NCBI RefSeq assembly: GCF_963678975.1
Contig: NC_089274.1
Span: 7,780,143 to 7,844,142, forward strand
Reading direction: 5' to 3'
Source: Dysidea avara
Lineage: Eukaryota > Porifera > Demospongiae > Dictyoceratida > Dysideidae
DNA length: 64,000 bases
Numbering within the stretch: position 1 is the stretch's first letter; every line of letters begins with the position of its first letter. Position numbers and translations under genes: made by a program. Below the pieces are notes generated by a model. It was not told the origin of the DNA, made no database searches, and saw only the letters and a program-made list of their open reading frames with translations. This document shows positions 1 through 64,000 of the stretch, one piece after another.

Positions 1-346
1 TTCTCTCGCCAAAATGTCTCACAAAGGCCTAAATACTCACTGTAGTCTGTTGGATTACTATTTACGCTGCTTAGAACACTAATTCCCATGCTTGAACACA
101 AAACTGGCTTGTCCTTTCAAGTCACGCATAATGGAAATCAAACCGGAAATCGCTTGCATTTCCTATCCCTTTTACTCTATTACCTATGGTTTAACCAGGT
201 CAACCTTTGCTGTGGAGCTCTACTTCCTGGGTATTGTTTTACTCTTATAGAAAGCAATGCTACCAGGGTTGCACTCCAAGATGGCGGATGTTGCTATGGC
301 AGCAGCTCACCTGAAAAGGGTCTATAGTGACCCCCTAATTACCCAC
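1..346 (-). other. Intron of eEF1B-alpha running off the window
   Basis: The donor GTGGGT follows exon 5 at position 346. I find no match to the next conserved block of the exchange domain in bases 1-346, so this is intron and the remaining exons lie outside the window. Nothing else is recognisable here. Confidence 0.75.
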
Positions 347-1048
347 CTGTTTCATCATCCCATGGTTTCACATCCAGTACAATATTGGATTTTGCTATAA
401 CAGTCTTCTCTGTTGAAACATGTACAAGAATACTCCCTCAAAATTGTAACGCAACTCGTACATACTTCCAGCTTTCTTCTCGGCATAAGCTGCCAAGCGC
501 TCCTCCTTCAGTCTCTCAGCCTCAGCACTCTGTGGAACAAACATAATGAACTGGTTACTAACAGAAGTCCAGTTACAATATAACATGATCTAACAGTCAT
601 GGCCAACACACCTCTTCTTCATCCTCAGATCCAAACAGGTCAAAGTCATCCTCATCATCGCCGGAATCTTTAGCAGGTGCAGCACCTCCAACACTAGTAG
701 ATGATGACCCATACTCGTCTAGTGGCTTCTGTACTCCGGGGAAACTGTGACAAGAGAGAGGATACTCAATCATTTTGATATTTAAGTCATACCAAAGTCG
801 CTCATCAGACGAATAAGAGTTGATATGATTATACCATCGTCTGGCGTGAATGTACTTCTCTGCTGGAGCGCCTGACAGTGCGTTAAATACCGCTGTGTCC
901 GCCTGGGATGGTACGTAACTAGACAGACACGTTTCAGTAGCAACAGAGTGACTATACGATTAGCTTACCCCTCTATGTAACTCTTGTCCTCAAGGAATCC
1001 ATTGAGAACGGCTACTCCATCATCTGACTTCAGGTCACCGAAACCCAT
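347..1048 (-). CDS. EEF1B2: Translation elongation factor eEF1B-alpha (EF-1-beta), 5' five exons, partial
   Basis: Exons, in transcript order on the minus strand: 1048-969, 918-793, 744-612, 529-466 and 409-347. All junctions are GT-AG, phases agree throughout, and the introns are 50, 48, 82 and 56 nt. They encode 155 residues. The start reads MGFGDLKSDDGVAVLNGF, then SYIEGYVPSQADTAVFNAL and RWYNHI, the GST-C-like N-terminal domain that in this family docks on eEF1B-gamma. FPGVQKPLDEYG follows, then the acidic DDEDDFDLFGSEDEEE segment (a typical casein kinase 2 target in the family), the basic AERLKEERLAAYAEKK helix, and finally AKSNIVLDVKPWDDET, which opens the C-terminal guanine-exchange domain. 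The family's role is to recharge eEF1A with GTP in the cytoplasm. The rest of the exchange domain must lie left of base 1. The start codon is the only ATG that gives the family N-terminus. The donor at 792 (GTATGA) is the least certain; it gives Cys before FPGV. Confidence 0.95.
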
Positions 1049-1388
1049 CGCGCCACGTGCAACTTTCTTCACTACGTTATCACGTGATGCTGCTAATTTT
1101 GCACGCGTGATCCAACCAGCAAATGATCTCTAGCTATATATCAAGATCCGGGTAGCCTATCTATAAACAAGAGGCTCTTATTCGTCTCAGGAATATTCAT
1201 GCAGAAAGGTGTGTGATGTGAAGTGATGCATCCACAAAAATAGGGCCTGTTTCTAAATGTTCACACATTTGATTATAAAACTTTCACACTTCATAATTTG
1301 TGGGGCAGGAGAATGGGAGCATCGGTACGTTTGGTTTATACAAGCATTTAGCATCAAAGTAATTCAGCAATTTAGTTGTAGCTAATTA
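1049..1388 (-). promoter_or_regulatory. 5' flank of eEF1B-alpha (presumed promoter)
   Basis: This is the sequence immediately upstream of the eEF1B-alpha ATG, up to the first transposon boundary at 1389. It holds E-box-like CACGTG/CACGTGAT words just upstream of the start (about 1055 and 1081) and no clear TATA box. The promoter assignment rests on position only. Confidence 0.4.
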
Positions 1389-2087
1389 TGCACCTATCAA
1401 TGTCTGACACTCCCCTGCTCCCCACCTAACGCCAGGGTTAGTCTCGCGTGGCCAGACCGCTTTTTTCCGTATATTGGCTGGGGAAAAAGGGTCTGGTGCA
1501 ACTCCAATAACTGTTTACTTCTGAGCCGTCCCCAGACACTGGGGACGCTAATTGAATAACATTGGCCGCAAAGGAGGCGCCGATGACGTCAGTAAGTAAA
1601 CTCGAGATCTGTTTATCCTTTAAACGAATCCTAATTTGCTCCGATGTCTCTTTTATAGCGTCTTGAAAGTTCATCCTCATCGTGTAACAAGACTCACAAC
1701 CGGAGCAGGAGTGTAGGAATACTTCATAGTTTACTGACGTCATGGCACCTCCTTTGTGACCAATGTTATTCAATTAGCGTCCCCGGAATCTGGGGACGGC
1801 TCAGAAGTAAACAGCTATTGGAGTTGCACCAGACCCTTTTTTCCCCACCTAATACACGGAAAAAAGCGGTCTGGCCACGCGAGACTATCCCAGGGTAGGG
1901 GCATTTGCAACACAAATAGCCATACTTGGCCAGTATTGTTAGTGATTCCTGGGATAAATAATACGAATTAGTAGGGGATTTGTAACTTGGAAGTTGTTCC
2001 CAGCGGTGGGGAATTTGTCATCTAACATTTGCAAATCCCCACCTCTGCCCAACCTGGGGTAGGTCGGGCTTGACATTGGTAGATGCG
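1389..2087. mobile_element. PIF/Harbinger-like MITE, interrupted copy
   Basis: The ends read TGCACCTATCAATGT (left) and ACATTGGTAGATGCG (right), the same inverted termini as three other copies at 13884, 32635 and 37660. The interior shares the G+C-rich CCCCACCT...AGGTNGGGC segments of the 37660 copy. The left flank is TTA; the right flank has drifted to CAA. A second element (1440-1886) sits inside and accounts for the extra length. Confidence 0.75.
1440..1886. mobile_element. Foldback element nested in the MITE
   Basis: The ends AGTCTCGCGTGGCCAGACC and its complement form arms of roughly 165 bp (1440-1605 and about 1733-1886), with a loop of about 125 bp. The arms match closely except for small indels. 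The loop reads open on the minus strand but matches nothing I recognise. It interrupts the 1389-2087 MITE, so it is the younger insertion. I cannot define a clean target-site duplication. Confidence 0.75.
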
Positions 2088-3533
2088 CAAGTAGGTGAAG
2101 TGACTGATTATCAAACAATGTTCAACTGAACTGTACATAAAAGTCTTATCAACTCTTGACTGCTCACCAGAAGGTAGTACTAGTGCCATCCTTGTAGAAC
2201 AATTCATGAAATATATACAAGCATTCAATTCTGCTTAATTTTTGTGTATGGCCAGATTTCTAGAACCAGTTTTCGAATGCCAGTACCTGCACTTTTTCTT
2301 GATCAATTGTAGTCTAGTCCAGATTCTTTTGTGAGCATGCCCACTTATCAGGAATTTGTGATACTGTTTGTAGGCAACATACGTATATACATGAATGACA
2401 CTAATTTGTCAGTAAGGTGTGTTGGAAGTTAGTAATTTACAGGGAATGTGTTTTGCTGTCTAAACTTACATGCCATATGCATAGGCTGTTTGTTTACTAC
2501 AAAACTTACCTGTTTAGCTGTTATGAATAGTTACCCAAAATGTAGCTCTTTTGGTTGTAATTAATCTGGATCCCTTCCAGATCAAATCCTGGTCAGTGGG
2601 TCACCTGATTTCAACACTGGTGTATGTGTATAGCATGTACAATAATGGTGTTGATCTGAAGCTGTTCGTATTTTAATACCAAGCCATGCTATAGCTGTAA
2701 GGTACAATAAGACTTTGTACTAGCGCAGGTTATAAATGTAGCTATGTGTACGATGGAACGGGCTATAAATTACCAACAGTATAGCAGTTGGAATAGGCAC
2801 ATTTGCTGTTTCCAATTTTGCACGATATGCAGTGAGCACAGGATATATATTTGTGTTGGCTACTCAACTCTTGTCGGGTGCAAAGCCATGTGCATGCATG
2901 AGAAATGAAGCTTTCAATTTACCATCGGTTATTGGATGTTAGTGACAACTTGTTTTGTTAAACATAATTATATCCTAGTGTGTGGGAGGATCAAAGTGCA
3001 ATAACTAAGTTGATAACCTAGAAGGTGGGTTGTCAATTAGTATGTAGGAGTGCAGCAAACCACAAAACCATCTGCAAGCAGACCGGTACATTGGTTAATG
3101 TTTTGTAATTTATACAGTGGCAATGATGTTATGTTTGTGCCGCTGCATGATGGATGAATTAATTAATTAGAATACAATGATTAACGATGACTTACAGGAT
3201 GTGATTTGCACTGGGATATAACTATGGGATATATCCTATAAGATTTTTCATAGATAGATCTATGAAATTATATTCAGGTGTAGTAAACTAGAATTTCCAT
3301 TTATAAGAAAGAAATTAAATGATATGAACAACTGACAGCAGTAGCAGAGTAGTATAGGGTTTGGGCATGTAGCTAGGTGTGGTTCGAATCTTGAACAATT
3401 TTTTGACACTACTTGATGGCTATTCTATTACAGCATCTTGATCGGACTTCTTTCACATATTTGGTTTTTGCTTTATATCTCTTAGCTAATAGTACCTTCA
3501 AATCACAAAAGGTTCATCCTATAATGGTTAGCC
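2088..3533. other. Intergenic, no recognisable feature
   Basis: AT-rich sequence with no coding signature, no paired inverted repeat and no recognisable repeat family on either strand. Confidence 0.6.
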
Positions 3534-3535
3534 TA

Positions 3536-4231
3536 CCGTATAGCAGGAAATTTTCGAAAGGTTAAGTTTTCGAAAAAGAGTGCTTGATTGGAAATTCGAA
3601 AATATATTTTCGAAACAATGTCTCTTTACCGTGCCGCACCGTAGATAATTAATTCACGGAGGAAGCTAACAGTGGTTGCATTGATCACATACATAGTTAG
3701 AATCTGCTGCTTTGATCGTTCAGTAAGCAAGATAAATGCTCAATCTGGCTTTGATAGAATCTCGTCTAGCTATCCTAGGGTCTTCCTTCGTAGGTTGAAC
3801 CATGTTGTTTGGCAGACTTCGCCTCAGTGGTCTGCGGATCGAGCCATAGCTAAGTACATGGCGTTTTTCAGCCCATATAGATGTTTGCAGATAATTATAG
3901 TAATTTCTGGTCTCTCGAGCTCTTATAGGCTTCAAGACTCGTGTTGTCATTCGTGCTCGCTCATATGTGCGCACGCATGGTAGCTATAGCTATATGGCTA
4001 GCTACTTGTGTGTGGCCCAGTGCCTAGCTATAATACCTATAGCTAACTGATATTAGCAGAAACTATGCATGCGTGCACTCGCAAAAATCATTTATATACA
4101 CCCAGTTATACTTTCTTTGATTGTCACTTCAAAGCTGGGATGTACTATTTTTGAAAAAATATTTTCAAAAACACATTGTTATTTTCCAATTTTTCAAAAA
4201 TTTAACCTTTCGAAAATTTCCCGCTATACGG
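3536..4231. mobile_element. TA-flanked MITE with CCGTATAGC ends
   Basis: The left end (CCGTATAGCAGGAAATTTTC, then GAAAGGTTAA) is the inverse of the right end (TTAACCTTTCGAAAATTTCC, then CGCTATACGG). Both sides are flanked by TA. Inner parts of the arms, rich in TTTTCGAAAA words, also pair. At 696 bp with no transposase, it is a non-autonomous element. The TA duplication suits a Tc1/mariner-type transposase, which is inference. Confidence 0.75.
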
Positions 4232-4249
4232 TATCTGCATACCAATTCG

Positions 4250-5600
4250 TAATTTTCTTGAACTTTGGTGCACTTTAAGAACACATTGCGGCAGAATTAC
4301 ATACTGAGTTCAGTGTAAATCTGTCGTTGAGCTGTGGACAACTATTTGCAGAAAAAGGCCGACTTGTTGTCACACCTACAGGGTAAGGAATAACTTAAAA
4401 TTAGAATGCATATAGGTAAACCATCTGTGGTTTACAAGAAATCGCATTGACAGCTATGTAGTGTTACAAGGCTAAACAATTGTAAATATGGGGGTTGAGA
4501 AATTCTAATAGACATTATGGAGTAAAAAAGGTGCATGAAAATATTGAAAATAAGCATTTGAACCAGAAGCCTCCATACTGAACACCCAAATCCTTAACCA
4601 CTGAGCCACTACTATCATGGCTGCTCACCTCACTTAATTTCTACTTTATAAAAGAAAATTCTAGCTATAATTTCATAGATCCACCAATGGAAACATTTAT
4701 ATGTGTATTCTATTAGAAATCCTCAAAAAAATGTGTGTGAGTATTACAAAGTGATCAAATAAACTGCAATATAATACTACTGTAATTTTTCAATAGTATT
4801 CCATCAAATCAAAGCCGATATTATAGGGTACAGATTAGTGGGGTACTACTATTAAGCCCTACTTGTACCAATCATCATTCTAATAGCTAAGTACTATGCT
4901 AGCAAAACTTGTGACCACAGGCTGGAAATCATATTCTAACATAAAAGTGCAGGATTAGCTTTGTTAAAAGTTGAGCAACTGCATCACATTTTGCATGAAA
5001 AATTGAGATACTCTAATAGAACAGTCACTGCAAAATAAAAATTCTTGTAGACAAATAGTAGTTACAATCATGCACACCTAACTTGAAAGGTATTGCAAAG
5101 AAATACAGACAACTTTATAATTGAAAGGGCCAGCAGCAAAAGGGGACAAGTGCCATTTGGTGACCACGTGGTGGCCATTAAACACAATTTTGGGACATAA
5201 TCGAATATTTGCTAAAAATGATTTGAGACTGCCATAAACTTTTAAATTCTGTTGTTTACTTAGTGAAAACATTATTAACATGGTTAAAACAAGCCATTCT
5301 AATTTTTAGAAAATGGAAAATATAAAATGGTACATGTCCCCCTTTTCCACTGACCCCTTCAATTATAGCCATAGCCATGACTGAACACAAAATTATAGAG
5401 CAATTTTTAGCATTATTGCATAGATCCTTTGGCTTTGGTGTTGAAATAGTAGGTATTTTTCTGTATTGGTCCCTATAGAGCACTAGGTTGTATTTAAAAT
5501 GCAAAAAGAAGTGAAATCCATTAAAAAACAACACCAGCCAAGCTGGGTGTGGCCTTAAAAAGCCTAGTTGTGAAATCAAAGGTGGTGGCAATGAAATGAC
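4250..5600 (+). repeat. Diverged direct repeat, copy 1
   Basis: This block recurs in the same orientation at about 6100-7660. Shared landmarks, in order: a segment ending CTACAGGGTAAG (about 4380 and 6232), a minus-strand tRNA-like SINE head, an ACTCTAATAGAACAGTCACTGC motif, and the GTATTTTTCTGTATTGGT segment (about 5452 and 7198). A CAGCCAAGCTG family MITE lies at the end of both copies. Confidence 0.7.
4555..4625 (-). mobile_element. tRNA-derived SINE head
   Basis: Read on the minus strand, it shows an A-box-like TGGCTCAGTGGTTAAGG and a B-box-like GGTTCAAAT at tRNA spacing. The same head recurs at 6437. No cloverleaf of a functional tRNA can be formed with confidence, so I call it a SINE promoter. 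Confidence 0.55.
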
Positions 5601-5605
5601 TGCAA
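5515..5605 (+). mobile_element. CAGCCAAGCTG family MITE, half copy
   Basis: It carries the family words CAGCCAAGCTG, GTGTGGCCTT, AAAAAGCCTAG, GTGAAATCAAAGGTGGTGGC and ATGACTGCAATGATG in the family order. Only one arm is evident. Confidence 0.6.
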
Positions 5606-6436
5606 TGATGTTAGTGATAATAAATTTAATAATGTTTATGAAGATTTATACAGTTTGGCGGTTTCTATGGATTGTATTAGCTAGAAGTGCTCTGGAAAAT
5701 ATGCACTCCATTAGAGAAGTGTTCAGGAAAAAAATGTGTGCTCTATTAGAGTGTTGCAACTTTATGGTAGTGTGTCGTGCGGCCAAGAAAGCCGGCGTGC
5801 CACACCATGAGCATATTTACAGGAAGAAACTAAGTGTGATTTTCGCACATACGTAGCTTTGTACTCCCTTCTCAAATTGGAATCATTTTTATACTGCAAA
5901 CACCCTTCACCTTCAGTACCCACATACTGAATTTGAGTAAGATTGCCTAATGCAATCCTGAATTAATATTATAAGCCTTCAAAATCTGGTTTAATTTCTT
6001 CATTCCCCCCCCTTCGTTTAGGGGGTTCAGGGGGCTTAGATTCTTCTTTTCACACACTTTACAAAAACCATTATAAAACGCAAATGCGTTGCTCAATTGT
6101 CTTGAGCTTTGGTTCATTTTAAGAATGTATTGTGGCACAATCATGTACCAAGTTTAGCGCAAATCTGATTAATAGTCATAGAGCTATGGATGATTGTTTG
6201 CATCAAAAAAGCCGACTTGTCATGCCTACAGGGTAAGCCGCTTATGGGAATAACATAAAAATTGGTATGCATGTAGGTTAACCATCATAGCTCAAACCTT
6301 TTTGTGGTTTAAAAGAAATCACATTGACAGCTATAGAGTTACAAGGCAAAACTGAACAACTGTAAATGGCAGGTTTGAAATACTCTAATAGAACAGTCAC
6401 CGCCGGGTAAAAAAGGTGCATAAAAAATACTTAAAA

Positions 6437-6500
6437 AATTTACCAGCATTCGAACCAGGAACCTCCATACTGATCACCCAAATCCATAACCCTGTTGCTA
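6437..6500 (-). mobile_element. tRNA-derived SINE head, second copy
   Basis: The minus strand carries the same tRNA-like head as 4555-4625 (CTCCATACTGATCACCCAAAT on the plus strand matches its counterpart), with B-box GGTTCGAAT. It belongs to the 4250/6100 direct-repeat pair. Confidence 0.5.
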
Positions 6501-7218
6501 TCACTTAATTTCTACTTTATAAATGAAAATTCTAGTAAACTCTACTCAATAGTGAAAAGTTCATAATTTCGTAGATCTACCAATAGAAAATCTAGATTGT
6601 TCTAGAACATTCTATGTGTGTTCTATATATTAGAAATCCTTTTTAAATAAATGTGTGCTCTATTAGAGCATTACAAATAAATAGTATTCCATCGAATCAA
6701 AGCTGATGATTATTTTGGTACAGATCACGGCAGGGTAGCTAGTACACTACTACTCTCACCAATCATCATCATCATCTTAATAAGTGCTATGCTAATAAAA
6801 CTTGTGACAACAAGCTGCAAATTGTATTTTAGCATGAAAGGTGCAGGATTTGCTTTGTAAAAATTGAGCAACTGCAACTTATGGATAAAAATCGAGATAC
6901 TCTAATAGAACAGTCACTGCAAAATTGACAAATAGTATACCCTAGCTAACTGGAAGGTATAAAACACTATTGCAAATAAATACACTCACTACATATATAT
7001 TACAACTTTATATAGCCATGAACAAGCAAGCACAAAATTATATCAAAACCTCTGACTCTGCATAATCACATTATTGCACTTGTAATTAGATAATTGGTTT
7101 GTGTAACTATCTGAGGATACCAGCAGGGCTGACTGCTCAGTATAAATAATAAATAAATAAATATTAGTATAAATTGTCTTTAGTATCGGATCAGTAGGTA
7201 TATTTCTGTATTGGTAGA

Positions 7219-7420
7219 CCACTAGTTTGATCGACATTGGGTGGCCTGCAGTTCGAATCCTGGGGTAGGAGGGATTTTTTTTCCTTTCTTCGGCCCTTTT
7301 CTGTTTCATCTTATTGTTAGTCTCCAGTTCCAGTTTGTTAGGTTAGGTTAATCGAAATGCTGCAGCACGTGTTGCTGTCAGACCTTCGGTGCAGGCTACT
7401 ATAATAATAATAATAATCGT
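7219..7420 (+). mobile_element. tRNA-derived SINE
   Basis: The head contains GGGTGGCCTGCAGTTCGAATCC, a good B box (GTTCGAATCC). The body is TTAGGTTAGGTTAATCGAA...GCTGTCAGACCTTCGGTG and the tail is (TAA)n. It is the same family as the minus-strand copy at 45410-45640, which shares head, body and tail in order. Confidence 0.8.
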
Positions 7421-7509
7421 ATCATCTTCATACATTGCATCTGTAGATAAGAACAATGATTTGTGACCTCAAAGTCAATTTCTGGTATATATTTAAGCTA
7501 CAAAAAAGT

Positions 7510-7765
7510 GAAATCCACACAAAAACAGCCAAGCTATATAAAAAGGTGCGGCCTTCAAAAAGCCTGGGTGAAAAAGTTATAAAATCAAAGGTGGTGGCCT
7601 GCGATGATATAAATTTTATTAATAGCCTGTGCATTAATGAAATTTATTATCACCAACATCATTGCAGCCATTTCATGGCCTCCACCTTTGATTTCACAAC
7701 CTTTTCACCCAGGATTTTTGAAGGCCACACCCTTTTTATACAGCTTGACTGTTTTTGAGTGGATA
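7510..7765. mobile_element. CAGCCAAGCTG family MITE, full inverted-repeat copy
   Basis: The left arm (AAAACAGCCAAGCT, GGTGCGGCCTTC, AAGCCTGGGTGAAAAAG, AAATCAAAGGTGGTGGCC) is mirrored by the right arm (GGCCTCCACCTTTGATTTC, CTTTTTCACCCAGG-like, GAAGGCCACACCC, AGCTTGACTGTTTT). The loop is AT-rich. The protein-like reading of this element is an artefact of the repeat. Confidence 0.8.
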
Positions 7766-8124
7766 TCTAATTGAGATACTCTAATAGAGCAGTCTACTTT
7801 CTCTACTTTCTTTGCTGCATTTTGTTTCACCTACTGGCTAAACTGCTAGTTGTATTTTCTTGCACATGTTAGGTAACAACTATCAAGGTACAAACCCCTT
7901 CAGTAATAAAATGGAAATCTGTTTAATTATCAGTGCAAAAATCAAACACGAAGTGCATTTCGAGATCCCTTTATACATTCAACAACTAGCTACATGTAAT
8001 ATGAAATAAAATAATACAAAATTAAAAAATATATATATAGTAGCTACTTAATGTCTTTTAAAATGTAGTTCTTCTGTTTACCTGTAGGAAAAAGATAGAC
8101 AAAGCCAACATGGCTTTTACAAAA

Positions 8125-8335
8125 TCCAAAACAACCAAGCTGTGAAAAAGGGTGCAGCCTTCCAAAAATAGGCTAGTATGAAAAAGATGTGATATCAAAG
8201 GTGGCACCTCTGCAATAATATTATTTCAATTAATTTGTAATGTTTCAAATTAAGTGACAGTATGATACCATTGCAGCCATTTCTTGGTTATCACCTTTGA
8301 TATCACACGTTCTATAGTCTTTTGGACTAGTATAA
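8125..8335. mobile_element. CAGCCAAGCTG family MITE, diverged copy
   Basis: AAAACAACCAAGCTGTG, GGGTGCAGCCTTC and GATATCAAAGGTGGC are mirrored by CATTGCAGCCATTTCTTGG and CACCTTTGATATCACA. The order and spacing follow the 7510 copy. Confidence 0.7.
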
Positions 8336-10415
8336 CTTACCACTTGAACAGTATTGCAAGCTGGTTTTTTGAGTGTGAGAAAATGAAGTGACATTTAAAC
8401 TTTTACTGAAACTACCAAATATGGCATGCAGAGCCAATCAAAGCAGATGTGTAACACAGTTTGGAAAATATTAACTGTTGTTAAGGGCACATGACAATTC
8501 TGTTGGGAGAAAAAGCATCACAAAATTATGTTGCACCTGTCAACAAATTAAAGTACTGGCAAAATGCTACCAGATTTTTCAAGTTTTAAACAGCTGGTTT
8601 GCAAGATTACCATTCTTGAAGAGTAGAATTAACAGGCGCTACTTGACCTTGGAAGATTATGATGTAAAAAGGGGAAAAGATCTTAAAATTCATGGTAACT
8701 TTGTTACTACATATAGCACTGCTGGTTGTTGTGTCAGCTGTGCATCATATTGTGATGTATGGTTGTGGTTTGATATCTCAACATGTCACCATACTACAAT
8801 ATCAATTTATTAAGATGCTATTTTTGTGCATTTTAGATTATATTTCAAAATAGCAATGTAATTTTCCATTTTGGTAGATTAGATGAATTATTCTACTGGC
8901 TCAATCAATTGTTCATAAGTACTTCAGTATAAATGACTGTTGCAGACATATTATATAGGGATCTCAGTACTTTTACTTTTGAATTGTGACCAGAGAAATA
9001 ATATTTTAGATATTGGCTTGTAATGATTATGAAACCTTCAACTATTGTGTTATATAAATGATTAATAATTATTAAAGAACCTTATGTGGGAGGATCAAAG
9101 CAAAAAATCAGTTCTATAAAAGCCGTACTGAACACAACTGTTCTATAGCCATGAGTATGTATGGAAAAAACAGCACGAGGGCGTGGGTGAGAGACTAATA
9201 CAGCACGAGGCAAAGCCGAGTGCTGTATTCGGCTCGAGACCACACCAGAGTGCTTTTTTTTCAAGCGTGGTAGTGCTTTAACTGTTTAAAAGTGCTTTCT
9301 GGTTGTCTTTGTTCAGAGCAGTCATTTTGGAGACTCGAACCACGTCGGTCATAAAACAAACAGATAGCATCATTTTGGCTACTTCTGGTGATTTAAAATG
9401 TTATGCTTGTGATCAACAGTGCTGTATTTTCCATACGCTGTGTTGTATTTTCCTTTCAGTGTTGTATGGAAATAATAGCACTCTTATTCATTTTATCTTT
9501 GCCCCCGCAAGTGCAACAGTTATAGAACACTTTAATAGACCCACAGTTCTGCAGTATATCAGGTAGTTATAGATTTATTATTTTATACTCACAACAATCG
9601 GCATGATGCCATTCTGCCTTGTAGTGGAGTGATGCAAAAAAACAACTACAACAACAAACTAAACATACGTGCATATATAAACACAAAGCAAGACATTACA
9701 TCACACACAAACAACAATGAATTACATAGATGGCAAGAGTTGGTGCATTACCACTGCACCAAGTGTTTCCAGGTGTCTGAAGGTTTAAATTTTGCTTGTT
9801 TGTTTGTTTGTTGTTTTAAAAAAAAATTACTTGAACAATGTAACAGTATAAATAGGCAAAAAAAAGGACTTAAATACGAGCTTCTGTGACCTGCACAGCA
9901 ATTGGCACCTCAAACTTCCAGGCTTAGGCCAGGCAAATTTAGTAACAGATTTGGAGTATTTTCTTTAATATTGAATAATGAAAAATGACCTCCAGTCCGC
10001 ATGAAAATCCAAATTTTTGTGGGTGAGAAACAAGTAATCAAGTTTTCCTAGCCTTATTTGTGCACTGTGCTGGCTGATCAGTCAACCCAACCATAAGAGC
10101 AGAACTACTGGATTTAATTATAAATTTATAGGAGATTTCGATGATGGTTGCTTGTGGTCAGCAGCAGTGAATGTTCTTACTACATTCTGTTCACATAAAC
10201 GGACAAGTCCTACAGAAAATGCTTATTAAATACCACAATCAAAAACTATTAGTCAATGAGAAATGGACTAGGCTCATACTCTCTAGTCTAACACAGGCGC
10301 AACATAAGTGCAATGCCTATTCTACTGGTGACAACACTACTCCATGAATTTCTAATTGGTTCATGTGTCTTGTTGATGGTTCTCTATACCAGTTGAAGCA
10401 CTACCTAGCTCATAC
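8336..10415. other. Intergenic; one small hairpin near 9200
   Basis: No gene or complete element is seen. Around 9190-9235, ACAGCACGAGGC...GCCGAGTGCTGT can pair as a short hairpin in a locally GC-richer patch. A (TTTG)n tract lies at about 9798. The rest looks unstructured. Confidence 0.5.
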
Positions 10416-10419
10416 GATA

Positions 10420-10501
10420 TAGCACTCAAAGAGTGGTCTTGAGACAAAATATAGCACCCGTGCTATATTTGTCTCTTGCCCACTCTTTTACGTGCTATAT
10501 A
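10420..10501. repeat. Compact palindrome (hairpin)
   Basis: TATAGCACTCAAAGAGTGG...GAGACAAAATATAGCAC is mirrored by GTGCTATATTTGTCTC...CCACTCTTTTACGTGCTATA. The roughly 40-bp arms meet almost without a loop. No element family is assigned. Confidence 0.7.
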
Positions 10502-11025
10502 GCTTTTACATATGGTACACCCCGGGATATAAAGCCAACTATATGATGGAGGCGATGATATACTTATTCACTGCTACGGTGGTTTCACTCCTGTTGATGC
10601 TGAAGAATTTGGTTACAAATAGCACTAGCTGAGATGGCTAGCCAGTCAGCAATGCCACTCTTAGTATACCAAAGATACAACTCATATAATACAGTTCTTA
10701 TATAGTCCTGTACAAAACTATCAGTCAGTGTAATGATAAAGTTGGGTGTATGTTCTATTAGAGAATTATTTAAGACATTAAATTGTATCACTAACAAGCT
10801 TAAGGCTGTTTAAACTAAACACCAAAATGAAAATATGTATGCATATCGTCACTGAAGAGTTAATGTTATAAAGAAGTGTGGCAGAGTGAAATTAAACACT
10901 CTACAAATTACAAAAACGATCAGATTTGGCAAAATAGCACACCAAGCAGTTGTAGTTACCATGTAGCTAATTCAATAACTAATTGGTGTGTAAATTTGGT
11001 AGGTAAATTTACAGCAATATAGCTA
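10502..11025. other. Intergenic, nothing recognisable
   Basis: AT-rich sequence without coding or repeat signatures that I can support. Confidence 0.5.
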
Positions 11026-11250
11026 CAAAAACAGCCAAGCTGTGAAAAATGGTGCAAGCTTATATAAGCTTGGGTGAAAAAAGTTGTGAAATCAAAGGTG
11101 GCCAAGAAATGGCTGCAATATTATAGAAAAAACTTTATGCATAGCTAACAGCCATTATTAAAATTTATTTTCATTAACATCATTGCAGCCATTTCTTGGC
11201 CTCCACCTTTGATTTATCAAGTTTGCCACACCATTTTTTCACACCTACAC
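11026..11250. mobile_element. CAGCCAAGCTG family MITE
   Basis: The left arm (AAAAACAGCCAAGCTGTG, AAGTTGTGAAATCAAAGGTGG, AAGAAATGGCTGCAAT) is mirrored by ATTGCAGCCATTTCTTGGCC, CCACCTTTGAT and a TTTTTTCAC end. Same family and layout as 7510-7765. Confidence 0.75.
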
Positions 11251-12064
11251 AATGATGATTACTGAAGACAGACTTGTCAATGTAACACTCTAATAGAATG
11301 CACATTTTTGAGGATTTACTTGTAATAGAACACACATAAAATGGTCTAGTCTCCATTGGTAGATCTATGAAATTACCAATAAACTAGAATATTCGTTTAT
11401 AAAGAGAAATTCAAGGGATGTATGGTTTGTTGGGCAAATTATGGATGCTCAGTAATGGGTGCACTTTTTGCATTATTTATATAATGTATTTTCTATAGGA
11501 CAAGGAAAAATGGCTATTGACAAGATTTTTTAACTGATTAATGTGACCAAACTACAACTACAATTAATTTATCAAGACTCACAGTAGTGAGTCACGAGGC
11601 CAAGAAGCACAACAAAGCGCACGCCCACAATAATAAACATGCGACCACTACTGTGAGTCATTTACATGAGAGATCAATTATGCAATCTTTTAAAATCCGC
11701 ATGGTGAAATCTCAGCCTTACTAAAAGATTCCACCTCGAAACCAGTGGGAATGTAACCTTTGTATAATGAGTAACTACCATACGAAAACTCAGGCGAATT
11801 GTTGCAGTAGTTTGTTCCATCGCCCACCCATTTACAATGCATTAATTAAATTATTTATTCAAATGTGCATCGTTCTTTTTTTCATTTTCTTCGTCATCGC
11901 GTCCCATTGGGGCGATTTTCTTTCAACCATGAAGTCGTATTGTAAAAAGGCTGCGGCTATCAGGGGCTTTTTACACAATGTATCTGTACATTTAATTTCG
12001 CTAAAAGTTGTTAGTTAGTTTATGAGATTGCTTTTGTGCTCTTTGAAGATTCAAACTTGCCGCC
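11251..12064. other. Intergenic; presumed 5' flank of the 12065 exon
   Basis: At 11280-11400 there is a single ACTCTAATAGAA motif and AT-rich sequence. Around 11580-11660 the words ACTCACAGTAGTGAGTCA and CACTACTGTGAGTCA form small palindromes. The last 300 bases become less AT-rich towards the candidate first exon. Confidence 0.4.
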
Positions 12065-12190
12065 ATGACGTCGAGGTGTGAGGCACCCGCCTTACTTCCC
12101 AAACAGCGTGGAAGTGGGCAAGGTCATTACATTAGCCATAACGAGCTGGCTGATTTGATGGACACTGTGCTGTCAACTCCGGGTTTAATT
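12065..12190 (+). CDS. Candidate first coding exon of an unrecognised gene
   Basis: The ATG lies in a strong context (GCCGCCATGA). It opens 42 codons, beginning MTSRCEAPALLPKQRGSGQG and ending STPGLI, and then meets a good donor, GTGAGT, at 12191. Codon use is more even and GC-richer than the surroundings. The segment reads as a polar N-terminus (basic QRGSGQGH stretch) followed by a helix-like HNELADLMDTVL. I do not recognise the family. I could not identify the next exon: the acceptor near 12391 leads straight into a stop. Reading through the donor also meets a stop after 7 codons, so a 49-residue peptide is the alternative. Confidence 0.45.
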
Positions 12191-12675
12191 GTGAGTCCAT
12201 GCAGTCACTGATTTGTTTTAAATTCGCCACGGTATGCCTCCACTGACTCGTTATAGCGTTACTCCCCCATGCAGGGCCGTACCGGCGCTAGCTGTTTCAT
12301 ACCCGCTGTAGTGTTGGGATACAGTTGAATTAATTTACTGCTACATTACCCGTGTATGGCTCTAATCCTGCCCCAGCCATTCTGATTTCAGTGCCGGTGA
12401 AATTTTGAGTGTTCACTACTGAAAAGCCAGCATCAGCACATCACCTTTCAGTCACAGCCCTTGTTAGACCCTCATGCAACCACCCACAATTATAAAAACT
12501 CTATAGTAAACATTTACATTATGATGATCCCATAAAAATTAGACCTTCAGCACTTGTGCTGTAAAGCATTAATAAATAAACTAGTGTCCATTTGGTTCTA
12601 CTTCGGGTACTTAGAGATAATGAGTTACTCTCTAGAATTCCTATGGATATAATTACATGAAAATAACAAGGAGAA
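12191..12675. other. Presumed intron or intergenic
   Basis: It follows the donor of the 12065 exon. An acceptor-like TTTCAG at 12386-12391 is the only splice signal I see, and it gives no usable reading frame. No repeat is recognised. Confidence 0.4.
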
Positions 12676-12679
12676 AACA

Positions 12680-12935
12680 TCCTGACCACCTGGTAGACTC
12701 CTGTAAGCGTTCGAGCGTAAATCGGATGGCTGCAGGTTCGAGGCTACCTAGATCCAGTCATGGATTTTTTCTCCTTTCTCCAACTTTTCAAACACACCTT
12801 AAGTAGTTAAAGTCTAAGTAGCTAAAGTCTTTGAGCAGGCTGTAGGACCAGGTGTCCTACAGACCTTCAGCATAAAGCATTAATAAATAAAATAAATAAA
12901 AATAAATAAATAAATAAATAAAAAATAAAAAACAA
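12680..12935 (+). mobile_element. tRNA-derived SINE with (AAATA)n tail
   Basis: The head is GTAAGCGTTCGAGCG...GGATGGCTGCAGGTTCGAG, where GGTTCGAG is the B box. The body contains TTTCTCCAACTTTTCAAACA and CTACAGACCTTCAGC. It ends in an (AATAA)n run at about 12885-12930. A second copy with the same head and body lies at 47610-47750. Confidence 0.8.
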
Positions 12936-13220
12936 TGACTACAATAGCACAAGAAGCCAGATACACTAGTGTTTGGCTATGAAGTACCACCAAGAGTTCA
13001 TAATATAGTAGTGGGGTCTTGGTACCACAAATTAATGATTTGTCCATTCACCATAAATTCACCCGCCAACAGTCACAACATCAGCATCCACCCTGCGCAT
13101 ACAGAAAGGGATACAGCATATGGCAAGGCACAGCTAATTAAAAACATGTAATCATGCATATAGTCAGACTAACATGTCAAATATGTATAGTGTGTGTGTA
13201 GTATATGTGTGTACATACTA

Positions 13221-14993
13221 TTATTTAAGCTGAGTATGTGTCTGGGCCAGTTCTTCAAATCCAGGATCCTTGCCATTGTCCCACAACTAATATGCACTAC
13301 ACACATACACCAGCATTCCAATTATACTCACCACATGTTGTAGTTGGACTTCAACAAGTGTACTTTACAAAAGTCTTTATGGTCAGGAGGTCCTACGTAG
13401 GTTCCTTGGGTTGATCAGATAGAGGCAGGTCTTGTATGGGAGGAGTAAAACAGTGTGACTAACACCTATACAACATGAGTATCACATCATTTTATATACA
13501 TTAAAGTGGGCATCCCACATAGCCATTCCCAAGATGTATTATTCAGCATACTGAAGCTGGTAACAGTTGATGACCAATTTTGTAATATATTTGCTTGTTT
13601 TGTGGTTCTCACCTATGCTACATTGTTGACATAACAATTTTTGTTGCTAGGAGACATATAAACTAGGAGGGACTAACAGTTATAGCATAATGGTAAACAA
13701 GTTACAACAGCAAAGGAAATTTTATAATCTAGTTGATAGAAAGGTAGAAGACAATTTGTAGTTTCTCCAGTCCTTGTTTAAGAATAAGCACATTAGCTGC
13801 TATAAGCACAACCAACACAAGACAGCCTAACTTTTAACAGACAGCCTAACTTTTAACACAAGGTTTATGATGTAAACTCATTATGCACCTACCAATGTGT
13901 TGCCCCACCAGCCCCCTTGGATGTAAGTGGGGCTTCACAAGGGGAATTGACATGAAACTGCTGCCCCACTATGAGGAACAATCATTCATTAAGCACCCAA
14001 GTATTTTTTCTACGCTATGTCAAATCCTGAGTAAATCCCCACGTTGCAACTAGAGCCAATGGGTGGGGATTTGACACAATACGTTTGCCCTACCATGGGG
14101 CATTTAACATTCAGTTGTGCCCACTATAGCCCCATATATGCCCGAAGGGAGGGGTAGTGGGGCAATACATTGATAGATACATTACAGGGGTAAATAGGTT
14201 AACCCTGCACCTTGCGGGCCTAAGCATGTTCCTCTCCTGTTTTGAAAAATAATCTTTTATTGCCTGGCCCTAATTGGAGTTTGCCCGACACCTTCAACAA
14301 CACAAAAAGCTATCTAAAATAGCTAATTTAGCTATCTAAAATAGCTAATTTAGCTTCGACCATACACTCAACAATTATATCAGAGTATACACAACTCTAT
14401 ATATCTGCCCAGTTACTATAAAGTAGGGTCCATGGTTGTCTCAGATCTGCACATATTATCATCACATCAATCGATTGATACATAGTAATTATGGTATACT
14501 GTATGTATGCATTGAGCTGAGCCCTCAAAAATATTAACTTATTGGTTTTGTAGTATTGACTTACTTGCTAATCATTCAAATGCCTGACACATTATTTATA
14601 GCCAAAGATTTCACCATACACTAGAGCCGGGAAGCCATAAAAGTATATAGCCTTATAGCCTTTGATGGAAGCATTTGTCATCACCAACCATCTGATTGGT
14701 TGAAATGTTGAGAAAAAATCTATTTTCATTTTTCGCTGTTTTCTGACTAGGGTTCAGCCCAACTTGTTTGCGGTCTGACCCACACAGCTGCTAGAACAAG
14801 CCAGCTGCAAGGATCTGGCCTACAAAAGCATAGATATATAATCCCAGGAAGCTACTATGGCGTGGGGGATTTCTGTCTAAAATTACGACGGTAGTTATAT
14901 ATCCGTTTACAATGACTTATACTCAAACTTACTCGGCAATTCGCTAGGAGAATAGTGTGATGTATTCAGTGCCTTCATCAGCTTCATGTCCAT
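13221..14993 (-). CDS. Candidate three-exon small gene, unrecognised
   Basis: Exon 1 (14993-14933) reads MDMKLMKALNTSHYSPSELP and ends in a perfect GTAAGT donor, phase 1. Exon 2 (13404-13332) starts after ACCCAAG in the matching phase and reads TYVGPPDHKDFCKVHLLKSN, ending at a GTGAGT donor, phase 2. Exon 3 (from 13286, after ATTAG) contains WDNGKDPGFEELAQTHTQLK and a stop at 13221. Its open frame is phase 0, so the exon 2/3 joint as drawn is out of frame and may be wrong. The phase match of exons 1 and 2 across a 1.5-kb intron holding a MITE (13884-14181) is the main support. The product would be a soluble protein of about 65 residues. I cannot name it. Confidence 0.35.
13884..14181. mobile_element. 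PIF/Harbinger-like MITE with TTA duplication
   Basis: The ends are TGCACCTACCAATGTG and CATTGATAGATACA, flanked on both sides by TTA. GC-rich subterminal segments (GCCCCACCAGCCCCC and GGGGTAGTGGGGC) mirror each other. Same family as 1389, 32635 and 37660. Confidence 0.85.
14290..14355 (+). repeat. Short tandem repeat
   Basis: AGCTATCTAAAATAGCTAATTT is repeated twice in direct tandem, each unit itself partly palindromic. Confidence 0.8.
14356..14932. other. Presumed intron sequence, no recognised feature
   Basis: AT-rich, lying inside the intron of the candidate minus-strand gene. An acceptor-like TTTGTAG on the minus strand near 14822 leads to a short frame with an early stop. Confidence 0.4.
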
Positions 14994-15395
14994 TCCGAGG
15001 CCTACATTCAGCAACAACTCGCAGCTGATTCACCTCCGCTTGTTACGCACAGAGACTAGTTATATCACCAACCCACCGCTTCAGGAAAAACCATTAAGAT
15101 GGTAGCCTCAACTTTGTCACTATCCCCGGTTCTTATTTTCACGTGAAACATCACGCAAAATATCACGTGAGTCCTTGAGGGAAACTTGAACGGTTTGAAC
15201 GAGTTTTCTCTTAGCAAGTCACTTTTAGTAGCGCTTCTAAACACTGAACTTGAAGCTTTTGCTACTGATTTAGCTAGCTAATCTGATACTGAAGCTGTTA
15301 TTATGCATGCATGCATGCAGTGTCTCCTATGTAATATAATAGCCAATCTTCAGTAGCTAACTGTATGTTCTCCATTCAACAAAAAGTAGTGATAT
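14994..15395 (-). promoter_or_regulatory. 5' flank of candidate minus-strand gene
   Basis: This region is less AT-rich, with repeated CACGTGA words (about 15137 and 15168) and a small (CATG)n run at 15303. Promoter status is inferred from its position upstream of the 14993 ATG. Confidence 0.3.
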
Positions 15396-16016
15396 CCTGT
15401 GCCAAAAACAGCCCAGCTGTAAAAAAAGGCGAGGCCAAGAATGCACAAGTACATGTTCATGGAGTAACTACAACCAAAAGACATGATATCAAAATCTGGC
15501 CAAGAAAGCATTTACAGTATAGGCACTTTTATGCATTCATTTTCTATATGCTTCACATTATCACATCCAGCTAGCTGTACATGTGTGCTTGCAATATAAA
15601 CAATACTACTGAGACGATAAAAGATGATTACACTGCATTGTTACCAAAATTAATTTAACTAAAAATTTACAATTGGTTTCTACTTGGCCATCTTTTTGCA
15701 CTGTACATTAAAATAAAAAGATGGCCAAGTAGAAACCAATTGTAAATTTTTAGTTAAATTAATTTTGGTAACAATGCAGTGTAATCATCTTTTATTGTCT
15801 CAGTAGTATTGTTTATATTGCAAGCACACATGTACAGCTAGCTGGATGTGATAATGTGAAGCATATAGAAAATGAATGCATAAAAGTGCCTATACTGTAA
15901 ATGCTTTCTTGGCCAGATTTTGATATCATGTCTTTTGGTTGTAGTTACTCCATGAACATGTACTTGTGCATTCTTGGCCTCGCCTTTTTTTACAGCTGGG
16001 CTGTTTTTGGCACAGG
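15396..16016. mobile_element. 621-bp near-perfect palindrome (foldback element)
   Basis: Arm 15396-15697 is the inverse complement of 15715-16016 (302 bp each) around a 17-bp loop. By eye I find one clear mismatch (GACGATAAAA against TTTTATTGTC). The outer part, CAAAAACAGCCCAGCTGTAA...GGCGAGGCCAAGAA, is related to the CAGCCAAGCTG MITE family, so this looks like a young or gene-converted variant. Identical peptides read from both arms are a consequence of the symmetry and are not genes. Confidence 0.95.
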
Positions 16017-16389
16017 TCATTATTACTGTGCAGGCCTCACAGGGAAGCATGTATGCACAAAGTGAATTACATTACGAAAGTAATTAAAACATTCCAATAG
16101 TTCTTTGTTTAAATCTGAAATGATTACAATATCATCTGGTAAAGAGTTCATACTAAAGCAATTGCATATGCATTAATTCTTGCCAATGAACCTCTTTGAG
16201 TATTCACATGTACAGTAGTTATAAGGATGGGGTGGGAGTAAAATGTCAATGTCTACTAGTTGGTGAATGACATTAGTTCATTTCGCCTGTCTGCAAGAGG
16301 GCTCCAGACAAGTCTGGGCTCCAGACAAGTCTGAGGATTAGTCAGCATGTTGGATATACTGTCTTAAAGTGAGTAGTTGTTGAATACAA
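16017..16389. other. Intergenic or decayed LINE downstream part
   Basis: Contains a direct duplication, GGCTCCAGACAAGTCTG, at about 16300 and 16318. It may be the eroded continuation of the LINE whose reverse-transcriptase part lies at 16390-16800, but no reading frame is clear. Confidence 0.4.
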
Positions 16390-16800
16390 CAGACCATGTG
16401 CGGCTACCAAATGATTGATGTGTAGTCAAGGATAGATCTGGTACAAATAGCCTTGTTCTTGATGTTAACAGGGCATGATTTTAGGTTTCGCTGAAGGAAA
16501 CCTTTGACATTGTTGGACTTTGTTGTGATCTCTCTTATGTGCTCATTAATGTTAGTTGATGGGGTTCGCTTTGTTGGTGCCTCTAAGAAACTTGCATTTG
16601 GAAGGCTTAAATATAATGTTCCACTTCTTGCCCATTGTTCTAGCCCATTTCCCATTGTTCTAGTTGGCTTGTAACTGGTAGCAATCATCTGGCGTTGTGA
16701 TTGTTGAATACAAAAGTACATCATCAGCATAAAGTTTTCTGCTTTTCCAATAGCCTTTTTGATATGACACTGCTGCTTCATATAATTACCCATCACTACT
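16390..16800 (-). pseudogene. Non-LTR retrotransposon reverse transcriptase fragment
   Basis: The minus strand reads KLYADDVLLYSTITTPDD around 16700-16745, which carries the catalytic YADD box of reverse-transcriptase palms. After a frameshift it continues as INEHIREITTKSNNVKGFLQ, RNLKSCPVNIKNKA and LDYTSIIW, the region after the palm in jockey/CR1-type LINEs. A 130-codon frame (16796-16404) covers the second part but is out of phase with YADD. The fragment is truncated on both sides, and a pogo-like MITE abuts its upstream end. Confidence 0.85.
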
Positions 16801-16801
16801 G

Positions 16802-17030
16802 CAGTGGATCCTCACTAATCCGAACAGCTCTGTTCTCAAGTTGACAAAAGTCTGTTCAGATTAGTGAATTTGTTTGGATTAGTGAACCCATTGATTATAT
16901 ACAGAACCTAATTCAATTACTCTAATAGAACATACATTTGTTTGCAAATACTCTAATAAAACAGTCATTTGTACTGTTCGAATTATCGAGCATTCGGATT
17001 ACTGGAGTTCGGATTAGTGAGGATCCACTG
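16802..17030. mobile_element. pogo/Tigger-like MITE
   Basis: The 24-bp ends begin CAGTGGATCCTCACTAATCC and end with the exact inverse complement. The length is 229 bp. The right flank is TA and the left is TG, compatible with a decayed TA duplication. Two ACTCTAATARAAC motifs (16919 and 16951) lie inside. A paralogous design, with different end sequences, is seen at 57276-57494. Confidence 0.85.
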
Positions 17031-17799
17031 TATATAGCTGTTTATAGTGTCTATCTAGTAGCTACGAAGCTTAATCTCTACACAATTGGACAAAATCATG
17101 AACACACAGAAGGAACTTACTTTAATATCTGTAGACTCCTGCACACTGGGATTTGAAATAGCCTGTATACTCAGAGGACATCATTGTTATTACACAGGAT
17201 ACCAAGTTACATTATAAATTTTATAAATTAATGTTTGAAAAAACTACCATTTAAGCTATGCTGCCACACACTGAACGTATCCATTATATTCTGGTATTGC
17301 ACTACATCAATCAGCCACAGCCACCTTAAACCTTGCAGTGCATACATGTCATCGCATTAGGACATGTATATGGTCCAACTCATATTAAAATATAACAGTT
17401 GTAGGTGACAGACAATCAAAATACTCTACCTATTTTATTCCACATCTCACTGTGGTTAGCTGCTCTTGGCAACTCCAGCCATGTCATAATCCAGCAGCAC
17501 TCCAATCCAGCACCATTTCCTCATTTAAATATCCTGGTATCATGTGAGGAGGATCACTTGACACAAACTGTGTACAGATACAACTAAAATTTTACTAAAT
17601 GTTTGTTGAAAGTTTGAGCTTCAGTGCTTGTAGGGGTCAATAACTTGGGAGTGAGGTTACACCTCAGCTCTACAGTTCAACTAAGCCTATAAATGACTAG
17701 ACTAGTTAAGAATTATTATTATATTATATTTGATTAATGTACAACCTCTATAAGAGGAAAAATGTACATATTTTGATAAGAAAATAATATAGTCAGTTA
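17031..17799. other. Intergenic, nothing recognisable
   Basis: No coding signature, tRNA-like box or paired inverted repeat that I can support. Confidence 0.5.
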
Positions 17800-18035
17800 T
17801 AAAAATAACTGTTACAACTCTTTTTAAAATGTTCTAAGTTACTAGAAGTAGCAACCTCCACCGGCAGATTGTTCCATAACGTGACAGTTGAAGGAAAAAA
17901 GGAATCGTGGTAAGCATTAATTCTGGTTGGCAATGTAACTAGTTTGAAGGGGTGCCCTCGAGTATGGTTAGTGTTGTATTCTAGGTTAACTGCGCTAAGA
18001 GCAATATTTATAATATTTGGTTGTACTGTTTTGCA
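17800..18035 (-). pseudogene. LINE ORF2 3' end
   Basis: The minus strand reads ALSAVNLEYNTNHTRGHPFK, then LPTRINAYHDSFFPSTVTLW and NNLPVEVATSSNLEHFKK. This order (RGH, a TR-N-Y--SF-P---LWN-LP block, then a closing helix) is the standard C-terminus of jockey/RTE-like LINE proteins. The frame is intact over about 75 codons. The 5' part is missing. Confidence 0.85.
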
Positions 18036-19685
18036 TCATTAGTAATGATGTAAGATTCATTAGGCAGTTACCACATCCCTGGAACTACTGCATGGTATCT
18101 GGAAGTTGTTACTAATATATTCATAGGGTGGTAATATAACTTACCTTACTAGTACCAGAAAAGTAAATATGAGCTTCAGATCTCCATACCATATATTCAA
18201 ATCAACAGTGCAGTATGTGCTAGTAAATAGACCAAAGCCTGCCCTATACATGCTGCATAGTGGTGGTCTTGCATTAGTCTATAAGGCAATCATGAAAAGT
18301 GAAGCAATAATATTAATTGATTTTTTTTGAGCTAATAATGCTAACAATATTGTTGTAAACCCAAGTCTGAAGTGTTAATTTTCATTACAAAGAAGTGTTA
18401 AAACCTATCTCTTTTCACCAATCACCAATATCAATTACACTTTTTGACCACAAAACCATGCATGCGCTTCACTACTCAGGATTGCCTTGACAACTGTCAC
18501 AATTAAGAAACCTTATTATGGCTTCTTCAAAGGTAGTTATATTACCACACTATGAATAGTAAACAAGTTGTATTACTTATAAGCCCAAAAGAAATTATGT
18601 AAGGTGCCAACACTGATAATAATGATAAGCTTTATGAAATGTTACGTTTGCAGTTAAATATAAGCTAACTACTGACTAATGATTGTTATTATGATTATAT
18701 TAATAATAAAAATATAGAATTAAAAAAAACATAATCCAATTGTTTCAACATCATTGACTCAACAATTAACTGATTGGCAATGAGACCTACTGACTACATG
18801 CACATAGGCATGCACAGGTCCAAAGCTGGTCTACAGCATGTACTTCCTATGCACTTTAATAGTTAGCTACATGCTACACTGACACTTTGTTCCACCATGG
18901 TTACTAAGCCTGTAGATTCTTTTCATAGAAGCCAGACTGTGAATGATCTGTAGCCAGATATTGGTTGTGTTCCAAAGTGAACTATCTGTCTACTTGCCTG
19001 TCTGCTCATGTGAGGAGGAAAAATGGTTACACACAGGCTCGTAAACAAGGAGCTTTGTCTTTGTTACTGTCATAGCATAGTTAAACATGTATAGGAATTT
19101 TGTGGTGGCACATTCTGTAGGGTTTGTTGGTGTTGTTGCATGGGTGCAACTAGGTGTTGGGTAGTACCTGGATTCCTAAGTGGTTTGACCACTTTAAATA
19201 TAGTGTAACTTGAACAGGTGATAGCTGATAATCTGGAAGGTTTATCCCCGTCCAACAGCGAGTAAAAGCACTGCATGATTACAGTATGCAGTGATCATAA
19301 GATTCAGCACAAAATTGTGCCAGAAAAAACTCAACTTGTTCAAAAATGTCTACCACTACCCCACCAGTCACTGCCCTTCAGTTCTGCTGGTCCCCACACT
19401 CTCCTATCATGCAGCTATGCAGCTCTGGTAAACACAGAGGCTGAATAAATTCACTGAAATAACTGCTGTTGATCAGAAAAAAAACAATATTTCTTCTTGA
19501 GGCTAATATTGCTTCCCTTCTACATAGCAATTCCTAGAGAATTGGCAGTAATAGATAATGTACCAAGTAATAGATAATGTACCATTGCTTCCCACCTTGG
19601 TAAAGTTTTAGGTGTGTTTATTATACATTAACACCCAAAACCACTAACAGTGTAAACACTGAAAACAGCATTAGAGTCATTAGAA
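18036..19685. other. Intergenic, nothing recognisable
   Basis: AT-rich sequence with no supported gene. Parts just upstream of the LINE end (18040-18300) may be its decayed body, but I cannot read a frame there. Confidence 0.5.
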
Positions 19686-20100
19686 GGAAGTTAGTACAGT
19701 CAACCTCAGGAAGCCAAGTTCATAGTTTCCACGTACTATTGTGAGGAGTTGTACAAATTTAAAGTACAGTGCTCCCCACAAAATGTACTATGCCAATCTT
19801 TATGGCCTGTTGCAACTGTTATACCAAGAGTATGAATAATAGAACCCCAGTGAGTTTTGACAGAAGCCCATTTGGCCCTTTGATGCCTTTCATAGCAAGG
19901 CTTCTTGAGGTTGACAAACAGGAATCCTCATTGCTACGGTCTTCATGTGCTCATTCTTGATGGACTAATACCAAGAGTAAGTAATACTGAGTCCTCTCTA
20001 TTATTTACTCTTGGTTATACCTACCTGCTAATATTTGACACACATTAACAATATAGCAGCATATTATTAACTTGTGTGAAGGTTGAATATTGTAATTGTA
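19686..20100 (+). repeat. Dispersed repeat, copy carrying a MITE
   Basis: The segment AGTTGTACAAATTTAAAGT...ACTATGCCAATCTT...GCCTGTTGCAACT...ACCTACCTGCTAATA is shared with 22990-23130. This copy is interrupted by the 191-bp MITE at 19824; the other is not. Confidence 0.8.
19824..20014. mobile_element. CCAAGAGT MITE with TTATA duplication
   Basis: The ends are CCAAGAGTATGAATAATAGA and TCTATTATTTACTCTTGG, flanked on each side by TTATA. The paralogous locus at 23101-23120 reads GTTATACCTACC with a single TTATA and no element, so the 5-bp duplication and both boundaries are confirmed within this window. Confidence 0.92.
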
Positions 20101-20477
20101 GCCATCACATCAGACACAAGTGTTCCTATATTTCCTGTTTGTTGAGATATGAGTCCTTATTAGGATTCTGCAATAATTAATTTTATAAGGTGTGCCTATT
20201 ATAAGTTAACACCCAAAACTACTCAATACATTCTAATGACATAATAGCTAAATCAGATCATGGCAAGCGACTGACCACAGTTCATATATATACCAAAGTC
20301 AGGACCATTTACACTAGGTTTAATTCTAGTGCTGCGGTTTCAACTGTTATATCACTACCAGAACATGTCACACTATTCAATAAGATGGGTCCTGATCCTT
20401 GATCAAAGGAAGCTGACCCAATGGCTGTTCCTGATGATCCAAATCCCAGTTGCATGGTTTTGCATCCTGACAATATT

Positions 20478-20771
20478 GAAACTATGAACTGAAACTTGGT
20501 TTCCTAAATTGAGGTAGTAAAGGTTGACTGCACCGTGCCATATACTACCTTGCTTGGGTTCAGTACAGTTTAATTTGTGCTTGTGTTAGTATTGTTGTTA
20601 CTATTGTCCAGAGGTGTAGCTATAGAAACTATGAACTGAAACTTGGCTTCCTAAATTGAGGTAGTAAAGGTTGACTGCACCGTGCCATATACTACCTTGC
20701 TTGGGTTCAGTACAGTTTAATTTGTGCTTGTGTTAGTATTGTTGTTACTATTGTCCAGAGGTGTAGCTATA
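20478..20771 (+). repeat. 147-bp tandem duplication
   Basis: Two head-to-tail copies start at 20478 and 20625. They begin GAAACTATGAACTGAAACTT and end GAGGTGTAGCTATA, with one clear difference (GGTTTCC against GGCTTCC). The near-identity indicates a recent event. Confidence 0.95.
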
Positions 20772-22437
20772 CAATGTAGGCAGGTGAGTTGCCTCACCAA
20801 ATATTGTTGACTGAAGGCATGAACTGAGAGCTACATTGGACCTTTTAGATGCATTGAAAGCTTGCATTAACAAAGTTATTATGCTGTTTAGTTCAACTTA
20901 TTGTACATAGTAAGAGTCCATCCAAAGGCAGCTCTAGGGGATTAGCTTCAGAAACTGGTCAATCATGCAAGATCGATATACTCTAATAGAGCAGTTACTC
21001 TAATAGAGCACTTACCTTAATACAATAATCAAGCAAATTTAATATAATAGTTTTGATAAAGTTAAACCACTTAAATTACTCTCTCAGATGGTCTAACTTT
21101 CCCAGGGGAGCACAACCCAGACCCCCTGGATTGACATGTTACCAGTGCTTATTATATACTACTCAAGTCAAGGTCTGAGCTACATGCATAAAATACCATA
21201 TATGTGCATTCTTTGCAATTACCATAATAGTAGGACTAAAATTATCTCCAGATTCAATCTTATAACTCTAAAATTTCCTTGCGGGTGGCATGCCCCCAGA
21301 CCCCCTAGCTGGAGCATATATACTACGCATGCTGATTGTACTTACACACTAGAGTGCATGCATCATTCATAAAGCATTGCAGGGTCAGGGGGGCTTGTAC
21401 TTCAACTCTTCTGTTTGACAACAGGGGCATAACTATAAATTTAAAATAGGTGAGGCAGCAGAAAAGAATAAAGTTAAAATTACATACATGTGCTGTACAT
21501 CTTTACAGGGATTTGACCAGTCTTGAGATTGCCATTTTCAAAAATTTTCCACTTGTGGTCCACTAAATTGCAACTTATAGTTATAATCATTTTCACAGTC
21601 CACTATTGATATAAAATAATTGCCTTAAAATCTTATAAAACAATAGTTTAATCTAAATAATTGGCTTGTACGTCACTGTAAGTTTGTTTGCTATTTCCTA
21701 ATTCCAGATCTCAGTCACTTATATCAAATTGCTTCCAGATTCAATCTTGTCACAATTGTGTTTGAACTATAGGTAAATATACTCCCACGCTACCCTGAAA
21801 TCCCTTCAATCATTCCCTTCACTGACATTTTGCTACACAACAGTCGTGACAATATAGAGCACAAAATATGTGATTCAAATACAAAAGAAAATTTTATTTA
21901 TATGTACTACAACCATCCCCCCCCCCCCCCCGGTCTCAGATTTGGGCTAATTTTTTTTAGCCACTGGAGGTTGGTCCTAGTCAACTCAACCATCTCCGCA
22001 AATAAAACTGGTACTCAAACCACAAGGTTGGCTGCATCAAGTTAAGCCTTTGATTTTTCCCCACAATATAAAAAAAAACCTGATTCACTGCATGACTAAT
22101 TAGTATATCACAACTGTAACATCAACTTTCCGGGCCTAGCAGCTGACAACTATAATAATCGCATCACGTCGGTCTTTTTCCCACTTGTTCACTTAGTGAT
22201 CACGAAGGACAGGTTTTGTTGTGTACTTTTCAGCAAACCTTGGATATATTCAAATGATTTGCACTTAAGGTATAATAGTGGATTGTAGACAATGTAGCTA
22301 TAAATATCTGGTGTGTGTGCTCACTTCCCTTGGCAAGTTATAATGGATCTTGAAACTTCTGATGTGAGATTTGGAGTATTCTATCACAAATTTCCCCTGC
22401 TGACAAGTGTTAACATCACACCATAACCTCAAAGCAT
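20772..22437. other. Intergenic with decayed element pieces
   Basis: It holds a pair of ACTCTAATAGAGCA motifs (20979-21012), poly-C tract (21916-21932) and transposon-like scraps such as GGGGCATAACTATAAAT at 21424. No complete element or gene can be bounded. Confidence 0.5.
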
Positions 22438-22625
22438 GTGTTCTATAAAATTATAAACAATCTAATTTCTATCAATTTCTCACAACATATCCAGCCAATG
22501 ACATCAGGCACACGGAGTCATCTAAAGAGATTTATCAGTCTACCTGCAAGATTGAATTGTTACTATCATTCTTTCCTCCCAACCTCAATCAGACTATGGA
22601 ACTTATTACAACTTTGTTAGCAAAC
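22438..22625 (+). pseudogene. LINE ORF2 3' end
   Basis: A 60-codon frame reads MFYKIINNLISINFSQHIQP, TSGTRSHLKRFISLPARLN and YYHSFLPTSIRLWNLLQL. This matches the MxYKIxNNLxxI...TR-H...Y-SF-P--IRLWN-L C-terminal block of LINE reverse-transcriptase proteins. It ends in TAG just before a CCAAGAGTT MITE. Confidence 0.85.
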
Positions 22626-22631
22626 TTAATA

Positions 22632-22860
22632 CCAAGAGTTAATAATAGTGGAGGGAGAGTGTCTAACACTGCATAGGCCTGTAAAAAATGATCCTGAGAA
22701 ATTCAAAGGGATTCTTTCTGTAAAACTCTGTAATTTGTAGTATTCTCCATAGGTGAAGATTGTTTCAATCATCACATTTCTTTGTTCTCTCAGTGTGCAA
22801 TCATCACATTACCTTGTTCTGCCTGTGTGAACATTTTACACATCTGAAGGAATCCCAAGC
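22632..22860 (+). mobile_element. CCAAGAGTT MITE, truncated copy
   Basis: Begins CCAAGAGTTAATAATAGTGG, then GAGAGTGTCTAACACTGCAT and GATCCTGAGAAATTCAAAG, shared with 47297-47520. The right terminal inverted repeat is not found, so the 3' limit is approximate. Confidence 0.65.
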
Positions 22861-22899
22861 AAAGAAGTATATGCTATGGCACAGTCAATCTTTACTATA

Positions 22900-23160
22900 T
22901 ACCTCAATTTATACTTAGGAAGCCAAGGTTCAGTTCACTGTTAGTTTAATAGCTGTAACTAAGTCAGCACATGGAATCTTGCGCATGTATTAGTATTATT
23001 ATCACTATTGTCAAAAAGAAGAGTTGTATATATATACAAATTTAAAGTGCATGCAATGTTCCACACAAAACGTACTATGCCAATCTTGACAGCCTGTTGC
23101 AACTTGTTATACCTACCTGCTAATACAACATAATTATTACTGACACACGTTCAACCTTGA
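22900..23160 (+). repeat. Dispersed repeat, empty-site copy
   Basis: Parallels 19686-20100 (GTTGTATATATATACAAATTTAAAG, ACGTACTATGCCAATCTTGA, CTGTTGCAACTTGTTATACC) without the MITE. It gives the pre-insertion state GTTATACCTACC. Confidence 0.8.
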
Positions 23161-24119
23161 CACCTCAGTATCGATATAAAGTACAAATCTAATGCATGAA
23201 TTGATATTGATAAATTATGCCCTTTTATTAAGCTACCTAAGCTTTCCTAGCTAAGAAACAAACTACATTATGCATATTTTTCATCATGAATTCAACAAAA
23301 GGACTTCATACTGATTGATGATGCCAATTTTAAATGCCATGTTGAGTAATTACACACATAGCTATGTATCATTCATATATGACAAGCTATATGTACAGTC
23401 ATTTCAACCTCTTCTAAAAATCCGTCATGGGGTACCAGGTGAACTGAGTTATAGCTAAGAAATGTTATCCTTGAAAGAAAATTCTTCTCTGGTTCTTTTC
23501 ATTGAAAAATCCCTATGCATGCAAAAATAGCAGGCAGTAGCTAGCTAGAACTGTGACAAATGTTAATTCAGCCTAAGCTTCATATAAGAGAGAAACCATC
23601 ATTATTGATGAAAAAGGCATGAACAATACAAAAATAAATAAAGTGTGGTGTGTTCTTAGACTCACGTGACCACATATGGCAAATGCCAAAAAATGAGAGT
23701 GGCAAGGAAATTATACAATAAAAAAGAATAAATTGTTTGTCCATTCTGGACAGTCTCTTGTCAGAAATATCTTCCTGGATGCTGAGATTGCAATCCCTGC
23801 TGCTTCGTCAAGGAGCTTCCTACATGTGACTTAGAGATTGACTGATCAAAGAGATTCATAGTATTATACAGTGCTGCCGGTTAATGATGATGGTAAATAG
23901 TGGCCCAGAACAGTAAGCTCAATGGTGTCATAATGTGAAAACCGAATTATCCGCACTTAGCTACCTTAATTATTGTAGCTAATAAACTAAACTACCGTAT
24001 TTGACATGCATCACAAGTTGTGCAAGAAATGTAGCGCGAATTTACGGAAGTTTACGGAGTAGTTTTTCCATGTTTTATTTCATTCGCCCACCTGAATAGA
24101 AACTATAAATATGAACAAA
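23161..24119. other. Intergenic, upstream of the barrel/EF-hand gene
   Basis: AT-rich, with no supported gene or bounded element. Confidence 0.5.
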
Positions 24120-24233
24120 ATGCTGCAGTGACTACAGTCACTGCAGCTCTGTAGTCACTGCAGCTGATAGCTAAATTGTTGGCTTGTAACTGTTTAGTGC
24201 CGCCGTATTAACATTACAGAAATCAACGAAGAG
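24120..24233 (+). promoter_or_regulatory. Proximal promoter / 5' leader of the barrel/EF-hand gene
   Basis: Contains two direct copies of GTCACTGCAGCT (24137 and 24154) within an overlapping palindrome, GCAGTGACTACAGTCACTGC. A splice-acceptor-like TTAACATTACAG ends at 24219, and the frame from 24220 is open into the ATG at 24234. An intron in the leader, or an additional upstream exon, is therefore possible. The in-frame TAG at 24195 blocks a longer unspliced start. Confidence 0.4.
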
Positions 24234-25934
24234 ATGGATGAAATCAAGGCTGAGGTTGCTCGCGTCCAAAAGGACATAAGCGATGTTAAAATTCAAAAGC
24301 GCGAAAAGCTGCAGAACTTGGATTTCTTTGTGCTGGACAATTCCATCCGCGAGAGCACGGTCGGCCAGCTGCGTAGCCACACCTTGGAAAACAAAATCCA
24401 AATCTTGGAACAAGTGCGGAAAGTTGGCATAAAGCATATCACCATTGCTTCGTTTTCACACATGACCCGAGTAGACGATGATTTCGTGAAGTATCTCAAG
24501 GATAAAGGTGAAGATTTCACAAATTTTTACTCCTTTTCAGAAGTTACTGAAGGAGTCAAAGATGGTCGCTACGACACCGAGACAATTCCTGTATCCCTGC
24601 AAAAGAACCATGACTTAAACATACCGAACACGTTTTTCGAAATGGACCTGGCTAATGAAGATGTTGAGTGGGATACGAAGTTTACCGTCGATGACATGTG
24701 CCAGATGATCTACAAGTGGATGAAGTGGACATACGACAACATTACCAAGGATGCGCGGATCTTGTTCAACTTTCGTGACCTTCCGTTTTGCATGACTGTT
24801 GCTCCTGATCGCCTACTTTATGTGGTCCGTTTCCTCTCCAAGCTTCCAGTTGAGCACCGACCCTTTGCTCTTTGCTTTGAAGATCCCTTTGGGGAATACC
24901 TACCAGAAGAATTAGAAGCGTGGACAGCCAGCATGAGGAGGACCATGACAGCTAATGGCTGGAATGATGGGAAAATACTTGTGCACATTCACCAGAAGTG
25001 GGATCTCCAGACAGCCTCACAGCTTGATTGTCTTGCTGGTGGTGCAGATGGTGTGTGGGCCAGCCTGTGTGAAGAAGGTGCTGCTTTGGGTCACGCTTGC
25101 TCATCCATCACCATGATGAACCTAATTCGGCTTGGAAACACCAAAGTCCTGGAGAATTACAACTGCGTTGAATTGAGGAATGCTGCCAAAGAAGTTACCA
25201 GGATTACAACTGGGAGAGAGCCGCATCCCAAGCAAGTGCTTTATGGAGAACGTGCTACTGATTTAGTATTTGGCTTCTTGGGTATTGGTGATTTTGACAT
25301 GGCTAAATTTTTTGGGTGTGAAGCACCTAATCGAATAACTACACTTGCGACAACAGACATGATTGTAGATCGGATGGAGAATTTGTATGGCAAGAGTCCA
25401 CATTTCACCGAAGAAATAGCCATGAAGATGAAAGAACAGATGCTTTTGGATGTTCGCAATGGTCGAAAAGAAGAGTACAACAGTACAGCCGGTCTTGCTC
25501 TCTTATTTGATCGTGCTGGAGGAAAGCTTACGGAAAAAATGGCTGATGCGATTGCTCAAGTAGAAGTCAAGTCATCATACCACAAACAGCTCATTGATGA
25601 GATACGGGAAGAGTGGGACAAATGGGACAAGAGAGATAAGGAACAAAATGATGGCCGCTTGCAGTTTGATAATTTCTACCATGGTTTTATGCAGCCGTAT
25701 TTTGGGTGCTACCGATGTGTGACCACGAAAAAGGCCATTCGTGCACTTGACATAGATAAGGATAATTATGTTGACTGGAAAGAATTCCTTGTTTACATCA
25801 AATGGGCTTTGCGCCAGTACCCAAATGTTGAAGATGTTGACTCACTGATGAGTATTGTTTTCGAGAAAGGGCTCATGCCTGCCATGCGAGATGAGAGGGT
25901 AAAGAACAAGGCCTTCAACCGTATTAAATATTGA
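24234..25934 (+). CDS. HMG-CoA-lyase-like (DRE-TIM metallolyase) barrel protein with C-terminal EF-hand
   Basis: A 566-residue intronless frame. Residues 1-28 are charged and coiled-coil-like. Residues 31-45 (FFVLDNSIRESTVGQ) align with the LxDxTLRDGxQ start of DRE-TIM barrels, but the usual Asp after Arg39 is Glu40. HIH at 251-253 matches the metal-binding HxH, and 269-288 (GGADGVWASLCEEGAALGHA) matches the following GADxVxGTxxGxGERxGN stretch, with His287 replacing Asn. Residues 400-566 are extra to lyases (about 300 residues) and contain one canonical EF-hand loop, D506-E517 (DIDKDNYVDWKE). There is no signal peptide or membrane segment, so it is likely cytosolic. A Ca2+-responsive aldol-type lyase or synthase is inference; the substituted positions may mean another substrate or lost activity. 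The Met start is the first after the in-frame stop at 24195. Confidence 0.9.
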   Translation: MDEIKAEVARVQKDISDVKIQKREKLQNLDFFVLDNSIRESTVGQLRSHTLENKIQILEQVRKVGIKHITIASFSHMTRVDDDFVKYLKDKGEDFTNFYSFSEVTEGVKDGRYDTETIPVSLQKNHDLNIPNTFFEMDLANEDVEWDTKFTVDDMCQMIYKWMKWTYDNITKDARILFNFRDLPFCMTVAPDRLLYVVRFLSKLPVEHRPFALCFEDPFGEYLPEELEAWTASMRRTMTANGWNDGKILVHIHQKWDLQTASQLDCLAGGADGVWASLCEEGAALGHACSSITMMNLIRLGNTKVLENYNCVELRNAAKEVTRITTGREPHPKQVLYGERATDLVFGFLGIGDFDMAKFFGCEAPNRITTLATTDMIVDRMENLYGKSPHFTEEIAMKMKEQMLLDVRNGRKEEYNSTAGLALLFDRAGGKLTEKMADAIAQVEVKSSYHKQLIDEIREEWDKWDKRDKEQNDGRLQFDNFYHGFMQPYFGCYRCVTTKKAIRALDIDKDNYVDWKEFLVYIKWALRQYPNVEDVDSLMSIVFEKGLMPAMRDERVKNKAFNRIKY

Positions 25935-27526
25935 ACACCGTACTATCTTCAGACTAGTGTTATGATGAACAGTATCCAAAATAGTTGTATGTGCACTGTT
26001 TTATTCTAGTAGCATTTTAAAACATTAGTTCCATGTTGAAGGTGTGTGTATTAATGTAGTGTATATGGTATAAGGGTTTTATAATGGGTTGGCTACAAAT
26101 GAACTCTATTAGCAGTGATGACTTACACATACTACTACAACAACAATTGTACTTGTACAAAACATCCAGAATCAATTAGGGCACGTGCCATGAAGTCCAA
26201 AAGTTTTTACCACATTGTGCATCATGAACAAATGTCACACAATAACTATAATTGTGCTGCTACTTAATTGCATACCTTCATGGTTATGTGACTGAATAAG
26301 AATAGTAAAATCATAAAGCACGAACCATTTCCTGTACCTTTAGATACCAACACAGAAGACAGAGGTGTTTACCACAGCTAGGGCCAAGAAGCCTATAAAA
26401 ATAATATTTTATACAGCAGCCTTATGTCAGTAAAGCGCAGAAAAGCTTGGAGGGCCTTCTGGATGGGTCTGCTTAAGGTCAGGCCCATGCCCAGGGAGGG
26501 ATTCAACCCTAGAAACTGGAAATTTTATTTTTGCTGTAAACATCTACAATCTATGTGCTATAGCATTCAATCTACCTTCCATGGCTTCTCTGTGTGGCTT
26601 CCAGGGGCTGCTGTTTTTGACTCAGGCTAGAGCTAGCGACTATATTTCGATTAATTCATGTATAGCTGTAATAATATATGTATAATTTGTGTGTATGCAT
26701 GGTAATACACGTAATGTGTGATGTATGTTTTCCCTGGCTGTGGGTACATGTTGCCTACAGGTGCATGTTGTCCAAAATTCCAATCGTAGCTAATTTTCTT
26801 ATAAGAGCCCAGAATAGAACACCAGACTGGATGGACACTGTGACTGCTAGACTGTTAACTATAACACAAGTAAGCCTGGCTAGCTGCATTCAATGATATG
26901 AATTCTAAAGTCAGTGCCAAGAGTGTGAGTCTGCTGTTTTTATATTTAATTAATCTTTAATGTATGGCTTGGGACAATGGTGAAATGTAAGGCTTAGCTT
27001 GTAGGACCCTGAGCAGTCTTAGAAATGATGTAGTGCACATACACTACAATCCCTTGTTTGAATCAATGTGCATTGGGCCCATGTTGAGAGGGATTTGTGT
27101 CAATGTGTGAGAAGTTTATTTAATCTGTACATGCATTTCTGCATTTAAGCCTATTCTCAGGACATTGAATATTAAATCTTTCTCAGCATCTGGGGGCACA
27201 GCCCTCAGACCCATCTGGAATCGTCTTTAGAATCCCCATCCTGTGTATGGGCCTGTGTTTAACATTATCACTTCATGGTACAAAAGGCCTGAGCAGCCAT
27301 AGCTAGTACAAAGATTCCATTACGGCATACATGGCTTCTTTGACATACAATACATCTAATCCACAGCTTGTTTGATATTTAATTTTGTGTACTTTTATGT
27401 GTGCACTTTTATGTGAGGTACTGGTAGGGGTATAGCTATTGAACTATAATTTTTTAAATACATGTTGTGCGGTGTGTAGGAAGCATAGGTGCCATGGGTG
27501 CTTGGGCACCCATAAATATTTCCAGT
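25935..27526. other. 3' flank and intergenic
   Basis: No clear AATAAA follows the stop within 300 bases. An ATTAAA overlaps the stop region at 25924. No gene or bounded element is seen to 27526. Confidence 0.5.
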
Positions 27527-27740
27527 GGCGTAACTAACGGGTGTCAGCACACTGTACTATATATTACTGAAACGATTGAGATACTCAATAGAGCAGTCCA
27601 TGACTCTAATAAAGCAGTCACAGTATTCATTCAGAGAAGTAGTGCAGTCAACTATGAAGTTATAAATATTGATTTTGATTATCAGCAATAGAATATGCAG
27701 AGCTTGAGACCCTTCTTTCTTTTTTTTTTGGTCTTCAGCT
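27527..27740 (+). mobile_element. hAT5-like MITE fragment
   Basis: Begins CAGTGGCGTAACTAAC, close to the end of the 55357 element. It then has GAGATACTCAATAGAGCAGTCC and ACTCTAATAAAGCAGTCAC motifs and a poly-T/GGTCTTCAGCTTTT segment also present in the 40787 and 60765 elements. The right end is not clear. Confidence 0.6.
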
Positions 27741-28697
27741 TTTCCACTGGGAACCCATGCATAAGTTAAATATCTTCCTATGCCCATGTTGTGCATATAC
27801 TGTGAAAGTTTGTTGAGATGTTTAGTAAGGCAGCAGAATTGTGACTGTATGAGTGTGTGTCACAGTCACATTCAGGTGACCTGAGGTTCAAATCAGGGGT
27901 GGAGAACAGTACTCAAAAGTAGGGGGGGGAAGTCATGTGGGGTGGCTGTAAGTTACAAGTGTTTTAAAATCATTAGCTGTACTTTAGTGTACAAACCAAT
28001 ACTAGGAGGGTCTGGGTGCATGCTCCCCAGGAAAGTTTTGAAATTTGAATGCTGTGAAGTTAGCATTTTCAGTGGTACACATGTACTTGAATAGGATAAT
28101 CCTATAATATTATGGCAATGATTATCATTAAGATACTCTGATACAGTATATTGTAATTTTGAAAATAATATGGAACCTATATAGATGATTACTAAATAAG
28201 TCAGCTTTTGGAACTACATATATACAGTATCATGCTGTGGTCAGCGTATTGTGGTCATTTAAATAGTCACAATACTGAAGTCTTTCATGTAGTGGCGTAT
28301 AGGCAACAACACACTGTGCAATGTAGTCTAGAGGTTATGATAGAGTTTCTATAATGAATTGATCACATACTAAAAGCACACAGATTTCCTTGTATAGGCC
28401 TGTTGACAAACAAGAGAACATAGTATTAGGAAGTACCTAATTAATTATTTTTAAATATATTAAAAGTACCTTTTGGCTTTGTATTCACTAGTAAAACACC
28501 TATACTTCTTGCAGTTTCTTTTACATGATGAATGGAGTATATAGCTAATGTATGTATTGCATTTTGAAACATAGAAGGAAGGTTACACAAGAGACTTCAT
28601 CTTACTTTGTAAAGTACAGTTGGAGTGACAATCTCAGACTAAAATGAGCCGGATCATATGACATTAACAGCTAGGTTACTGTTACTCCAGGTTTGAT
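27741..28697. other. Intergenic; possible SINE-like head near 27870
   Basis: GGTGACCTGAGGTTCAAATC at about 27876 contains a B-box-like GGTTCAAATC with no good A box. Otherwise nothing is recognised. Confidence 0.4.
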
Positions 28698-29119
28698 AAA
28701 ATAGAGGACTTGCACGCGTGAACGCGCATGAAGCAACGGTTATAGGCGGACATGTTTCGGGACAACTTTGTATGGCGCATATTGGGTCAGAATGAAGGTA
28801 ACGAGATTCATTCACTAAGCCCTGGGTATAGTGGCACTGGGAATCGGGGCTGGTTTCGAAATAGAAGATCTTATCAGTAGCTTCGTGAAATAGGTGGCTA
28901 ATTAAATTTCGATACATTTCTCACCGATTCTAACTTCTTCGCCTTTTTTAACGAGCTTGGTGGTATTTACAACACAACTCAACACTGATTCGCTTCATTA
29001 CAGCCTGTACCAAATCCTGAGAAAGCGCCTTTCAGCCAAAACGCTGTCCCGAAACATGGCCGACAGCTACGGTTGCTTAGCAATTACGACGATTTACGTC
29101 ACGCTGCAAGTCCTCTATA
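28698..29119. mobile_element. Imperfect inverted-repeat element
   Basis: The outer ends ATAGAGGACTTGCACGCG and CGCTGCAAGTCCTCTAT are inverted, and the inner segments GACATGTTTCGGGACA and TGTCCCGAAACATGGC also pair. The interior is GC-richer than its surroundings. Family unknown, no clear duplication. Confidence 0.65.
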
Positions 29120-29755
29120 TACCACTTTGACACCTCAGATCAAAGGAAACCACAAGACTATATTATGTATTGCCCTGACCACAACTGCCTTTGACACTGA
29201 GGCAGTTGCAAAGCATTAGTTTCCTTTGATTCTTTATTTTGAGCTGCTTAAAGTTTTGCATTGTGGGTTTGAGTTTAGCATGTTGGTTTAGTTAGGCTAA
29301 GCATTTACTTGAAGGAAAAATAATTGAGTTGCAAAATTCAATTATTAATAGTCGTTTTCGCAATATGGAGATTGTTTTTCTACATAGAACATTTTAACCA
29401 CATGACAAGATGATGCAGAGATTCTCAACCTATACTCCTAAGCACTTATTTTAGCACCTTTGGTTACTTCAGGCATCCACAAAGTGGTTATTTGGTTAGA
29501 ATGGTATCACTACAACCAGCGAAACCCACAATCATTTCTTTTTTGTGCCCACATAAAGTGACAATGTAAACCCACAATCGATGTTTACAAACCTTTGTAT
29601 GAAAGGAATGTGGTGTAAGCAGGTCTGCCTTATTAGGTGAGCATGCCTGAGTGGTATATATCACTTATACAATGGCCACAAGGCATTTGCCTGATACATG
29701 TAACAGATATTACCTACAATAATTGTATATACTGCATGTACGTGTTGATATATAT
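29120..29755. other. Intergenic, nothing recognisable
   Basis: A partial repeat of the word CCCACAATCGATGTTTACA/CCCACAATC occurs near 29527-29585. No gene or bounded element. Confidence 0.4.
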
Positions 29756-29880
29756 ATTTAATCCAAACAGCCAAGCTGTAAAGAAAGAGTGCGGCCCTCA
29801 AAAAGGCTATGGTGAAAAAAGATGTGAAATCCAAGGTGGCGGCCAAGAAATGGCTGTGATGGTAGGTTTATGGTAAAAAA
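29756..29880 (+). mobile_element. CAGCCAAGCTG family MITE, half copy
   Basis: CAAACAGCCAAGCTGTAAAG, GTGCGGCCCTCAAAAAGGC, GATGTGAAATCCAAGGTGGC and CCAAGAAATGGCTGTGATG appear in family order. Only the left arm is present. Confidence 0.7.
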
Positions 29881-29884
29881 ATTA

Positions 29885-30400
29885 ATAATGACAATTCAGG
29901 TGAATTTTGGTGCCGCTTGGTCTTGGCACAAAATTCACCTGAATTGTAGGCATGAGGCTATTATGCTGCAAAAGTTGAGCATTATGCTTTTGAGCAGTGC
30001 TCAAAAAATCACCTATTATGCTTTTGAGAATTGCCCATTATTCTCAAAATTATGCCACCATAATTGGCTAATAATGCCAGTTCTTTGCTGTATCAGGCCA
30101 TTTTTTAAGCTTCAAATGGTCTTGAATTCTTTAGCTGGTTGCTGTATTAGAGTATTTCGTTCCAATGTGGCTGCTTTATTGGAGTAAATAATATTCAGTG
30201 ACTGCTCTATTAGAATTTCTGACTGCTCTATTAGAGTATCTCGATCTTTTCTAAAGGAATTGTGCAATCTGCAGATTTTCCTACTGTTAAAGCTTTATAA
30301 TCACCTCAAAATTCTAGCATAATTTCTGATTCCCACACATACATATTATGCCCGAAACTATGCCGGCATAATCGCCGCATCCCTACTGAATTGTCATTAA
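29885..30400. mobile_element. Inverted-repeat element with TAATGACAATTCAG ends
   Basis: The left end TAATGACAATTCAG is mirrored by CTGAATTGTCATTA at the right. A small hairpin (AATTCAGGTGAATTTTG...CAAAATTCACCTGAATT) sits inside the left end. Several TTATGC words follow, and two GCTCTATTAGA motifs lie at about 30206 and 30227. Confidence 0.6.
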
Positions 30401-30505
30401 AGTTTTAAATGCGTGGGCGGAACAAATTACAAAACCTGCTTTAAACCAAGCAGGAATAAATAATTTCAACAACTGTGCTGTGTTAGCAATACAACTAATT
30501 GTGCT

Positions 30506-30817
30506 CAGGGGTGTACGGTGGGGGGTTTCCAGGGGTTTCAGGAAACCCCTTTGGATTTTATACAGTACTTGAAACATTAAGAAATTGAAACTTCAGGTTT
30601 CCAGAATATGGCCCTGAATCTGTCATGGAACAGGACACATTTTAAACTATTATCTTGGTTATATAATAGTTTCTCACATGATAGCAACACTTATAACATT
30701 GTTCTGAATTATGATTTCGGTGAAAAGATCGAGATACTCTAATATAACAGTCACTTAGCTAGCTGTGGTGGAAACTCCTTTTCAAAATTCCTGCGTACGC
30801 CCCGAGGTACGCTCCTG
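30506..30817. mobile_element. hAT5-like MITE with GTGCT duplication
   Basis: The ends CAGGGGTGTACGG and GGTACGCTCCTG are inverted. They are flanked by GTGCT at 30501-30505 and 30818-30822. The element is 312 bp, with a GATCGAGATACTCTAATATA motif near its right side. The 5-bp duplication and CAGGGG end are typical of the hAT5 group. Confidence 0.8.
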
Positions 30818-30845
30818 GTGCTTGTTTGTTTTTACTACAGAACAA

Positions 30846-30895
30846 CTGTTCTTGGGTGTGTGGTCCACAATAGATGTGTGGTCCACAATAGAGCG
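30846..30895 (+). repeat. Short tandem duplication
   Basis: GTGTGGTCCACAATAGA is repeated twice in tandem, just upstream of the retro-insertion's target duplication. Confidence 0.85.
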
Positions 30896-30926
30896 ATGCT
30901 TTATGAAAACGTAGTGGCTATTCGTC

Positions 30927-31621
30927 GACATAGTATGTGGGACTTTGCAAGCGAAGTTGATAACCAAGGAACTGTCCAGTAGCACCAGTCGTTGTGTTCG
31001 GCTCAATGGGGACCTTTTGACTCCATGTGACCTTCAACGCAAAGCGGGTAAAGCTTCTTCTAAGAACTGGAAGACAACCATTCGCTACCAAGACCAGCCC
31101 ATATCCAAGTTTCTGGTGTCTTTAATATCGTGATGAGATGGGCAGGCGTCGTTGTCGTTTTGAACCAAATGCGACACTCCAGGCCAGCTCGAGGGCCAGT
31201 TTGGATCCACAGAGTTCAATTCTCCGGGAGGAAAGTCCCTCATCCGTCGCGCGGGTTGACGAGGAGGAAGAACCTAACGCCCCCTGCTTGACTTCTAACA
31301 ACTCCAACGACATTCTAATGATCAACGCTTGGCTCATCAACTTTCAAATAAGTGGGGTGATGATTACTCTGTTGTCATGGGGTGGTTAAGGTGCTGTCTA
31401 TCTTTTTCTCTCTTGCGGTCCTCCATACAATGCATCCGTGGAGCCCGCTCATCCATCGGTCACTATGTTAAGACTCCCCCAATTGTGGAGCTGATTCGGG
31501 CAGAGTCTCAGTTTGCCGTGGACTAAGAAAGTCCCGGTTTGTCCAGCACAGGCCATTTATGTGCTGGGGGTGGTAGGCAAGGGCAGTCCATCAAGCCCGG
31601 GATAAAAAAAAAAAAAAAAAA
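30927..31621 (+). pseudogene. Poly(A)-tailed retro-insertion with SAND-like domain
   Basis: The insert ends in about 18 A residues and is flanked by a perfect 14-bp duplication, AGTGGCTATTCGTC (30913-30926 and 31622-31635), the signature of LINE-mediated insertion of an RNA. The first frame reads DIVCGTLQAKLITKEL, then RCVRLNGDLLTPCDLQRKAG, KASSKNWKTTIRYQDQP, and stops at 31131. The CG...TP-(D/E)---AGK-SKNWK--IR order is that of a SAND DNA-binding domain. A second frame (from 31138) is acidic near its end, and a third (31329-31526) reads GWLRCCLSFSLLRSSIQCIR, a motif I associate with mobile-element proteins, and stops. It could be a 5'-truncated transposon transcript or a processed copy of a host SAND gene. 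Frames shift, so it is not functional as it stands. Confidence 0.75.
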
Positions 31622-31672
31622 AGTGGCTATTCGTCCGGTTCCGGACGCCGATTTTACCAGGCTATTCGTCCG

Positions 31673-32560
31673 GCTCGGGCGAATTTTTTTTTTGGGCACA
31701 CTTTGGACTTAGAAAATTTTCACGAAATATTTTTTTCCGGATAATGTTGTGTACGTATCCTGGATACTGACATGTTGAAGCCGACTAGTTAGCAGGGCCA
31801 ACAACGTCGTGTTCTCCGCCAGGCTGGCAGCCGCTAGAAAAGAAGGGCGAAAAAATTGAGCCAGTTTAGAAGAACTCTTTCCTCCTGCCATTTTTTCAGA
31901 AGGACTGTTCTTACCTTGTTTCTCTCACTGGCTGCCTCGCTGGCTGCCTTGCTGGCTGCCTCATCACTATGAACTGACTTGTCAGTGGCGTCTCGCATTA
32001 CCTGGCAGCACAGAGCTATTCACAGGTTGGTGAAACTGATTATGTGAGTGTGAAGCAGCTTGTGTTTTATTCTTGACACCACTGTGTGTGTCTCGTTTTT
32101 GTGCTATGTATTAAACTGTTTGTATCTCCTGCAAGGAAGAATAACTTAAGCCGATTGTATTGAGGTTAAACAATAAATCAAGTGCGTGTGTGTCAGTGTC
32201 AGTGTCACTATAGGTGTTATGAATTCTCTCATGGAAGAACGGCTCTGTCGAATGTGTTGAGTTTAAATATTTTTTTTAAAATCTGACATTAGATAACTTG
32301 TTTGTTTTTATCTGTTGTACCAGTTATAACTGAACAAGGGATGGTCACTACCTATGTGTGGTTCTGTAAAACCATCTACGACTGTGCAGATGGTCCTACT
32401 GAGTATTGGAACTATATTATGTTGCTAAACGTCAGTTGTGGTTTTTGTCATCTTATTAGTATTACCAAATTCTACTTTCTCAGAAAGAAATATGAAAAAT
32501 TATTTGCTATTCTATTGTAGTAACAATTAAGTGGCTGATATTTGTAGTGACCCCAATAGA
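31673..32560 (+). repeat. Left arm of a large inverted repeat
   Basis: From CGGGCGAATTTTTTTTT to about 32410 this matches, inverted, 37390-38452. Shared landmarks: TTTGGACTTAGAAAATTTTC, GGCTGGCAGCCGCTAGAAAA, GGACTGTTCTTACCTTG, GTGTGAAGCAGCTTGTGTTT and CATGGAAGAACGGCTCTG. A second inner pair (32880-32985 with 35745-35850) extends the symmetry. Confidence 0.8.
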
Positions 32561-32634
32561 AAATAACATTTCGCTACTTAGAGATGTTCCTTGCCCTATA
32601 GAGATGCTACTGTTATATACGTTAATTCACCTAT

Positions 32635-32874
32635 CAATGTATTACCCTACTATCCTGCCCTTGGGCATATATGGGGATTTCAAACAGCTGAATGTCAAAT
32701 GACCCATAGAAGGGCAAACCTATTGTGTCAAATCCTCACTTATCCACACAGAGATATGACAAGTTACAAGAAAAAGTATACTTGTGTGCTTAATGAATGA
32801 TTATCAAAATTAATGTCCTATAGTGCGGCAACAGTTTTGTGTCAATTCTCCCTGTAAATACATTGATAGGTGCA
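32635..32874. mobile_element. PIF/Harbinger-like MITE
   Basis: The ends ATTCACCTATCAATGTA and TACATTGATAGGTGCA are flanked on both sides by TTA. It is 240 bp and sits between the outer and inner parts of the left inverted arm, so it post-dates that structure. Confidence 0.8.
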
Positions 32875-32879
32875 TTATA

Positions 32880-33020
32880 GATATTTTAATTTTCATCACC
32901 ACTTTATTATGTGGTAACGTGGTCATGATTTTGTGTGATGTTGTGTGTATTGGGTATGATGTTCTTATTTGTAGGTGGAAACTCAGATATTGCAAGCAAC
33001 TGGCTAGGGAATTCAACGTC
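32880..33020 (+). repeat. Inner left segment of the large inverted repeat
   Basis: CACCACTTTATTATGTGG, ATTTTGTGTGATG and TTATTTGTAGGTGG are mirrored at 35745-35850 (CCACCTACAAATTAAG, CATCACACAAAATCATCACC, ACATAATAAAGTAGTG). Confidence 0.65.
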
Positions 33021-33437
33021 TAGTGAGGTAACCTAACACACTACAGAATGCCAAGAAATGCTTATTGGATCGAAGTCATCTCATCTTTATGCAATCACTG
33101 TGAGAATAAGGACTCATTGTTCCAACTAGTCTCCATGCCAGACGGTTTGTGTGGGGGTGGCAAATAAGCTTCTAGTCACTGTTGCACACATTCTGTGACC
33201 ACTGTGGAATGTTGGCAGAGCCAATCAGATTGCCTTGCGGGCTCTATAAAACAAACACCAATTATTCAAATTCTTACTGTAATAAATGACTGAAGTTTAA
33301 CAATGCCATAGGCTTAGGATATTTGTTCCCCTTGTACAGAGCTCTTATAATCATTGGATTTGTGAAGTAGTGGAATTGTCGAGGAAGACCTTCAGCAATG
33401 TTTCAAATACATCATGACATTACCAGTACAATTTTTG

Positions 33438-33541
33438 CCTCAGCTTGCTCAGACGTGACTGGCATGATTCATCCTTGCCACAAAATTTACCTCAGCTTGC
33501 TCAGACGTGACTGGCACGATTCATCCTTGCCACAAAACAAT
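33438..33541 (+). repeat. 52-bp tandem duplication
   Basis: CCTCAGCTTGCTCAGACGTG...CCTTGCCACAAAA occurs twice head to tail (33438 and 33490), with one substitution (GGCATG against GGCACG). Confidence 0.9.
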
Positions 33542-35035
33542 AGCGTGATGTAATCTAATTGCATGTCAGTTTATTCATGGAAAGTGTACAACAGTGATCA
33601 GACTGTTTATTTCTCGCCCCCACACAAACTGTCTGGCATGTGAGACTAGTTAGGTACCTATATACAAATGTTGTACTTTTGCTGCATATTCAAGTTTTTT
33701 GTTATTCAGACAAAATAATTGTTAAATCTGCAATAATGGGTAAATATGTGGGAGCTGATGAAAACAGAAAAGAAATTCACTGTAGTTTCTAATAACTATG
33801 TTACATACTGTGCAGGAATTGTGATCCACAGATGTGATTACTGTTAACCATTTAATTGAGTGACCGACAGTCTACTTGCTGGCTAATGTAGTACATAGTT
33901 CTACGTATATGACTCAACCATACAGTTAAGGTACATCTTTTTTATAAAGGACAAAAATTACCAATCTTTAAGAGGTTTCATTGTAGACAAATTTGTAAAT
34001 TCTCAGTGCTATCTCTTATACAGGTTATTGTACAGGAACATTTCTAATATTATTGGTAATTAGAACTGCTCCCGTACAGTATGAGTCAAGCATATGTTGA
34101 ATGACCTAGTGTATGTATGGTATAATTATGTACATATATATAAACTTATCTATTGGAACCACTATGTAACGAACCACTACGTACGTATGTAACGAACAGT
34201 TTGAGACCAACTGATGAAATCTTACTGGGAGTTTGTCCTTTAAATTGTATTCTATAGGAACCACAGAAATTTTTCTTTATAGTGGAGGGTACTTTAAGAG
34301 AGGTTCTACAGTTAGATAATCCATCAATGCTTTTTAAATTCAGGAGTAAGAGTTAAGTCAAGGTTGTCGACCAACAGGAAGAATTGTATGCAAAAGAAAA
34401 TGAACAAGTAGCTACAGGTATCAAAACACACATATTCAATGATCAAAAAGTGGGTGTGGTTCCATGGTAGTCTACAGGCTCCCATAAGCAGGCATAGCAC
34501 TTTTCTTGATGCCATGCAGACTTGTTGCATACAACAACACAAACCCAATAAGTGGGCATAATACCATAGAGGATGTGGGTGTGGCTCCATATATCACTTA
34601 AGACACCAAAAACATTCTCAAATGGTGCATGAGTACAGCTCCACATTAAATCCCTTGAAATGCAACCCAAATGACCTGACACTAACACTAATAGACCTTC
34701 AGTGCTGGTCACTGTAAAGTGTTAATAACAATAGCACTTCAAGTTCATACATGCATAAAGAAGGACAGTAGATGTACTCTATAAAATTGACGAGGATGCA
34801 TTAATTTTTATTGCGGAAATTTTGAATGACATGTGCTCTTATATTATAGCACCTGAGAGCTGATACCAGTAGTATATGGGAGTAAACTTCACAACTTCAT
34901 TTTTTATCCCCTTAATTCTTTAGGCTATCATTAGTTGTACAAGAGATGATATGGTGACACAATTAGTACATACATAAAGCATCCACTATAGCTGTCACAA
35001 CAATGGATATATCACACCTAATAGAAGTGAATACT
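33542..35035. other. Interior of the large inverted-repeat structure
   Basis: No transposase or other gene is readable. At about 34690 the SINE tail sequence AGACCTTCAGTGCTGGTCAC occurs without a head. Otherwise nothing is recognised. Confidence 0.5.
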
Positions 35036-35200
35036 TGATTATCTGACCTTCGACTATCAACACACTTACTTACAGTAGATGTGTCTGTTCTATTAGAGTA
35101 TTTTGTCTAAGGCGTTCATTCCATTAGAGTAACTCTGTATAAAAATAGGCTTTGATTATCTGAACATGTCTTGGTACCTAGGGGTCAGGAAGCACTGTAC
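35036..35200. mobile_element. Relic of a pogo-like MITE
   Basis: GTTCTATTAGAGTATTTTGTC, CATTCCATTAGAGTAAC and GATTATCTGAACATGTCTTG follow the order of the 57276-57494 element. The ends are eroded (AAGCACTGTAC at right). Confidence 0.6.
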
Positions 35201-36699
35201 GAGTAATTTCTTTACAGCTGTCAGCCATGCAGGCATTATTTAGACAGTAAAGGACAATAAGTTTTCAAGCACAACTACCTTATAAATCATGGAGTAATAA
35301 AAGTACTTCTGCAAATTTACCATTGGATAAAATAGCAAATAACTTGCACTAAATCTACTACACTAACACTAATGCAGCCTTCAGGTGTGAGGATACAGCT
35401 AGCATATTGAGGTGAGCATACACTCTATGTACAGCAAAATACGATTGGCTACACTCCAGCAAAAAGAATATACCATTTTCTTAAAGAGGGTGATATCAAT
35501 AACATGTAGCCAACAAAAATTAGTTGTGTAAAGGTGCTTTACAATACACACACTGGTGCTATTGTAATATACACCTAAATGCAAAACTTCAATCATGTCT
35601 TTTGTTGTTGCTGTTACCCTTGAATGCTCACAGTCAAATTGTTCATCATTAAACATAGATCAGTCATCTCACAAGATTACCATAGTACGGACTCATTGTT
35701 CCACACCTCATTTAGACGAGAAGTAAATCATTCACAATAACAATGTGAATCCACCTACAAATTAAGAACATTACACTCAATCATAGATCATCACACAAAA
35801 TCATCACCACATAATAAAGTAGTGAATCATTACCTAATATAATATACCTATAATGTACATAAAAACAGCAACATTTCTGTAGTACAAGGAACATCTGAGT
35901 GGCAAATTAGGGAAAAATATTACATTATATGTGACCAGATTTTACAGAACCGATCCAAATCGCACATCAGGCAAAATCAAACTAACACCACCAGCGGATA
36001 GCTACACTATCGTACTACAAGTTTTGACCCTCAGCACTACTCAAACTACACGAGGCTGGTTTTTACACACGTCTTTTCTGGGTGGTGTGGAGTGCTCAAA
36101 TGGCGGTTTCAGGCCTTGTGAAGGACCTGGTTTGATAAGAATCAGTGGTTTACTGGTGGACAGCCTTATAATGTTGGCCAGACGTGTTCTCTGTTGATTT
36201 TGCTACATATTAGCCACTAAGGAGCCAGCACAGCCCTGTAATCTCGTGTCTGGGCTCCAATCGTGGTCTGCCTCCATTTTGAGGTCTATCTCTTGCCCTC
36301 CTCGTCACCCCCCAGCCTCCACCCCTTTGTGAGCACTCGTGATGCTACTTCGCTCGTCCAACTGCTCAGATTTTCTATCTTATTTGGTGGGAAACTGTAC
36401 AAACAGCTACAAGTACTGGAAGTGGCTTGAAAGGTAACAGATTGATGCATCTTTTGTGTAAATTTCATACGCGTGCTTGCTATCCTTGGAGAGTTATGCT
36501 GGCTTCAATTCTTTAAAACCGTTTATCTCGAAACTTCTAATGTGCAATTTGGATCGTTTTTCCAAAATCCAGTCACATATTGTGAATTGTGATGCAATTC
36601 AGTCTTAAACTTGTAGTCACTTGATATTACAACAATAAAATAACAAACACATAATTATCATGCTTTTGTATGTCTTCCTTTAATACTTAATAAGGTTAA
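35201..36699. other. Interior of the large inverted repeat; right inner arm at 35745-35850
   Basis: The inner right arm is described with 32880-33020. Between 35930 and 36600 the base composition is more even and there are short frames on both strands, but none matches a family I know. It may be a separate insertion, absent from the left arm. Confidence 0.45.
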
Positions 36700-37110
36700 G
36701 ACAGATGGTTGATCAATTCAAATCACATTTTTTAATTTTTATAGTAATCTCACTTAAAATTGTCAACCATTACAACATGTTTCGGTAGTGCATTCCAATG
36801 TTCAATTATTATTCTTTAGAAAATAATTATTTCTTCACAAATTTTCATGCACTGCATGCTTGTACAATTGAATGTCAATGGGAAATGGTGGATCTGGTAA
36901 GCTGCAAGGATTGGTGCATGTTACCATTCAATTTTTGATATGTGGCTCTCTAAATTTTCTGTATACTAAGGTGGGTGGTTGTAATCTTTCATAACGATGA
37001 AAGTCACTAACTAGTTTTGAAGCTCTGTGTTTAAGTGATTCAACTCTGTTAATGTCACCCTAATAATGAGGCCCATAGATTACAGCAGCATAGTTATAGA
37101 ACTGGTTGAA
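36700..37110 (-). pseudogene. LINE ORF2 3' part, decayed
   Basis: The minus strand reads AVIYGPHY, GDINRVESLKHRASKLVSDF, HRYERLQPPTLVYRKFRE and, after a gap and frameshift, EHWNALPKHVVMVDNFK. These are the post-palm ...RVE-LQ-RA-K-V...PTL--RR--- and ---WN-LP--VV blocks of LINE proteins. It carries frameshifts and stops. Confidence 0.8.
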
Positions 37111-37550
37111 TCAAAGTTATCTCCAATACAACAAATATCATAGCGTCCAAGGACCAAAACATCTCTTTATTAAACCCATCAAAAGCACAACTGCTTGTTC
37201 ACACATATATAATACTCCTGTAAAACTATCCACGACAGCGATCAACCAAGAGATCAACACTGTGATGTTAATTTCTACTGACTTAAAAGAGGCAATCAAG
37301 TGGCTTGTATTAGCAAAACAGTAAATTAAGCTTTGTCCCCTTTTCCTGAGATGAAATCAAGGTTGATCAAATATCTTGATCACAGTCACAGATGGTTTTA
37401 CAGGACCATACATAGGTAGTGACCATCCCTTGTTCAGTTATAACTGGTAAAGCAGATAAGTTTACAAATGTCAGAATTTTTAAAAATTTAAACTCAACAC
37501 ATTCGGCAGAGCCGTTCTTCCATGAGAGAATTCGTAACACCTATAGTGAC

Positions 37551-37588
37551 ACACACACACACAAGCACACGCACGCACGCACGCACAG
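37551..37588 (+). repeat. (CA)n/(CACG)n microsatellite
   Basis: ACACACACACACACAAGC then (ACGC)n. The left arm has a GTGCGTGTGTGTCAGTGTC counterpart at about 32182. Confidence 0.9.
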
Positions 37589-37659
37589 ATTTGATTTATT
37601 GTTTAAACTCAATGCAATTGGCTTAAGCTGTTCTTCCTTGCAGGAGGTACAAACAGTTA

Positions 37660-37938
37660 TGCACCTATCAATGTCAAGCCCCACCTACCCCAGGTTGGGC
37701 AGAGGTGGGGACTGTTGGGGATTTGCAAATGCGAGAATGCAAATTCCCTAACCCTGGGGACAACTTTGAGTTACGAATCCCCTACTAATTATCCCGGGAA
37801 TCACAACAGTATGGAAAAGTACGGATATTCGTGTTGCAAATGCCCCTACCCTGGGGACGAGCTTGGGTGACAAATCCCCTACAAATCCCCACCTGCTTCC
37901 CGACCTGGGGTAGGTGGGGCGTGACATTGATAGGTACA
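37660..37938. mobile_element. PIF/Harbinger-like MITE with TTA duplication
   Basis: The ends TGCACCTATCAATGTC and GACATTGATAGGTACA lie between TTA and TTA. Subterminal GCCCCACCTACCCCAGG and CCTGGGGTAGGTGGGGC are inverted. The left arm of the surrounding inverted repeat (about 32108-32128) lacks it and reads GCTATGTATTAAACTGTTTG, a near-empty site. Confidence 0.92.
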
Positions 37939-37967
37939 TTACATAGCACAAAAACGAGACACACACA

Positions 37968-38056
37968 CACACATAGTGGTGTCACAAGAATCACATAGTG
38001 GTGTCACAAGAATCACATAGTGGTGTCACAAGAATCACATAGTGGTGTCACAAGAA
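37968..38056 (+). repeat. 22-bp tandem repeat, four units
   Basis: CACATAGTGGTGTCACAAGAAT is repeated four times. The left arm of the large inverted repeat has only one such unit (TATTCTTGACACCACTGTGTG at about 32070), so the amplification happened after the arms formed. Confidence 0.93.
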
Positions 38057-38452
38057 TAAAACACAAGCTGCTTCACACTCACATAATCAGTTTCACCAAT
38101 ACCTGTGAATAGCTCTGTGCTGCCAGATAATGCGAGACGCCACTGACAAATCAGTTCATAATGATGAGGCAGCCAGCAAGGCAGCCAGTGAGAGAAACAA
38201 GGTAAGAACAGTCCTTCTGAAAAAACGGCAGGAGAAACTAAGAGTTCTTCTAAACTGGCTCAATTTTTTCGCCCTTCTTTTCTAGCGGCTGCCAGCCTGG
38301 CGGAGAGCACGACGTTGTTGCCGGGCACTGCTAACTAGTCTTGAACATGTCAGTATCCAGGATACGTACACAACATTATCCGGGAAAAAATATTTCGTGA
38401 AAATTTTCTAAGTCCAAAGTGTGCCCAAAAAAAAATTCGCCCGGCTCGGTCC

Positions 38453-38872
38453 ACGTGATCCGGTTTTAACATATACGGCTTTAGCATAGTACCTGGGGTT
38501 AGTATATCTATGGCTTTAGTACACGAACTACAGTATCCTGAACTTGATGGTGTTGATGGAATGAGAATCTGATGTGTCCTGTTTTGATAGGTTCGCAACT
38601 TTTTCTCAAAAACTTCACAGATACGAGAAAGGAACTGGTTTGTGCAATTCTGAGAGATAGCTAGCAGAAAGATTGAAGCTGCTATAGAAAGAGAACAACC
38701 GAGCCGGAGAGAAACCCACAAGAATTTCAAGGAAGAGATAGTATATTCAGACTGTTTTAGCTGTATTCACGGAGGAAAGACATTTAAAAGTAAAACTGAA
38801 GGCCTGAAAGAGACCCAATCAGCGGTAAGCTTGATGTGGTTGCTGGCCTAGCCTATATGCTTTTGCGTGTTG
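38453..38872. other. Unassigned sequence right of the inverted repeat
   Basis: Purine-rich around 38650-38810 with a donor-like CGGTAAGC at 38823, but no open frame leads into it on the plus strand. The 126-codon minus-strand frame crossing 38350-38730 spans a repeat boundary and is not credible. Confidence 0.45.
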
Positions 38873-38886
38873 TGCGCGTGTGTGTG

Positions 38887-38934
<48 letters not shown>

Positions 38935-38958
38935 TGTGTGTGTGAGAGAGAGAGAGAG
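38873..38958 (+). repeat. Compound microsatellite (GT)n(GCGT)n(GA)n
   Basis: Uninterrupted GTGTGT, then GCGTGCGT, GTGTGT and GAGAGA runs. Confidence 0.97.
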
Positions 38959-39316
38959 AAGCAGCTTGTTCTGAGTGGTTAAAATTTGTAATCATAAGGT
39001 TTTACGATTGATGTTTGGTGATTGCTTGTTGCTTCCTTGAACAAGAAACTTTATACTCACATATCACATTGCTCTGTTCTACCCAGCTGTTATAATGGGG
39101 AGTTGGTGTTAACTAGGAAAGGAAAAGCAGCCCACCTAGCTGTGCTGTCAAAGGCTATATAGCTAGACCTGGTGTCCATGTCTTACTGCCCTCACACATA
39201 ACAGGTGAGGTCCAGGTGGGACTTTGGAAGCAATTTTAAATATTGCTGTGTAAAAAGAAAACTTCAGAAATTAGATATAAAACTGACAATTATTATGAGA
39301 TTAAGTATATCCAAAT

Positions 39317-39831
39317 CAGCGTTGAAACCGGGTCGGGTCATCCGGGTCACATTTTCTCCGGGTCATCCGGGTCCGACCCGGTTTACAAATTATCTGGGTC
39401 TGACCCGGATTGGATCACGTGGGAAACGAAATTGTTCGTTTGATGACGTGGAACTTATAAACGCTATCGCGTAGCTCTTTTGTGAACCACGCCCACTTAT
39501 CGCGTTACCAACATACGCTCAGCCACGCCCATTTATTAGTAAGTGCAGTATGTAGCACAAAACTGAGGGTATCTATGGTGAGGGGTAGCTATTGTCAGCA
39601 GGTGATGACCCTTTTTTTTTTGGTCTTCAACCTACAGCTAGGCTGAAGTTGCAATATTTACTCAACACGAATCGAACGCTCAAAACGTAGTCTCGTTCGC
39701 TCACTCGAGACTAGCCGAAGCATAGCTCTTATCGCACGCCTCGGCTTTAATTAATCCGGGTCAAATCCGGGTTTTGCTATCCGGGTCAGTGGGTAATCCG
39801 GGTCAGCAGTAGTGACCCGGTTTCAACGCTG
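39317..39831. mobile_element. hAT MITE with 8-bp duplication
   Basis: The ends CAGCGTTGAAACCGGGTC and GACCCGGTTTCAACGCTG lie between perfect 8-bp copies of ATCCAAAT (39309-39316 and 39832-39839). The subterminal regions are packed with CCGGGTCA words in both orientations, likely transposase-binding sites. At 515 bp with no transposase, it is non-autonomous. Confidence 0.93.
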
Positions 39832-39839
39832 ATCCAAAT

Positions 39840-40333
39840 GGTGGATTGTGGAGAAAAAAATATTTTTTTTTTAAATATCTATCATTCATGACATTAGGCA
39901 TTTTAGTCAAATGGCTTGCAAGTGCTTTCAACAAAAGTCTGGTCACCCAAACTCATCCCCAGGGTTGGAGCATATACAACAATATAAGGAGGTTTGCAAA
40001 AAACACTTGACCATGGCCAGAAACCAGCAACACAATAATTTCATGGCATCTTGACTATTAGTTAGGTACATTAATTTCTGATATCAAGCCTAATTGTGCC
40101 TTGACTGCCTTCAGTACAACCTAAACACTTCCTATAGCTAAGTTGCTACAATTTTGATACTTTTTAAGAGAAATTTTCTACTGATTAACTATCCGATGCT
40201 TTCAGACTATTGTAATTAAATTACAGCTAAGGCTTTGTCTTGACTTTTTTCTCTACTGTGAAAAAGTATAGGCATCAGTTCAGCTTGACAGGTGCCTCAG
40301 TTGACATACTGCACTACATATACAGTGCATGCA
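39840..40333. other. Intergenic, nothing recognisable
   Basis: AT-rich, no coding or repeat signature. Confidence 0.5.
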
Positions 40334-40342
40334 TGGTGGGCT

Positions 40343-41329
40343 GGGTAGGTAAAAACAGTGGACCCGAGGACCCACGGATCCAACTCTTCTTGGAGCTTTT
40401 TACACTTCACAGTATTCTATACTTGTCCTCTGCAAGCAGTCTTGCATGACCAATCCACTTTTTTTCTCCCTCGCGGCGTCTCGCACGATGTTTACACCAA
40501 TTAGAAATTATAAGCGCCTCTGAAAAAGTGTCTGAAGCTGACTGCATTAATTACAGGTCACTCGCTATTTTCCCAGAGTATTTGTTTGCACAATAAAAGC
40601 CACAATGTTTCTAAACTTTAGTAGCTGGGTGACATAATAGACTAGCATGCTCATTGTGCAACAGGCGAACAATTACAAGCTAAGCAAGTTCCAGTAGTTC
40701 TTCATATGTCATGTTGCATTTGCGCAATGTTCCTAAACTACTCTAGTAGCTAGGCGGCAATGGGCATAATAGACTAGTATGCTTACCAATGGCGGATCCA
40801 TGCAGGATGGGGCATTTGGGGCAAATGCCCCACCCCCCCCCCCTTCAAGAAATTGCATACAAGATCGAGATACTCTAATAGAGCAGTCAATTACTCTAAT
40901 AAAGCAGTCACAATGTTCATGAGGCAGTGCAGCTTACTTATGGAGCTATAAATAGGATTTTATTTTACATAACATACGTGATATAATATATTTGGTAAAG
41001 GATAACTAGCTATTATTGTTGTGACCCTTTTTTTTTTTTTGCTCTTCAACTTTTTTCAACAAGGTGCCTCCCCCCCCCTCTTTCCAGACTCTGGATCTGC
41101 CCCTGCTTACTGTATAGCAGGCAGTGGCCTATAAATGCAGTCAGCTTCAGACACTTTTTAGAGGCGCTTATAATTTCTAATTGGTGTAAACGTCGTGTGA
41201 GACGCCGCGGGGGGAGAAAAAGTGAATTGGCCATGCAAGACTACTCGTAAAGGTACCTAGTACAAGTGTGAGGCGTATAAAATTCCAAGCAGAGTTGGAT
41301 TTCTGTGGGTCCACTGTTTTTATCTACCC
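40343..41329. mobile_element. Mutator-like non-autonomous element with 9-bp duplication
   Basis: The ends GGGTAGGTAAAAACAGTGG and its near inverse complement lie between perfect copies of TGGTGGGCT (40334-40342 and 41330-41338). The inverted arms are long (over 250 bp), including CAATTAGAAATTATAAGCGC and GGCGTCTCGCACGATG with their mirrored forms. A hAT5-like MITE (40787-41105) has inserted in the middle. Nine-base duplication plus long inverted arms is the Mutator-like pattern. Confidence 0.88.
40787..41105. mobile_element. hAT5-like MITE nested in the Mutator-like element
   Basis: The ends CAATGGCGGATCCA and CTGGATCTGCCCCTG are flanked by CTTAC on both sides (40782-40786 and 41106-41110). 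It carries poly-C after GGGGCAAATGCC, a pair of ACTCTAATARAGCAGTCA motifs at 40872-40910, and a poly-T/GCTCTTCAACTTTTTTCA stretch. Nearly identical to 60765-61071. Confidence 0.93.
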
Positions 41330-41338
41330 TGGTGGGCT

Positions 41339-43114
41339 TACCTTTCTGTCCCATTTAATTTTTGCTGACTGCACAAGGTGTCAATTTGTGATAGCTTGTG
41401 ATGGTTTCCTAAATTTGTAATGTGTATATTTATAGTAGCTGCAGAGCTTCTTACACTGTTCTTTTTTAATGCAGTTTAACAGGCTGACACATAGCTGAAA
41501 TTGAAGCATAATGACCACTTTACTCTTCAGCAGTAATTGATAGTTGGGGTGTGAAAACATACGGTGCTATTGTTTATTTTGATATGGTATAAGTAGTTTT
41601 ACCAGTTATAATCACATTATTCAAAAGTAAGCAAACACATATGTGCAAGAAAAATGAGGTCAATCAGGGATCATAGAAATACAAAGAATTGAAACAAGAT
41701 CACCTAAGCACATGAAGAATATAGTCTACCTGTGAACATTTAATTCCAATTTCAGTTATGGATTACTTGTCCACTATAGTATATCCATACTTTTAAGATC
41801 AAAATTAATGAACATTAAACTAATAGCATGTTGTTATCTTTGCGTAGGCTTACAAGGGGTATTCATCATCATAAGGCATACAACTAGAATCAAGACATTT
41901 GATTGTTTATCACTTAGATCACTTGATTTCAGCTAACATTTATGCTTGATATTTTAAGCAGGATGTCTTATAATGATCTTGAAATTATAGTTTCTTGATC
42001 ACCTGTTTTTGGCAGTACTTGGCTGCTTTATGTAGCTTTAACTAGACCCTTGATCACTTAATTACGTTTTTATCCCAGGCTCAAGCACTGGCACAAAACT
42101 TATAGAAGTGACTACCCTTTAATTATTTTGAACTCTGATCCAATAGACATGCAACATCGCTGTTAAGGAAGAGATTGTATATGGTGTATTACCTTTTATC
42201 ACTGACCATCTTCACACAAGTACATCTTAGATGGTTGCTTGTAAGTTGCTTCATATTTCAGACCATCTCAACAAAGATGATCCACCTATGTAGTTCACAC
42301 TTATTTTGGTCTCACCATTATATACAGTGTCCAAAATAGGTTATCAAAGTTTCATCCAATTGCATGGGCAGCGGGAAGGGGACTGTATAGCCCTTGTCAA
42401 ACAGATTATGGAAGGCCCTCTTTAGCTTTCATCAAACATTGGCATAGTTGTGCAGATTTATTACAGCTAATGGCCAAGTGTACAATTCCTTAGCTATTCC
42501 TACAATTCCACCAGATTCTACTTGCAATTATTGGTATTCAATTCCAAGTTAGCAGCTTGCACTGATTACGTCCCTGCCCTTTGTTCACTCCGCCTGACTA
42601 TAAATGTATATACCCCAATAGAGAAGTCACCCTAATACAACAGTCACACTTATGTTAGTGGTCACTGCTGATCAAAGATTTCTTAGAGGGAGGGGTCCTC
42701 CTATGTACATCTCCATCTACTTGATACTAACAGGAGTCCATAATAAAGAAGAGTCCTCTCTATTACAGATTCTTGATACTAATATAAAGGAGATTAATAT
42801 ACCCTAATAGAGTAGTTCCCTAAAACATCTAATCCCACTAAAAAGGTGCCTAAGACCTATTGAGGTAGGTAGACTTGGAATTATAGTGCTAGACACAATA
42901 GACATAGAAAAAAGAAATAAAATTATTTGTACAGCAACTGCCCTGAAAACTGAATTTGTAACCATAACTTTCATTTGCATATAGGCTTATAATGCTCACC
43001 ATGAATTGACAAGTCAACCAAGGTATATACAGTTTAGACCTGCATTTACTTGTGCAAACAAAGTATTAAGGTATTTTAAATGAAGAAATGGTGATTTTGC
43101 TTATACCTACTGTA
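41339..43114. other. Intergenic; motif cluster at 42610-42830
   Basis: No gene is supported. Between 42610 and 42830 there are degenerate CCCTAATAGAGNAGT words and a TTGATACTAA...AGTCCTCTCTATTA segment recalling the CCAAGAGT MITE family. Confidence 0.45.
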
Positions 43115-43525
43115 AGATAATCACCCAATTTTGGATTGTTCTAGTCATCCAATGCTGGATGATAATTTTATCATATAATAATCATCCAAATTTGGATTGT
43201 TCTAGTCATCTAATATTGGATGATAATTTTACTATAAAATAATCATCCAAATTTGGATTGTTCTAGTCATCCAATATTGGATGATAATTTAGCATAAAAT
43301 AATCATCCAAATTTGGATTGTTCTAGTCATCCAATATTGGATAATAATTTTACCATAAAATAATTGTTGGATTGCTCTAGTCATCCAAGACTGGATGATA
43401 ATCTTATCATACAATAATTCTTCAAATTTGAACTGTTCTAGTCATCCAATATTGGATGATAATTATACCATAAAATAATCGTCCAAATTTGAATCGTTCT
43501 AGTCTTCCACCTCGGGATGATAACT
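43115..43525 (+). repeat. Tandem array of palindromic 61-bp units (left arm)
   Basis: About seven units of ATCATCCAAATTTGGATTG + TTCTAGTCATCCAATATTGG + ATGATAATTTTACCATAAA. Each unit contains two short hairpins (ATCCAAATTTGGAT and ATCCAATATTGGAT). The same unit is present in inverse orientation at 44040-44830. Confidence 0.93.
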
Positions 43526-44039
43526 TTTTGTTGAAATTCTTTATTTTAAGAGTGTTCTTAGTGCATTCCACCTCCAGAAAACTTTTAACTAGGTGGATTT
43601 GGAAGCTTTGAGAGTATTTGACAGTTTTAACTTGAATCTTTACTTTACCACTCTATTAAAGTATATATATCACAGTCTTTTGTTACAATTATTCTCCAAC
43701 CGCATAATTATTCATGCTATCATAAACATAACGGTAGTACTGTTTAAGTGCGGATCGCTCCAAAAATGGCATGCACCGCCAAAAATGCCACTTTTAAAAT
43801 TTAGCCTAGAAACATCTTATGCAACAAAAATCACCTTTATGGAACACTGTTCGTCCATCTAACATCAAACATGGCATTAAAAACAAGGAAGTACATTCAG
43901 ATGGCAAGATAGATAGATATTTTATTAACTTACCAAAGCTCAAAACTTAGGCTGCCTGCCTAACCACAGTCACAAGGCTAGAGTCTAAATGATGCATCGT
44001 ATGATTACCATTTTTCACCACAACAACAATCTCACCAGT
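43526..44039. other. Centre of the foldback element between opposed arrays
   Basis: About 500 bp between the two arrays, AT-rich. An 89-codon plus-strand frame (43593-43862) has low-complexity hydrophobic composition and no family match, so I do not call it a gene. Confidence 0.5.
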
Positions 44040-44835
44040 GGAATGTGCTGTTTGGGTTGATGATTTTATGATAAAATTATCATCCAAAAGTAGAAGACTA
44101 GAACAATCCGAATTTGGATGATAATTTGTATTGGTAATCACACCGTTTGAGTGCAATTAGGGAATAATTGTACAAGTAACAGTCAAAATTGCATGAGGCA
44201 AATTGTACAAGTAACAGTCAAATTGCATGAGGCGAATTGCATGAAAATGCATGTGATTGCCTACTAATCACATAGTAACCACCTTCCGCGCTAGTAATTG
44301 TTACTAAGCAACAGAAATTTGAAAATTAATCATGGCGAAAGGTAGCAACTGTTGCTATGGAGTAAAACAACATTTACCTTAACAACGGGTACCTAGCAAC
44401 CATTGTTAAGCAACCACTCTGTTGTTATGCTATGGGCATTTATCACTATGGCAACACCATTCGTCATTTGGTTCACACCATACTGTCAGATTAACAGTGC
44501 AATTTTAGAAACTACCAGTGTGATTTGGGATTAATTGCACTCCTACTATTGGGACTAAATGTATGGCAAACCAAATCACTATGTGATTATATGATAAAAT
44601 TATCATCCAAAAGTGGATGACTAGAACAATCCAAATCTGGATGATTGTTTTATGATAAAATTATCATCCAAAAGTGGATGACTAGAACAATCCAAATCTG
44701 GATGATTATTTTATAGTAAAATTATCATCCAAAATCGGATGACTAGAACAATCCAAATCTGGATGATTATTTTATAGTAAAATTATCATCCAAAATCGGA
44801 TGACTAGAACAATCCAAATCTGGATGATTATTACT
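44040..44835 (-). repeat. Tandem array of palindromic 60-bp units (right arm)
   Basis: The inverse complement of the 43115 unit: one unit at 44068-44130 and four at 44585-44830, all of the form ATCATCCAAAAGTGGATGAC + TAGAACAATCCAAATCTGG. Between them lies 44131-44584, with several GTTGCTA/TAGCAAC words. Confidence 0.93.
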
Positions 44836-44974
44836 CATTATTATTGTTATCAAGTCTACCAGTTGGGCACTGGAGGGTTTGCACATAAGGCAGAGGTGCT
44901 TCACCACTAGTCCAGGGAACCTAAGCGAAAATCATTGAGTTTAGTATCCTAAAGTAAAGCGGGACAAATGCTGA
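44836..44974. other. Short spacer
   Basis: A possible tRNA-like segment on the minus strand (GGACTAGTGGTGAAGCACC) without a good B box. Nothing firmer. Confidence 0.3.
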
Positions 44975-45060
44975 AAAAAAAAGCCAACCCCAGCGTGACT
45001 TCAGTCTGTAGGCCACCCGGATACGGGCCAAGCGCCACACTCAGTGGTAAAACCAGGGAG
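44975..45060 (-). mobile_element. Diverged tRNA-derived SINE head
   Basis: The minus strand reads CACTGAGTGTGGCGCTTGG...GGGTGGCCTACAGACTGAAG, matching the head of the 45410-45640 SINE (CTGAGTGTGGCGCTCGACT...GGGTGGCCTGCAGTTC). The body is absent. Confidence 0.6.
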
Positions 45061-45409
45061 GTCATTTCGCTCACTATATAGGAAAAATGTGTTATTTTTA
45101 TCCATTTTTGGAATGAAATTGTACAGGAGTAAAAACCTTCTAAAAGTGGGATGAAAATAGGTCCACCATTTCCTTCCATTTTTGGAAACGGAACATATAT
45201 GCTTTCATGCCTACCAGGAACCGCTTAGAGCAATGAGCTGAAAATCGGTATGTAGCTGGAATAATTATCATAGAAAGTCCTTGCATTAGTACAGAAGAAT
45301 CGGAGTACAAACCACTGAAAGCCAACTACGTGTAGCAAATGTGAGATCGAGATTCTCTAATAGAACAGTCACCCTAATAGAACATTCAGCTATTATTATT
45401 TTTTTATTA

Positions 45410-45640
45410 TTAAAACTTTACAGTGGCCAGCACTGAAGGTCTGACAGCAACATGTGCTGCAGCCTTTGGATTAACCTAACCTAACACACTGGAACTGAAG
45501 ACTTAAGAAGAATACTTGACCTAGCTAACAATAAGGTGAAACAGAAAAAGGCCAAAGAAAGGGAAAAAATCCCTCCTACCCCAGGATTTGAACTGCAGGC
45601 CACCCAATGTCTAGTCGAGCGCCACACTCAGTCTCCTCCA
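45410..45640 (-). mobile_element. tRNA-derived SINE
   Basis: Minus strand: head GACTGAGTGTGGCGCTCGAC with B box GTTCAAATCC, a middle with TTCTGTTTCACCTTATTG, the TTAGGTTAGGTTAATCC segment, GCTGTCAGACCTTCAGTGC and a TAATAATAAAAA tail. A fuller copy of the 7219 SINE. Confidence 0.85.
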
Positions 45641-45764
45641 GTAGGGAAGGATTTTCTTCCTTTAAACCTAAGTATTTATTATTATTAAAACTTTACAGTG
45701 GCCAGCACTATGTTTTTAACTTACTAAATTATAGAATTGCATGTATACAGTGCAAGTTATTCTG

Positions 45765-46990
45765 TAGGGAGTTCAGCTACAAACAGTTAATATTATAGAC
45801 GATTCAGCTACAAGCAAGTCACCCTGTAGAGTGCTCAGCTACAAATATATTGCTGTAGAGATTCAGAACATTACAAGTCACACTGAAGAGAGTTCAGCTA
45901 TAAACAAGTCACCCTGTAGAGAGTTCAGTTACAGCAAGTCACTCTGTAGAGAATTCAGCTACAAACAAGTCACTGTGTAGAGAGTTCAGCTACACAAAAA
46001 AACTACCCAGTAGAGAGTTCATCTATATAAACAAGTTAGCTACCCTATAGAGATCAGTTACAAACAAGTTACTTTATACAATGTTCAGCTACAAGTAAGT
46101 CACTCTGTAGAGAGTTCAGCTACAAACAAGTCACTCTGTAGTACAAACGAGTCACCGTGTAGAGAGCTAAGCAACCAATCAAAAAACCACCCTGTAAAGA
46201 GTTCAGCTGTACAAACAAGTTATAACTCTATAGAGAGATCGGCTAGAAACAAGAGAGAGCTCAGCTACAAACTTAACAGATCACACTGCAGAGAGTTCAG
46301 CTAGAAACAAGTCATGTAGTAGAGAGGTCAGCTAGAAGACATCACCTTGTAGAGAGTTCAGCTACAAACAAATCACCCTGTAGAGTGTTCAGCTACGAAC
46401 AGATCACCCTGTAGAGAAATCAGCTACAAACAAGTCACCCTGTAGACAGATCAGCTAGAAGAAGCTATACCTTGTAGAGAGTTCAGCTACAAAGAAATCA
46501 TCATATAGAGAGTTCAGCTGCAAACAAACATCCTGTAGAGAGTTCAGCTACAAACAGATCACCCCGTGGAGAGTTCAGCTACAAAGAAACCATCATGTAG
46601 AGAGTTCAGCTGCAAACAAATCACCCTGTAGAGAGTTCAGCTAGAAGAAGTCACCTTGTATAGAGTTCAGTTACAAAGAAACCACCATGTCGAGAGTTCA
46701 GCTGCAAACAAATCACCCTGTAGAGAGTTCAGCTGCAAACAAATCACCCTGTAGAGAGTTCAGCTGCAAACAAATCACCCTGTAGAGAATTCAGCTAGAA
46801 ACAAATCATCCTGTAGAGAGATCAGCTAGAAACAAGTCACCCTGTAGAGAGATCAGCTAGAAGAATTGACTTTGTAGAGTGTTCAGCTACAAAGAAACCA
46901 CCATGTAGAGAGTTCAGCTGCAAATAAATCACCCTATAGAGAGTTCAACTAGACACAAATCACCCTGAAAAGAGTTCAGCTACAAACAAT
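45765..46990 (+). repeat. 31-bp minisatellite, about 39 units
   Basis: Unit TCACCCTGTAGAGAGTTCAG + CTACAAACAAG, with variable substitutions and length changes between units. The units are contiguous, without unique spacers. No open frame is conserved across units. Confidence 0.95.
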
Positions 46991-47184
46991 CAGAGTTTCA
47001 GCTACAGTTCAGTTATGTAAAAAGTCACCTTATTAACTACAGTATGTGATATGCATAATCAATGAGTGTTAAATATACAAGTATTTTATCAGACAAAAGC
47101 TATACACACAATTACTTCCTTTGTTCCACAATTCCTGCAGTAAAGAAAAAAAGCAAGTTAAAAGGAAGCACCAAAGCCAGTTTA

Positions 47185-47285
47185 TGACAGGCTTTGTGGC
47201 TTGCAATACAAAAAGAAGTGATGTAGGATCCTTTATGGGCACTGCACTCTTTTTTTACAGTTTGGTTGTTTTGGTTTAGATATAT
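47185..47285 (-). mobile_element. CAGCCAAGCTG-related relic
   Basis: GCACTCTTTTTTTACAGTTTGG + TTGTTTTGG on the plus strand is the inverse of the family's CCAAACAGCCAAGCTGTAAAGAAAGAGTGC end (compare 29756). Diverged and one-sided. Confidence 0.45.
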
Positions 47286-47296
47286 AGTATAAATCA

Positions 47297-47853
47297 TCAA
47301 GAGTTAATAATAGTGAAGGGAGAAGGTATAACATTGCATAGGCCTTATAAAATGAACCTGAGAGAGTAACTCACTCCCATACTAGAGTTAGACACTCTGA
47401 TAGTGGTGGGAGAGTGTGTAACACTGCATCCTGAGAAATTCAAAGGAATTCTTTCTGCTAATTTGTAGTATTCTCTATAGGTGAAGATTGTTTTAATTAC
47501 CTAACGCTGTATAGGCCTGTATAAAATGATCTTCAGAGGTGAAAAATTAATGTTCACAAAGAAATGTTCCTATGGATACAAATACATGAAAATAGTAAGA
47601 AGAAAATATCCTGATTGCCTGGCAGACTCCTGTAAGCGTTCGAGCGTTAATCGGATGGCTGCAGGTTCGAAGCTGTCCATGGATTTTTCTTCTTTCTCCT
47701 ACTTTTCAAACATACTTAGTGCAGTTACAAACATCTTAGGCCTTTCTAAGGCTTTCTGGTATACAGGCTCTGCCTTTACCAGGCACTTTAATCATGATGA
47801 TTGTACACTGAGAGAACAGTACTCTCCCTCTACTATTATTAGCTAACTCTTGA
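47297..47853. mobile_element. CCAAGAGTT MITE carrying a SINE
   Basis: The ends TCAAGAGTTAATAATAGTG and CTATTATTAGCTAACTCTTGA are inverted. The flanks AATCA and TATCA are a near match. The interior shares GATCCTGAGAAATTCAAAGG-like words with 22632. A tRNA-derived SINE (47610-47750) lies inside, so the SINE is younger. Confidence 0.8.
47610..47750 (+). mobile_element. tRNA-derived SINE, second family
   Basis: CTGTAAGCGTTCGAGCG, GGATGGCTGCAGGTTCGAAG (B box GGTTCGAAG), CATGGATTTTTCTTCTTTC and TACTTTTCAAACA match 12680-12800 in order. The A-rich tail is not preserved. Confidence 0.75.
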
Positions 47854-48429
47854 TATCATAAATCATGTATTACTTCAAATTCATGGCATGTCAGTAGTGA
47901 AAATTAATAGAAAAAGTCAATCTCAATCTGCACTGAAAACTTGAAGCTAACTTATTACTGTGTATGGATATAGCTAGCCACATCAAGACACTGCAAATTT
48001 TACAGCCGTGCTTAGGCAGCCTTTTACAAAGTATTTCCCACGTATCAGGCAGGATCAGACAACATGAAAGAGCTCAATACGCTTATGCTAATTCAGTCAA
48101 AATGTTACCAAATTGTATATCTTAGAAGTCTAAGTTTGCAAAAAATGTTGTGGGGGTGAGGGCTCAGGCCCCCTTGAGATAGAGCATGCATGCATGCTCA
48201 GGACCTTGTACCTTGCATACTGCATATACTAGCGGATGTATCAACCAGCTACCACCTCCTCTCCCTACTTTAAATGCACTTGTTAGCACCCCTCTGTAAA
48301 ATCTGCTATTAGATATTTAAAATAGATTTTGGTTATTAATTGTGATAGAAGAATATACACCTGACTGCTCTATTAGAAGGTATGTAAATACCACTGCTTA
48401 ATTGGTTGCTGGAGTAGATCTACCACTGT
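47854..48429. other. Intergenic, nothing recognisable
   Basis: One GACTGCTCTATTAGAAG motif at 48364. No gene. Confidence 0.5.
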
Positions 48430-48614
48430 AACTATATCACATTATTATCAAAATGGCAAAGGTCTATCTCATTGTGGTAAAAGTCTATCATAATGGCAAA
48501 GGTCTATGTCATAATGGTTATATAATGGCGAAGGTCTATGTCATAAATTATGACATAGACCTTTGCCATTATATTATCATTACTTTACCATTATGATATA
48601 GACCTTTGCCATTA
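48430..48614. repeat. Array of ATGGCAAAGGTCTAT units, left part
   Basis: ATAATGGCAAAGGTCTATGTC is repeated several times and then inverted (GACATAGACCTTTGCCATTAT), giving a hairpin centred near 48548. The array continues at 51336, split by the Mutator-like element. Confidence 0.88.
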
Positions 48615-51335
48615 GGTGGGGTCTATTCTACGGAACAGAATGGAACGGAACGGAATGATGGACTAAACCACGGAACGGAACGCTTTCTCAAATTGAAGCT
48701 TGCAACTTACCATTGCTGAAACTGCCCTTATAAGTTAGCAGTGGCACCTCCAGTGGGTGATTAAACATAAGATAAAAAGAATTAACGGATCGATTGTGGG
48801 TTTTTGTTGGTTGTCATTAGTAACGAAGTATTATTGTGGGATGAGCTGTATCAGTGATGTTCATCCATGGTTCATCTACGGAAGGGAACTTTATGTGAGC
48901 TGTTTTTCTTATTTAGACTTTAGAAAACAGTCTGGGCCGGCCTTTCAAGTCATAAGTCAGTGTACAAATAAAGCAAGCAGGAAGATACTGGTAACAGGAA
49001 AGAGCCAGCTGAATTAAAACTTGAAGAATTCTGTGCAGTGTGTGAGGAGCAAATATTTTGGCAGACCGCAAGGAGAGTATATTCTGCAAACATCACTGAA
49101 GTGTATCCATGGAGTTATTTATATATTAACAGCTGGTGCAGTGGACTAATGCCGTATTCAATAGTGAGCTGATTTTATTTGTTGCACAATTCAATGATGT
49201 GTCTGACTGCTAGCCTTGAATCAGGCTAAATGCCAAAACTCCAAGATCAGCCAAATCTCAATTATAAGCCGCATGTGAAACCATGCCCGTAGCCACCAGG
49301 CAAACGAGATTTGGACCAGGATGTGTGTGTAATTTCAATGTATCTAGTCAGACCTGAAATGGAACACTCACATTAATTACATACCACCTAAGAATCCTAG
49401 GATTTCTTAAGTGTAACATTTCACATACTTCACTTCAAACAAAACATGTTAAATTTTTTCATCTATTTTCAAGTGATTCCCAGTCCAGCTGGTCCATGAA
49501 ATTACAGTGAGATCACATGTATTTGTTACAGTGTGGCTGTCTTGTATTGGATCTACTCTAGAGTTGAGATTTCAAGGTAGACTCACTGCCAATGTACTGA
49601 CACTAGTACATATTTAAGTGGAGGACAAATGAATACAGTAATGTTAGATTATTTATGTATACAAATTTTTCATAATGAAATTGATATCCCATTTTGATTT
49701 GTACTTCCACTTTGCAACATATTTAAGAACAAGAAGCTACCACACTTTTAATCTCCGAACCACTGTCGTTAATTAACCAAGATCTCACTAGTCTGTAATT
49801 CACCTTATTGTAGTGATTTTATTGATTCACCTGTATGTTTTCTTCATTTTCCTTTGAAGTTGTACCAAGAGTTCATAATAAGGTGGAGAGTGTCTAACTT
49901 GAATGTATTCACCAAACACCCTGCTTAAAGTAACACCTCGGCCTTATTTCAGAACAAAGGCTTTACCTTCAGCAATACTAATCAACAGTTTTCTATCCCC
50001 AGTAAAGGTATTGATTTGATGAAAGGTGAACTTTAAGTAGGGTGTTTGTACAGGCCATACTGAGAGTTAGACACTCTCCCCCATACAAATATTATGAACT
50101 CTTGGTTGTACAGTACAGGTAAACAAAGATAAGTTTCTCTCCCATCTTATTCTAGGATTTCTATTGACTAGGAAAATTCAATTATTGTATACAAGCTCAA
50201 AATTGAGAAATTGTAAAGAAAGTGAATTAATATTATACAGTCAGTTTGCTTTTGGATATTTAATGTCTCCAACTGCAACAAAAATTCGATGAATCCATGC
50301 ATCTCATCACTGGTTGTCTGAACATTCTGAAAGTGATACCTCACTCAATCAACCATATATTATTCTGTTTATTAGACTGAATAAAGTCATGATTACCTAA
50401 CCTTTTTATGTCACCAGTATAACGTTCTAGTTAATTTCTCTGTGGATATAATCCTCTGAAACTGAAGAAATTGAGTGGTCTTCTAAACTATTTATCTTGT
50501 CAAGATAAGCAGAAACAACTGACACCCAATCGGCTACTGTATTGTAGTAACAAAACTTGCCTTGGTCATGCAATAAATGAATTGAAGAGACCTGCTTAAT
50601 TTATCAGGTAGTAGAACAATCACTTAATGAATGTTTTATAACAATCCTATTCCATTTTCCTGGAGGTTCCACTGATAAAATGCAATTTCAGCAATGATAG
50701 CAGCTAGCCAAATTGCAAGTTGATTCAGAAAGCATTCCATTCTGTAAAATAGATCCCATCCAGAATTCAACCCAGTACTCAGGCTGAGATATCTAGCAAT
50801 AGTCCACTACTCTGTCAATGAATCATTGATGTTCACACAATATAGCCTCCTTGAGGTATCTGAATGTTTGCTCCTCACACACTGCACAAAATTCCTTTAG
50901 ATTCTGCTTAGACTGAGTTGGTTCAGCTTGTCACCATACTTGTTTCCTTTGTAGTGTAGCTATACACATACTAATTTATGCCGATTAGGAAGGCTGGGCC
51001 TCAGACTGTACATTCTAAAGTCAAAGTAAGTAAAAATAACTCACATACTAGTAAAAACAAGTCATGCATTAAGTTCCCTACTTGATATATCCGAAGATGA
51101 ACACACTGAGTCAGCTATTCCCACAATTATTACTTCGTTACTAGTGACAACCAACAAGAACCCACAATCGATCCTTAAATTCATTTTATCTTTCTTAGGG
51201 TACGTTTGATTACCTGCTGGAAGTGCCACTGATAACTTGTACAGCAATGGTAAGCTGCAAGCTTCAATCTGAGAAACCATTCCGTTCCGCAGTTTAGTCC
51301 ATCATTCCGTTCTGTTCCGTAGAATAGACCCCACC
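48615..51335. mobile_element. 2.7-kb Mutator-like element with 9-bp duplication
   Basis: The ends GGTGGGGTCTATTCTACGG and its inverse lie between perfect copies of TTGCCATTA (48606-48614 and 51336-51344). The inverted arms are about 0.5 kb: ATCGATTGTGGGTT, TTGGTTGTCA-TAGTAACGAAG and GTGTGTGAGGAGCAAA on the left are mirrored at 50870-51180. The interior contains a nested MITE (49865-50105) and no transposase frame. Confidence 0.88.
49865..50105. mobile_element. CCAAGAGTT MITE with TTGTA duplication
   Basis: The ends CCAAGAGTTCATAATAAGG and TATTATGAACTCTTGG, then GAGAGTGTCTAAC mirrored by GTTAGACACTCTC. It lies between TTGTA copies at 49860-49864 and 50106-50110. Same family as 19824. Confidence 0.92.
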
Positions 51336-51344
51336 TTGCCATTA

Positions 51345-51460
51345 TGATATAGACTTTTACCATTATGACTCATAATGGTAAAAGTCTATATAATAATGGC
51401 AAACATAGTGGTAAAGGTCTATATGTCATAATGGTAAAAGTCTATATCATAATGTCATGT
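51345..51460. repeat. Array of ATGGTAAAAGTCTATA units, right part
   Basis: Units of the type TAATGGTAAAAGTCTATAT in both orientations continue the 48430-48614 array. Confidence 0.85.
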
Positions 51461-51489
51461 TGGCACTGCTGCATGTATGGTATCATATA

Positions 51490-52460
51490 GAGTAAGTCAT
51501 CAATAACCGGTGCCAAGCGGATAAACCGATCAGTCTAAAATTTGGAGCGTATAAAGGTCTAGGCTAAAGTACTTTGAATATAAAATTTCAGCCCGAACGG
51601 TTGAAACAGCTAGGAATACGAAGCCAATATATCTGTCCGGAAAAGCAATTAATAACCGGACAAAGCGATCAATAATCCGGACAGTGGCCCTGGACTCAGT
51701 AACTACAACTCCGATTTCCTCCAAACTCTAGGGCATGTAACATCATAGTCCGGTAGATATAACTGAAAAAAGGGGTGAACCCAGAAAAAATTTGAAGAAA
51801 GCTGAATTTGGTATTATTAGAAAGCAAATTTTTCGTAGAATAACATCCAAAATCCACTTCAGGGAAAAATTTTTATGACCAATATAGTATTGAGGCATAA
51901 TGACTGGATTCAGAAAAGTGGATCTTCCATGCATATCCAATTTACCAACTTTGACAACTCATAACTTCAGATTGGAAAATGGTATTGACTTGTCAGTAGT
52001 GAGCACCAGCATCACTTATTAGGTGGAGAAAATTTCAGATTAATATTAAACTTGAACACTAAGTTGTGGTTTCTCAATCGGATGTATTTGCAGACCAATT
52101 TTTGCAAATCTGGTCATTTGTGACCAACAAAAATTGTGCTATCCTAATTATTTTTTCACAAGAAACCGTTTCCTTAGCACTTCTGCAACTCTCTCCTCCA
52201 CATTTTGCAACACACTAATAATCCATGTTTGCAACAAGAGTATAATATTGCTACCACATGGATTTGCAGTGGAAAGCTGGAATTTATATTGTACAAAATT
52301 AATTATACGATCTATGGGACTGGTCCCATGTCTATCATCATCGGTTGCAGCCTTAATCCTTCTAGTTTCCAGCCCCATATTAAGCTCCCTCCAATGAATA
52401 ACTTCTTGCATCAGCTAAAACCGTTGATCCTGAAAGCTCCATCCAACTGCAAGGGTTAGC
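51490..52460 (+). repeat. Left arm of a 2.8-kb foldback
   Basis: Inverse counterpart of about 53490-54320. Pairs include TGCAGTGGAAAGCTGG, CTTCTAGTTTCCAGC, AATTTTTGCAAATCTGGTCATTTGTG and GTGGATCTTCCATGCATATCC. The outer part (51490-51770, with TCCGGACAGTGGCCCTG) is also repeated, inverted, at 59095-59345. Confidence 0.8.
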
Positions 52461-53489
52461 ACACTTTCACAGCTCGCATGTGTAATAACTTTCTGATGCC
52501 ACCATTTCCATGTACTTTGTTTTGTATACCTGAGACTCCTCAATATATCAGACTGATTCCCATCAAACTCCAACTTTTTCAACATGTGCAATTGTTGCAT
52601 TATATAATCCATCATTAACTTTTCAATTGTTTGCACATCATTTGATTGCTGATTAGGCTGACTTTACCTATTCAAATGTTGCGGACATTGTATCACAGCC
52701 ACCCAAGCATGTGAAAAGAGGACCTACATATGTGTCCAATAACGTCATCAGTTTTCCAGATCTTCAAATGTTTTACAACCTCTGAATGAAAAGAGATATG
52801 TACTTGTCATGCTCTGCTTCCAGCGTGCACCAGTAGCATAAGAACTTCATTGTAAGTTGTCATCAGCTACAACATTCACTCTACTTCCTTCAATTGCAAA
52901 ATTGAAGTGCACATTGGACCATCAGTATGTCAGAATCTCCATGTGTGCAATCAGTGTGTAGGGTTGGCAGCATCCCCAGGTATGTTATGGTACGTATGTG
53001 CAGGTGCAGATATTCAGTCAAGTAAATCTATGGAAGCATACAAAAGCCAGGAAGTTTTCTTGCAAATGAAAAGAGCAAACATCAATTGATTGTCCAATAT
53101 CTGAGAGATGATGGGCAGGTCGTGCATCAGAGTAATTTGTATACTGAGACACTGATTGTTCAATGTGCACTTCAGTTTGCAATTGAAAGGAGTAAAGTGT
53201 GTTGTAGCTGATGACACTGATGTTCTTGTCCTCCTGCATGATGCACCAGAGCATAGCAAGTATATATTTTCTTTCAGAGGTTGGGAAACATTTGAGCATT
53301 GGAAAATTGATGACATTATTGGACACATAGGTCCTATTGTAACATCATAATTACATCTTCTCTTTTCGCATGCTTGCATGGAGTGGCAGCCTGTGATACA
53401 ACATCTACGACATTTGAACGGGGTAAAGTTGGCCTAATCAAGAAGAAAATGATGTGCAAATGATTGCAAGAACAATCCACTTTCACAAC
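52461..53489 (+). pseudogene. Decayed mobile-element protein with PIN-like ADDTD block
   Basis: Lies in the loop of the foldback. A plus-strand frame reads QYLRDDGQVVHQSNLYTETL then IVQCALQFAIERSKV (to about 53200). After a frameshift it continues CVVADDTDVLVLLHDAPEHS and WKIDDIIGHIG (to about 53350), where it stops. The V(V/A)-ADDTD-LVLLLH block followed by a W-I-D/E-ID tail resembles the PIN/XPG-like protein carried by repetitive elements in invertebrate genomes, from memory of that pattern. The upstream portion (52670-53080) has stops in every frame. It is clearly broken and is probably the remains of the element's own coding region. A nuclease role is inference. Confidence 0.6.
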
Positions 53490-54330
53490 TTGTATGTGCA
53501 TCTACAAGTTATTCATTAGAAGGAACTTAATGACTATCTTGATCCATTATCATAATGGAGCTGGAAACTAGAAGGATCGAGGCTGTATGCAACTGATGAT
53601 AACAGACATGGGACTAGCACCAGAAGTCTTAACTTAAATTTGTACAATATAAATGCAAGCTTTCTACTGCAAATCCATGTGGTAGCAACATTATGCTCTC
53701 AGTATAATCATGGATTAAAGTATGTTGCAGCATGTGGCAGTTGCAGGGGAGAGAGTTGCAGAAGTGCTGAAGAAACTGTTTACAATAATCGTGACAAATA
53801 TATTTGTTCAGAACTTACATGATAGGCACCTTTTTTATTCTATAACTAGTCTTATTTTCATACAGCTAATATTGATTGCAATGAATTTCTTATGAGAAAT
53901 ATTTTAAGGATAATATGCATTTTTGTTAGCCACAAATGACCAGATTTACAAAAAGAGGTCAACCAAATACACTTAATAAAGAACCACAACATAGTGTACA
54001 AGGTGAATATCAACTTGAAATTTTCTGCAACTAATAAGTGATGCTGGTGTTCACTACTGATCAAATTTCAGGTCAATACCATTTTCCAATCTGAAGTTAT
54101 GAGTTGTCAAAGTTGATAAATTGGATATGTATGGAAGATCCACTTTCCTGAATCCAGTCACATATATGTGTCAATACTAAATTGGCCATAAAAATTTTTC
54201 CCCGAGGTGGATTTTAGAGGATTCTATGAAAAATTTACTTCCTAATGATACCAAAATCAGCTTTCTTCATTTTTTTTCTGGGTCCAACCTTAAATCTACC
54301 AGACTATCAGTCTATGGTCATGTGTCGATA
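53490..54330 (-). repeat. Right arm of the 2.8-kb foldback
   Basis: Inverse complement of the 51770-52460 region, moderately diverged with indels. It runs directly into the repeated 54300-55250 block. Confidence 0.8.
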
Positions 54331-55250
54331 AACATTTGGAGTCTCAGCTATGTTTGGTTTGGAAGATACGGCTCGTTGAAGTCAGCGTGTTTGGTTTGGA
54401 AGATACGGCTCGTTGAAGTCAGCGTGTTTCATTGACTACTATTTCCGGACACTACTATTCTTTGGTTTTTGGGAAGCCAACGCATTTAGAAGATCTCCAC
54501 AGCCACTTTAATGATGGAAACAGTTGCTGTGAATATTGTGCTACTGCTGTTTGATCCAGGTATAGTCTGTTTTGTCTGCAGCAACTCCTTACATGCCATT
54601 AACTAATGTTTTCGAGCAGATGGGTCTAGTATACAGTGCATTAACATTCCCATGCAGTCCAAATCTCTGCATGTATGATGGTTTTGAGACGTATTTTTAT
54701 AGTTTAATGATGTAAAGGGTACAATATGAAAGAACTTTCTTCAATTATCAGGGGTGCTAGCCCACCATTTAAGGTATTATAGTCAAAGTGCTCAACCTTT
54801 ATTCGATACATCAATAACTAGGCAATCTTTCTCCGGACACCTGTATAGCTGTTGTATGGCTGAACCAATCAGTCTGGTATTTGGACCATACAAGGTCTTG
54901 GCTAAAGTACTTCAAATGTAGAATATCAGCCAGAACACATTTGGGAATATAAAGCACATATGCATAGAAAACAACAACCAATAACTGGACAAAACAACCA
55001 ATAATCCAGATAGTGGCCCTGAAGTCTGTAAAAAAAACTCTGAAACTCTAGGGTATGTAACATCAGTGAATGGTCGTATGTTGACGAATGTCTGGAGTCT
55101 CAACTATGAGAATGAGATACAGGACACTAAAATTAACATGTTTCATATTATATACTATTTCCGGACACTGCTATTTTTTGGAATAATGCATTTTCATGAT
55201 CTCCATAGCCACCTAATCGATGTATGAACATCGCAATATCACTGAAATGC
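54331..55250 (+). repeat. Direct and partial repeats of a TCCGGACA block
   Basis: 54300-54560 and 55060-55250 are diverged direct copies (AGTCTCA-CTATG, ACTATTTCCGGACAC, TCTCCA-AGCCAC). 54400-54920 is mirrored by 58600-59060. A 37-bp perfect tandem (TGTTTGGTTTGGAAGATACG...) lies at 54351-54424. Confidence 0.75.
54351..54424 (+). repeat. Perfect 37-bp tandem duplication
   Basis: Two identical head-to-tail units, beginning TGTTTGGTTTGGAAGATACG and ending GTTGAAGTCAGCG. The mirrored copy near 59050 has one unit. Confidence 0.95.
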
Positions 55251-55356
55251 TGCATGGGATGTACTAGCACTCCTGCTTATTATTGAAGAAAAGTCAAATC
55301 TGTATATATAGTGCATTTGTCTTTCAAGCAGATTGTCGTACAGTGCATTAACATGT

Positions 55357-56242
55357 CAGTGGCGTAGCTACCAATGAGGCAACCGAGGCAGCTGCTTCGG
55401 TAAAAATACTCAACAATTCAGGCTGAGCAGGCCTGAGTTTTGGTAGCCCAAATTTTCTACTCAAACGTTACTAGACAGCATTACTGCTATGGCTGTATAG
55501 TGCTGGAGCCCCCACAGTGACACGGTCCGGCATTGGCTGGACCACTTTTCAGCTACTTGAATTTGTATGAAAAAGATCGAGATACTCTAATAGAGCAGTC
55601 ATCGTAATATACTCTAATAGAGCATTCGTGACACTGTTCTCATTACACTGCTTGGGTTAAATCATTTATATTGTCTTTAAATTACTTTTCAAAAGTTCCA
55701 GTGAGTTAACTGCATGGCATTGCATTGAGCTAATTGGTCATGTGTATCATGCATTAGCAGTTACAATCAAAATATAGCCTCCACATGCCATTTCAAATCA
55801 TAATTTTCCTTGAAGGAACATGCTCCCAGACTCCCTAACTTGATATGCTTAGCACAAACAATTGAGCATCACATGAAAGAGATAATCTCTGACTTAAACA
55901 TCACATCAGATCAATAAAAAAAGTATAGTGTGCATGACTATGACCTCTGTTGCAGTTAATGGATGGCTTGACCACTCAAAATATCTCTCAGTTTTTGTGT
56001 TGAGTACTAGTCTAAAAATTGAAGTATGGTATACTGTAGCATTAACCATTACTTGACATGTAGAAACACGCTCAGCGTCTTCTAAAACAGTTTCTTCCAT
56101 CCAAACAGAGAGTCAACCTGTAAATACTGTACCACCCATACTTGAGAGTGTTTGTGAGTCAGTTGAGTCAAAAGCAGACCCTTTCAATTAGATCAATGTA
56201 TAAACTTTGCCTTGGTAAAATTTTTTCATGGCTACGCCACTG
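55357..56242. mobile_element. hAT5-like element with CATGT duplication
   Basis: The ends CAGTGGCGTAGCTACC and ATGGCTACGCCACTG lie between CATGT copies (55352-55356 and 56243-56247). It is 886 bp and contains a pair of ATACTCTAATAGAGCA motifs at 55580-55625. No transposase frame is recognised. Confidence 0.92.
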
Positions 56243-56247
56243 CATGT

Positions 56248-57275
56248 GCATGTGTTTATTACATTTCTACACAGTGTGTTGCCTTATTGTTTAATGCGTC
56301 TTGTTCCTGCCTAATATAAGACTACAGAGCAAATGTGCATGTATTTTATCCACAGCAGACAACCAATTACTTGAATACCAATTACCAACAGCAGCTAAAA
56401 CCGTAATGAAGTGGACTAATAAAAGTCTACTGACTTATAACTACAGTCTGCATGTAAACGAAAGGCTCTATAGTCTCAGATGGCAGATGTACACCTACTG
56501 ATAATCAGGAAATCATATTTTCAAATTGTAGGATCTTACAGCAACTTATAGTTGATGCAAATATCTAGCATGAACATGTGTGCAGCACTGTTACATTTTG
56601 ATTAACTTTGCACCAACTGCTTATCTGCCTTTAAGTACGCACTAAATTGGATATTTACTTTTAAGCAGTACTTCAAATCATTCCTAAATAAAGATGCCAC
56701 TAAACTCTCCAACAAAATATTTATATTAAAAAGCTTGTCTATAATTTAATTACTACAAAGTTCTTAACTCACTTTGTGAGAAAATCACCCATAATGTCAC
56801 ACATGAAATAATTTAGTGCAGGGTCCAGTTTTAAAAATTGTACTTCAAGGAGTTGAGAATTGATGTCATTAACAAGTGGATTTGTACCAAGAAGGTTATT
56901 ACTTAATCATTGAATTATATTTTATGTGTTAAATGCACCCATATAGGTGATTTTCTAAAATTCAGTGACAAACTCCTTTGTTAAGTTATAGTGATTATAG
57001 CACTGTCACTTAGCCATGCACTGTTTTGTAAGATAGGAAAAGACAGCTACTTACAAGAACAGGTACATACTGTGGTGGATATCCTAAGTTGATGTGTATA
57101 CATGCCATTATAACCGAAGAAGTATACATGCTATGAAGATGATCTTGATGAAGATGATGATGATCTTAATTTAGTTCTCATAATTTTATTTTGGTGTGTA
57201 GACATCTGTACAGCTGAACCCTGTGTTATTGATAGACTGATGAAGTCGGAACTTCTATAGTACCTTAACTACATG
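56248..57275. other. Intergenic, nothing recognisable
   Basis: AT-rich. A (GAT)n-like stretch, GATGATCTTGATGAAGATGATG, lies near 57138. No gene is supported. Confidence 0.5.
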
Positions 57276-57494
57276 CAGTGCTCCCTCAGTTATTCAAACC
57301 CTCTATTATCCGAACACTTGGATATCCGAACAGTAGAAATGATTGCTCTATTAGAGTATTTTGTCCAATACGGATGTTCTATTAGAGTATTTGGACAAGG
57401 CTCTGTATATAAATGAATGGGCTTTGCCTATCCGAACTTTTGATTATCTGAACATGTCTTGATACTGATGAAGTTAAATATCGAGGGAGCACTG
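57276..57494. mobile_element. pogo-like MITE
   Basis: The ends CAGTGCTCCCTC and GAGGGAGCACTG enclose CCGAACACTTGGATATCCGAAC and inverted TATCCGAACTTTTGATTATC segments. The right flank is TA and the left TG. Two reversed TTCTATTAGAGTATTT motifs are inside. Same design as 16802-17030. Confidence 0.8.
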
Positions 57495-58599
57495 TAGTTG
57501 CTCAGAATAAGTTAATATGGCTGGCCACTACAGGTAGTTATAATGACATTAATAAAATTAATAAAGGCAGATGGTATATGATTTGACTGCAAACTATGAC
57601 AAACATCATTTACACAATATGCTTTAAAGGGAAGAGACGTAATTAAGCCAGAGTCAAATATCCTTAATCAGTTAAATGGTCTATTAGGGCATTTAACACT
57701 AAAGGGACTGTTCTAGAGTGTAGGAGGAATTTTTCTGTTGCAGTTTGCTTTTTCCACTAATTGCTCTATTAGAGAGTATTAATCTGTTTTCAAGGTGTTA
57801 ATATTTTGAAATATCCACAAAATACACTAGCATATGCTGACATAGCACTCTAGCCTATTTATTATGCTGGCATATTTGCTGCAGGCCGAGACACAATACC
57901 TAAAATGAGATTTTTTAGAGATACCAACTTCATATTTGAAGCATATACTTTGACCATAATGTTTAATGGTTGATTGATTATATACCTGATTGTGATCTAG
58001 TGTGGTTTTGGCTCTCCATAGGTTCCTTCCAACTGACACTGGCTACAAGTTTATGTAGCTATTTATCCATCTACTCTTGTTACCTGATTTGATATCTGAT
58101 CTTGTCTATAGTTAGGCCATCATTATTATATTCCTTCCACACACATCATTTTTTTAGGTAGCTGCACCAAATTTTAATTGTTTGATTATACAGTAGATCA
58201 TGTGAATGCACTATTTCATGATAGTAGGAGGCACAAGAGTGACCAAGTTTTAAGGTAAATGCATTATCTGTGCATGGAAACGTAGCAGAAGGTTGGAAGT
58301 TCTTCCATGCACTGTTGTTCAACAAGGTGCATGGGTGTACAACCCTGGCAGCCTTCAAGATCAAGATACTCTAACAGAGCAGTCAGAGACTGAAATAATT
58401 AGAGTTAAGTATAATTAATAATCAATATCACCTCCCACCCGCATAATCTTTTGTTCTGTTAGGTGACGGGAAACGAGCAATATAATAATGATGGCCTTAG
58501 GTGTTCATGAATCTCTACAGGCTTTTTCTAAGTGACTTTGGTTGCAACATTATGCGCAATAATTTGGAATCAGTGTAAAAGTACTTCAGATAAGACTTT
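57495..58599. other. Intergenic, nothing recognisable
   Basis: Isolated CTCTATTAGAG (57763) and ATACTCTAACAGAGCAGTCAG (58365) motifs. No gene. Confidence 0.5.
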
Positions 58600-59345
58600 A
58601 TTCATCCCAAATACCAAACTGATTGGTTCAGCCATTCAACAACTACAGGTGGCCAGAAAAAAGATCGTCCATTTATTGATGTATCACTGTATAGAGGTTG
58701 AACACTGTGGACTATAATGGTGGGATAAACCAGCTAGCACCCCTGTTAATTGAAGAAATTTCTTTCATATTGTACCCTTTACATCATTAAACTATAAAAA
58801 GACGTCTCAAAACCATCATACATGCAGAGATTTGGACTGCATGGGAATGTTAATGCACTGTATGACTAGACTGACCCATCTGCTCGAAAACATTTGTTGA
58901 TGGCAAGTAAGGAGTTGCTGCAGACAAAACGGACTATACCTGGATCAAACAGCAGTAGCACAATGTTCACAGCAACTGTTTCCATCATTTAAGTGGCTGT
59001 GGAGATCTTGTGGTGTCCGAAAATAGTATAGTCAACGAAACACGCTGACTTCAACGAGCCTTATCTTCCAAACCAAACATAGCTGAGACTCCAAATTTTT
59101 ATTGACACACGACCATAGTCGCATAGACTGATGTTACATGCCCTAGAGTTTGGAGGAAATCGGAGTTGTAGTTACTGAGTTCAGGGCCACTGTCCGGATT
59201 ATTGATTGCTTTTCCGGATAGATATAGCTATTGGCTTCGTGTACCTAGCTGCTTCAACCGTTCGGGCTGAAATTTTATATTCGAAGTACTTTAGCCTAGA
59301 CCTTTATACGCTCCAAAATTTAGACTGATCGGTTTATCCGCTTCA
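58600..59345 (-). repeat. Inverted copy of the TCCGGACA block
   Basis: 58600-59060 mirrors 54400-54920. 59095-59345 mirrors 51490-51770 (ACTGTCCGGATTATTGATTG, TTCAACCGTTCGGGCTGAAA, CTAGACCTTTATACGCTCC, GATCGGTTTATCCGCTT). Confidence 0.85.
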
Positions 59346-60240
59346 TATCAAAACTTGTGTAAGATATTCCGGATTTCCGAATGGGTTACGCCCGTTTCGT
59401 ATAAAATAACACCGTCCTCTAAACAAGGCGCCATAACTTCCGCGTACTTTGGTTGACGGACACGAAGTTTGGTTTATCAGATTCCTTGATGAAAGGCGAT
59501 TCGATTCATGTGTAAGTTCTTTGTGTAGTAACGAAGGGGAAGCTAGAAAGGAGCCTTGTACCGCAAAATTTACGTGTTCGGAATGCCCGTAAAAACACGT
59601 GTTTTTAAACATATTTCTATAACCTAACCTGTTCAACAATTTGTACGGTCGGAGTCTTATTAAGCATCCTTCGCTGCGTAGAATGATACCAAATTTAGCG
59701 AATTTGGTTGAGGATAACAACTTGTAAATTGGGATTTTCCCGGCGAGATAATTTAATTTTCCAATAGGTTAATGTATGGAGCGCGTATTATGTCATCATC
59801 AGCAGTAAATAACTGTCGCTATGGCGACATTTTCCCATTTGTACGGTCAGAATTGGATAGAGAAATTCAAGGGCTTTCTTTTATTGTATGGTGTGCTGTA
59901 GAAATTTTGTGAGTTAAAGGTTGTAAATTAGTGTTTTGCCGTGTAGTGTAAAATACATGTATTTTGTATTGGACAAAAAATGACAAGGAATGATGAGATT
60001 TTATGATCAGCCTGTTTTACCAAGTTGAGGTTTCAAAAAGGATATTAAACAGATTTTAGATTTATTTAATGCATAATTCTTAATTTTTAAAGGTTTAACC
60101 CAGTGTTTGAAAATTTTTAATGTTGACCACCTGAAAATGCTTGATTTGACAAATCCCATACATATGTTTTGATATGTGGCAACTACAGGTGTCCGGGAAA
60201 AGGATCGTCCGGTTATTGATGACTTACTCTAGTCTATATC
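59346..60240. other. Unassigned, ends in a TCCGG...GATGACTTACTC terminus
   Basis: 59346-59760 is more balanced in composition than its surroundings and has a 125-codon minus-strand frame without a family match. Near 60190, GTGTCCGGGAAAAGGATCGT and CCGGTTATTGATGACTTACTC mirror AGTCATCAATAACCGG at 51498. They are therefore candidate outer termini of an element spanning 51.5-60.2 kb. Confidence 0.5.
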
Positions 60241-60764
60241 CAGTGTTGGGAGTAACGCGTTACGTAACACTATGAAAAAAGAGGAATATAAGATGGTATA
60301 TCTAATGGCTTAAACTATACAAATAATCTCAGTATAGTCTTGCATTATACTAACTATCTTATACTTCAGTATCAACCCCGTCTTATATTATGGGAAACAG
60401 ATTATACTTTAGTTTAATACACATTCTTTGTATGGCTTTGTTTACTTAACTAAATGTGATAACTTTTTAGAATCACCATCAGATCTCATTACTGTCTCAT
60501 TTTTAGCTTCACCATCTCATGTGACTTAAGATTTTTCTACTGTACCAAACAAAGTCATGATGATTTTACAATAAGTAGCTACACTTCTGTTAATCACTAT
60601 ATCTAGCTAACTAGCTTCAGTTTGTTGTGATAATTTCATACACACACATTTTCATATGGCAAAGCATATAATACCAGAAAAAATAATTATTCAATCTAAG
60701 AGTCATACAAATCTAGATTTTCTTGCACAGTTAGTCTAGCACACCTGCAAAAGTTCGTAGTAAT
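60241..60764. other. Intergenic, nothing recognisable
   Basis: Begins with GGAGTAACGCGTTACGTAAC, which is mirrored by ATGTAACGCGTTACCTAAGT near 63238. The two could delimit another element, but the intervening arms do not obviously pair. Confidence 0.4.
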
Positions 60765-61071
60765 CAATGGCGGATCCAGGATGGGGCATTTGGGGCAAAT
60801 GCCCCCCCCCCCTTCAAGAAATTGCATACAAGATCGAGATACTCTAATAGGGCAGTCAATTACTCTAATAAAGCAGTCACAATGTTCATGAGGCAGTGCA
60901 GCTTACTTATGAAGCTATAAATAGGATTTTATTTTACATAACAGACGTGATATAATATGTTTGGTAAAGGATAACTAGCTATTATTGTTGTGACCTTTTT
61001 TTTTTTTTTTTGCTCTTCAACTTTTTTCAGCAAGGTGCCCCCTCTCTTTCCAGACTCTGGATCCGCCCCTG
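60765..61071. mobile_element. hAT5-like MITE with GTAAT duplication
   Basis: The ends CAATGGCGGATCCAGG and CTGGATCCGCCCCTGG-type, flanked by GTAAT (60760-60764 and 61072-61076). Nearly identical to 40787-41105, including the motif pair and the poly-C and poly-T tracts. Confidence 0.93.
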
Positions 61072-61232
61072 GTAATGCCTGTTTAAACTTGAAGGGGTCA
61101 GTGGTGTGCGCATGCGTATTAGATGCAATTAAGTCGCCATCTTTGTCGCTATTGTTGTACAGCAGTTGTAAATGTGAGTGATATGACGGTGTATCTCGCG
61201 GAAAGAGTGTGCGCGATCGGCGCCATCGTCCA
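61072..61232 (+). promoter_or_regulatory. 5' flank of the 61233 candidate gene
   Basis: A GC-richer patch with GTGCGCATGCGTATTAG, an NRF1-like palindrome, at about 61106 and GCCATCTTTGTCGC, whose core resembles a YY1 site, at about 61136. Both are common in housekeeping promoters of other animals. Assigned by position. Confidence 0.4.
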
Positions 61233-61694
61233 ATGAGCCACGATGATAGTTATGGACCACAATTGTACATCCCTGCTGGCTGTAGTGGTGAAGTGGTGCG
61301 GCCAAGTGGACAATTCCTTCGATGGCAGCAATCAAAAACAGCTCTAGATGAGTAAGTATTAGACTAAAATGATAGCTTGTACGATAGGTTTAGCCGTATT
61401 ATATTGTTTATTGTGTATTGTATGACAATGGCCTGCAAATGCCGGATTCAACTTTGGTGTTGCTGTGTACGTATTACATGTTTTATATCCTGTTATCTCA
61501 GCTTATGGCGGATGACGAGTGGACACAGTTCATCAGCCATCAATGGTAAGAGTATGCATGGTCCGCTGTTATGATTTTGAATATTATATAACTCTTCAGA
61601 GGTACAATTTCTTGTCAGACCTCTTAGTTCTACAGGATGTCAGTGTACAACATCTGCAGTGTTAGTTTCCTTCAATGGCAGCTGCTTCCTTTAA
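61233..61694 (+). CDS. Candidate three-exon small gene, unrecognised
   Basis: Exon 1 61233-61351 reads MSHDDSYGPQLYIPAGCSGE, VVRPSGQFLRWQQSKTALD. Exon 2 61502-61545 reads LWRMTSGHSSSAIN. Exon 3 61600-61694 reads VQFLVRPLSSTGCQCTTSAV, LVSFNGSCFL and stops. Donors are GTAAGT and GTAAG, acceptors ATCTCAG and CTTCAG, and phases (2, then 1) agree at both joints, giving 85 residues. The introns are 150 and 54 nt. Exon 1 is GC-richer than the surroundings and looks convincing. Exon 3 could instead continue by splicing into the repeated units at 61770-62720. No family is recognised, and there is no signal peptide or membrane segment. Confidence 0.45.
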
Positions 61695-61769
61695 AGAATC
61701 TGGTAGCGACTATATGTGGACAGTTTTGTTCTTTTTTCATGGAGTTGTTCGACCTCATCTTCTAATTAC

Positions 61770-62720
61770 TTACAGCTGTAAGTGCATTAAGCCTGATTGT
61801 GTTTTTATTCATTTTCTTTTAGGAATTATAGACTTTGTCTCAGTTCTAGGAGATTCTTCTTATTGCTAACATCTGTAAGTAAGTACACTGAGAGTGTCCA
61901 GTATACAATTTATATTTACCCGTTTAGGTTTGTGGAAACTGGTCTCATTTCTTCTGGGAACCGGTCTCATTTCTTCATGTTTTTCACTAGTTTTTATCAA
62001 CAGCTGACGGCTGCTACCTTGTCTGGCACTGTAAATGAGTTGAGTGCTTTCAAGAACCTGTTCCGTCTTGTTTGTCCTTATTTCACTGACCATGCTCGTA
62101 TTGCAAACAAAAGTAAGTTCACTGAGAGTATGCAAATTATATTATATTTAGTCTTGTTTCAGTTGTACTTAGTGATTACAAGATTCTTGGACTTGGTTAT
62201 CAGTGTATCAGATGCTTCTTGTGAGCTTACGTAACACGTTAGCCCAACAAGTCACATACTAAGTGGCTGTTTTATGTCTGGTTAGACTCACTGATAACAC
62301 CTGTAAGTACACCAAATAATCCAGAATATGAATTATGTTTGCCTCCATTTAGGGTTGTGAGACCTGGTCTTATCAGACTTGTCTTAGTTGTACATGGATT
62401 GTCGGTCTCAGACTTGGTTTCAGTTTTAAAAGATTGTTACAAACTGTAAGTACAATGATTGTTCAGTATACGCATTATATTTACCATCTTTAATAGAGTT
62501 GTGGGACCTAGCCGCCGTTCTATGTGGTAATACTAGGTTTCCAGGCAAGGTCTCGGTTTTATGAGATTCATATTGTTACAAACTGTAAGTCCAACGATTG
62601 TCCAGAATACACATTATATTTATTATCTTTGTATTAGAGCTGTGGGACAGTTCTACCAGACGACTAACAGATTGTCACAGAGTTCTACATAGTGATGATA
62701 ATACAGGTAATTTGTAATGG
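61770..62720 (+). repeat. Tandem units carrying splice-donor and acceptor signals
   Basis: CTGTAAGTNCA-type donors occur at 61778, 61874, 62113, 62303, 62446 and 62585. Most are followed by a TCCAGNATAC...CATTATATTTA... stretch, then T(A)GAG(T/C)TGTG(G)GACCT. The last intervals are 143 and 139 bp. The units look like a diverged tandem duplication of an intron-exon pair. Confidence 0.7.
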
Positions 62721-64000
62721 AACTTGTGAATTGTATTTACTGTCGTACCTGCTGCAGTTGGATAAAGACTGATAAATGACAAAATTGATTTGATACTGTC
62801 ATGGCCAAGGAGACATTGATTTACTAGCTGTACCTATTGTGGTTTTAACATATTTTACAGAATTAAATTCATTACAAATATAATTATAGAAAATATTTAA
62901 TTAAGGTTATGGAAAGTAAAAAAGTACAGTAGTATAGTAGCCAATATATGGTTGAAATAGGTTTAGTATAGTCTGATAATACACCGCACTATACTAGTGA
63001 TTTAATCTCTAATATATGACTGTCTTAAATGTATTCAATAAGCTTGTTATAGTAAAGTCCTAATCTATTAATATATGCTGTACTATTTCATTCCAGTACT
63101 AACATAATAAGATTGTTATAGACCTTATTATTCTGGGCTTTTTTCACAGTGTAATATTATTACTTTTGTGGTAACTAAGTAATATAACGAAATATGCTAT
63201 AAAAACAGGTAATATAATTCAAGTTATTTTACTTACAAATGTAACGCGTTACCTAAGTATTAGCACATTTGTCGAATCACGTTTTTGTGGTTGTCGATGT
63301 TGGTGGCATCAACATTTATATTTTGGCAGGTGGTCAGGTTGTTTCATCACGTGATCCGGTGTCACGTGATCCCTCTCAGCGCAGGTCGGTGACAGGCGCG
63401 TAGCTGCTTTTCGAGCCTTTGTTGTAATCTGTATGACTCGATGTTGGATTTTTGGCCCCTGCAGCTAACTCGAGCCTATCTGGGCGAGAATTCCATAGCC
63501 CAAAGAAAGCCCATAATGGGGTAGTACGGGTTATAACTAAATGGCTAGTTGAAGTGTTGTTTGAGCTTAGTTTTCTTGATGCCCAGATGAGGTCTTGTCA
63601 CCTTTGATAGGCGCTGTTAAGTGTTAGCACGTGTGTCTACCTATTCGTGGTTGACCTGGCCACCTCGATGCAAACCATGCCAGCAGCACCGTTAGGAGTT
63701 GCAATTAGGTAATGGTTGTTGATACTGACCAGCATAGAAAGGCCAGATGTTTCTGCCACCTTTATTGCAATTGATATGGTCTGATGCCACCTCCTCTGTA
63801 ATTGATATAGTCGGATGCTAACAGTATAGACTGTATGATGTTACTGGTCTAGCTGTCTTGTTCACTGCAGCTGATCATGGTGTAGTCTGGTGATGACATA
63901 GCTGAGGTAGGGTTGCTGTGCTGATGTTTCTGCCACCTCGTTGTGACCTGGTCCCGTGCTAACGATATAGCTGATATGTGGCTGTAGTTACAGTGCATGG
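62721..64000. other. Intergenic to window end
   Basis: No coding signature is supported. CATCACGTGATCC and GTGTCACGTGATCC (63335-63370) repeat an E-box-like CACGTG. From about 63700, GTCTGATGCCACCTCCTCTG... and related words recur loosely (TTTCTGCCACCT at 63749 and 63924), suggesting a weak tandem repeat. Confidence 0.45.

Follow-up and report, generated by a model that had tools for sequence, protein, structure and literature searches.

What does one short word do inside repeats whose ends and flanks differ? The question arises in a 64,000-nucleotide stretch of the Dysidea avara genome (the window), for which a preliminary description reported a motif recurring in both orientations within several kinds of element. 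The recurrence is real. The window holds 31 matches to ACTCTAATAGAGCAGTCA with at most 3 mismatches against 0.08 expected, a number reached by none of 100 dinucleotide shuffles, and 25 matches to a shorter word with at most 1 mismatch against 0.73 expected. The positions quoted in that description are accurate to about 8 bases (Table 1). The genome-wide count that it proposed gives 31,539 exact copies of the 18-mer in 550.8 Mb and 11,425 exact 27-mers including the prefix; the corresponding backwards words do not occur. Twenty stretches of contig C1, chosen independently of the motif and totalling 200 kb, contain 60 copies with at most 3 mismatches (300 per Mb; none in the reversed sequence), which extrapolates to about 165,000 such copies genome-wide. 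Base composition as the sole cause was rejected, since the shuffled, reversed and backwards controls gave counts of zero or close to it. Among 386 frequent 12-mers in 264 kb, words of the core are the most context-diverse (8 contexts; 5 for the next unrelated word), in a ranking that is rough because it joins sites via any shared 9-mer.

Table 1. Cores and carrier elements in the window. The fourth column gives core starts that match positions quoted in the preliminary description.
Feature	Positions	Strand	Matching core start	Remarks
Core with prefix, 1 core mismatch	5010..5027	+	5010	Larger repeat shared with the 6899 copy
Core, 2 mismatches, no prefix	5735..5752	-		
Core in tRNA-SINE-like repeat	6382..6399	+		B box on minus strand, ~6447-6457
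Core, 3 mismatches, no prefix	6652..6669	-		
Core with prefix	6899..6916	+	6899	
Core with prefix AATTGAGAT	7778..7795	+	7778	
Pogo-like MITE, 24-bp perfect terminal repeat CAGTGGATCCTCACTAATCCGAAC	16802..17030	+	16919	Cores 16919, 16950 (31 bp apart)
Two cores, 17 bp apart, after GATCGATAT	20980..21014	+	20980	
Prefix, core minus one base, core at 27603	27574..27620	+		Family A relative
Prefix and four cores	30136..30248	-	30199, 30220	Cores 30220, 30199, 30168, 30136; spacings 21, 31, 32 bp
hAT-like element CAGGGGTGTACGG...CGTACGCCCC	30506..30804	+	30736	Prefix and core 30736; by eye, right end approximate
Core, poorer core beside it	35082..35099	-	35082	Repeat (~34990-35180) aligns with pogo-like MITE interior
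Family A hAT-like MITE, ends by eye	40787..41105	+	40872	Prefix and cores 40872, 40893 (21 bp apart)
Core pair without prefix, spacing 17 bp, 3 mismatches per core	42612..42646	+		
Prefix and two cores 17 bp apart	45345..45388	+	45354	Family C; upstream of 31-bp minisatellite
Core, 2 mismatches, no prefix	48362..48379	-		
hAT-like left end CAGTGGCGTAGCTACC, by eye	55357..55628	+	55584	Prefix and cores 55584, 55611 (27 bp apart)
Pogo-like MITE, CAGTGCTCCCTC ends	57276..57494	-	57340	Cores 57340, 57371 on minus strand
Core, 3 mismatches, no prefix	57758..57775	-		
Inverted-repeat element, AGGCCATCATTATTATATTC ends	58114..58497	+		Prefix GATCAAGAT and core 58368
Family A hAT-like MITE, ends by eye	60765..61071	+	60841	Prefix and cores 60841, 60862

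The shared unit, or module, is AAGATCGAGAT-ACTCTAATARARCAGTCA, a prefix followed by an 18-bp core, about 29 bp in length. Alignment information is limited to these ~29 bp and ends at the same edges in all copies. The right edge is sharp: in first copies, information falls from 1.54 to 0.21 bits in a single step past the final core base. The prefix GATCGAGAT, described previously as often preceding the motif, is real but is confined to first copies and absent from second copies. A search with the prefix alone found 30 places, 25 of which have a core with at most 2 mismatches. The CpG of the prefix is frequently altered across copies, so this portion is not strictly kept.

At least two cores are present in 51 of 106 sites. 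Their spacing, previously given as 18-32 bp, is mostly 17-32 bp; same-strand spacings are 17 bp (18 cases), 21 bp (15), 25-28 bp (15), 31-32 bp (8) and others (10). Neighbouring pairs have a single orientation in 39 of 39 cases in the window and the 20 stretches of contig C1 (at most 4 mismatches, at most 60 bp). Over all loci minus three overlapping ones, 66 pairs are in the same and 7 in opposite orientation.

The carriers include hAT-like MITEs, pogo-like MITEs, tRNA-SINE-like repeats and many unclassified repeats. On the basis of collinear flanks, the 106 clusters form 62 families, the largest of 16, and genome copies elsewhere could merge some of them. This stricter clustering was used instead of an earlier looser, chaining one, which gave 43 groups. 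The 46 clusters with an exact core are spread over 28 of the families. The module is present, far beyond chance, in families whose flanks could not be aligned in this sample, as had been proposed, although several of the elements first called unrelated are in fact relatives. To the right of the module, 15 family A copies align with 75-77% identity over ~45 bp and more weakly farther out; the left ends of 13 of them are G-rich or of hAT type and differ in sequence, as judged by eye. In the pogo-like group, four repeats can be aligned on either side of the core pair (72% on the left, 64% on the right), and two of the four have clear, mutually different ends. Because these interiors align despite differing ends, the module looks ancestral within the hAT-like and within the pogo-like group. 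Descent explains part of the sharing, that inside these two groups; a single ancestral MITE for all copies was rejected on the 62 collinear-flank families. What remains puzzling is why hAT-like, pogo-like and SINE-like lineages should all have the module, together with many unclassified repeats.

The element ends named in the preliminary description are visible by eye, but none is among the 10 clean elements returned by a terminal-repeat and target-duplication scan of 264 kb. The core is found in 2 of these 10 against 0.8 expected, so that clean MITEs are not clearly enriched; another form of the scan gave 7 elements, with the core in 2, one of them inside a minisatellite. The module is carried by one clean MITE that has hAT-type ends and a target duplication of 8 bp with one mismatch (L113:5773-6094), and by one clean pogo-like case with CAGTG ends and TA on both sides (L108:7714-7932). 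The hAT-like setting applies to some of the copies. The element at 16802-17030 has perfect terminal repeats, but TG at its left flank. One hAT MITE with family A ends, L096:9460-9950, lacks the module. By eye, Pol III A and B boxes are present in L115 and in 4480-4720, and a B box in 6300-6640; ARAGORN found no tRNA in the window.

The core is less divergent than the flanks in both groups compared. Mean pairwise identity in family A is 96% for the core against 47-77% for flank windows (15 rows), and 95.5% against 71.5% for the 7 rows that were not motif-fetched; in the four pogo-like repeats the right core reaches 83% against the two flank values given above. Rows of both groups were gathered by core similarity, which inflates core identity. 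A search with the right flank of family A alone gave 15 places, all with a core at no more than 2 mismatches; these are the same 15 family A copies, 7 of them from motif-fetched loci. Matches to a single flank frequently land where no core is present, which counts against a kept site: left-flank matches have at least 15 of 18 core bases in 40-81% by class, and right-flank matches in 3-14% in classes below 90% identity and in 88% of the 24 above. The matches listed are dominated by minisatellite and nested repeats.

Our leading reading, still a tentative one, is that the module is a putative host-protein site which transposon lineages would have both kept and exchanged. A sequence-specific host protein would bind the module, to which about half of the sites add at least one further 18-bp core, almost always in the same orientation. 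Long binding sites are a property of many-finger zinc-finger proteins and of domesticated transposases. Transposon lineages bearing the module would have thrived more, or met more tolerance, and we propose that hAT-like MITEs, pogo-like MITEs, SINE-like repeats and others would for this reason have retained it as divergence accumulated in their ends and flanks. New families would have acquired it from other repeats, through recombination or template switching. We infer the binding, the benefit to the elements and the route between lineages from sequence patterns; perhaps a host-bound module would be a self-spreading landing site for the putative protein.

The main rival, somewhat unlikely in our view, is descent with template switching and no function. 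An old, very abundant repeat lineage would have supplied the block, gap repair and nested copying would have brought it into other families, and the block would mark template-switch points, with gene conversion from many donors keeping it recognisable. Such descent accounts for the sharing within the hAT-like and within the pogo-like group, and several hAT-like copies show, by eye, weak similarity that continues leftward of the prefix for some bases. A parallel is offered by nematode satellites of low mutual identity which, in the excerpt of PMC3694981 considered here, share CENP-B-box-like and other motifs proposed to be active at satellite junctions and to promote exchange. There too a short conserved motif lies within otherwise dissimilar repeat families, but the satellites with the CENP-B-box-like motif are tandem whereas the carriers here are mostly dispersed repeats. 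Random capture should, however, bring along the neighbours of the donor, yet the information stops at common edges and for most families nothing detectable is common outside the module. Likewise, the SINE-like copies at 6382 and in L115, which the looser clustering placed with family C, separate from it under the stricter one.

It is distinctly unlikely that the core is the subterminal binding site of one hAT- or pogo-type transposase, marking its non-autonomous elements, with the remaining carriers being nested or decayed copies. Tandem same-strand repeats are typical of subterminal transposase-binding sites, and the same-strand tandem cores fit this pattern. Their placement is also compatible: the right core ends ~40-64 bp from the right end in three pogo-like MITEs, and in two family A MITEs the distance from the left end to the start of the first core is 76 and 85 bp. 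Against a single transposase, the elements that carry the module differ in their ends and in target-duplication class (TA in L108, 8 bp in L113), and the module is also present, by eye, in SINE-like repeats, which need no transposase.

A signal acting in element transcripts, be it a hairpin, a polyadenylation-like AATAAA or a small-RNA target, appears very improbable. The core does contain a near-palindrome, CTCTA-A-TAGAG, and AATARA, and larger inverted repeats are seen by eye in a few copies (L066, L085 and L087). However, compensating changes are absent (outer pair C-G 121, C-A 63, T-G 14, T-A 3), no match in the window attains the gathering score of any Rfam family, and the core is antisense within SINE-like repeats, as at 6382, where the B box lies on the minus strand. 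A hairpin or known RNA family was rejected on the first two grounds. The option that the motif is itself mobile is hardly credible: a micro-element of ~29-60 bp would suit the discrete edges, the very high copy number and, by eye, the palindromic layout of L066, L085 and L087, but 3- to 8-bp duplications are not in excess at the edges of the 106 clusters relative to shuffled edges (1 of 45 tests below 0.05, P 0.013, k 3 to 8), and none of 58 two-flank matches, some from overlapping loci, is an empty site lacking the core at up to 5 mismatches.

For a host-protein site, partial precedents by analogy exist in early animals, as described in the excerpted part of PMC12221973. In ctenophores, one motif at the anchors of chromatin loops is bound by the lineage-specific zinc-finger proteins CTEP1 and CTEP2, and there is an association between looping and transposons; placozoans have a loop-anchor motif inside Mutator terminal repeats. 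As in these cases, one motif is present at very many places in the genome of an early-branching animal. Unlike the placozoan motif, which is part of the termini of a single superfamily and whose protein is given as unknown in that excerpt, the module is internal and is carried by dozens of families. Conserved blocks within families that differ elsewhere are also described for SINEs, with the internal domains CORE-SINE, V-SINE, Deu, Ceph and Nin (PMC3899998, in part); here, in contrast, a short and often tandem block spans DNA transposons as well as SINE-like repeats. Pearl-family MITEs of bivalves are modular, with internal repeats resembling satellite monomers (PMC5139131, in part). They resemble the present carriers as non-autonomous elements with internal repeat modules found elsewhere in the genome, and differ in that here the repeat is a core of 18 bp, present one to four times and distributed over dozens of families.

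If a host protein binds the module, the 31,539 exact and ~165,000 near-exact copies (the latter extrapolated from 200 kb) would be natural copies in dozens of backgrounds, and host sites deciding transposon success would be directly testable. A wider form of this proposal, unlikely as it stands, is that transposon families of both classes, numbering dozens and perhaps hundreds, would carry one 29-bp host-protein site, the near-identical sites over 551 Mb forming a CTCF- or CTEP-like genome-wide addressing or insulation system that many different transposons, not a single one, would have built and renewed. If no protein binds, the module would be a strong example of DNA transposons and SINE-like repeats exchanging short blocks.

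Scans of contig collections for the motif returned 12 viral and 50 genome loci, most of which were lone matches within records of bacteria or viruses. The exception is the MAG SP12ARB1, with 2 of the 50 genome-contig loci (L022 and L055) and a third copy, L065, found with a shorter pattern. By eye, L065 reads as an animal kinesin gene with introns, suggesting that this MAG may contain host DNA.

The preliminary description had proposed counting the recurring word across the genome, and the count confirms its abundance. The core, ACTCTAATAGAGCAGTCA, occurs exactly 31,539 times (15,702 + 15,837) in 550.8 Mb on 108 contigs, and the exact 27-mer GATCGAGATACTCTAATAGAGCAGTCA 11,425 times (5,718 + 5,707) in the same 550.8 Mb. 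Read backwards, both words give 0 matches genome-wide. With ≤3 mismatches, the window (C3:7,780,143-7,844,142) holds 31 core copies in 64 kb against 0.08 expected; it is core-richer than the sample from another contig, C1, and was picked because the word was spotted there. That sample, twenty 10-kb stretches spaced along C1 (L096-L115), contains 60 core copies in 200 kb (≤3 mismatches; reversed sequence, 0), or 300 per Mb. Extrapolation from these 200 kb alone gives a genome total of about 165,000 cores at ≤3 mismatches.

The core belongs to a longer module. The information profile was drawn from 165 distinct copies, 105 first copies and 60 second copies, after 12 of 177 rows had been dropped as sequence duplicates. 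Information is restricted to positions -11 to +17, and the right edge is abrupt, with a fall from 1.54 to 0.21 bits between the last base and the one after it. On the left lies the prefix AAGATCGAGAT, which first copies have and second copies lack. Searching for the prefix only (≤1 mismatch, in the 264 kb formed by the window and the C1 stretches, sequence obtained independently of the motif) returned 30 places, 25 of which lead into a core with ≤2 mismatches; prefix and core are thus a single unit. Core positions 9 and 11 are G or A. The prefix CpG is frequently TG or CA, the expected outcome of methylated-CpG decay. Among the core copies compared, compensating changes do not maintain pairing in the palindrome CTCTA-A-TAGAG. 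By eye, three other loci show short near-palindromes, the module or its prefix standing opposite a reverse-complement copy of itself (L066:1456-1518, L085:362-424 and L087 around 1501).

Two or more cores are found in 51 of 106 clusters, a cluster being one site with its cores. Neighbouring cores within 60 bp share their orientation in 39/39 pairs of the 264 kb. With three overlapping loci set aside, the full set of loci has 66 such pairs and 7 of opposite orientation; the 66 are spaced by 17 bp (18 cases), 21 bp (15), 25-28 bp (15), 31-32 bp (8) and others (10). Because spacing tracks the carrier family where examined, we do not read it as a helical rule.

Carriers were grouped by comparing flanks in register with the module masked, omitting L078, L081 and L091 as overlapping. 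The 106 clusters fall into 62 families of at most 16 members; use of the whole genome may show that some of the single-member families are relatives, and looser clustering with chaining allowed gives 43 groups. Exact-core clusters number 46 and are spread over 28 families; those not fetched by motif number 57 and are spread over 34. Among 386 frequent 12-mers of the 264 kb, core words are the most context-diverse (8 contexts), followed, as the next unrelated word, by a hAT start, CAGTGGCGTAGC (5 contexts). The palindrome TATGCCGGCATA, with 7 copies in 4 contexts in the window and L096-L115, is likewise context-diverse and perhaps a second shared module. One family A subfamily alone yields 1,812 core-flank junctions (≤3 mismatches in 35), about 1% of the extrapolated core total. 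ARAGORN found no tRNA for the tRNA-SINE-like carriers. Many further carriers are unclassified repeats.

Carriers of the module and other repeats of the window
Feature	Window position	Characteristics
Family A, hAT-like MITEs (carrier)		several kinds of G-rich ends; one clean target-duplication case, at L113
Family B, other hAT-like elements (carrier)		starts such as CAGGGGTGTACGG, CAGTGGCGTAGC (by eye)
Family C, unit (carrier)		module runs into 31-bp minisatellite
Family D, pogo-like MITEs (carrier)		CAGTG ends; one clean TA-duplication case, at L108
tRNA-SINE-like repeats (carrier)		core antisense, just past B box (boxes by eye)
Inverted-repeat element (carrier)	58114-58497	384 bp
31-bp minisatellite CTGTAGAGAGTTCAGCTACAAACAAATCACC	45762-46989	39.8 copies
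61-bp repeat, two arrays	43113-43509; 44586-44832	opposite orientations, ~1 kb between; best matches 81-90% alike
Inverted-repeat element without module	15515-15897	perfect 14-bp end arms, intact target duplication TA
Inverted-repeat element without module	39317-39831	perfect 14-bp end arms, intact target duplication ATCCAAAT
Different tRNA-SINE-like repeat (by eye) without module	7233-7416; 45404-45611	AAT-rich tail

The alignments indicate that descent accounts for part of the module sharing. To the right of the module, the 15 family A copies are 75-77% identical over the first 45 bp and 47-72% farther out, and in 13 of them the left ends are G-rich or hAT-type and differ in sequence (by eye). 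Four pogo-like repeats aligned around the core pair agree at 72% over 70 bp on the left and 64% over 44 bp on the right, with clear ends at 16802 and 57276 that differ from each other. In a fifth member, L108, the right core lies about as far from the end of the element. The module had been described as shared by unrelated families. Since interiors align despite differing ends, this contrast is overdrawn within the hAT-like and pogo-like groups. It remains valid when hAT-like, pogo-like and SINE-like carriers are set against one another, and it applies to most of the 62 families.

Where compared, the core is more alike than its surroundings. Mean pairwise identity in 15 family A rows is 96% for the last core against 47-77% in 15-bp flank windows, and in four pogo-like repeats the right core has 83% against 72% and 64% in the flanks (without L108, which has an extra base within its core). 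For the 7 family A rows not fetched by motif (near-duplicate 60841 dropped), the values are 95.5% and 71.5% across 40 bp of flank. All these rows were collected via core similarity, which calls for caution on core identity. A flank-only search, free of that bias, found 15 family A places, 8 in sequence not fetched by motif, all with a core (≤2 mismatches); as these are the same 15 copies as the aligned rows, it shows only that this sample holds no core-less relatives with the family A flank. One hAT MITE (L096:9460-9950) has family A ends and a different interior without core. Many single-flank matches end at places without core.

Judged from sequence, a host-protein site kept and exchanged by element lineages would fit best, a reading we favour tentatively. 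It is suggested by a block of 18-29 bp whose edges are fixed and whose copies often follow one another on the same strand. DNA transposons and SINE-like repeats that otherwise cannot be aligned share this block and, where comparable, it is less diverged than its surroundings. Exchange of the block between repeats without any function is the main rival and rated less likely; plain capture hardly accounts for the constant edges. For nematode satellites, motifs have been proposed as promoters of exchange among dissimilar repeats (PMC3694981). A transposase site would hardly explain a core that crosses superfamily borders and also occurs in SINE-like repeats. The suggestion that the module is itself mobile found no support: shared 3- to 8-mers at the edges of 106 clusters are in no excess over shuffled edges (1/45 tests at P 0.013), and no core-less site appeared among 58 two-flank matches, some from overlapping loci.

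For the putative host-protein site, the nearest precedents found are the motif bound by the zinc-finger proteins CTEP1 and CTEP2 at ctenophore loop anchors and the placozoan loop-anchor motif within Mutator terminal repeats, as presented in PMC12221973, where looping is associated with transposons in both groups. The same paper describes non-bilaterians as lacking CTCF. An as yet unrecognised architectural protein would therefore be no surprise in a sponge. The motif strings had no match in the freely available literature text searched, and no such motif was seen in titles and abstract openings of the sponge genome and transposon literature among the matches listed.

Downstream of the module in family C, the 31-bp minisatellite recurs (by eye). 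It is also found at L084, L093, L098, L103-L105 and L109, and presumably resembles ones from sponge genomes, which makes a sponge the probable source of the DNA. Coding sequence in the window includes an exon similar to elongation factor 1-beta. A 578-aa open frame (24198-25934) matches an HMGL-like domain and an EF-hand weakly, below the Pfam cut-offs. Three core-word copies (L022, L055, L065) come from the bacterial MAG SP12ARB1 (JACOMT01), which seems to include animal contigs; one of them adjoins, by eye, a kinesin-like gene with introns.
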